Origin: Pseudohongiella sp.
GTDB lineage: Bacteria; Pseudomonadota; Gammaproteobacteria; Pseudomonadales; Pseudohongiellaceae
DNA: 35,755 bases
Reading direction: 5' to 3'
NCBI GenBank assembly: GCA_030696315.1
Contig: JAUYSM010000103.1
Location: forward strand, 1 to 35,755
Below the pieces are notes generated by a model that was not told where the DNA came from, did no database searches, and saw nothing but the letters and a program-made list of their open reading frames with translations. Both the position numbers and the translations under genes were made by a program. Positions within the stretch are counted from its first letter, which is position 1; each line of letters begins with the position of its first letter. Positions 1-35,755 of the stretch are shown piece by piece.

Positions 1-12
1 GCCTCCGACCCC
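1..12. repeat. Edge fragment of the dispersed palindromic repeat
   Basis: The first bases match one arm of the repeat in its CCTCCGACCCC variant, which is also seen at 25224-25234 and 28764-28795. Only one arm is inside the window, so the locus presumably continues to the left. Bases 13-149 that follow hold no gene or RNA that I can recognise. Confidence 0.5.
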
Positions 13-149
13 AAAAACCACTCCCCGAAAAAAAATATGAATTAGTTCGGAACTTAACGAAATTTAGTCAGTCAGATTGGTTGTAGGTAGATTGCAGACA
101 AAATGTGGGTTTTGTTTCATTTATCTCTCCCTTGATAGTAGTAACTTCA

Positions 150-181
150 AAGCCTGGCTTTCACAAGCCGGGCTTTTTTTT
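150..181 (+). terminator. Rho-independent terminator, plus strand
   Basis: An 11-base arm AAGCCTGGCTT (150-160), a TCAC loop, and AAGCCGGGCTT (165-175) pair with one mismatch and run into a stretch of T. The T tract is only on the plus-strand side. It would end a transcript entering from the left of the window. Convergent VanZ ends at 200 on the other strand. Confidence 0.7.
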
Positions 182-204
182 TGTCTCATGTTTTTTGTCT
201 CATG
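177..204. repeat. 14-bp perfect tandem duplication
   Basis: The unit TTTTTTGTCTCATG occurs at 177-190 and again at 191-204. The second copy contains the VanZ stop codon (TGA on the minus strand, 202-200), so the duplication touches the last codon of that gene. It extends the terminator T tract and looks like a slippage product. Confidence 0.6.
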
Positions 205-634
205 CTTTTTGACCCAGGCGCCGAGCCCACCAGAAACCCAGCAAAATCCCCACCGCATCCGCCAGCCAATCCATCACACTGCCACTGCGTCCCGGCACCA
301 TCATCTGAATAATTTCCGTCAGACCAGCGTAGGCCAACAGCATGGCGATGATAAACATTGCACCACGGGTCGCCAGCCACGCCCGACACACCAAAAATCC
401 ACACACGGCAAACATCATGCAATGCACCACCTTATCCGTCGGGAACTCCGAAGCAGACGGCGGCCTGACCGGCAACGCAATCATCAGCTTCAACCACTCA
501 ATCACCGGCCCCGGCGTTACCAACACCAGCAAAACAAACACCAGCGATCCTGCGGCAAGCACTTTAGGGGACGGAGGGATCAAATTTTGTACAGATGTCA
601 ACTTAAAAACTCCTTTTGGTTTACGACTGATCAT
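200..634 (-). CDS. VanZ-like membrane protein
   Basis: Small integral membrane protein of the VanZ-like family, whose general role is unknown; VanZ itself gives low-level teicoplanin resistance. Visible family marks are a DKVVH motif at residues 67-71, TEIIQ at 106-110 and GRSGSVMDWLADAVGILLG at 115-133, with hydrophobic segments near 26-48, 70-86 and 92-104 and a last one at 122-136. The N-terminus is doubtful. The ATG at 634 lies inside the dispersed palindrome, and the first 24 residues are non-hydrophobic and partly repeat-encoded. A GTG near residue 25 would start directly at the first membrane segment. With the ATG at 634, the start overlaps the LysR stop as ATGA. Family call secure, start not. 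Confidence 0.75.
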   Translation of the reverse strand: MISRKPKGVFKLTSVQNLIPPSPKVLAAGSLVFVLLVLVTPGPVIEWLKLMIALPVRPPSASEFPTDKVVHCMMFAVCGFLVCRAWLATRGAMFIIAMLLAYAGLTEIIQMMVPGRSGSVMDWLADAVGILLGFWWARRLGQKA

Positions 635-655
635 TTTTTGATCCCTCCGTCCCCT
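566..655. repeat. Dispersed palindromic repeat, locus 1 (split copy)
   Basis: The left arm starts at 567 and the right arm at 640. Instead of the usual 6-7 base core, about 57 bp separate the outer arms, and part of a second core (GATCATTTTTTGATC, 629-643) lies next to the right arm. It looks like two palindrome copies whose inner arms have been lost or replaced. The insert is the present N-terminal coding region of VanZ. The right copy also encodes the last residues and stop of LysR. Confidence 0.85.
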
Positions 656-1554
656 AGCAGGTCACGGCAGTGGGCCAGGAATTGGCGGGTGATGCGGGTC
701 ATGGGGGCGTGGTTGCTGGTGACAAAGGCGTACTGGTGGCGGATGTCGGGGCGGAATGGCCGCAGCACCAGGGCGTCACCGGCATATTGCCGGGCGAGCA
801 TTTCGTTGACAATAGCGATGCCGATATTGCCGCGCACCAGCGCGCACGCTGACCCGACGGTGTGGGTTTCAACGCGAATCTGCATGGGGATGTTGCGCTG
901 CGCAAAGGCCTGCTCAATGTCACGGCGAAAGCTGCGGCCTTTGCCCAGCAGGATCAGCGGTTGTTGATAAAGGTCCTGAACCGTGATCTCGGCCCGCGCG
1001 CTCAATGCATGACCGGCCGGCAACACACACACGGTGCCCGCTTCCAGCAGCGGCTCGGACACCAGCCCCGGGTACTCGATGGGCAGCTTGGTAAATCCGC
1101 AGTCTACCGCGCGCAGCGCAATCATCTTCAGCGAGGTCTCTACACCATGCGAATCCAGGCTGATGCTCACCTGCGGGTACATCCGTATGAAGGAAGACAC
1201 CACGCTCGACAACAGTCCTTCGGAAAAACTCGGCGGCGCCACAATCTTCAGCTCACCGTAATTGGCATTATGTAGATTGCGCGCCAGCTCGGTCACATGC
1301 TCCACGCTTTGCAGCGCAATCTCAACTTCAGGAATCAACAGTTGCGCTTCCTGCGTCGGCACCAGCCGGCCTTTTTCGCGGTAAAAAAGCTCCCCGCCCA
1401 CATCATCTTCCAGGATTTTCAACAACCTGCTGACACCCGGCTGCGTCAATTCCAGCTGACGCGCTGCCGCGGTGACCGAGCCGGTCTGCATGATGGCGCG
1501 AAAACACTCAAGGCTCTTCAGATTCATTTCCGGCAGCTTATTGTTCATCCACAT
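631..1554 (-). CDS. LysR-family transcriptional regulator
   Basis: DNA-binding regulator. An N-terminal winged helix-turn-helix spans about residues 10-68 (MNLKSLECFRAI, then SVTAAARQLELTQPGVSRLLK), followed by a substrate-binding domain from about residue 95 to the end. It is divergent from the TonB receptor gene with 130 bp between the starts, the usual arrangement for a LysR regulator and its target, so control of the receptor/transporter operon is a reasonable inference. The inducer is unknown. The C-terminus is odd: the last residues GDGGIKK and the stop are encoded by the palindromic repeat, so the native end was probably replaced. Start ATG at 1554 has a nearby GAGG; the ATG six bases downstream is also possible. 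Confidence 0.9.
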   Translation of the reverse strand: MWMNNKLPEMNLKSLECFRAIMQTGSVTAAARQLELTQPGVSRLLKILEDDVGGELFYREKGRLVPTQEAQLLIPEVEIALQSVEHVTELARNLHNANYGELKIVAPPSFSEGLLSSVVSSFIRMYPQVSISLDSHGVETSLKMIALRAVDCGFTKLPIEYPGLVSEPLLEAGTVCVLPAGHALSARAEITVQDLYQQPLILLGKGRSFRRDIEQAFAQRNIPMQIRVETHTVGSACALVRGNIGIAIVNEMLARQYAGDALVLRPFRPDIRHQYAFVTSNHAPMTRITRQFLAHCRDLLGDGGIKK

Positions 1555-1684
1555 CCAGCCTCAAAACCCATAACAATTTGTGATCGCCCTATACTCATAC
1601 ATCATAATATTGCATACATCAACTTTGCTACCTAAGATCAGTGGCGTTTTAATACCAATAACAGCCCCAACGGGAGTTCCCGCT

Positions 1685-4423
1685 ATGACGTACCGATCCG
1701 CCACGCTTAACCGTCGCCTGCCACTTTGTAACGCCATCGCTATTGCGATCAGCGGCATCACTGTTATCGCTGCCCCCGGCGTATTCGCCCAGCCAGATAG
1801 CGGCGTTCAGATTGAAGAGATTCGCATTGTCGGCTCCCGTATTGTGCGCCAGGATGAAGTCTCCACCAGCCCCGTGCAAACACTATCCGAAGCTGATCTG
1901 CGCGCCGATGGCTCCATGTCCATTGGCGAAACCCTGCAAAACCTGCCCTTTGTCGGCCCCAGCCTGAACAACAACGGCTCAGCGGGCACGAGTCACGGCA
2001 GCAGCAGCATGAATTTGCGCAACCTCGGCGAAAACCGCTCATTGGTGCTGGTCAACGGCCGCCGCTGGGTGAACGGCGCCGGTACCCGCGGGTTCCGCGA
2101 CTTTGTGGATCTCAACACCATCCCACAAGCCATGATTGAGCGCATTGAAGTGCTGCAGGATGGCGCCACCGCGGTTTATGGCGCCGATGCCATCGCCGGC
2201 GTGGTCAACATGCACACCTACCAGAATTTTGAAGGACTGCGCGTCAAAACCAACTATGGCGAAACCGGCGAAGGCGACCGCGAAACCATCGGCATCGACA
2301 TTCTGGCCGGCCGCACCTTTGGCAACAGCAACTGGACGGCCGCACTGACCCACGTTGACCAAAAAGCTATCATGACCCAGGATCGCGCACTGACCGCCAT
2401 CCCCTTAAACGGACTGAGTCTGGGCACACCGGAACTGCTGTTCCGCGAAAGCAGCCTTGCTCCTGTGGTCGGGTTTACCATTCCCACCAACGGCATTACG
2501 CGCGACCCGGGTGCCGACGGCAGCAACCGCGCCAACTGGCGCGCAGTGCGGGCCACGGATACCTATAACCGTTACGACAACAACTACGTTGTCGGCCCGC
2601 TCGAACGCACCTCACTGTTTATACAGAACACCACCGACTTCAGCGATGCATTGCAGTTCAACTTTGAAGCCCTGTACAACAAGCGCAAATCGGACCAGCA
2701 GTTCTCCGAGCCCTTGTCAGTGATTCAGGGCAGCCGTGGTTTCTCCATCCCGAATAACCCGGCCGTTAACCCCTTTGGTGTGACGTTTGCGGGCTCGGAT
2801 TTCCGTGTGACCGGTTTCCATACTGAAAATGGCTACCGCGTTAACGAGCAAGAGGTTGAGACACTGCGCCTGGGTGCCGGTTTCAGCGGCAAACTCGCCA
2901 ATGACTGGCGTTGGGATATGTTTTATTCATGGGCCGAGAACGAAGCTGAGTTCCGTTCTGTGAACCAAATGGATCTGGATCGTCTGGCACTCGGTATGCG
3001 CGCGTGCAGCACCACCGGCATCACGGCTAATGTCAGCGACCTGGCCAATGGCTGTGTGCCCATCAATCTGTTTAACCCCATGACACAAGCCATGGTGAAC
3101 TACACCAATTTTACCGGCAAAGATAAAAACGCTGCTGAACAAACGGACTTTACCGCTAACCTGACCGGCGACATCATGGAATTGCCGGCGGGTCCACTGG
3201 CATTTGCCGCCGGCATTGAATACCGGGAAGAGCTCGGTCGCGACATCGCAGACTCCTATATCAATGCCGCACCCAGGGTGAACACCTACCAGACCACCAG
3301 CTCCGCGCCCCGCGAAGGCACCAACGGCAAGTACGACCTGTCTGAAGCTTACGTGGAACTGAGTGTGCCCTTGTTGGCAGATCAGGCATTTGCCAAAGAT
3401 TTGCGTGTGGATCTGGCCACCCGTTTCTCTGACTACAGCACTTTTGGTGATACCACCAACAGCAAAGTCGGTGTGGTCTGGCGCCCGGTGGAAGATCTGA
3501 TGTTGCGCGCTACCTGGGCCGAAGGTTTCCGCGCCCCCTCTATTCTGGAATTGTTTGAAGGTGCCCGTTCAACCTCTATCCCGGTTACCGACCCCTGCAG
3601 CGGCGGCGGTGCTGGCCTGATTGGATGCCAGGGCGTACCCGGCTCCTACATACAGCCGGAAGCGGCAGTGTCTGCCAGCGTTGGCGGCAATCGTAATCTG
3701 AACCCGGAAACCTCAGAGAACATCTCCTACGGTTTTGTGTTCACGCCCTCGGCCTTACAAGGTTTCAGTGTCACCATGGACTGGTATGACATCCAAATTG
3801 ATAACACCATCAGCACCTTTGGTGCGCAGAACCTTCTGAACCTCTGCGCCAGCACCGGCCAGCGCTGCAACTTTATCGTACGTGACAGCAGCGGCGAAAT
3901 TCAGGATCTGGCAGACGGCCCGATCAACCTGAACAGCACCCACGTGCGTGGCGCTGACCTGGTGACGCGTTACACACAAGACAACCGCTTCGGCGCTTGG
4001 GAATACTCACTGGGCGTGTCCAAGCTGAGCGAAATTACCGAGGAATCCACGTTGCCCAACGGCACCATTCAGGTCAACAAAAAGCTCGGTAAAGCGCTGC
4101 TGCGTGAAGCCTTCCCGGAACTGCGTGCCAACTTCTCGGTGAGATGGCGACTGGATCAGTGGTCAGCCAATTACTCGGCACGCATGATCGGCGATACCGA
4201 TGAAACCGTTGCCGGCGCACCGCGCCACATTGGCACCATGACCTACCACAACGCTGCACTGGGTTATGAGTTCAGCGACGCACTCAGTGGTCGCCTGGGT
4301 ATCGACAATCTGGCGGACAAAATGCCACCCGTATCACTGGTCAACACCAACATCAACTTTGACCAGAATACCTATAACGCCATGGGTCGTTACCTGTATC
4401 TTCAGCTGAACTATTCACTGTAA
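1685..4423 (+). CDS. TonB-dependent outer-membrane receptor (912 aa)
   Basis: Outer-membrane active-transport channel energised by TonB. I place the start at ATG 1685, because GGGAG sits 8 bases upstream and a clear signal peptide follows, with a likely cut after GVFA near residue 35. The frame is open upstream to 1580, but that stretch does not look like protein. After the signal come IEEIRIVGSRI and a plug domain (about residues 50-185) with the family motifs NLRNLGENRSLVLVNGRR and ATAVYGADAIAGVVN. The rest is a beta-barrel ending YLYLQLNYSL. No STN domain and no carboxypeptidase-like domain are present. Genes downstream (transporter, alpha/beta hydrolase) suggest an organic substrate such as a peptide, ester or amide rather than a siderophore. 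The substrate cannot be read from the sequence. Confidence 0.93.
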   Translation: MTYRSATLNRRLPLCNAIAIAISGITVIAAPGVFAQPDSGVQIEEIRIVGSRIVRQDEVSTSPVQTLSEADLRADGSMSIGETLQNLPFVGPSLNNNGSAGTSHGSSSMNLRNLGENRSLVLVNGRRWVNGAGTRGFRDFVDLNTIPQAMIERIEVLQDGATAVYGADAIAGVVNMHTYQNFEGLRVKTNYGETGEGDRETIGIDILAGRTFGNSNWTAALTHVDQKAIMTQDRALTAIPLNGLSLGTPELLFRESSLAPVVGFTIPTNGITRDPGADGSNRANWRAVRATDTYNRYDNNYVVGPLERTSLFIQNTTDFSDALQFNFEALYNKRKSDQQFSEPLSVIQGSRGFSIPNNPAVNPFGVTFAGSDFRVTGFHTENGYRVNEQEVETLRLGAGFSGKLANDWRWDMFYSWAENEAEFRSVNQMDLDRLALGMRACSTTGITANVSDLANGCVPINLFNPMTQAMVNYTNFTGKDKNAAEQTDFTANLTGDIMELPAGPLAFAAGIEYREELGRDIADSYINAAPRVNTYQTTSSAPREGTNGKYDLSEAYVELSVPLLADQAFAKDLRVDLATRFSDYSTFGDTTNSKVGVVWRPVEDLMLRATWAEGFRAPSILELFEGARSTSIPVTDPCSGGGAGLIGCQGVPGSYIQPEAAVSASVGGNRNLNPETSENISYGFVFTPSALQGFSVTMDWYDIQIDNTISTFGAQNLLNLCASTGQRCNFIVRDSSGEIQDLADGPINLNSTHVRGADLVTRYTQDNRFGAWEYSLGVSKLSEITEESTLPNGTIQVNKKLGKALLREAFPELRANFSVRWRLDQWSANYSARMIGDTDETVAGAPRHIGTMTYHNAALGYEFSDALSGRLGIDNLADKMPPVSLVNTNINFDQNTYNAMGRYLYLQLNYSL

Positions 4424-4459
4424 GCCTATGCAGGACTAACGCGGAGCACCGGGGCCACT

Positions 4460-5872
4460 ATGAAAGATGAAACAGCGGAGAAGCTGAGCAAACAGACCAA
4501 TCCCATTATTGTGTTGCTGGGCATCCTGATGCTGGCAACCTTGCTCACCTATCTGGTGGACTCGGGCAGCTACCAACGCGACGGCCGGCTGGTAGTGCCG
4601 GACAGTTACACGGTCATTGAAAAAGACCGCTCGCTGTCCAACCTGTTCAGCCTGCACACAGGGGTGCCGGCATCTGAAAACGGGCAAGCCACCGCGCGCC
4701 CGGTCAGTGTTGTCGGCACATTGATGTCAATTCCGACCGGCCTGGAACGAATGGCCGGTCTGATTTTTATGGTGCTGTTGATCGGCGGCATGTTTGGCAT
4801 TATGACCAAGTCTGGTGCCATTGATGCCGGGCTGGAACGGCTGCTGGGCACCGTGCGCGGCAACGTGTACGTGCTGGTGCCAGGATTGATGATCATTTTT
4901 GCGGCCGGCAGCACATTTTTAGGGCTGGCCTCAGAATATCTGCTGGTGATCCCACTGATGGTTGCCATGGCCAATCGCCTGGGCATGTCCAATCTGATGG
5001 GGCTAGCCATTGTCACCATTCCGGTGAAAGCCGGTTATCTGTCGTCGGTCACCAATCCACTGCCACTGACCATTGCACAGCCGCTACTCGGACTGCAGGT
5101 GTTCAGCGGAGCGGGTCTGCGTTTTGTGTATTTTCTGATTTTTACCCTCGTTGGCATCGCATTTATGCTCTATATGATCCGCCGCGCTGGTTTTGATCAT
5201 TCGGTGAAGATAAGTTTTGGCACCGACCAGTTGTCCACGCGCCATACCGCCATGTTGTTGGTGTTGCTGGCGGGTATTGCCGGTATTGTGTACTTCTCTA
5301 ACGAACATGGCTGGGGGCATACCGAACTGTCCAGCTTCTACATTGGACTGGCGATCATACTGGCCGCAATCAGCGGACTGGGTGCCAGCGGCTCGGCCGA
5401 CGCTTTTGTGTCCGGCATGAAAAAAATCCTCATGGCCAGCATGTTAATTGGCGTGGCTTCGGCCGTTGCCGTGACGCTGGAGAACGGGCGGGTGCTGGAC
5501 TCCGTGGTGCATGGCCTCACCAGTATTATCGGCACTGATAATGCCTACGTCTCAGCAGCTGGCATGTTTGGTTCACAATTGATGCTCGACTTTCTGATCC
5601 CGTCCACCTCCGGGCAGGCCGCGGTCGCCATGCCAATTCTTGGCCCCTTAGGGCAGCTAACCGGCGTGCCGCCCCAGACGACGGTGTTGGCATTTCTGTT
5701 TGGCAACGGTATCACCAACATGTTGACGCCCACCTCCGGTACATTGCTGGCGTATCTGGCAGCCGCACAAGTGGGCTGGGTGCAGTGGGCAAAATTTATT
5801 GTGTGGTTGTGGGCGATATACATTGTGCTGGCATTGATGATGCTGACTTATGCCGTGGCAATTGGCTACTGA
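4460..5872 (+). CDS. YfcC-family inner-membrane transporter
   Basis: Polytopic membrane protein of the YfcC/DcuC-like family (C4-dicarboxylate anaerobic carrier-like). At 470 residues it has family length. There are about 11-12 hydrophobic segments, beginning at residues 14-32 after a charged N-terminus. The family signature IPSTSGQAAVAMPILGPL lies near 376-393, and a matching NMLTPTSGTLLAYLAAA near 417-433. Members are annotated as basic-amino-acid or dicarboxylate carriers, mostly without direct proof. It begins 36 bp after the receptor stop and ends 13 bp before the hydrolase start, so all three are probably co-transcribed. I infer that it takes the product released by the hydrolase, or the intact substrate, across the inner membrane. 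Confidence 0.88.
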   Translation: MKDETAEKLSKQTNPIIVLLGILMLATLLTYLVDSGSYQRDGRLVVPDSYTVIEKDRSLSNLFSLHTGVPASENGQATARPVSVVGTLMSIPTGLERMAGLIFMVLLIGGMFGIMTKSGAIDAGLERLLGTVRGNVYVLVPGLMIIFAAGSTFLGLASEYLLVIPLMVAMANRLGMSNLMGLAIVTIPVKAGYLSSVTNPLPLTIAQPLLGLQVFSGAGLRFVYFLIFTLVGIAFMLYMIRRAGFDHSVKISFGTDQLSTRHTAMLLVLLAGIAGIVYFSNEHGWGHTELSSFYIGLAIILAAISGLGASGSADAFVSGMKKILMASMLIGVASAVAVTLENGRVLDSVVHGLTSIIGTDNAYVSAAGMFGSQLMLDFLIPSTSGQAAVAMPILGPLGQLTGVPPQTTVLAFLFGNGITNMLTPTSGTLLAYLAAAQVGWVQWAKFIVWLWAIYIVLALMMLTYAVAIGY

Positions 5873-5885
5873 ACAGGAAAGATTC

Positions 5886-7736
5886 ATGAGCACAATTCTG
5901 GTGTTGAGCAATGTCATGGTGCCGATGCGCGATGGTGTGCAGCTGGCGACTGACATCTATCTGCCGGACACCGGAGGCAGCATCTGGCCTGTCATTATGG
6001 AACGCACTCCTTACAACAAAGCCGGTGTCAGCCGCTCTGAATGCTCCTTGCAAGAACCGACACCACGTACCCGCGCCGCCGTCGCGATGGACTTTGCCGC
6101 CCATGGTTTTGCGGTGGTCATGCAGGATTGCCGGGGGCGTTATGGTTCAGAAGGCACCTTCACCAAATATCTTAATGAAGCCGAAGACGGTTACGACACC
6201 CTGCTGTGGTTAACACAACAAGCCTGGTGTAACGGTCGCATCGGCACCATGGGCTTGTCCTACGGCGCGCATACCCAAAGCGCCCTCGCCTGCCTGAATC
6301 CGCCCGGATTGGCCTGTATGTTTATGGACTCTGGCGGATTTTCCAGTGCTTATCATGGCGGTATCCGACGCGGTGGCGCCTTTGAATTAAAACAGGCCAC
6401 CTGGGCCTACAAACATGCGTTGCTCAGCACCGATCTGGCGCGCGATCCGCAGCGCCTGAAAGCTCTGCAAAGCGAAGATATCAAGCAGTGGTTTTTGCAG
6501 ATGCCGTGGTATCCCGGGCACTCGCCGCTGCGCCATTCGCCGGAATACGAGCAATACTTTTTTGAGCAGTGGCAACACGGTCAGTTTGATGACTATTGGA
6601 AAAAACCCGGCCTGTATGCGGAAGGCTTCTACGATCAGTTTCCGGACGTGCCAGTCACTATTATCGGTAGCTGGTATGACCCCTATGTGCGCACCTGCCT
6701 GAATAACTTTTCCGGACTGGCTGCGCGCAAGAAGTCGGCGATGAATCTGATTATGGGGCCGTGGACACATGGCGACAGGTCGCGCAGTTACGCAGGCGAC
6801 GTCGACTTTGGTGCGGCATCCGTGCTGGATGGCAACATTGCCACCGACTACTTTCAGATGCGCCTGGACTGGTTCAAGCGCTGCTTACTGAGTGCGCCAT
6901 CTGAAAAAACGGACACGCCACAGCGCCAGGTCAGTTATTTCACCATGGGCGGCGGGTCTGGACTACGCAATGCACACGGGCGTTTGCAACATGATGGCCA
7001 CTGGCAACACAGCGGGCAATGGCCGCCTGAAAATCTGCAACCGGCGCAACTATTGTTGTGTGCGGATGGCATGCTGCGCATGGACAACATCGTGTCGACA
7101 GATGAACATGTTTATACCGCTGCTCCGGACACTGGCAACACACACGAGGATTTTCTGGAATTTGTATTCGACCCGGCCAATCCGGTACCTACAATGGGCG
7201 GCGCGCTGACCTCCGGCGATCCGGTGATGTTTGGCGGCGCCTTTGATCAACAAAGCGATAATCGCGACGATGTGCTGGTCTTTCAAACACCGGTGCTGAC
7301 AGAAGATCTGGAAGTCACCGGCGCCATCGAGGCGCATTTGTGGATTTCCTCTGACCAGCCAGACACCGACTTCACCGTAAAACTGATCGATGTTTACCCA
7401 CCCTCCGACGACTATCCACGAGGTTACGCCATGAATATCACTGATGGGATACTCCGCGTCCGCTACCGAGAAGGTTTTGATCGCGAAGTCATGATGACCC
7501 CCGGCACCATCTACAAAATAGTGATCGAACCGTTTGCCAGCAGCAACCGCTTCTGCAAAGGCCACCGCCTGCGGCTCGACATCTCCAGCAGCAACTTTCC
7601 GCACTTTGATATCAACCCCAACACCGGCGCCCCTGAAGGCAGCGCCGGCGAACGACGCCGCGCACGCAACCGCGTGTACTGCTCCGCGCGCTACCCCTCT
7701 TGCTTACTGGTAGGGGACGGAGGGATCAAAAAATGA
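5886..7736 (+). CDS. CocE/NonD-family alpha/beta hydrolase
   Basis: Serine hydrolase of the CocE/NonD (X-Pro dipeptidyl-peptidase-like) family, which cleaves acyl esters or peptide bonds. Start ATG 5886 is chosen because AGGAAAG lies 4 bases upstream; an in-frame ATG at 5850 lies inside the transporter gene. Visible are the nucleophile elbow GLSYGAH with Ser125, a GSWYDPY segment likely holding the catalytic Asp, and MGPWTHG with the likely catalytic His. A jelly-roll C-terminal domain follows from about residue 410. No signal peptide is apparent, so the enzyme looks cytoplasmic and would act after uptake by the preceding transporter. The end is unusual: after the family-typical ARYPSCLL the protein continues as VGDGGIKK and stops inside the palindromic repeat, so the native last residues are missing. 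Confidence 0.9.
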   Translation: MSTILVLSNVMVPMRDGVQLATDIYLPDTGGSIWPVIMERTPYNKAGVSRSECSLQEPTPRTRAAVAMDFAAHGFAVVMQDCRGRYGSEGTFTKYLNEAEDGYDTLLWLTQQAWCNGRIGTMGLSYGAHTQSALACLNPPGLACMFMDSGGFSSAYHGGIRRGGAFELKQATWAYKHALLSTDLARDPQRLKALQSEDIKQWFLQMPWYPGHSPLRHSPEYEQYFFEQWQHGQFDDYWKKPGLYAEGFYDQFPDVPVTIIGSWYDPYVRTCLNNFSGLAARKKSAMNLIMGPWTHGDRSRSYAGDVDFGAASVLDGNIATDYFQMRLDWFKRCLLSAPSEKTDTPQRQVSYFTMGGGSGLRNAHGRLQHDGHWQHSGQWPPENLQPAQLLLCADGMLRMDNIVSTDEHVYTAAPDTGNTHEDFLEFVFDPANPVPTMGGALTSGDPVMFGGAFDQQSDNRDDVLVFQTPVLTEDLEVTGAIEAHLWISSDQPDTDFTVKLIDVYPPSDDYPRGYAMNITDGILRVRYREGFDREVMMTPGTIYKIVIEPFASSNRFCKGHRLRLDISSSNFPHFDINPNTGAPEGSAGERRRARNRVYCSARYPSCLLVGDGGIKK

Positions 7737-7750
7737 TCACTCCGTCCCCT
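7712..7750. repeat. Dispersed palindromic repeat, locus 2 (single copy)
   Basis: One full palindrome: arm GGGGACGGAGGGATCA from 7713, an A-rich core, and the complementary arm from 7735 with one change (GATCACTCCG). The core ATGA at 7733-7736 is both the hydrolase stop and the CapA-like start. A degenerate half arm (CAGTCCCC) follows at about 7757-7764. Confidence 0.9.
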
Positions 7751-8854
7751 AAAAGACAGTCCCCTGAGAGACATACCGTCAAACGACGGGATATCCTGCG
7801 CTGGTTTGGTATTGCGGCAATGATGCCACTGGGTGTACCGGTGCTGGCGCAGACCAACGGCGTCGCGAGTGGCCGTGCGCCAGGTCTGACCCGCGTGACA
7901 CTGGCGGGCCAGGCATTAATGAAGTATCCACTGTGCTCTCAGCCTTACGACGGTCTTGCCGAGGTGATTTCAGAGCTGCGCAAAGGCGACATCATTTTCA
8001 CCAATCTTGAGGTCGCCATTCAGACGGAGGCGTCGGGCGCACCGACCCGGGATACCGAGTTCTTCCACGCGGGCTCGCAACAGACGCTGGATTGTCTGCA
8101 CACCATGGGGTTTAACCTGGTGGCGCTGAGTAATAATCACGCGTTTGATCTGGGAACGGAGGGCATTGTTGCCACCCGTGATGCCGTTGCAGCCGCCGGT
8201 TTTGTGCACGCAGGCACCGGCGACAATGTTGCGCAAGCCAGTGCTCCCGGCTATCTGCAAGCACCGGCCAATGCAGCCTTGGTCTCCATGGCTATGGGCA
8301 AAATCCGTGAAGGCGGTGCAGCCACCGAGCAGCGTCCGGGGGTGAACGAAGTCCGTCTTGGCGCTGATCTGAAACCAAATGCCGAAGATATGGCCCGCAA
8401 TCTGGCGTCCATCGCTGAGGCCAAGCGCCACGCTGCGCTGGTGGTAGCCTACCTGCATAATCACGAATGGGGCGACGACATGGCGATCACCAAACCGTGG
8501 GCACGCGATTTTGCCCGCCAATGCATCGACGCCGGTGCCGACATTTTTGTCAGCCACGGCGCACCCTTGGTCCACGCAATCGAAATGTACAAAGGCAAAC
8601 CGATGCTACATGGACTCGGCAGCCTGGTATTCCACTCACACACCGACGTCGGGTACTACGTCCCTGAGGTGTGGGAAAGTGCCATCATTCACCTCGACTT
8701 TGACGGTGACACCTTACGCAATCTGGAAATTGTCCCGCTTTGGACCAACGAGCTTGGCGACGACCCCGATAGCCACTGGCCCACCCGCGGCCGCCCCCGC
8801 CTCGCCCACGGCGAACAAGCCGACCGCATCCGCAGGCGTTTGACCGGCTTTTAA
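7733..8854 (+). CDS. CapA-like metallophosphatase-fold protein, Tat-exported
   Basis: Member of the CapA/PgsA family (PGA_cap, calcineurin-like fold). Family motifs are FTNLEVAIQ, LVALSNNHAFDLG, LHNHEWGDD and VSHGAPLVHAIEMYKGK followed by HGLGSLVFHS. An N-terminal KRRDILRWFG followed by a hydrophobic stretch and VLAQT is a good Tat signal, so it acts outside the cytoplasm. The family GD motif that normally supplies the first metal ligand reads TLAGQALM here (Gln for Asp). The only start I can find is ATG 7733, inside the palindrome, giving a repeat-encoded first six residues (MITPSP) and an ATGA overlap with the hydrolase. No acceptable start lies closer to the twin arginines. CapA homologues can act in poly-gamma-glutamate synthesis or as peptide/nucleotide hydrolases, and its role here is open. 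Confidence 0.82.
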   Translation: MITPSPKRQSPERHTVKRRDILRWFGIAAMMPLGVPVLAQTNGVASGRAPGLTRVTLAGQALMKYPLCSQPYDGLAEVISELRKGDIIFTNLEVAIQTEASGAPTRDTEFFHAGSQQTLDCLHTMGFNLVALSNNHAFDLGTEGIVATRDAVAAAGFVHAGTGDNVAQASAPGYLQAPANAALVSMAMGKIREGGAATEQRPGVNEVRLGADLKPNAEDMARNLASIAEAKRHAALVVAYLHNHEWGDDMAITKPWARDFARQCIDAGADIFVSHGAPLVHAIEMYKGKPMLHGLGSLVFHSHTDVGYYVPEVWESAIIHLDFDGDTLRNLEIVPLWTNELGDDPDSHWPTRGRPRLAHGEQADRIRRRLTGF

Positions 8855-8865
8855 TAGGTTTTTAT

Positions 8866-8935
8866 AGGGGACGGAGGGATCATTTTTTGATCAGCCAGGG
8901 GACGGAGGGATCAAAAAATGATCCCTCCGTCCCCT
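8866..8935. repeat. Dispersed palindromic repeat, locus 3 (arm plus palindrome)
   Basis: Arms in the same orientation start at 8867 and 8898, exactly 31 bp apart. The second is closed by its complementary arm from 8920. The locus fills the gap between the CapA-like gene and the next membrane protein. Its core ATG at 8918 is in frame with that gene. Confidence 0.9.
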
Positions 8936-8980
8936 CATTATTTGCTACAGTCCACGTTATCTCACTGTGGAACGGCCATC

Positions 8981-9655
8981 ATGTCCATTCTTGTCTGGTT
9001 TATTGCTGCATTTAAACTTGGAATACCTGTCGCTGGCATGAGCTGGCTGATGTTCAACTGGCTTTATGGTGCCGGGCAGTTGTCGCGCAATGCGGGGCAC
9101 AAAGCCATTCGCGAACAACTTGAACAGATAAAAAAGAGCCACAAAACCAACAAAGCCAAAAGCGGTAACTATCTTTATCGTCAATGGATGATGTTTGGTG
9201 GTGGTTTCTACGGTCTGGCGGTGCTGTGGACCTTGTTGAGTATTGAGGTGCTGGAGCTGATCGGCTTCCTGTTAAACTTCAATCTTCAGGAGCTACTCGC
9301 TGACGGCGTTATCGCCATGGTGGTGAATTTTATTGTTGCCCAGTTTGGCAATATTGTGACCGCTGTTGTCTGGTTTGCGTATTGGCCTGACGGGGACCAA
9401 CCCATGCTACCGTGGATACTGGTGGCTTACGCCGGGTACCTGATCGGCATTCACCTGGCACGAGAACAGCAGACGCTGCACGGAGTCAAAGACCTTGTGC
9501 CGGTAAAGCAGTTTAACTTCCGCAAAAAACTGGCAGGAACTGAACATGACAGCCATTCAAAAAGTAATGAAGTATCCCCTGGCATGGCGTCTGATTCATT
9601 GGATCATGGCGCTGATGGTGTTGACGCTGATCCCAATCGGCATCGTGATGGCTGA
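8981..9655 (+). CDS. Unrecognised integral membrane protein
   Basis: I do not recognise the family. The start is probably ATG 8981 (MSILVWF, weak GGAACGG upstream). An in-frame ATG at 8918 within the repeat would add 21 residues. There are four likely membrane segments: about residues 3-29, 70-95, 105-135 and 145-155. A basic, polar stretch at 37-65 is rich in Lys and Gln (EQIKKSHKTNKAKSGN). The last 37 codons overlap the following cytochrome gene by 110 bp, and their sequence (His, Asp, Ser rich) does not look like the rest. A frame slip in the A6 run at 9524-9529 is possible: one extra A would end the protein at TGA 9541, and one A fewer would fuse it to the cytochrome. Confidence 0.6.
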   Translation: MSILVWFIAAFKLGIPVAGMSWLMFNWLYGAGQLSRNAGHKAIREQLEQIKKSHKTNKAKSGNYLYRQWMMFGGGFYGLAVLWTLLSIEVLELIGFLLNFNLQELLADGVIAMVVNFIVAQFGNIVTAVVWFAYWPDGDQPMLPWILVAYAGYLIGIHLAREQQTLHGVKDLVPVKQFNFRKKLAGTEHDSHSKSNEVSPGMASDSLDHGADGVDADPNRHRDG

Positions 9656-10094
9656 ACGGGCTGAGGCCAATATCTGGGGCGAACTCACCGACACATTGTA
9701 TGCCTGGCACAAAGCGATCGGCTTCAGTGTGTTGCTGTTGATGGTGGTCAGAATAGGCATAAAATTGCGCATGACCGCGCCCGCGTACCCGGACACTTTG
9801 CCGCGCGCTTTGCAGATCGCGGCCAAGGCCCTGCATCACTCGATTTATGTTCTGCTGGTCCTGGTGCCCCTGCTGGGATGGGCTGGCGTCACTGCATTTC
9901 CCGCATTGATCACACTCGGCGGCTACGACCTGCCAGCCATGCCGTTTATCCCACAGGATAGCGATCTGGCTGCACAGTTATTTGGGATACACGGCACTCT
10001 GGCCATTGTGCTGACGGTGCTACTGATCGGGCATATTGGGGCAGCGTTCCAACACATGTTTAAAAAGGACGGGATCTTCAGGCGGATGGGTTAA
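9546..10094 (+). CDS. Cytochrome b561-type di-haem membrane protein
   Basis: Four-helix membrane cytochrome of the prokaryotic b561 (CybB) family, which moves electrons from quinol. The 182 residues match the usual family length. Hydrophobic helices lie at about 14-35, 51-74, 98-120 and 146-168. Candidate haem ligands are His18 (RLIHW), His55 (AWHKAIGF), His149 (GIHG) and His163 (GHIGAAFQH). Start ATG 9546 follows GGCAGGAAC by a few bases. It overlaps the upstream membrane protein by 110 bp, so the two are surely in one transcript. It faces the convergent receptor gene, with only 39 bp between the stops. Confidence 0.85.
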   Translation: MTAIQKVMKYPLAWRLIHWIMALMVLTLIPIGIVMAERAEANIWGELTDTLYAWHKAIGFSVLLLMVVRIGIKLRMTAPAYPDTLPRALQIAAKALHHSIYVLLVLVPLLGWAGVTAFPALITLGGYDLPAMPFIPQDSDLAAQLFGIHGTLAIVLTVLLIGHIGAAFQHMFKKDGIFRRMG

Positions 10095-10103
10095 AAATCA
10101 CTG

Positions 10104-10127
10104 ATGGGGGCGAATGGTCGCCCCCAT
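10104..10127. terminator. Hairpin between convergent genes, probable terminator
   Basis: ATGGGGGCGA (10104-10113) pairs perfectly with TCGCCCCCAT (10118-10127) around an ATGG loop. It fills the 39-bp gap between the cytochrome and the minus-strand receptor. On the minus strand the stem is followed, after CAGTGA, by five T residues, so it may work weakly for the receptor operon. The plus-strand side has no T tract. Confidence 0.55.
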
Positions 10128-10133
10128 ACTGTG

Positions 10134-12794
10134 TCAGAAACTCGTGCGAACTGTTGCCACCCACGTTCTGCCCGGCATCGCCTGAACAAATATCTCACCC
10201 AGTGTATCGCCGGATCGCGCGCGGAAGTACTGTTCATCTCCCACGTTACGCAGGTCAAGTTTGAACTGCCAGCGATCAGTATCGTAGGCGACTCCCGTGT
10301 TAAAGGTGGTTGTCGCCGGCAACTCTACCGTTTTCAGACGCCCGGAGTAGGTGCTGGAAAAATGATTACCGCTCAGTGTCAGCGTAACGTTATCCGTCAT
10401 GCGATAAGTCGCATTCATGCCATACTGCGTTTCCGGATTCCCCTGTTTAACTGCGTACTCTTCCATGCCGGCAGGCAATGCCAATTGTGCGCGACCGCCA
10501 AACAAAAATGCCTCGGCCGGATAGATCACTCTGCCGGAGGAATCAACCACATCACGAAAACCAAGTGTCCTCGCATTCACCACAATGTTTGCACCGGAAT
10601 TTGGCACAAAACGCGTTTCCTGATTGAGGCCATAAAGCGCGATAACCAGATTTCGCAGCGGATTAAAGCGCAGTTCCGCTTCAACACCCTCTGTCAGGGT
10701 TGACGAAACCTCAGCGCCTAAAACACTACCTGGATCCTCTTCAGTAATACTGGTTCTGGTTTGCTCATAATGCGCCAACGAGAAGAACAAACGACCGTCC
10801 ATAAATGCTGATTTGATGCCGTACTCAGTTAACTTGGCAGAACCGATATGTCCATCAATAATCGTCGCGTTATCGAGTTTGTTATTGTTGGTGTCCAGTG
10901 CCACACTTGATTCGGCAACAGTGATGTAAGGACGGGTGCCCGGGAAAATTTCATGCGACAGACTTGCACTCCACGATGAGCCCTCGTCTTCCCCCTCAGC
11001 GCGTTGATCCGCCGTACGCAATGCGCCAGGATTAGCAGAGGTACGAGTGGTTGGGTTATAAGTACCAGCTAGTTCCGTGTTAACCGCAGACGAATAATCG
11101 TAACGACCACCCAGCATCACGTTGGTACGCTCCAGAACATTGATATCCAACATCAGACCCAAACCCCGTTCGTTCCACTGGGTTTTGTAATCAGATGTCC
11201 ACGGCGCACCGCCATTATTGATATCGGGATTATCAAACGGTACAGCAAACGTCGTATTGGGTGTCATCGGAAACACAGATGCCATCACATCAGACCGCGA
11301 CGAACTGAAGTCACCGCCATACCGATAACCGGTCGCTTCAGTAAAGCGGTAGTTCACTGATGCCAGTGTGTTTAAATCAACCCAATCTGGCGTATTCATC
11401 AGCCGCCGGGTTACGGTGAATTTTGCTTCAGCTACTGTCACATCCTGCTTACCACCACCGGGTTGTTCGGAGATCTTGTACTGATCAATGTTGTCGTAAA
11501 ACAACTGACCCTTCATTGTAAAATCCGGATCAGCATCATAAACAAGATCCAGATAACCCAACATCAGATCGGCTTGCAACTCGCGTTCAAACGCGCCAGT
11601 ACGCCTTAGATCCAGTTCGTCGTAACCGACGGTACGCGGATCCATGGCAAAACCAGCAGGAATAAATCCGGAGCGCGGCAACGGCCCACCGGCACCTTGA
11701 GCACGTAGCAGTCCTGTCGGATCAGCAGATGGGTTAGCAGACAGAAAAGTCAACATGGATTGCGGAATGCCCGGAACAGATGGGAACTGCCCGAGTGGAA
11801 AGGGGTTGCCAGAAGCATCTCTTGGCCATTCAAACTGCTGTATCAACGGCTGGTTATTGCCACTGAGGTTACCACGCACGGGGGAAGCCTGGTGCATCTC
11901 GCGATAGCCAATTCTGCCATCACCGTTAACGTCCATATTCACCAGTGGAGTGCCGCGTATATATGTCTGATTATCAATCAATTCCTGCGTGAGCCGCTGC
12001 GTTAATCCACCCTGGGTTTGCGAGCGCTGGTAGTTGACGCCAGCATCGAGCCTGAATGGGCCAATAAACTCATCCAGAGAAATGGCGGTCTGCAGCATTC
12101 TCTGTCCAACATTGACCTCTCGGCTGAAAGTGCCGGAGTCTTCAGCGAGGGCGTAAACGTAAAAGCCTCCGGTTTTGTCCGCGATGTTAAACGGACCACC
12201 AATACCAGCAGAGAATTCCTGCCGATTAAAAGCACCGATAATCAATTGTGAAAAGCCGCTGCTGGCCTCCATGTACGCACCAGTATCCGCCCGGCCGGAC
12301 TTAGGTACCATGTTGGTATAGCCACCAATTTTACCCATTCCATAAAGCGGTGATGGTGGCCCCTTGATCACCTCAATGCTGTCCATAGCCGCCAACACAC
12401 TGCGAGCATGCCCCTGGAGATTGACGCGTTTCATGCCACGAAAATAGGTGTCTGCGGAGACGTTTCTGACGTCAATTGATCCCTGAATACCAAAACGCGT
12501 GGTGGTAAAGACACCTGGCACAAATTGCACAAGGTCCTCAACTGCAGATAGTCCAAAAAGTTCGATTGCTTCAGCATCAATCACCGAAACAGAGCGTGGA
12601 GTTTCTACAATAGATTTGTCGAATCCAAAAGAGGAATTGCTGTTACGGTTGGCCAGAAGATTGGCAGAGTCGCCTGTAACCAGAATCTCACTGACCTCGG
12701 GTGTTGCGGTTTGTGCTATCAGCGATGGCGATATTGCCGACATGCACAGCATGATGCTGCCAGACAAAGAAAGCGACTTGCGAAACATTTTCAT
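10134..12794 (-). CDS. TonB-dependent receptor without STN domain (886 aa)
   Basis: Siderophore-type TBDR. A signal peptide ends around IAQTA (residue 30) and is followed by a short TonB-box-like SEILVTGD. The plug covers about 55-170, with ETPRSVSVIDAEAI, DLVQFVPGVF and KGPPSPLYGMGKIGGY, the last a variant of the usual GP-S-LYG-G--GG motif. A 22-strand-type barrel follows, ending MPGRTWVATVRTSF with terminal Phe. GGAG lies 8 bases before ATG 12794. It is a close paralogue of the next gene upstream (shared SEQPGGGKQDV, TGYRYGGD, SSTYSGRLK) but has no STN signalling domain. Residues 288-299 form an EF-hand-like loop (DVNGDGRIGYRE). It lies last in the sigma factor/FecR gene set, and its substrate is unknown. 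Confidence 0.92.
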   Translation of the reverse strand: MKMFRKSLSLSGSIMLCMSAISPSLIAQTATPEVSEILVTGDSANLLANRNSNSSFGFDKSIVETPRSVSVIDAEAIELFGLSAVEDLVQFVPGVFTTTRFGIQGSIDVRNVSADTYFRGMKRVNLQGHARSVLAAMDSIEVIKGPPSPLYGMGKIGGYTNMVPKSGRADTGAYMEASSGFSQLIIGAFNRQEFSAGIGGPFNIADKTGGFYVYALAEDSGTFSREVNVGQRMLQTAISLDEFIGPFRLDAGVNYQRSQTQGGLTQRLTQELIDNQTYIRGTPLVNMDVNGDGRIGYREMHQASPVRGNLSGNNQPLIQQFEWPRDASGNPFPLGQFPSVPGIPQSMLTFLSANPSADPTGLLRAQGAGGPLPRSGFIPAGFAMDPRTVGYDELDLRRTGAFERELQADLMLGYLDLVYDADPDFTMKGQLFYDNIDQYKISEQPGGGKQDVTVAEAKFTVTRRLMNTPDWVDLNTLASVNYRFTEATGYRYGGDFSSSRSDVMASVFPMTPNTTFAVPFDNPDINNGGAPWTSDYKTQWNERGLGLMLDINVLERTNVMLGGRYDYSSAVNTELAGTYNPTTRTSANPGALRTADQRAEGEDEGSSWSASLSHEIFPGTRPYITVAESSVALDTNNNKLDNATIIDGHIGSAKLTEYGIKSAFMDGRLFFSLAHYEQTRTSITEEDPGSVLGAEVSSTLTEGVEAELRFNPLRNLVIALYGLNQETRFVPNSGANIVVNARTLGFRDVVDSSGRVIYPAEAFLFGGRAQLALPAGMEEYAVKQGNPETQYGMNATYRMTDNVTLTLSGNHFSSTYSGRLKTVELPATTTFNTGVAYDTDRWQFKLDLRNVGDEQYFRARSGDTLGEIFVQAMPGRTWVATVRTSF
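11898..11933 (-). other. EF-hand-like loop in the first TBDR paralogue
   Basis: The 12 codons encode DVNGDGRIGYRE (residues 288-299). This fits the canonical EF-hand loop: acidic or Asn ligands at positions 1, 3 and 5, Gly at 6, Ile at 8 and Glu at 12. It lies in an early barrel loop after the plug. Calcium binding is inference. Confidence 0.6.
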
Positions 12795-12868
12795 TTCCGT
12801 TCTCCGTAATTGAATCAGGATTTCAATTAAGGTGACGGAAAGCGTTGTCAGCCCCCTACCAAATTATT

Positions 12869-15844
12869 TTAATCAATCGTGTATCGAACCATAAATTGCC
12901 AGGTTCTTCCCGGCATGACTGTCAGCAAGGTTTCTCCTAATGAATCACGAGACCTTGCCCTTAACCAGGTGCGATCAAACAGATTATTTACATTCACACG
13001 GAATCTCCAAGGGCCATTGACATGATCCAAACCAATGCCCGCAATCTGTTCAGACGGTAAACGAATCTGCTTCAAGCGACCACTATATGTTGAAGAGAAA
13101 TGATTCAGACTTGCGTTTAATGCCAGGTCAGGTTGCCACTGCCAGCGCAGCAACAATCCAGCCTGATAACGCGGGTATCCCTGTCTGACATCAAAACCTT
13201 CAACGTCCTCAGGAAGCCGCAGAAAACTTCTACCACCATACAAAAACGCTTCAGCTGGATAAACCAGATTACCCTGCCGATCAAGGACATCCTGAAAACC
13301 GAGCGTTCTGGCATCCACAAGAATCAGCGAGTCACTGCTGCCTTTTATGTGCGTGACATGACGTAAGCCATAGGCTGTGATATCCAGACTCTGCCCCAGT
13401 TCAGCGGCCACTTCTATCTCCCAACCCTGCGTCGCAAACGAGGTGAGATACGAAGGAAGCGTTTGGAATCCAGCCTGATTCTGGTTATTAAACTGCTGAC
13501 TAAAACTCAGCAGGCTGAAAGTACGATTATTCTGTGGTGACATATATCGAATGCCGAACTCAGTAAGATCTGTATCTTCGATATGCCCCGTGTCGATGAC
13601 ACGATTGTCCAAACGATTATTGATATCCTCAAGGGTCATACTGGTACGCGAGCGAGTCAGATAGGCACGCCAATTTTTTGCCGGTAAAAAGCTGTACGAA
13701 ACGTGCCATGACACACCATCATCGTATCCTGTGCTGCGCTGATCGTTTACCCTCAACCTGCCGGGCGCCGATGAGGTACCCTGATTGATATCCACAGTGC
13801 CCGCAACGTCGGTATTCGCCGCCTTTGAATAGTCGTAACGCAATCCCAATAGCAGATTACTGTGTTCCTCCCACATCATATCCAGCATTAATCCGCCACC
13901 GTGCTCACGATATCGACTGCGGTATCGACTGATCCACGGGGCACCATCCTGATTGACGTTATTGTTATCAAACGCATGAACAAATCTGGAATTTGCATCA
14001 CCTTGCGGGGGCAGCGCACTGGCATCAATGCGGTGATTTCCGTGATCACCTCCATAACGATAGCCGGTGGCTTGTGTATAACGCAGGTTGGTCGTCGCAT
14101 GCAGATCCAATTGCAATACACGGCGACTTTTCCAGCTCAGCAGATGTTTGCTCAGTCGGTTCTCCACAATACGCACATCCTGCTTGCCACCGCCGGGCTG
14201 CTCCGACAACTTGTACTGATCAAGTACATCCACAAACAACTGATTTCGAAAGCCCATGGGATTGTCGGTTGACGGCAGCACATCCATATACATCAACAAC
14301 GAATCTGCGCCGATTTCACGCTCAAAAGCACCTGCTTTGCGACGATCGAAGGGTACCTGCGCAACATCGGCGGGTGACAACGCAAATCCGGCGGGCACCC
14401 AACCTGACGCCGGCACCACACCGCCAATACCTCGTGAGCGCAAAAGCTGATCTGGATCCAGCGCGGGGTTTGCTTGCAGATAATTGTAGAAACTTGCCGG
14501 AATGCTGCTGATGCGTGGAAAAGCTGATAACGGCAAAGGCTGATTATTGGCGTCTCGGGGCCACGCCCAATATTGAATCAACGGTTGATTACCTGCCGAG
14601 AGAGCACCAGAAACTGGTGAACCCTGATGCATCTCCAGGAAACCAATCTGGCCGTTGCCGTTGAGGTCCAGATTGACCAGAGGCGAGCCGGCCAGGTAAA
14701 GACCATCACTCACCAAGGATTGAGTGGCACGATTGACCAATGCACCAGCAGTCTGCGACTGTTGAGCATAAAAACCGGTTTCCAATCGATATCCAGGCAG
14801 CAGATCGTCCAGTTCAAGAGCGGTCTGCAGCACGCGATTCTGAATGTCAGCGCCTTCAATATGCTGATCTGAATTCTCTGACATTGACGACACAAAAAAT
14901 TGCCCATTACGCCCGGCAAGTAACAAGGGGCCGCCAAAGCCTGCGCTGGCAATCGCCTGATTAAAACGACCACTGCGCAGTTCTGCAAAACCACCGAATG
15001 CCTCCGATGCACCCGGCTGCACCGCAAGGCTGGTACGCGGATAAATATCAGTATATCCGCCTGGCTTGCCCATGCCGATCAGTGGCGAAGGCGGGCCACG
15101 TACAATTTCAATACGGTCAACGACACCCAAAACACTGGGAACATGGCCTTCCTGATTAACACGGCGCATACCGCGGAAATACACATCAGCTGTGGCATTG
15201 CGAATATCAGCAGCGCCCTGAACACCGAAGCGCGCCAGCGTGTACACACCCGGGACGACCTTTACCAGATCATCAATACCAGAGACATCGCCAGCATCCA
15301 GCTGGTCGCGGGACGTCACCGACACGGCGCGCGGCATTTCATACAGCGGTCTCTCCAGACCCAACGCTGACCGACTGCGACGCAGCGTGGCACTCGCCAC
15401 TCTGACGGTGGTGATCACGGGCAAGCGATTGGGTTCCACTGCGGCACGGGAGTTAACTTCAGTCTGTGTTTGCTCGACCGCCGCTGGCAGGCCCGCCAGG
15501 CTCTGTGATGGCTGGCGCACCGCCAGCACACGTTCACCTGCCCTGATCCACACCAGACCGGTGCCGTCAAGCAACTGATCGAGAGCCTGCTGATGACTCA
15601 ACAAGCCCAACAACTCAGGCGCCTGTTTGTCAGCAACCTGCTCAGGACGAAACACAATTTGAATGCCGGTGTCGCGACTGAAGATATCCAGCGCATCAGC
15701 CAGCGGTAAAGGCGCCAACTGCCACTGTTGTTGTTGTGTCATCAGGGCTGCGGCGTCAGCATGAAGCGATCCGGACAGCACTGGCGTCAACGCCATCTGC
15801 CAACACACCCAGAACAAGGCCAGCTGGAAACCTGAAAGTCGCAC
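12869..15844 (-). CDS. TonB-dependent transducer receptor with STN domain (991 aa)
   Basis: Receptor of the FecA/FpvA-like signalling type. Residues 1-30 are a signal peptide. Residues 40-110 are an STN (secretin/TonB N-terminal) domain (LADALDIFSRDTGIQIVFRPE) that in known systems touches FecR in the periplasm. The plug spans about 140-270 with EMPRAVSVTSRDQL and RGPPSPLIGMGKPGGY. The barrel ends MPGRTWQFMVRYTID. The start is GTG 15844, with AGGA 7 bases upstream; an ATG 7 bases earlier is out of frame. It contains an EF-hand-like loop at 393-404 (DLNGNGQIGFLE) at the same place as in its paralogue. It is followed after 74 bp by that paralogue and preceded by FecR, so it is the likely signal input for the sigma factor. 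Confidence 0.93.
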   Translation of the reverse strand: MRLSGFQLALFWVCWQMALTPVLSGSLHADAAALMTQQQQWQLAPLPLADALDIFSRDTGIQIVFRPEQVADKQAPELLGLLSHQQALDQLLDGTGLVWIRAGERVLAVRQPSQSLAGLPAAVEQTQTEVNSRAAVEPNRLPVITTVRVASATLRRSRSALGLERPLYEMPRAVSVTSRDQLDAGDVSGIDDLVKVVPGVYTLARFGVQGAADIRNATADVYFRGMRRVNQEGHVPSVLGVVDRIEIVRGPPSPLIGMGKPGGYTDIYPRTSLAVQPGASEAFGGFAELRSGRFNQAIASAGFGGPLLLAGRNGQFFVSSMSENSDQHIEGADIQNRVLQTALELDDLLPGYRLETGFYAQQSQTAGALVNRATQSLVSDGLYLAGSPLVNLDLNGNGQIGFLEMHQGSPVSGALSAGNQPLIQYWAWPRDANNQPLPLSAFPRISSIPASFYNYLQANPALDPDQLLRSRGIGGVVPASGWVPAGFALSPADVAQVPFDRRKAGAFEREIGADSLLMYMDVLPSTDNPMGFRNQLFVDVLDQYKLSEQPGGGKQDVRIVENRLSKHLLSWKSRRVLQLDLHATTNLRYTQATGYRYGGDHGNHRIDASALPPQGDANSRFVHAFDNNNVNQDGAPWISRYRSRYREHGGGLMLDMMWEEHSNLLLGLRYDYSKAANTDVAGTVDINQGTSSAPGRLRVNDQRSTGYDDGVSWHVSYSFLPAKNWRAYLTRSRTSMTLEDINNRLDNRVIDTGHIEDTDLTEFGIRYMSPQNNRTFSLLSFSQQFNNQNQAGFQTLPSYLTSFATQGWEIEVAAELGQSLDITAYGLRHVTHIKGSSDSLILVDARTLGFQDVLDRQGNLVYPAEAFLYGGRSFLRLPEDVEGFDVRQGYPRYQAGLLLRWQWQPDLALNASLNHFSSTYSGRLKQIRLPSEQIAGIGLDHVNGPWRFRVNVNNLFDRTWLRARSRDSLGETLLTVMPGRTWQFMVRYTID
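14633..14668 (-). other. EF-hand-like loop in the STN-type TBDR
   Basis: The 12 codons encode DLNGNGQIGFLE (residues 393-404). Positions 1, 3, 5, 6, 8 and 12 fit the EF-hand loop pattern. It is homologous in position to the loop at 11898-11933, so it predates the receptor duplication. Confidence 0.6.
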
Positions 15845-15908
15845 GATTCATTCCTGATACTTGAACAACTGCAATCTGGCAATGTGTCGGCGAACGGCAG
15901 AATTGCCG

Positions 15909-16997
15909 TTAAAGCGCTGGCAGCAGTATCACTGAGTTGACGGCATCGACCACACGAAGATCCAGTGTCAGCGCAACGGCCTGAGCTATTGCACGCGAAT
16001 CGCCGCTGTCAAAACTGCCACTGATTCTCATCGACTCCAGTTCGGTTGAACCCAACCTGACTGAGGTGCTTGCGTAGCGGTTTACTTCGCTGACCAATTC
16101 ACTCAAGCTGATGTTCCGGAACACATGGCGCCCTTCTGCCCAACTGGTTGCAACTTCTGTATCCACGCGAATACGTTGCCAGCCACCGCCTGTGCTTTCA
16201 CTCACCACTAACTGTTCACCCGGAGTCAAACGCTCGTTAAGTACTTTTTCGCCGGTTCTTGCGGTTACCACAATGTCACCCTCGGTCAGTGTGACGATGG
16301 TTTCAGCTCCCTTACGGGCCACCTGAAAAACCGTGCCTAGTGCTTCCACCCGACTGCCGTTGGCAATCACCAAAAAGGGCCGATTGGCATCATGTGCGAC
16401 ATGAAACAAGGCGCGCCCACGCTCCAGTTCCAGCACCCGGCGATCATTCTCCATACGCACAATCAGGCGCGTATCGGCATCCAGTTGAACTTCAGAGCCA
16501 TCGCTGAGTGTCACGTCCTGCACCTGACGGCTGAGACTTTCAAGGACCAGTTCATCCGGAAATAACCATTGTCCTGCCGCGACCAGCGCAAAGCCGATAC
16601 ACAGACAGGCTGCCATCACCATTTTCTGCCAGCCAACAACTGGACGAACAGTATGGTCAGGCGATGGCACGGCAACTGCCAAGGACGCGGGTGTCTCTTG
16701 TGGCAATTCCGCAGGAATCTCAACAACCGCTGGTATTAAATGCGCAGATGTCGGCAGGGGCACACTGGTCACCGCGCGCAGCGGCGCCTGTTGACCACCG
16801 GCAAACATCGGATCATCCGGCAACCTTTCACCCAGCATCCCAAACAGATGCTGAGCCTTCAAAAATGCCTGCTCGTGAACGGGGCTGGCTGCACGCCAAA
16901 GGGCACACGCCTCCTGATCACTGCTCTGGCAGTCAGGCGACTGCAACTGTACAACCCAGTTGGCAGCCTGCCGATTGATTGATTCCTTATTCATCAT
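15909..16997 (-). CDS. FecR-family anti-sigma/transducer protein
   Basis: Single-pass inner-membrane regulator linking the transducer receptor to the ECF sigma factor. Residues 1-55 form the cytoplasmic DUF4880-type sigma-binding region (NRQAANWVVQLQS, then CALWRAASPVHEQAFLKA). A Pro/Ala/Val-rich linker follows, with one membrane helix at about 126-146 (MVMAACLCIGFALVAAGQWLF). The periplasmic FecR domain (about 155-270) has VTLSDGSEVQLDADTRL and GTVFQVARKG. A C-terminal STN-like part (SLSELVSEVNRYA) completes it. I chose the MMNKES start at 16997 (GGGGAA upstream). An in-frame ATG at 17045 would add 16 residues without a good site. Sigma factor and receptor genes flank it on the same strand. 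Confidence 0.9.
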   Translation of the reverse strand: MMNKESINRQAANWVVQLQSPDCQSSDQEACALWRAASPVHEQAFLKAQHLFGMLGERLPDDPMFAGGQQAPLRAVTSVPLPTSAHLIPAVVEIPAELPQETPASLAVAVPSPDHTVRPVVGWQKMVMAACLCIGFALVAAGQWLFPDELVLESLSRQVQDVTLSDGSEVQLDADTRLIVRMENDRRVLELERGRALFHVAHDANRPFLVIANGSRVEALGTVFQVARKGAETIVTLTEGDIVVTARTGEKVLNERLTPGEQLVVSESTGGGWQRIRVDTEVATSWAEGRHVFRNISLSELVSEVNRYASTSVRLGSTELESMRISGSFDSGDSRAIAQAVALTLDLRVVDAVNSVILLPAL

Positions 16998-17164
16998 TAA
17001 CAATTCCCCGTCTGCTCTCCCTTTGTGCTGCATTAGCAGCGACATAGTTCCTGACTTAGCGTGACCTGTCCCGGCGCAGCAATCTCGGGCAGATTGTTTT
17101 TATTGTCGTTATTAGTGACGAGCAAACAACAAACCCCCCTACCATAAAAGCTGAAACACATCGT

Positions 17165-17674
17165 TCAGTCTTCCATGGCCTGGAGGCACACAAACAAAGC
17201 ATGGCTGATGTGTTTCTCAACCATTTTGATACTGATACCACAAGCGTCTGCGATCTGCGGGTAACTCATACCGCTTGCCCTGCTCAATAAAAACACCTGG
17301 CGACAACGCGGAGTCAACGATTCAATCGCCTGACAGACACGTTGGTAATTGCGTTCACCATCCAACACGCGTTCCATTGAGGCACCTGCGTCCTCAATCG
17401 ACAAATCATCTATGTTGTCATGATGCTGATAGTGACGCACACGCTGTTGTCGATCCAGATCATGTGCGATGTTTAACGCAATACGATGCAGTAGCGCTAC
17501 CGGAGAATTTATCTCCGTGGAATGTTCATACTTCATCATGCGCAGATACGCTTCCTGCGCTATGTCTTGGGCATCTTCCGGCACCCGGAGTCTGGGCATC
17601 AGCCAGGCAACAAGTTCGCGATGATGTCTTCGTATAATTTCGTGAATGGATAAAGGTTTCTCATGAGCTGCCAT
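17165..17674 (-). CDS. ECF sigma factor, FecI-like
   Basis: RNA polymerase sigma factor of the iron-starvation/FecI subgroup. Region 2 lies at about residues 14-75 (HHRELVAWLMPRLRVPEDAQDIAQEAYLR). Region 4 is at about 112-162, with SLTPRCRQVFLLSRASGMSYPQIADACGISIKMVEKHI forming the -35 recognition helix-turn-helix. Length 169 aa is normal. FecR follows after 167 bp and then both receptors, so it probably drives the receptor promoters when FecR signals. No Fur-box-like palindrome was obvious in the 185 bp upstream. Confidence 0.92.
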   Translation of the reverse strand: MAAHEKPLSIHEIIRRHHRELVAWLMPRLRVPEDAQDIAQEAYLRMMKYEHSTEINSPVALLHRIALNIAHDLDRQQRVRHYQHHDNIDDLSIEDAGASMERVLDGERNYQRVCQAIESLTPRCRQVFLLSRASGMSYPQIADACGISIKMVEKHISHALFVCLQAMED

Positions 17675-17859
17675 ATCATCTGTTTTCCCCCAACCGCAAT
17701 CTGAAACTTTCTATCCGCCTGAAATATCAGGAGCAATTAATGTGCCATTTGATACGGTACTTTTTGCATGAGAAAAAAGGCTAACAATATCAATTGGATT
17801 ACCCTGAGCATAACAAGAGTAGAAACAAGTAGCAGCGTCTCAGAGACTCAGAACGTGCG

Positions 17860-20355
17860 TCACAATTGCGCACGGTTGAGGGCATCAAGCACAACTTGCG
17901 GGCGCAGGGGTATCTGCCGCATCCGCACAGCGGTGGCGTCAAAGACGGCATTGCCGATCGCTGCAGCAACCGGTTTATGGGCGGCCTCGCCCGCGCCCAA
18001 AGGTGGCATGTCGGGCCGGTCCAGCAACAGCACCTGCAGTTGATCCGGTGCTGAAGCCATCTCAAGAATCGGATAACTGAACCAGTCAGTACTGAGTACA
18101 CTGCGATCATCAAACGCCACCTGTTCAAACAGCGTTCGACTGCAGGCCTGCATCACCGCCCCTTCAATGGTCTGCCGCAGACCATCCGGGTTGATCACCC
18201 GCCCACAGTCATGCGCTACTACCAGACGTAACAGCTTTATCCGTCCGGTTTGTATGTCAACTGCCAGTTCACACACCACTGCTACGCGCGTCTGGCGCCC
18301 ACGCTGACAATACGCCACACCTCGTCCATAGCGCCAGTTGTCACCCGGAAGTAGACTATAGGTAACTGGCAGACTTGTTCGCAGATCAGCATGCGGATTA
18401 GGGGATGGCCGGCTTGACCAGGCGGATTCGGTGGCAAGCGCACGCAACAGTTGCGCATCACGCTCATCACCAAGATGGCGCAACCTGAAGGCAATGGAAT
18501 CCTGTCCACTGACAAACGCCAGTTCATCCATAAAACATTCACTTGAAAATGTGACTTGTGGCCCCTGAGGGTCGCGAAGGTGCGAAGTGCGTAGCGGTGA
18601 CACATGTCTGAGTGGCGGCGGAACCACAGCCCACTGGCTGCGACGGTTAGCAAGGTCATACGCATCCTGCGGTGCACTGAAGTTATTGGTGTCGGGCCGC
18701 TCCAGGCCTAATTGCTGGCCGATCAGTGAGTCAGATGCCTGGGCTCCTGATGGACGGGCATCGTGTGCTGATAGCGCCAGTGCTGACCAATCCATGGCCG
18801 CAATACTGCCATCCGCCAACAGACGGGCGCTCACCCGCATGACAGCGGCGGGCGACTTGGGGTCCCATCCGGTAGCATCTGCGCGTTGATACTGAACACG
18901 CACCGCTCGACCGGTCTCACGCGCAAGAAATGCGGCTTCCAGACCGGCATCATCCGCATCATTACGACCATAGGATCCAGCGCCTGGCACCCAGATCACA
19001 TGCACCTTGACCAGCTCCAGTTCCAGCAGATCAGCGACGCCAACGCGCAACTGGTGAGGTTTCTGCGTCGCTGACCAGACCGTCATGCGCTGGCCATCCC
19101 ACACCGCCACGGCGCAGGCCGGGCCCAGACTGGCATGAGACTGCAGAGGCCATTCATACTCCGCCTGCAGCACAGGCCCTGCTTCTGCAAGGTCTGCAGC
19201 AGAGAGGCCCGTAGCAGAGAGGTCGGCAGTAGAGAGGTCTGCAGCAGAGAGGTCGGCGGTAGAGAGGTCGGCGGTAGAGAGGTCGGCAGTAGAGAGGTCG
19301 GCACCCGCGAGCACGGCATCAACAGCACCCTGATCGAGCGCCACGCGTTGCATCCGCGCGGGTGTGTTTCGCAAATAATCATACAGGCCGCTATCACCAG
19401 GAAACACCGGCGCGGGCTCCTGCCATGTCTGCTGCAATGCACGCGATGCCATAATAACGCGCCACTCATCCTCACCCAGCAACGCGGCAAACGCCGCTCT
19501 GCGCACAATAAAAACATCATTGATCATGTCATCCGGCAACACCAGTGTGAGTGGAGTTGCACCTGCCACCTGCGGTCGTATCACCCGCGCATGCAGCATA
19601 TCCGGCAGGCTGATCTGATCGATCATCACAAACTCGCCGGTGACTTTCTGATGAATATCATCGCGCGCTAAAGACTGTCCGGTCCAACTGTCAGTAGACA
19701 ATGCTGCCTGAGGCACCACCGTTGCCTGACCGGTAACATTCAGACTGTTGCCCTGCCCGCTAACCTCAAGCATGTGTGCAAGCCAGTGCTGATCCAGCGC
19801 ATCAGAGGCAATCAGCGTCCAGTAACTGCTGCGCTGTGACGGCAGGGTGTCACAGAATATCTCTCCATCCTCCACATGTAAGGATGAAAAAGGGCACTGC
19901 CACTGCTGCGCAATGTGTGACAGCAGGATATGTTTTACTTCTGCTGCGACAGTCATCAGCGGCAGACTGCCCATTTCTACGCCGGAGGCACTGCTTGCAC
20001 CGCCCTGATCTGGCGTCAGTTCTGTGTCACCCATCACTACCTGAATGCGCCGCGGATGCACTGACAATTGATCTGCCACCAACTGACGAATCGCAGTATC
20101 AAGGCCCTGACCTACATCCACTTTGCCGAAGTACACGGTGACACGCCCAGCAGCATCCAGTGCAATCCATGTGCCTAACACCGCGGGGTCAGGTTCATTG
20201 AATTTATTGTTGCTTGCAATTGCGTCAGTCGCGCTCACGCCACTCGGGATTGCTGTACACGACAACACTGGAAATCCTGCCGCTGCAACCAGAAATCGCC
20301 CGCCACTCAACAGAAATTGCCTGCGTGTCAGGTGAGCGTGGAGCAAGGCGCTCAT
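17860..20355 (-). CDS. Molybdopterin-binding hydroxylase large subunit (IorB-like)
   Basis: Catalytic subunit of a two-subunit molybdenum hydroxylase of the xanthine oxidase family, closest in layout to isoquinoline 1-oxidoreductase beta and aldehyde dehydrogenase relatives. Start ATG 20355 overlaps the stop of the FeS subunit as ATGA. It gives MSALLHAHLTRRQFLLSGG, a twin-arginine signal with a hydrophobic run, so export is likely. The in-frame extension to 20412 lies inside the FeS gene. The C-terminal PPLGAGEAAHKPVAAAIGNA carries the family's active-site Glu (about residue 790). The usual Gly-rich GGGFGRR site reads GAGSYGRN. Residues 351-390 are an in-frame run of ADLST-type pentapeptides. 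The native substrate is unknown; N-heterocycles or aldehydes are typical. No chaperone (XdhC) or cytochrome gene is adjacent. Confidence 0.85.
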   Translation of the reverse strand: MSALLHAHLTRRQFLLSGGRFLVAAAGFPVLSCTAIPSGVSATDAIASNNKFNEPDPAVLGTWIALDAAGRVTVYFGKVDVGQGLDTAIRQLVADQLSVHPRRIQVVMGDTELTPDQGGASSASGVEMGSLPLMTVAAEVKHILLSHIAQQWQCPFSSLHVEDGEIFCDTLPSQRSSYWTLIASDALDQHWLAHMLEVSGQGNSLNVTGQATVVPQAALSTDSWTGQSLARDDIHQKVTGEFVMIDQISLPDMLHARVIRPQVAGATPLTLVLPDDMINDVFIVRRAAFAALLGEDEWRVIMASRALQQTWQEPAPVFPGDSGLYDYLRNTPARMQRVALDQGAVDAVLAGADLSTADLSTADLSTADLSAADLSTADLSATGLSAADLAEAGPVLQAEYEWPLQSHASLGPACAVAVWDGQRMTVWSATQKPHQLRVGVADLLELELVKVHVIWVPGAGSYGRNDADDAGLEAAFLARETGRAVRVQYQRADATGWDPKSPAAVMRVSARLLADGSIAAMDWSALALSAHDARPSGAQASDSLIGQQLGLERPDTNNFSAPQDAYDLANRRSQWAVVPPPLRHVSPLRTSHLRDPQGPQVTFSSECFMDELAFVSGQDSIAFRLRHLGDERDAQLLRALATESAWSSRPSPNPHADLRTSLPVTYSLLPGDNWRYGRGVAYCQRGRQTRVAVVCELAVDIQTGRIKLLRLVVAHDCGRVINPDGLRQTIEGAVMQACSRTLFEQVAFDDRSVLSTDWFSYPILEMASAPDQLQVLLLDRPDMPPLGAGEAAHKPVAAAIGNAVFDATAVRMRQIPLRPQVVLDALNRAQL
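19186..19305 (-). repeat. 15-bp tandem repeat encoding ADLST pentapeptides
   Basis: Seven clear 15-bp units beginning AGAGAGG start at 19201, 19216, 19231, 19246, 19261, 19276 and 19291, with a degenerate eighth at 19186. Read on the minus strand they encode ADLST or ADLSA units in frame in the IorB-like protein. The pattern fits the pentapeptide-repeat consensus A(D/N)LXX. Near-identical DNA units point to recent expansion and possible length variation. Confidence 0.9.
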
Positions 20356-20885
20356 GATGCCGCAACCTGCTCGACCGCCGCACGAAAGCGCATCTGCATC
20401 GCGCATCGACATTTGAGGCCAGCAAACGCCTGATTTATCGCGTCACGGTCGGGCATCGGATTCTCTTCCAGCAACGCTACCGCAGACATCAACCATCCGT
20501 TAATGCAATACCCGCACTGCGCAGCCATCTGATCAATGAAGGCTTGCTGAAGCGGATGCAAACTCTGATGTTGTGTCGTGTCCGTTAAGCCAGGTTCACC
20601 TGATGCTTTTGCAAGCTGTGCCTGCCAGCGCGCCGGCAATCCGGCAATAGTAACCACGTCCTGTCCGTCCACTGCCGCGGTTGGGAGTTGGCAAGAACGG
20701 ACCGGACGCCCTTCAACAAGCACCGTGCAAGCACCACACTGTCCCAAACCACACCCAAAACGAGGATTCCGCAGGCGGAGCGTATTCCTCAGTGTGTACA
20801 ACAACGGCATCGACGGATCTACTTCAGGAGTGAAAAGCAGACCGTCGACGACCACTGAAACAGTTGAACTGGCTGTCCTTGACAT
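20352..20885 (-). CDS. [2Fe-2S] subunit of molybdenum hydroxylase (IorA-like)
   Basis: Electron-transfer subunit that passes electrons from the molybdenum centre. Start ATG 20885 has GGGAG 7 bases upstream; the in-frame ATG at 20924 lacks one. The 177 residues hold two clusters: a plant-ferredoxin-type set at Cys45, Cys50, Cys53 and Cys65 (RFGCGLGQCGACTV), and a helical-domain set at Cys124, Cys127, Cys159 and Cys161 (CGYC, then CRC). All eight ligands are present. The stop overlaps the large-subunit start as ATGA, which fits 1:1 production. It is the first gene of its operon and faces the amidase-fold lipoprotein gene. Confidence 0.92.
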   Translation of the reverse strand: MSRTASSTVSVVVDGLLFTPEVDPSMPLLYTLRNTLRLRNPRFGCGLGQCGACTVLVEGRPVRSCQLPTAAVDGQDVVTIAGLPARWQAQLAKASGEPGLTDTTQHQSLHPLQQAFIDQMAAQCGYCINGWLMSAVALLEENPMPDRDAINQAFAGLKCRCAMQMRFRAAVEQVAAS

Positions 20886-20934
20886 GGATGACTCCCAAAG
20901 GTTTGGCATCTCTATAGACGGCAATGTAGTTCAG

Positions 20935-20973
20935 CACCCTACCGAATGAATTAAATTATCTTCCAGTAGGGTG
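20935..20973. promoter_or_regulatory. Inverted repeat in the divergent promoter region
   Basis: CACCCTAC (20935-20942) and GTAGGGTG (20966-20973) are perfect inverted arms 23 bp apart around an AT-rich centre. They sit in the 146 bp between the divergent FeS-subunit and amidase-fold genes. A second pair, GTTGAC (20984-20989) and GTCAAC (21002-21007), follows. Either could be an operator controlling both genes. No cognate regulator gene lies next to them. Confidence 0.4.
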
Positions 20974-21031
20974 AAGACCTGCTGTTGACGTCCTCGCATA
21001 GGTCAACAAACCAAAACAGGAGACAAACCCA

Positions 21032-23341
21032 ATGTTCAACTACCGTGTCCCACTCACCTGGAGGCAACCTCTTCAGCAGCGTGTGAAACAAACGCTACTG
21101 GCAGCCACGATGGCCACTGCCAGCCTGGTGCTGTCTGCCTGCTCAGAGGCGCAGTCGCAAGACTTCGATATTATTGAAGCCACCATTGACGAGATGCATC
21201 AGGCTATACAGTCAGGACAAACCACCTGCGCAGACATCGTGGAATCCTATATTGCGCGTGCTGCCGCCTATAACGGTTCTTGCACTGTACTGGTGACTGA
21301 AGATGGCCGTCCTCTGGCACAAGCGCTGGGTAATGTGCGTGCAGGATCCCCGGTAGTATTCCCCACCCAAACTGTTGCCGCCGATGAAATCCTGCCTGAC
21401 CTCGAATTGTATGAGGGCTTGCCGCTAGAGTACGGCCGCATGGAACCGACTGCCTCCGACCCGACAGTTTCCCAGCAATTTGGCATGCGCGTGGGCATTC
21501 CACGGGCAGGCCAACTCAATGCGCTGGAGATGCTTAACATTCGCGGTGAACGGACCGTGGCGTGCAAAAACGAATGCGACGCACATCCGTCCACTGGCGC
21601 ACTACCTGCAAGTTGCCCGGTCGAATGTGAAGCGTTCCGCCAGCAACCCGATGCACGCGAACTTGCCGCGCAGTACGACGCTCAATACGGCAGAAATCCG
21701 CCACTTGACGAACTGCCGATGTACTGTGTGAATTTCTCCTACAAAAACTGGTATGACGCCACTGAAATGCGCGCAACCGGTGGCAATGACACCAACTTCG
21801 CCATGGATGCCCCCAAGGTGGACTCACCGGATCTGCGTGTGCTTAAAGAGAAAGGTGCCATTATGTTTGGTGTGGCCACAGCAGCCAGAACAGGCCTCGG
21901 TTTTGATGGCCCTGAACAAGCACAAACCTACCGACCAGATGGAAACTATGGTTACGCTCAATGGGGCGGCCAGCCATGTAACGCTTATGACACCGAGCGC
22001 GTGACACGTGGCACCAGTTCGGGAAGTGGCGTCTCTGTGGCAGCCAATCTGGTGCAGTGCTCTATCTGCGAACAAGGCAGCGCTTCCTGCAAGGGACCTG
22101 CATCACGCAACAATGTGGTTAACTTTCTGACCACTCGCGGATTGATGATGCACGGCGGCATGAACAGCCAGCGCGTTGGCGATAGAGCCGGTATTCATTG
22201 CCGTACTGTGGGCGACGTGGTACGTGTACTGGATGCTATTAAGGGCTACAAATCCGATGACATGTATACTGCGATTCCTCCGGAGTTGATTCCGGATGAA
22301 CCTTATGTGAGCTTTCTGGTTAACGAAGACGGTGTTGCCTCTAAACCATTGGCTGGCATGCGCGTTGCGCTGGTCCGCGAATTTATGGTTAAACACAGCC
22401 TGAATGATGTTGCTATCAGTGATCAGATTAACGGTGAAATCAAGCGTATTGTGGGTGAGGAACTTGGTGCCGAGCTGGTACAGACCTATGATCCGCAGTA
22501 CCAGACTGATCCGGATATTCCGGTCATCACCTACACTTTCCAGGATGCGATCCGAGAGATACTGGCTCACAACGTCCCGGAATTTTTCTGGCAACGCGAC
22601 TCCAGCGGGGAACTTGAGTTCGCAGTCGATGGCTGGGACGTTACCAGTACTGACTATGCAATCGCGCTGGCGATGGGAACCGCGCCACTGTCAGAGAAGC
22701 TGACGCTGCGCCGACTCACCAGTGGGATGGACAACTACAAGAGCCCGTTCACCGTGAACAAATACCTAATGGAGCGCGGTGATTCACGCGTCTTCAACTG
22801 GGAAACCTTTGTTGCCAACTCAAAGTGGGAAGACGATGAGCATCGCGCCGGCTCGGTTAATGCCATCGGACAACAGGATCTGCGCGCAAGACCAGGTCAG
22901 ATCAGTTATCTGAAAATGCAGTTCGCACTGCGCCTGATTGTGCACAAAGTCATGTACGAAAATGGCATCGACGCGTTTGTGAATCCGGAAGTCACACTAC
23001 CACACTACAAACTGGGCGGCCCTGCTGAACCTACTGTAGATAATCGTGGCACGGCCAGTTGCTGCGCACAATTCACCGCTGTGCTCGGAGGACCGGAGAT
23101 TGACGTGCCCGCCGGCTACAACCAGATTGTGTACGAGCCACGCTACGAATTAAGTGCCGACCGCACCAGGTACATCTCAGTCCCCGGTACAGAGCGCAGC
23201 ATGTTGCCAGTACCAATGCCCGTCAGTTTGATGGTTTGGGGACCACCGGGCGGTGAGCCTGAAGTGATCCGGGTAGCATCCGCATACGAGTCTGCAACCC
23301 AGCATCGCATTCCGCCACCAGATTTTGGCCCGATACCCTGA
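21032..23341 (+). CDS. Amidase-signature-fold lipoprotein, probably lacking the catalytic Lys
   Basis: Large (769 aa) member of the amidase signature family. The signal LVLSAC gives a lipobox with Cys37, so it should be membrane-anchored and face the periplasm or outside. AGGAG sits 9 bases before ATG 21032. The Gly/Ser stretch GTSSGSG (327-333) corresponds to the family GSSGG with the cis-Ser, and Ser352 (GSASCKGPAS) aligns with the nucleophile. The family motif G-K-T-N that carries the catalytic lysine reads GAIMFGVATAART at 275-287, with Val281 in the Lys position. There are many Cys residues in the 175-355 region and a long insertion before the core, which would fit an exported, disulphide-containing protein. 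It is divergent from the molybdenum hydroxylase genes. It may be a non-classical hydrolase or a binding protein. Confidence 0.8.
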   Translation: MFNYRVPLTWRQPLQQRVKQTLLAATMATASLVLSACSEAQSQDFDIIEATIDEMHQAIQSGQTTCADIVESYIARAAAYNGSCTVLVTEDGRPLAQALGNVRAGSPVVFPTQTVAADEILPDLELYEGLPLEYGRMEPTASDPTVSQQFGMRVGIPRAGQLNALEMLNIRGERTVACKNECDAHPSTGALPASCPVECEAFRQQPDARELAAQYDAQYGRNPPLDELPMYCVNFSYKNWYDATEMRATGGNDTNFAMDAPKVDSPDLRVLKEKGAIMFGVATAARTGLGFDGPEQAQTYRPDGNYGYAQWGGQPCNAYDTERVTRGTSSGSGVSVAANLVQCSICEQGSASCKGPASRNNVVNFLTTRGLMMHGGMNSQRVGDRAGIHCRTVGDVVRVLDAIKGYKSDDMYTAIPPELIPDEPYVSFLVNEDGVASKPLAGMRVALVREFMVKHSLNDVAISDQINGEIKRIVGEELGAELVQTYDPQYQTDPDIPVITYTFQDAIREILAHNVPEFFWQRDSSGELEFAVDGWDVTSTDYAIALAMGTAPLSEKLTLRRLTSGMDNYKSPFTVNKYLMERGDSRVFNWETFVANSKWEDDEHRAGSVNAIGQQDLRARPGQISYLKMQFALRLIVHKVMYENGIDAFVNPEVTLPHYKLGGPAEPTVDNRGTASCCAQFTAVLGGPEIDVPAGYNQIVYEPRYELSADRTRYISVPGTERSMLPVPMPVSLMVWGPPGGEPEVIRVASAYESATQHRIPPPDFGPIP

Positions 23342-23380
23342 TCTGCCACCGGGAGTGACCCGAGGGTTCTGAGGATCAAT

Positions 23381-23420
23381 AAAAAAAGCGGCAGCTCAGT
23401 AAACAGCTGCCGCTTTTTTT
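23381..23420. terminator. Bidirectional Rho-independent terminator
   Basis: A perfect 16-bp inverted repeat (A7 then GCGGCAGCT, complement at 23405-23420) surrounds an 8-base loop. It gives T7 on both strands. It lies between the convergent amidase-fold and epimerase genes and should end both transcripts. Confidence 0.9.
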
Positions 23421-23437
23421 CAAACATGATCGAGCCT

Positions 23438-24490
23438 TCACATCTTGAAAAAATCCCGATACCACGCCACAAAATTATCAACACCCTGCTGCACAGGCGT
23501 GTTGGGTTTGTAGTCCATATCTTCAACAAGATCCGTGACATCCGCAAAAGTTGCCGGCACATCACCAGGTTGAATCGGCAACATTTCTTTCACAATAGGT
23601 TTACCAAGCGCCTTTTCTATCGCCTCGATAAAATCCATCAGACGCACCGGGCTGTTGTTGCCGATATTGTAAATCTTATAAGGTGCCGATGAGCTGCCGG
23701 GATTGGGATCCATGCCTGTCCAGCGAGGGTCGGGAGATGCTGGGTTATCGATCACACGCACAACACCTTCCACGATGTCATCGATGTAGGTGAAGTCACG
23801 CTTCATGTCTCCATTATTAAACACCTTGATCGGTTCACCGGCCAGAGCAGCCTTGGTAAACAAAAACAGCGCCATGTCCGGTCGACCCCACGGCCCGTAC
23901 ACCGTAAAAAACCGCAACCCGGTGGTGCGAATGCCAAACAGATGTGAGTAGGTGTGCGCCATCAGTTCATTGGATTTTTTGCTGGCGGCGTACAGGCTGA
24001 TCGGGTGGTCAACGTTGTGCGTTGTCGCGAACGGCAAGGACTCATTCAAGCCATAGACTGAGGAGCTGGACGCATAAGAAAGATTCATGACGCCATGATG
24101 GCGGCAGCACTCGAGAATATTGAGGAAGCCGACAATATTGGCATCAATATACGCCTGGGGATTCTGCAAGGAGTAACGCACCCCGGCCTGCGCTGCAAGG
24201 TTACACACCGCATCAAATTTCTCTGCTGTGAACAACTGATCCAGCGCGGGTTTGTCCTCCAGCTGCAACTTGATAAAGCGATAGTTCGGCTGCGTTGTCG
24301 AACGCAACAGACGACCATATTCAATGTCCGCCTGCGCAATTCCTGCCGCCTGCAGCCGCCCGTATTTCACGCGCTGATCGTAATAATCATTGATGCTATC
24401 CAGCCCCACCACCTCATCACCGCGCGCCAGCAGAGCCTGCGCCAAATGAAAGCCGATAAATCCAGCGGTACCTGTCAGCAATATCTTCAT
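23438..24490 (-). CDS. UDP-glucuronate 4-epimerase
   Basis: Extended short-chain dehydrogenase that interconverts UDP-glucuronate and UDP-galacturonate in the cytoplasm. GTAGFIG at residues 7-13 binds NAD. LDSINDYYD (30-38) is typical of the UDP-uronate epimerase subgroup. The catalytic set is Ser141-143 (YASSSSVYG), Tyr167 and Lys171 (LYAASKK). The 350-aa length is usual. GGAAGG lies 7 bases before ATG 24490. The start also overlaps, as ATGA, the stop of a 37-codon repeat-derived leader ORF. With the UDP-glucose dehydrogenase at 25333 it completes a UDP-Glc to UDP-GalA route. Confidence 0.9.
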   Translation of the reverse strand: MKILLTGTAGFIGFHLAQALLARGDEVVGLDSINDYYDQRVKYGRLQAAGIAQADIEYGRLLRSTTQPNYRFIKLQLEDKPALDQLFTAEKFDAVCNLAAQAGVRYSLQNPQAYIDANIVGFLNILECCRHHGVMNLSYASSSSVYGLNESLPFATTHNVDHPISLYAASKKSNELMAHTYSHLFGIRTTGLRFFTVYGPWGRPDMALFLFTKAALAGEPIKVFNNGDMKRDFTYIDDIVEGVVRVIDNPASPDPRWTGMDPNPGSSSAPYKIYNIGNNSPVRLMDFIEAIEKALGKPIVKEMLPIQPGDVPATFADVTDLVEDMDYKPNTPVQQGVDNFVAWYRDFFKM

Positions 24491-24600
24491 GCGTTTACCT
24501 TCCTTGATGAGTCTTGATAGGGGTCTTGATAGTGGCCTTGATAGGGGACGGAGTGATTGGATTGGGGACGGAGGGGTTTTTTAGGGGACGGAGGGATCAT
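24487..24600 (-). CDS. 37-codon leader ORF made of the repeat
   Basis: It opens at the ATG in the palindrome core (overlapping the APS-kinase stop as ATGA) and reads through the 20-bp repeat array (MIPPSPKKPLRP at the start). It ends with TGA overlapping the epimerase ATG, again as ATGA. Composition is low-complexity (Pro, Gln, Tyr, Ser). It has no sign of protein family. If translated it would couple APS kinase and epimerase translation; otherwise it is a by-product of the repeat. Confidence 0.35.
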   Translation of the reverse strand: MIPPSPKKPLRPQSNHSVPYQGHYQDPYQDSSRKVNA

Positions 24601-24621
24601 TTTTTGATCCCTCCGTCCCCT
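24503..24621. repeat. Dispersed repeat, locus 4 (12-bp and 20-bp stacks plus palindrome)
   Basis: Short CTTGAT-led units begin at 24503, 24513, 24525 and 24537. Three same-direction arms follow, starting at 24544, 24564 and 24584, exactly 20 bp apart. The last is closed by its complementary arm from 24606. The first two arms have drifted (GAGTGATT, GAGGGGTT). The locus overlaps the last codons of APS kinase. Confidence 0.85.
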
Positions 24622-25175
24622 GTCAAGGCCCCTACCAAAGTCAAAAACGCCAACACACGTGCAGCACTTTGTGCGGGGGTCTCCCCTTCTGTGGAAAGAT
24701 GCAAGTCTGGGGCGGTGGGTACTTCGTAGGGCGAGTCTATGCCAGTGAAATGGCGAATCTCACCCGCCCGTGCCCGGCGGTACAAACCCTTGACATCGCG
24801 CTGTTCCGCGACGGCCAGCGGTGTATCGACAAACACCTCGTAGAAACGGCCATAAGGTTCAAGCAGCGCCCTGGCCTGCGCCCGTTCCGCAGCAAATGGG
24901 GAGATAAACGCAGCAAGCACAAACTGCCCCGCGCCGAGCAGCAATCCGCACACCTCTGCCGCTCGTCGAATATTCTCCGCGCGATCCTTCGCCGTGAACC
25001 CAAGATCACGGCATAAACCTTTGCGCAACACATCGCCATCCAGACGCACCAACGCTCGCCCCTGAGCACGCAACGCCTGCTCCAGCTCAACGGCAATGGA
25101 TGTTTTCCCTGCACCGGACAGACCGGTCAGCCACACCACAAATGGTTTTGTGTCGATGTTTTTCATGGGCCGCAT
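24597..25175 (-). CDS. cysC: Adenylylsulfate (APS) kinase
   Basis: Phosphorylates APS to PAPS, the sulfate donor for sulfotransferases and for assimilation. The Walker A motif GLSGAGKT is at residues 18-25, followed by family motifs LDGDVLRKGL and DRAENIRRAAEV, then EVFVDTPLAVAEQRDVKGLY and FTGIDSPYE. Start ATG 25175 (MRPMKN) is chosen for GAGGA 4 bases upstream; an in-frame ATG in the repeat at 25214 would add 13 residues. The C-terminus is repeat-encoded: after LTLVGALT the protein ends GDGGIKK. No ATP sulfurylase (cysDN or sat) is nearby, so this is an isolated kinase among nucleotide-sugar genes. PAPS supply to the sulfotransferase at 32206 is an attractive inference. Confidence 0.9.
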   Translation of the reverse strand: MRPMKNIDTKPFVVWLTGLSGAGKTSIAVELEQALRAQGRALVRLDGDVLRKGLCRDLGFTAKDRAENIRRAAEVCGLLLGAGQFVLAAFISPFAAERAQARALLEPYGRFYEVFVDTPLAVAEQRDVKGLYRRARAGEIRHFTGIDSPYEVPTAPDLHLSTEGETPAQSAARVLAFLTLVGALTGDGGIKK

Positions 25176-25196
25176 TCTATCCTCAAAATTGATGTT

Positions 25197-25286
25197 TGGG
25201 GACGGAGGGATCATTTTTTGATCACTCCGACCCCAAACAAATCCCTCCGTCCCCTACCTGTACATTTTTTGATCCCTCCGTCCCCT
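25197..25286. repeat. Dispersed repeat, locus 5 between APS kinase and UDP-glucose dehydrogenase
   Basis: One arm from 25198 is closed at 25220. Further same-direction arms follow at about 25240 (20 bp on) and 25271 (31 bp on). Both spacing classes occur in one array. The locus lies between divergent starts, so both promoters must be in or beside it. The plus-strand gene has only about 46 bp between array and ATG. Confidence 0.9.
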
Positions 25287-25332
25287 AAAAAACAGCTACA
25301 ATCGGGCCATACAGATCACATATAGGGACATC

Positions 25333-26499
25333 ATGAAAATCGCGATTGCAGGTACAGGTTACGTCGGTTTATCCAATGCTGTGTTGTTATCTCAGCATAA
25401 TCAGGTGGTTGCGCTGGATATCATTGAAGACAAAGTCAACATGATCAATAACCGGCAGAGCCCGATTGCCGACGCAGACATTGAGCATTATCTTCAGAAT
25501 AAACCGCTTAATCTGAAGGCCACGCTGGATAAAAAGGAAGCCTATGAAGATGCGGATTTTGTGATCATTGCGACACCGACTGATTATGATCCGCAGACCA
25601 ACTACTTCAATACGCGCTCAGTGGAAGCAGTCATCAAGGATGTCACGGCCATCAATCCAAATGCGGTGATGGTGATCAAATCCACGGTACCCGTGGGTTA
25701 CACAGCGAAGGCGAAAGTACAGTTTTGTACTGATAACATCATGTTTTCCCCAGAGTTTTTAAGGGAAGGCAAGGCGCTGTACGATAACTTATACCCTTCA
25801 CGTATCATTGTGGGCGAGCGATCCGAACGCGCTGAACGCTTCGCGGCACTGCTGCAACAAGGCGCAATCAAGCAGGATGTACAGGTATTGTTTATCGACT
25901 CTACCGAAGCCGAAGCCGTCAAATTGTTCTCCAACACCTACCTGGCCATGCGCGTCGCGTACTTTAACGAACTTGACACCTATGCTGCCTCGCACGGGTT
26001 GAATACCCGGCAGATTATCGACGGTGTCTGTCTCGACCCGCGCATAGGCAATCACTACAACAATCCCTCGTTTGGTTACGGCGGCTATTGCCTGCCCAAG
26101 GACACCAAACAGCTGCTGGCCAACTACTCGGAAGTGCCGCAGAACCTGATCAATGCCATTGTGGATGCCAACCGCACGCGTAAAGACTTTATCGCCGACA
26201 GCATCGTGGCGCGCAATCCGCAGGTGGTAGGTGTGTACCGGCTGATCATGAAAGCGGGCTCGGACAACTTTCGCGCCTCCAGCATCCAAGGCATCATGAA
26301 GCGCATAAAAGCTAAAGGAATCAAGGTGGTAGTGTTCGAACCGGCGCTACAGGAAGCCGAGTTTTTCCGCTCGCCGGTGATGCACGATCTGGACGCGTTC
26401 AAAGATATGTGCGACGTCATCATCGCCAACCGCATGACCGATGTGCTCGCAGATGTTGAGCACAAAGTGTACACCCGCGATCTGTTTGGCAGCGATTAG
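25333..26499 (+). CDS. ugd: UDP-glucose 6-dehydrogenase
   Basis: Oxidises UDP-glucose to UDP-glucuronate with two NAD in the cytoplasm. The N-terminal Rossmann motif [13 protein letters not shown] starts at residue 7. The central helix motif is [18 protein letters not shown]. The catalytic Cys253 lies in [14 protein letters not shown]. The C-terminal UDP-binding domain ends with IIANRM. The 388 residues match the short enterobacterial Ugd type. The start is at ATG 25333 with AGGGA 6 bases upstream. It is a single-gene unit flanked by repeat arrays on both sides. Its product feeds the 4-epimerase at 23438. Confidence 0.95.
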
Positions 26500-26510
26500 C
26501 AGGGTTTGAT

Positions 26511-26600
26511 GGGGGACGGAGGGATCAAAATTTGATCCCTCCGTCCCCTATCAAACCCCTCCGTCCCCTACCTGTTCATTTTTTGATCCCTCCGTCCCCT
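26511..26600. repeat. Dispersed repeat, locus 6 between convergent genes
   Basis: One arm starts at 26512 and is closed at 26534. Same-direction arms follow at 26554 (20 bp, drifted) and 26585 (31 bp). Read on the minus strand, an ACCTTGTTAGG duplication (about 26601-26617) leads into the array and gives the TAG stop of the GDP-fucose synthase. Confidence 0.9.
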
Positions 26601-27534
26601 AACAAGGTCCTAACAAGGTCAACCCAGCTTCCAGCGTGATGGTGGGATGCCAGCCGAGCGCGCGCAGGGCGCTGGAGTCGAGGAGTTTGCGGGGGGCGCC
26701 GTCGGGTTTGCTGGTGTCAAAGACCAGTTTGCCGTGGAAGCCGGTGACACGGGCGATTGTCTCGGCGAGCTCGCGGATCGTGCAGTCAACGCCGCTGCCA
26801 ACGTTCAGGTGGGACAGCATGGGCTGAGTCGCCGCCTGCCAGCGCGTGCGATCCAGATCCATCACATGCACGCAGGCCGCCGCCATGTCATCCACGTGCA
26901 GGAACTCCCGCATGACAGTGCCGGTACCCCAGATCTCCACGTCCTGCTTATTGTCGCGCACCGCCTCGGAAAACCGTCGCATCAGCGCCGGAATCACGTG
27001 GCTGTTCTCCGGGTGATCATTGTCGTTGGGGCCGTACAGATTGCATGGCATCACGCTGCGGTAGTCGCGTCCAAACTGACGGTTGTAACTCTCACACAGC
27101 TTGATGCCCGCAATTTTCGCAAGCGCATACGGCTCGTTGGTTGGCTCCAGCACGCCGGTCAACAACGCGTCCTCGCGCATGGGTTGCGCGGCAAATTTTG
27201 GGTAAATGCACGACGACCCCAGGAACAATAGCTTCTGCACATCGTTGCAATGCGCCGCGTGAATAACATTACTGGCAATCATCAGATTTTCGTAGATAAA
27301 CTCCGCCGGGTAAGTATTGTTGGCGTGGATGCCGCCCACTTTGGCTGCCGCCAGATACACCTGATGCGGGCGCTGCGCCGCGAACCATGCGTGCACCGCC
27401 GCCTGATCGAGCAGATCGAGCTCATCACGCGCGCAGGTCAGCAGTTCAACATCCACTTGCCCTTGCAAAGCGCGCACAATCGCAGAACCCACCATGCCGC
27501 GATGCCCCGCCACAAATATTCGTATTTTTTCCAT
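26599..27534 (-). CDS. fcl: GDP-L-fucose synthase
   Basis: 3,5-epimerase/4-reductase that turns GDP-4-keto-6-deoxymannose into GDP-L-fucose. The NADP motif GHRGMVGSA is at residues 10-18. The catalytic set is Ser107 (LGSSCIYP), Tyr136 and Lys140 (PYALAKIAG), the spacing expected for this family. I chose ATG 27534 (MEKIRIF), two bases after the dehydratase stop. An in-frame ATG at 27543 would overlap the dehydratase end. Length is 311 aa. The final residues LLGPC and the TAG stop come from the 11-12 bp duplication at the repeat edge, so the C-terminus may be altered. It works directly after the dehydratase encoded just upstream. Confidence 0.92.
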
Positions 27535-27535
27535 C

Positions 27536-28654
27536 TCAGACATCCAAAGGAACAGACACATCATGGCCATGGCGTCGCAACAAAGCATGCCGTTTGGCTA
27601 GTTTTAAATCCTCGGCGACCATTTCAGCACACGTCGCCTGCGCGCTCATCACCGGCGACCAACCCAATTTCTGCCTGGCCTTACTGGCATCCCCCAACAG
27701 TGACGCCACCTCCGCCGGCCTGAAATAACGTGGATCCACGCGCAACACCACATCGCCAATCTTTACCGCAGGTGCATGGTCGCCCTTTATATGCTCGACT
27801 ACCGCAATTTCAGACACCCCCTGCCCCTCAAAGCGCAAAGTCATGCCCAACTCAGCCGCCGACCAGCGCACAAAGTCACGCACCGAGTGCTGCACACCGG
27901 TAGCAATTACAAAATCCTCCGCCACCTCTTGCTGCAACATCAGCCACTGCACCTCCACATAATCGCGCGCATGACCCCAGTCACGCAGCGCATCCAGATT
28001 CCCCATATAAATGCAGCGCTCTAGCCCCTGCCCAATATTGGCCAGACCCCGTGTGATCTTGCGCGTCACAAAGGTTTCTCCCCGACGTGGCGACTCATGA
28101 TTAAACAGAATGCCATTGCAAGCATACATTCCGTAGGCCTCGCGATAATTGACCGTGATCCAGTAAGCGTAGAGCTTGGCAACCCCATACGGCGAGCGCG
28201 GATGGAACGGCGTGGTTTCCGTCTGAGGAGACTCCTGCACCAAGCCGTACAACTCTGAAGTCGACGCCTGATAAAAACGCGTTTTATGCTCCAGACCCAG
28301 CAAACGAATGGCCTCCAGCAACCGCAAAGTGCCCATGGCATCCACATCGGCCGTATATTCCGGCGCCTCAAAACTCACCGCCACGTGCGACTGCGCACCC
28401 AGGTTATACACCTCATCCGGCTGCACCTCCTGCAAAATCCGGGTCAGATTGGAGGAATCGGTCAGATCGCCGTAGTGCAGCACAAACTGCTGATTGTCCA
28501 CGTGCGGATCCTGATAAATATGATCAACCCGCTGCGTGTTAAACAAAGACGCACGCCGCTTGATGCCATGCACCTCATAACCCTTGCCGAGTAAAAACTC
28601 CGCAAGATACGAACCATCCTGACCGGTGATCCCGGTAATCAACGCCTTCTTCAC
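27536..28654 (-). CDS. gmd: GDP-mannose 4,6-dehydratase
   Basis: First step from GDP-mannose towards GDP-L-fucose or related deoxysugars. It starts at GTG 28654 (then [13 protein letters not shown]), because AGAAGG lies 8 bases upstream and this is the family's usual N-terminus. A GTG at 28663 is too close to that site. The cofactor motif TGITGQDG is at 7-14. The catalytic set is Thr132 and Glu134 (QASTSELYG) with Tyr156 and Lys160 (SPYGVAK). GDP-mannose-binding [16 protein letters not shown] is present. The 372-aa length is normal. The fucose synthase follows immediately, so the two act and are translated together. Confidence 0.94.
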
Positions 28655-28676
28655 GTGCTGCACCTTCTTTTTGGGG

Positions 28677-28796
28677 AGGGGACGGAGGGATCAAAAAATG
28701 ATCCCTCCGTCCCCAAATTACCAAAATTTGATCCCTCCGTCCCCTACCTGGTCATTTTTTGATCCCTCCGACCCCAAAGCGGTGCCTCCGACCCCT
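28677..28796. repeat. Dispersed repeat, locus 7 (largest degenerate array)
   Basis: An arm from 28678 is closed at 28700. Same-direction arms follow at 28730 (30 bp), 28761 (31 bp) and about 28781 (20 bp). The last two use the CCGACCCC variant. The array lies directly upstream of the GDP-mannose dehydratase start. Its plus-strand frame is open (MIPPSP-like units) but shows no protein character. Confidence 0.9.
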
Positions 28797-29105
28797 GGGG
28801 CGCACCAGAATAGTTCGCCGGGGTCGCCACGGGATTTGCAGGTGATTTTGAAGGCGGGACGGCCTCTACGTATGCGCCAGGACTGAATTGCGTGGTCTGA
28901 GAGCAAATCCCTTTATAAACCAATGTGTTAATTATGCGAGCGGTTGATTTGCAAAGTCGGTAGCTTGCGCTGTTTTCTACGTTATTAAACCTAGCGTACT
29001 CAAACTTCGCAATTGACTGGCATGAATAGTGCGTCACAGAGCTTGTCAGCTACATCAAGGTCTACCTCCAACAAGACATCAGCTACAACAATGTGAGGAC
29101 ACAAC
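28797..29105. other. 309-bp intergenic region, possible decayed RAYT start
   Basis: No gene is evident. Just after the repeat array, 28848-28878 reads AGRPLRMR, then stops. This resembles the N-terminus (ARPLR) of REP-associated tyrosine transposases, and following bases can be read with indels as a weak continuation. The rest up to the receptor start is AT-rich leader. No promoter with convincing -35 and -10 boxes was seen, though one for the downstream receptor should be here. Confidence 0.3.
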
Positions 29106-32100
29106 ATGCCACTGCAACACAGCAAAAAATCGAATCCGCACAAAATCAAAGTACTTTCGGCTGCTATTTCTTTTGCGCTTTTTCCTTTCGCAGGTCACTT
29201 GCACGCGCAGGACGCTGGCGCAACGCCGCAACTGGAAGAAGTCGTGGTAACCGGGTCACGCATTACGCGTTTTGAAGGTGACTATGTGGCACCCGTTCTG
29301 TCGCTGGGCGCAGAACAAATGGAACAATCAGGCAAAGTTAACATTGAGGATTTTGTCAGCGAAGTAGCCGCTCTGATTGGCTCGACCGGATCATTTGAAT
29401 CAGCAAACGGATCGAATGGCACACGTACTGGCATCAACTCACTGAACATGCGTAACCTCGGCACCAACCGCACGCTGGTGCTGGTTAACGGCCGACGCCA
29501 CGTCAGCTCCATTGCCTCTGGCGAACCTCTGGTCGACACCAACACCATCCCGACCGCCTTGATCGAGCGCGTTGACGTGCTCACGGGTGGTGCATCCGCT
29601 GTATACGGAGCCGACGCAGTCTCTGGCGCAGTCAACTTTGTATTAAAGAGCGACTTTGAAGGTTTTGCTGTACGCAGCCAAGGTGGTATCTCCGGCCAGC
29701 GTGATGCTGAGGAATACTTCGCCTCCTTTGTGTGGGGCAATAACTTTGCAGATGACCGCGGAAACATCACCGCCAGCTACGAATACCGCAAGCAAGAGAA
29801 GTTGCAGATTTTTGAACGTGATTACGGTCTGGAGGGGCGCCTTTACATGGTGAACAACCCAGCTGAATTCCGTAAAACCGACGACCCGAATGTACCCGAT
29901 CGTATTGTTGCTGGTGACCGCCGCTTTATCTTCACTGCGCCAGATGGCCGCTACGACATCCTTGGATTTAACACCGCCACCGGCCGCGCGCTGCGTTTTG
30001 GTGACATAAAATTGAACAGCCGCGGACAACCGTTTGACCAAGGCGTCGCAGTTTCCGGCTCTGCTGCTTTGGGCGGCGATGGCACACCCACTGCCTACTT
30101 TACCAGTCAGTTCCTGCCAGACACAGACACACACGCCATGAATCTGAACGGGCGTTTTGATATCAGCGAGCGCGCTACCGCATTTACTGAAATCAAATTT
30201 GTCAGCACCGATGCTATCAACCCACAGTCATCATCGTTCACTTCCGTCCTGGAAATTGGCCTTGACAACCCGTTCCTGCCAGCTGCCTTCTCCACCGCGC
30301 TGGCAGGCATACAAGATCCTGTGATCAACCTGGCACGTGACGACCTCGAACTGCGCTCCTCAAACGACAATACCCGCGAAACATCCCGGTTTGTTGTTGG
30401 TCTGCGTGGAGACCTGACCGATTGGCTGGACTATGAAGTATCCTTTAACCACGGCATCACAGATGTAACAGCGCGAATTCAGAATATGCGCCGCGAAGAC
30501 CGCTATTTTGCCGCGATGGATGCAGTGCGTGACCCCAGAACAGGACAAGCTACTTGCCGGTCCAACTTAAATGCATCAGCAGTGCCGCCAGTAGACAACG
30601 TGGTATCGTCTTACAATGCGGCAGTGTGGGGCGATGCAGCCAACAGCACCTTCACACCCGGCGCAAGCAGCGGTTGCGTGCCATTTAACCCATTTTATGA
30701 CGGTACCAGCGGTTACTTCACACCCGGGGTACTGGCAGCGGACAACCCCAACGCCGCCGCTGTGGCATTTATCACAGGCAACGGCACTCCGCTGATCGAC
30801 CGCGGCGAAGTCAAACAGACTGTTTATAACGGGTTTGTGGCGGGCAACAGCTCTGGACTGGGTTTTGAACTGCCTTACGGACCGATTGATTTTGTATTTG
30901 GTGGTGAATACCGCGAAGAGAAAATCAAGAACAACGTAGACCCCATCCGCAGCAACCCCAATGGACTGACCTCGCTCAACTTCGAGCGCAACAGCGGTGC
31001 AGAGTACGACGTAGCAGAAGCGTTCACGGAATTTTCTGCGCCGATATTTGAAGACCTCGGCCCATTCCTGCAAGCCTTGCGACTGGATGCCGCTTACCGC
31101 TACTCCGATTACTCAACCATCGGCGAAACCGGTGCCTACAGTGTGGGCGCAAACTGGACACTGAACGACAATATTATTGTGCGAGGCTCATTGGGCCAGT
31201 CGGTACGGTCGCCCAACCTGAACGAACTATTCTCGCCGGACAACGAAGGCTCCTTCCGCCCGGATGACCCCTGTGAAGTGTTTAACCTTGGCAGCCAGAC
31301 TGCCAACGCTATCGCTAACTGTCAGGCCGACCTGGCGCCATTGGGTGTAGATCCCAGCAACTTCCTGTCTGCCTCACCGGTCGGCCGCCCTGGCGTGATT
31401 GGTGGCAACCCCAATCTGCAGGAAGAAACCAGCGACACCAAAACGATTGGTGTTGTGGTTACTCCGACCATTCTTCCAGGATTTGTTGCTACCGTGGACG
31501 CATGGCAGATTGACATGGGTCAGGGAATTTTGTACCCAAGCGCCAACGAAATTGTGAAGCAGTGTTATGACGCGCCAACGCTCGACAACCCATTCTGCAG
31601 CCTGTTTACACGTGCCGCCACGGGGATCGTCGGCGCCATTATTGATGTACAACAGCGTCCTGTGAACGTCAGTGATCTCAGCACGTCGGGCGTAGATTTC
31701 AGCTTCACGTATACCACGGAACTGGGATTCGACGCTGGTAGCCTGACTCTTGGACTTAACGGCAGTTTTCTTGATTCTTTAAAGACGCAGCCAACCGTTG
31801 CGCCGGTGCAAGTTGAGCAAGCAGGTATGGTTACCACACTGCTTGGTCAACATTCACCGGAATGGGTTGCCAACTTCAGCGCAAACTGGGCGCGTGGACC
31901 ACTTTCAGTGAATTACAGGTTGCATCACCAGAGCGGACTGGATATCTTCACCAAAGAGCAGCTTACACGGCAGCCTGATCTGTCAGACTTCACAAAAACA
32001 CGTCGTCTGTACGTGCATGACATCCAAGCTGATTACACGTTTAATGAGGGCATCAAAGCGTATCTTGGTATCAACAATATCCGCGACAGAGAGCCAGATG

Positions 32101-32204
32101 CCACCTATTTGAACGTGCCAGTTGGCGCACGCGGTCGCTTTGTCTACATGGGAGTGAGTGCAGAGTTTGAAAACCTCAGAAACATTGGCAACGTCTTCTG
32201 GTGA
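29106..32204 (+). CDS. TonB-dependent outer-membrane receptor (1032 aa)
   Basis: Outer-membrane TBDR related to the one at 1685 but longer. GTGAGGA lies 7 bases before ATG 29106. The signal peptide ends at HLHAQ (residue 35). A TonB-box-like LEEVVVTGSRI follows. The plug spans about 45-180, with MRNLGTNRTLVLVNGRRHV and GGASAVYGADAVSGAVNFVLK. The barrel has EYREEKIKNN, AYRYSDYSTIG and GQSVRSPNLNELF, typical for this group, and ends in an aromatic residue (NVFW). Paired Cys residues in barrel loops (for example CRSNL, CVPFNPF, CEVFN) suggest disulphides. The sulfotransferase gene begins one base after the stop, so the two are one unit. Substrate unknown. Confidence 0.93.
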   Translation: MPLQHSKKSNPHKIKVLSAAISFALFPFAGHLHAQDAGATPQLEEVVVTGSRITRFEGDYVAPVLSLGAEQMEQSGKVNIEDFVSEVAALIGSTGSFESANGSNGTRTGINSLNMRNLGTNRTLVLVNGRRHVSSIASGEPLVDTNTIPTALIERVDVLTGGASAVYGADAVSGAVNFVLKSDFEGFAVRSQGGISGQRDAEEYFASFVWGNNFADDRGNITASYEYRKQEKLQIFERDYGLEGRLYMVNNPAEFRKTDDPNVPDRIVAGDRRFIFTAPDGRYDILGFNTATGRALRFGDIKLNSRGQPFDQGVAVSGSAALGGDGTPTAYFTSQFLPDTDTHAMNLNGRFDISERATAFTEIKFVSTDAINPQSSSFTSVLEIGLDNPFLPAAFSTALAGIQDPVINLARDDLELRSSNDNTRETSRFVVGLRGDLTDWLDYEVSFNHGITDVTARIQNMRREDRYFAAMDAVRDPRTGQATCRSNLNASAVPPVDNVVSSYNAAVWGDAANSTFTPGASSGCVPFNPFYDGTSGYFTPGVLAADNPNAAAVAFITGNGTPLIDRGEVKQTVYNGFVAGNSSGLGFELPYGPIDFVFGGEYREEKIKNNVDPIRSNPNGLTSLNFERNSGAEYDVAEAFTEFSAPIFEDLGPFLQALRLDAAYRYSDYSTIGETGAYSVGANWTLNDNIIVRGSLGQSVRSPNLNELFSPDNEGSFRPDDPCEVFNLGSQTANAIANCQADLAPLGVDPSNFLSASPVGRPGVIGGNPNLQEETSDTKTIGVVVTPTILPGFVATVDAWQIDMGQGILYPSANEIVKQCYDAPTLDNPFCSLFTRAATGIVGAIIDVQQRPVNVSDLSTSGVDFSFTYTTELGFDAGSLTLGLNGSFLDSLKTQPTVAPVQVEQAGMVTTLLGQHSPEWVANFSANWARGPLSVNYRLHHQSGLDIFTKEQLTRQPDLSDFTKTRRLYVHDIQADYTFNEGIKAYLGINNIRDREPDATYLNVPVGARGRFVYMGVSAEFENLRNIGNVFW

Positions 32205-32205
32205 T

Positions 32206-33648
32206 ATGAGGACTTGGCAGCTGGCGTCTCAGCTGGCTGCTGATTCACGCAACTGGCCAGAACTCAGACGTATTGCCACAAGCTGGACCCAGACACACCC
32301 GTCATGCGTAGAGGCATGGCGGGCCTTGTCTCGCGGGTATTTTGAAGACTCCCATTTTAACGAAGCCATTTCCGCTTACTCACACATATTAGACCTGGAA
32401 CCTGGCAATGCCAGCCATCTGGTCAGCGCAGCGCGTCTGGCGACGGCAGGCTTGCAGCATGAATCTGCGCGCAGCTATCTGATGGCCGCCGAAGCGCTGG
32501 CACCTGATTCCGGTGAAGTGCTGTACGCGCTCAGCCGACTGTATCACCTCACCGGCGAACTCGACAAAGCTGAAGACTATTGCCGTCGTGCAATCCGCGT
32601 GTTGCCGGGGTTTGTGCCTGCGTATACCGCGCTTGGGTTATTGACCGAAGGCCGGCTGACTGAGTCAGAAATAGCGATGGTTGTCCGCCTGATTAACATG
32701 CCCGGGCTGCATCCCGAGTACCGGGCCATGCTGTGCTTTACCTTAGGCGACGCACTCGATCGCAAAGGTGACTACGCGCAGGCCTTTGCGGCGTGGGGTC
32801 AGGCCAATGCGATCAACAGCCAGATATCCGCGCAGGAAGGTTTTGTGTATGACGCTGCGCAGCATGAAGCGGACGTCATCATTCTTGAACAGTTGTTTAA
32901 TGAAAGTTTTGCGTCTGAAAACACGTTGGGTGATGGCGTAAAACCAATCTTTGTGCTTGGCATGCCGCGCTCGGGTACCACATTGGTAGAGAGCATCCTG
33001 GCATCACACTCGGCTGTGTATGGCGCTGGTGAACTGCCCACTCTGCCGGCCATTTATGAAGAACTGATGGACATCGCCCGCCGACAAGGCATCGCGGCTG
33101 CGCAAGACGCGGTTCGCACGCGCGCACATGAGTGGCGGGCGCGTTATCTGGCAGCACTGCCGTCCAGCCCGGGCTGCACCTACACCGTGGACAAACAGCC
33201 ACTGAACTACCGCTGCATCGGGCTTATCCGCTTGTTGTTTCCGGATGCCCCGATCATTTACACACAACGCTCGGCTGAGGAAGTGGCACTCTCCATTTAC
33301 CGCCACAACTTCTCCAAAAACTGGCCATGCGCCCACAAACTCAGCGACATCCGCCACTACTTCGGCGTCCACCAACGCATGGTTGCGCTCTGGCAAACGC
33401 GCCACCCCGACGCAATTCACGTGCTTGACCACATCGCACTGGTCGAAGACCCCGACGCCGAGATCCGCAGCCTGCTTGCATTCACCGGCCTGCCACTCGA
33501 ACCAGCCTGCCTCACCCCCCACAAAACCAAACGCCGCGTCGCCACCTTCAGCTCCGTGCAAGTGCAACGCCCCGTGTCCGCCAGCTACACCGGCCGCGCC
33601 GCGCTCTACGCTGCTTTTTTGGGAGGGGACGGAGGGATCATTTTTTAA
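32206..33648 (+). CDS. TPR-containing sulfotransferase
   Basis: PAPS-dependent sulfotransferase with an N-terminal tetratricopeptide region. Residues 1-140 hold about three TPR-like units (AISAYSHILDLEPGN, then LYALSRLYHLTGELDKAEDYCRRAI). The 5'-phosphosulfate loop FVLGMPRSGTTLVESIL is at 249-265. The 3'-phosphate motif IYTQRSAEEVALSIYRHNF follows. Start ATG 32206 is one base after the receptor stop without its own ribosome site, so translational coupling is likely. The ORF is open upstream but only inside the receptor. The C-terminus is cut: homologues continue after a W-YE-YL-PL-type segment, but here RAALYAAFL runs into GGDGGIIF, encoded by the repeat. The acceptor could be a protein or glycan. 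Confidence 0.88.
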   Translation: MRTWQLASQLAADSRNWPELRRIATSWTQTHPSCVEAWRALSRGYFEDSHFNEAISAYSHILDLEPGNASHLVSAARLATAGLQHESARSYLMAAEALAPDSGEVLYALSRLYHLTGELDKAEDYCRRAIRVLPGFVPAYTALGLLTEGRLTESEIAMVVRLINMPGLHPEYRAMLCFTLGDALDRKGDYAQAFAAWGQANAINSQISAQEGFVYDAAQHEADVIILEQLFNESFASENTLGDGVKPIFVLGMPRSGTTLVESILASHSAVYGAGELPTLPAIYEELMDIARRQGIAAAQDAVRTRAHEWRARYLAALPSSPGCTYTVDKQPLNYRCIGLIRLLFPDAPIIYTQRSAEEVALSIYRHNFSKNWPCAHKLSDIRHYFGVHQRMVALWQTRHPDAIHVLDHIALVEDPDAEIRSLLAFTGLPLEPACLTPHKTKRRVATFSSVQVQRPVSASYTGRAALYAAFLGGDGGIIF

Positions 33649-33744
33649 CCAAGTAGGGGACGGAGGGATCAAAATTTGATCAGTTAGGGGACGGAGGGAT
33701 CATTTTTTGATCCCTCCGTCCCCTACCCCCCTCTCCGTCCCCTA
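33624..33744. repeat. Dispersed repeat, locus 8 between convergent genes
   Basis: Three same-direction arms start at 33625, 33656 and 33687, exactly 31 bp apart. A complementary arm starts at 33709, and a drifted one follows at about 33728. The left end encodes the sulfotransferase tail and stop, and the right end (TAGGGGACGG on the minus strand) gives the oxidase stop codon. Confidence 0.92.
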
Positions 33745-34959
33745 CCCCTGCATCGCCCCAACAATCTCGGCAAGACGCTGCACGGCGCTGATAGATTCCT
33801 CGGGATCCAGCGCTTCGCTGTCATTGTTGAAGTCGCCGTCGGCCTGGGCCTGCACCAGCAAGCCGTCGCGGCGCGGGTAGACTGACACTCGCCGAGCGCT
33901 GTAGTAGAAGCCATAGTCCAGCGCCGGCTGCGGAATCAGTTTCGCGGTCTGTCCACGCACGGGGATGATGGAATCATCGGCCAATAACGCACGGGCTCCA
34001 TAGCCGGTGCAGTTGATGATGGTGCGCTCGTGGATGGCGGCAAAATCGCGTTTATCCTGCAGCACAAACGTCTCCATAACACCGCCGTTGGCAAAAAAAT
34101 CCGCCATCAACAAACGCGTGTACTCCGCAATGTTGAATATCAGCGCCGGACGCCTTTGCACGTGAGGCACAGGGAATGGGTGTGACGCGACGCTGTGCCA
34201 CTGCGGTGTAATATCACGCAGCAGATCGCGCTCAAACGGCGGATACGGCGGCTCCGGGGAATGCACAACCGGGCGAGGAGAGCCAAATGGCACATCTGAC
34301 AAACTGTACATGTCGCGCCACTCGATAGGATTGCTGCTCACACCGAGAAACGACTGAAATCGCCTGAAAGAATGACGCGCCATCGTTTCCCACTGCCGCG
34401 CGAAATCCGATGCAAACTGCAAGCTGACAATCCGCGAATCCGGCGTGAAAGAACCCGTCGCCCGGTGCGACGACACGTAAGGAGGACGCTCCTTGGCATA
34501 AATCGTCACCTTGAGTCCGGCCTGTTGCGCCACCAGCGCCGTGGTCAATCCAATCGCTCCGCAGCCAACCACCGCCAGATCCTTGCGCCCATGCGCCTTG
34601 GCCATCTCCACGGCTATCTGCCCGGTTCCCCACGACAGAGACCAACCGCTGCCGCCATGACCGTAGTTGTGCACAACATCCTTGCGCCCGATGCGCTCAT
34701 GCTCGATGCGCGGGCCCTGAGGACGAAAAGGCCGCGTGCAGACATTCATCTCGATGATGCGGTCTGGGCTAGCAATGATCGGCGCCAACGCCCTCGACTC
34801 GCTGAGCAGGTGCGCGCTGGCTTCAGTTGCATGTGCCGCGGGAATAGCAGGTGCAGGCGGAGTTGCGGAGGCCTGCGGGGCATCGGCAGAAAACGCAGCA
34901 TTGAGCGGCACAGTGCCCAACAAGGCGGCGGCTCCCTTCAAGAAATTGCGACGGTGCAT
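33742..34959 (-). CDS. Circularly permuted D-amino-acid-oxidase-like flavoprotein, Tat-exported
   Basis: FAD-dependent oxidoreductase of the DAO family. Start ATG 34959 has AGGAAG 7 bases upstream and gives MHRRNFLKGAAALLG, a Tat signal. The order of domains is unlike classical D-amino-acid oxidase. RPFRPQGPRIEHER and VVHNYGHGGSGWSLSWG, which normally close the protein, come first (about residues 76-111). The FAD Rossmann motif VVGCGAIGLTTA is at 130-141, followed by INCTGYGARALL and PVRGQT. The protein ends about where the C-terminal part would normally begin. All main blocks are present, so it should fold and bind FAD. The 405-aa length includes a Pro/Ala-rich linker (about 25-60). Substrate unproven. 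The TAG stop is provided by the repeat edge. Confidence 0.85.
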   Translation of the reverse strand: MHRRNFLKGAAALLGTVPLNAAFSADAPQASATPPAPAIPAAHATEASAHLLSESRALAPIIASPDRIIEMNVCTRPFRPQGPRIEHERIGRKDVVHNYGHGGSGWSLSWGTGQIAVEMAKAHGRKDLAVVGCGAIGLTTALVAQQAGLKVTIYAKERPPYVSSHRATGSFTPDSRIVSLQFASDFARQWETMARHSFRRFQSFLGVSSNPIEWRDMYSLSDVPFGSPRPVVHSPEPPYPPFERDLLRDITPQWHSVASHPFPVPHVQRRPALIFNIAEYTRLLMADFFANGGVMETFVLQDKRDFAAIHERTIINCTGYGARALLADDSIIPVRGQTAKLIPQPALDYGFYYSARRVSVYPRRDGLLVQAQADGDFNNDSEALDPEESISAVQRLAEIVGAMQG

Positions 34960-34992
34960 GTTTTTGCTTCCTGTTTTGGTAGGGGACTGGGT

Positions 34993-35125
34993 AGGGGACG
35001 GAGGGATCAAAAATTGATCCCTCCGTCCCCTAGCTGGTTATTTTTTGATCCCTCCGTCCCCTTCCTGGTTAAATTTTGATCCCTCCGTCCCCTACCTGGT
35101 TAAATTTTGATCCCTCCGTCCCCTC
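34993..35125. repeat. Dispersed repeat, locus 9 (regular 31-bp array)
   Basis: One arm from 34994 is closed by a complementary arm at 35016. Three more same-direction arms start at 35047, 35078 and 35109, all spaced exactly 31 bp. Between arms the linker is CTGGTTA plus an AT run. A partial arm, AGGGGACTGG, precedes at 34981. It separates the oxidase start from the BrnA stop, leaving 33 bp before the oxidase ATG. Confidence 0.95.
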
Positions 35126-35135
35126 GCCAAGAACC

Positions 35136-35453
35136 CTAGCCACCAAGCTCTTCGCGTATAACTCGGCGCAAAGTGGCTTCCATTTCTTCGCTGCGCATGG
35201 ATTGGCGCAAGGCTTCATTGATCAAGGTCTGGTAACCACGATCTCCGGCCTTGTTTTTGAAGTACGCAAGTACCGCGGCATCAAGCATGATTGATACCCG
35301 CTGCTTTCCCAACGTGTCCTTGCTTGCAGCCGTGAACTCGCCACGGCTGACAACTTCTCCACCCACTTTCAACGTAGCGCGCGCCAGATCCTCCCTGCGC
35401 AGCTTAGGTGCCTCGTCAGAGGCCAAATTCTTCAAAGAAGAGGTCTGCTTCAT
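35136..35453 (-). CDS. brnA: BrnA-type antitoxin
   Basis: DNA-binding antitoxin that neutralises BrnT and represses the operon. The ribbon-helix-helix core QRVSIMLDAAVLAYFKNKAG, then RGYQTLINEALRQSM, lies at about residues 50-85, the classic BrnA signature. Length 105 aa is normal. Its ATG at 35453 lies inside the toxin gene, giving a 38-bp overlap with the toxin coming first, the usual BrnT-BrnA order. It ends with TAG eleven bases from the repeat array. Confidence 0.9.
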   Translation of the reverse strand: MKQTSSLKNLASDEAPKLRREDLARATLKVGGEVVSRGEFTAASKDTLGKQRVSIMLDAAVLAYFKNKAGDRGYQTLINEALRQSMRSEEMEATLRRVIREELGG

Positions 35454-35706
35454 TTTTATCTGCCCTTCGCATCGAAATGATGCGGATTATCTCGTCTGAT
35501 TCAACGTGAACGACCAGTACCACAATGGAATCCAGGAACCCAACACCAATCGTTCGAGGTTCGCCGTAGTCCTGACTGATATCCTCGTATACCGCCATGG
35601 GCCCAGCAAAAACCCGATGAGCGTCAGCAAAATCCAAGCCGTGTTTTCGTAGGTTGCTCTCTCGCTTGGCATGGTCCCAAATGAACTTTATTGGCCGAGT
35701 ATGCAT
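35416..35706 (-). CDS. brnT: BrnT-type toxin (RNase)
   Basis: Ribonuclease toxin of the RelE-like fold. The family pattern is clear: IKFIWDHAKRESNLRKHGLDFADAHRVF at the start, then RTIGVGFLDSIVVLVVHV, and the C-terminal IRIISMRRADKNEADLFFE, which carries the catalytic region residues of the family. I chose ATG 35706 (MHTRPIKF) because BrnT proteins begin there. An in-frame ATG at 35730 would add a low-complexity IYIYM stretch. Neither has a good ribosome site. AT-rich sequence just upstream (35707-35728) may be its promoter region. The length of 96 aa fits the family. Confidence 0.9.
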   Translation of the reverse strand: MHTRPIKFIWDHAKRESNLRKHGLDFADAHRVFAGPMAVYEDISQDYGEPRTIGVGFLDSIVVLVVHVESDEIIRIISMRRADKNEADLFFEEFGL

Positions 35707-35739
35707 ATAAATATATATATTGTCTATCATCCGCAGGCA

Positions 35740-35755
35740 GGGGGACAGGTAGGGG
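35740..35755. repeat. Edge fragment, possible further repeat locus
   Basis: The last bases read GGGGGACAGGTAGGGG, which resembles the repeat edge and linker (TAGGGGAC) and is cut by the window end. An array probably continues beyond. Confidence 0.4.

Follow-up and report, generated by a model that had tools for sequence, protein, structure and literature searches.

The window, a stretch of 35,755 nucleotides from Pseudohongiella sp., forms contig C87 of a draft genome of 3.96 Mb in 117 contigs, and it carries a short repeat that runs into the ends of several protein-coding genes. The repeat is a 37-nt palindrome formed by GGGGACGGAGGGATCA, five mostly A/T bases and TGATCCCTCCGTCCCC, and it is also found as single half-sites, as arrays with a 31-bp period and as longer inverted repeats. 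An earlier note on this DNA had described repeat-encoded C-terminal tails on a LysR protein, a CocE/NonD hydrolase, an APS kinase and a sulfotransferase, and all four are confirmed in the sequence. The LysR gene (631-1548, minus strand) closes with ..LLGDGGIKK and TGA (631-654), supplied by the right arm of an 88-bp element with inverted arms (567-654) that genome G025 has at the same place. The hydrolase gene, ending at 7736 on the plus strand, closes with ..LVGDGGIKK and TGA (7713-7736) within a palindrome with one mismatch (7713-7749). A perfect palindrome with two degenerate half-sites (24544-24620) holds the APS kinase tail, ..LTGDGGIKK and TGA (24597-24620; gene 24597-25214, minus strand). 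The sulfotransferase gene, ending at 33648 on the plus strand, closes with ..LGGDGGIIF (33625-33648) at an array of 31-bp period that has a palindrome at its end (33625-33723). The notion that each of these genes stops at a TGA inside the palindrome holds for the hydrolase and the APS kinase, where it is the 37-nt form; the LysR TGA lies in an arm of the 88-bp element, and the sulfotransferase stop is a TAA in a half-site.

The remaining copies in the window lie at or near gene boundaries of other kinds. A half-site and palindrome (8867-8934) follow the TAA of gene 7820-8854 by 12 nt. A cluster between convergent genes (26512-26599) provides at its edge the TAG of the GDP-fucose synthase gene (d=-1), as had been claimed, while the TAG of the oxidase, attributed to the same cause, is 18 nt off the cluster and, by eye, borders on one more degenerate half-site. 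Another cluster (28678-28795) is 23 nt from the called start of gene 27536-28654 (minus strand), and a palindrome with three tandem half-sites occupies 34994-35123. On the 5′ side of the APS kinase gene a cluster (25198-25285) encodes the MIPPSP start of the long open reading frame; this repeat-derived start is probably not the true one, as the matches in genomes G031 and G032 begin at residue 12. Of a different nature is a 15-bp tandem repeat at 19164-19313, encoding ADLST-like pentapeptides within the long open reading frame 17860-20412.

In the genome as a whole we count 108 core 12-mers, 101 exact 16-mers and 40 full palindromes. The window is 0.9% of the genome yet has 28 of the 108 cores, and its 32 matches to the 16-mer with up to three mismatches, as against 0.19 expected, put the number of repeats far beyond chance. 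The exact 16-mer is present in 9 of 137 genomes of the family, many times in our own genome, G023 and G029 and one to three times in the six others. The outer sequence of the half-site is often GTA or TA followed by GGGGWCGGAG, with GTA before GGGG in 26 and TA before GGGG in 52 of the 101 half-sites, and the inner core is lineage-specific. Strong folds are predicted for the palindromes that close the hydrolase and APS kinase genes (-33.6 and -38.3 kcal/mol, z -5.7 and -5.4), and the half-sites that end the LysR and sulfotransferase genes do no better than shuffled sequence, in a stretch that excluded the distant LysR arm. A search of the window against Rfam gave no family at gathering scores. 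At several sites the flanks are palindromic, which suggests that copies may have been inserted in the loop of existing terminators. Elsewhere in the genome, a 1.9-kb segment with a SfLAP-family protein (L044:6875-8759) has at its borders 36-bp inverted repeats, an extended form of the half-site, and may be a larger mobile unit. A lone half-site at L037:7214-7229, also found in G023, G025 and G031, places TTGATC 17 nt before TATACT in our own genome and, by eye, may be part of a promoter.

Twenty fetched stretches and the window together hold all 101 exact 16-mers, and among these copies, to which the count refers since degenerate copies elsewhere in the genome may be missed, eight gene ends are tailed: four with GDGGIKK and one each with GDGGIIF, GDGGIKN, GDGGIKI and GVGEIKK. 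Outside the window the bearers are RapA (GDGGIKN), an MFS transporter (GDGGIKK), a RAYT-like transposase (GDGGIKI) and a PQQ dehydrogenase (GVGEIKK). The proteins with tails come from unrelated families, and their C-terminal domain models extend essentially to the protein end ahead of the tail. Relatives have related tails at nine gene ends (ten half-sites), and the tails vary with the species as the DNA core varies (GVGEIKK, GDGEIKK). Alignment to relatives, which the earlier note had proposed as a measure of the native residues lost, gives two lost and seven gained for RapA, and for the hydrolase 11 residues after RYPS where G025 and G029 have 13 others. Where relatives show another end, then, the loss of native sequence is small by comparison of the sequences; for LysR, the APS kinase and the sulfotransferase the relatives found have their own element at that gene end.

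Upstream of the hydrolase end, contig C568 of G029 is 81% identical to window positions 4202-7699, while other G029 stretches are 94-98% identical and one 86%, a divergence for which gene exchange is a possible cause. Stretch L054, whose record is named as a Rhodoferax MAG, and contig C85 of G031 (8811 each) give identical match scores, and L054 seems to be of the window's genus.

The association with stop-codon regions is borne out across the genome. With genes called by codon score (our own calls) and repeats grouped into 57 clusters, 4 lie inside genes, and 38 of the 53 non-internal clusters fall between -25 and +35 nt of a 3′ end, as against 11.9% of random intergenic positions in the same stretches (p=6e-24). 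Indeed 19 of the 53 start 1-15 nt past the nearest gene end. The 5′ ends show no excess, with 14 of 53 clusters equally near and 15.8% of the random positions (p=0.056). Close to an element 14 of 36 stops are TAG, compared with 16 of 170 elsewhere (p=5e-5), in keeping with the frequent TA before GGGG.

The product of the repeat depends on the frame in which it is entered. Frame f0 yields GDGGI-xx and then, after seven residues, TGA or TAA; f1 yields the hydrophilic GTEGSKND.., or an immediate TAG where a T precedes the edge; f2 has two AGG codons and no stop, and is absent from the called genes of our own genome. AGG is used 1.7 times per 1000 codons, and the two rare codons are a plausible explanation of the rarity of f2. 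At gene ends of our genome we find 8 f0, 2 f1 and 0 f2, a proportion of at least 8 in 10 with p=0.0034 at one-third chance; when the two TAG-edge genes are added this becomes 8:4:0 (8 of 12 in f0, p=0.019). The idea that gene ends favour the frame that stops at once thus stands on the full count, while the cases outside the window, free of the four that raised it, give 4 of 6 and are not significant (p=0.10, by hand). We consider the frame bias likely to be real. The picture named beforehand as contrary to it, with three frames equal and most copies away from stops, was not found.

Inside genes of our own genome, all four half-sites are in f1. In the relatives, counted with cores GGGG[A/T]CGGAG[A/G/T]G and with the G028 core left out, gene ends have ten f0 half-sites (nine gene ends) and two f2; inside genes there are 18 in f1, one of them, HAFDLGTEGIVATRD in L109, left out as a likely chance match since our own gene reads the same residues without the element. 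The internal cases in relatives come from four sites, two in rapA and two in ligA, and the relatives' counts are not independent because many sites are orthologous.

Comparison with relatives shows that sites are shared while sequences are not. We followed 23 clusters, from the window, L037 and L040, all near elements of our own genome in a repeat-rich region and with at most 700 bases between flanks, and recovered both flanks in at least one relative of another core type for 15. At all 15 junctions at least one such relative has an element, nearly always of its own type: G025 at 15 of 15, G031 at 9 of 9, G032 at 8 of 8 and G028 at 6 of 7, the miss being the rapA end. The core is GGGGTCGGAG in G025, GGGGACGGAGAG in 14 of 15 G031 cores and 16 of 16 G032 cores, and GGGGACGGAGGA in 8 of 9 G028 cores. 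The shared sites include the elements inside rapA and ligA, which keep one reading frame, and the flanks adjoining the element are often rearranged. In RapA the internal elements are in linkers of variable length; species without an element there have mostly shorter linkers, with G026 (first site) and G021 having long linkers of other sequence. No empty site differing solely by the element was found among these comparisons. Position is thus conserved across species beyond what a purely neutral model asks for, and either re-insertion at tolerant spots or conversion in place would fit these shared sites.

A candidate mobiliser lies within the densest cluster of repeats (20 cores in 5.6 kb), at L040:10707-11387. 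This gene encodes the RAYT-like transposase of the Y1 (HUH tyrosine) class whose own C-terminus is the tail GDGGIKI, and inverted copies of the element flank it on both sides. The protein matches the Y1_Tnp profile with 55.8 bits; its best NCBIfam match is NF047646 (REP_Tyr_transpos) with 72.5 bits, under the cut-off of 80, and we therefore do not claim it as a member of that equivalog. In an alignment of 12 sequences, 4 of 16 having been dropped by a filter, NHVH is present in 11 (NHLH in the twelfth) and the Tyr of Y-x-E-x-NPVRA in all 12; we take these to be the HUH motif and the catalytic Tyr of this transposase. A second Y1_Tnp gene, at C38, has no element copies in the surrounding 13 kb and was rejected as the mobiliser. 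Toxin-antitoxin-like pairs (FitA-like/PIN, HipA/HTH, Phd/PIN and MazE/PIN) lie in a cassette-like manner between element copies, the first close to the transposase at L040:8345-8987 and the others on contig C78 at L046:138-1651, 1906-2420 and 4124-4784. An integron-like cassette array, with small toxin-antitoxin genes split by the repeat near the RAYT gene, was set aside by eye.

In the genus we compared 15 genomes, counting our own. A RAYT of at least 52% identity is present in 9 and palindromes of this type in 6; 5 of these 6 have a RAYT of at least 73% identity, and 5 of the 15 have neither. G029 has 12 palindromes and no close RAYT in its 700-contig assembly, and G033 has only a partial RAYT match with no palindromes nearby. 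The orthologues in G028, G024 and G020 have palindromes on either side that share the outer GGGGACGGAG and differ in their inner parts. Furthermore, seven RAYTs from other bacteria (L055-L061) have 41-45% identity. Six of them (L055-L060) lie between inverted repeats of the GGGGTC type, one arm being cut by the contig end in L055, and L061 has direct copies upstream only. In G025, a 54-kb span that includes the RAYT gene, and that was chosen after seeing the data, has 9 of the 21 palindromes, and four more are grouped within 40 kb of contig C1, at a distance from that gene. G032 has the 3′ part of ligA, the transposase, the APS-kinase block, the start of the window and rapA on one contig, and therefore the window probably adjoins the RAYT locus in the chromosome.

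We propose, at a probability of roughly 80%, that the shared tails arise as a by-product of selfish palindromes, a REP-like family that is probably mobilised by a RAYT and whose copies survive where they are harmless. The RAYT-like Y1 transposase at L040, we infer, moves the copies, which would insert blind to frame. Those in harmful frames would then be lost, and new copies would persist chiefly in flexible linkers and at stop codons or shortly after them. An f0 insertion would cap the gene end with little loss because a stop is met after seven residues, while an f1 copy, being hydrophilic, could sit within proteins. The frame pattern would on this reasoning reflect survival of harmless insertions and neither targeting nor benefit. 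The earlier note had suggested selection for, or targeting to, stop-codon regions, and that the tails might alter protein stability. That GDGGIKK is itself useful or regulated as a stability tag seems to us very improbable. The recurrence of related tails in our own genome and in relatives would fit such a role, and the available text of PMC7246954 relates C-terminal composition to bacterial protein expression; against it, the same sequence is found in copies downstream of stops, the tails change with the DNA core of the species, and the proteins are unrelated. A-rich (Lys) centres, moreover, occur in 7 of 8 tails and in 22 of 32 gene ends followed by a copy (four other centres dropped), a preference that is not significant (p=0.41). 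These comparisons give no indication that the tail is selected, and dispersal with survival of harmless frames suffices. Against our main reading stand the conservation of position across species, the NCBIfam score under the cut-off, the scarcity of GTA before GGGG, the palindromes of G029 with no close RAYT in its assembly, the G025 group away from the RAYT gene, and the frame excess, which is not significant outside the window and has f2 at two gene ends of relatives.

Selection on the RNA is a more credible possibility, still a tentative one, and is compatible with a REP origin. Hairpins kept at stops may block 3′ exonucleases and, within 15 nt of the stop, stall ribosomes, both being effects known from REPs of E. 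coli, and the tails would then be those cases in which the stop lies inside the hairpin. The many clusters 1-15 nt past gene ends, the strong folds at the hydrolase and APS kinase genes and the conservation of positions across species are consistent with this, whereas the copies inside rapA and ligA and the poor folds of the LysR and sulfotransferase half-sites (the distant LysR arm excluded) argue against it. We are rather doubtful that the sites are fixed and inherited, rewritten in place to the core of each species' RAYT so that orthologous sites are homogenised, with f0 at the ends of coding sequence and f1 inside. Less likely again is a MITE of a classical DDE transposon with terminal repeats of about 36 bp and a TA target duplication, in which the RAYT would be a passenger: the inverted repeats around the SfLAP-family segment and the common TA before GGGG would suit it, but elsewhere such RAYTs have related GGGGTC repeats at their borders, and the cores change together with the RAYT orthologue.

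The RAYT-mobilised palindromes favoured here have clear counterparts. In the available text of PMC2817692 (Nunvar 2010) and PMC3733652 (Di Nocera 2013), GTAG REPs and REPtrons likewise comprise short palindromes and inverted pairs around a Y1 transposase gene; the parts of PMC3733652 available also describe REPs that crowd 3′ ends, supply TAG stops from their own ends and insert in frame within genes, including a DNA ligase gene, different REPs at about the same recB site in two Xanthomonas species, and REP arrays adjoining EPS genes. Here, in contrast, GTA precedes GGGG in only a quarter of the half-sites, the stem is 16 bp compared with 5-13 bp in the table of that paper, and one f0 tail recurs across unrelated proteins. 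The TIRtrons and TIRYTs of the same source, as far as its text was available, resemble our case in having Y1 genes bounded by terminal inverted repeats and moderately abundant repeat families, and some of its TIRs, not all, contain GGGGWSAS; our own element, GGGGACGG, is one base off this motif, while L056, L057, L059 and L060 read GGGGTCAG and fit it, as do the direct copies of L061. Rickettsia palindromic elements, which in the same available text code in frame inside proteins, are similar in that respect, but RPE-4 and RPE-6 are placed there among CGTC repeats without association with a transposase gene, which is present here. REPs of E. coli also form hairpins directly downstream of stops, and a study cited in the available part of PMC12306157 concerns their translational effects within 15 nt of stop codons; the difference is that in eight cases here the element itself supplies the stop. 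Our literature search found no report of one tail common to unrelated proteins, nor of this palindrome, which is no proof of absence.

Gene-end palindromes are thus of a known kind, and what is seen here is that related species have them at shared sites, each with a sequence of its own. These shared sites with their own core types are the least expected result. Six genomes of one genus together with our own, with 15 shared junctions and several core types, form a natural data set for asking if a REP site is invaded anew or converted where it stands. A single family of selfish palindromes can give unrelated proteins a common C-terminus, and C-terminal motifs common to a proteome should be viewed with caution, as they can be repeat DNA rather than function.
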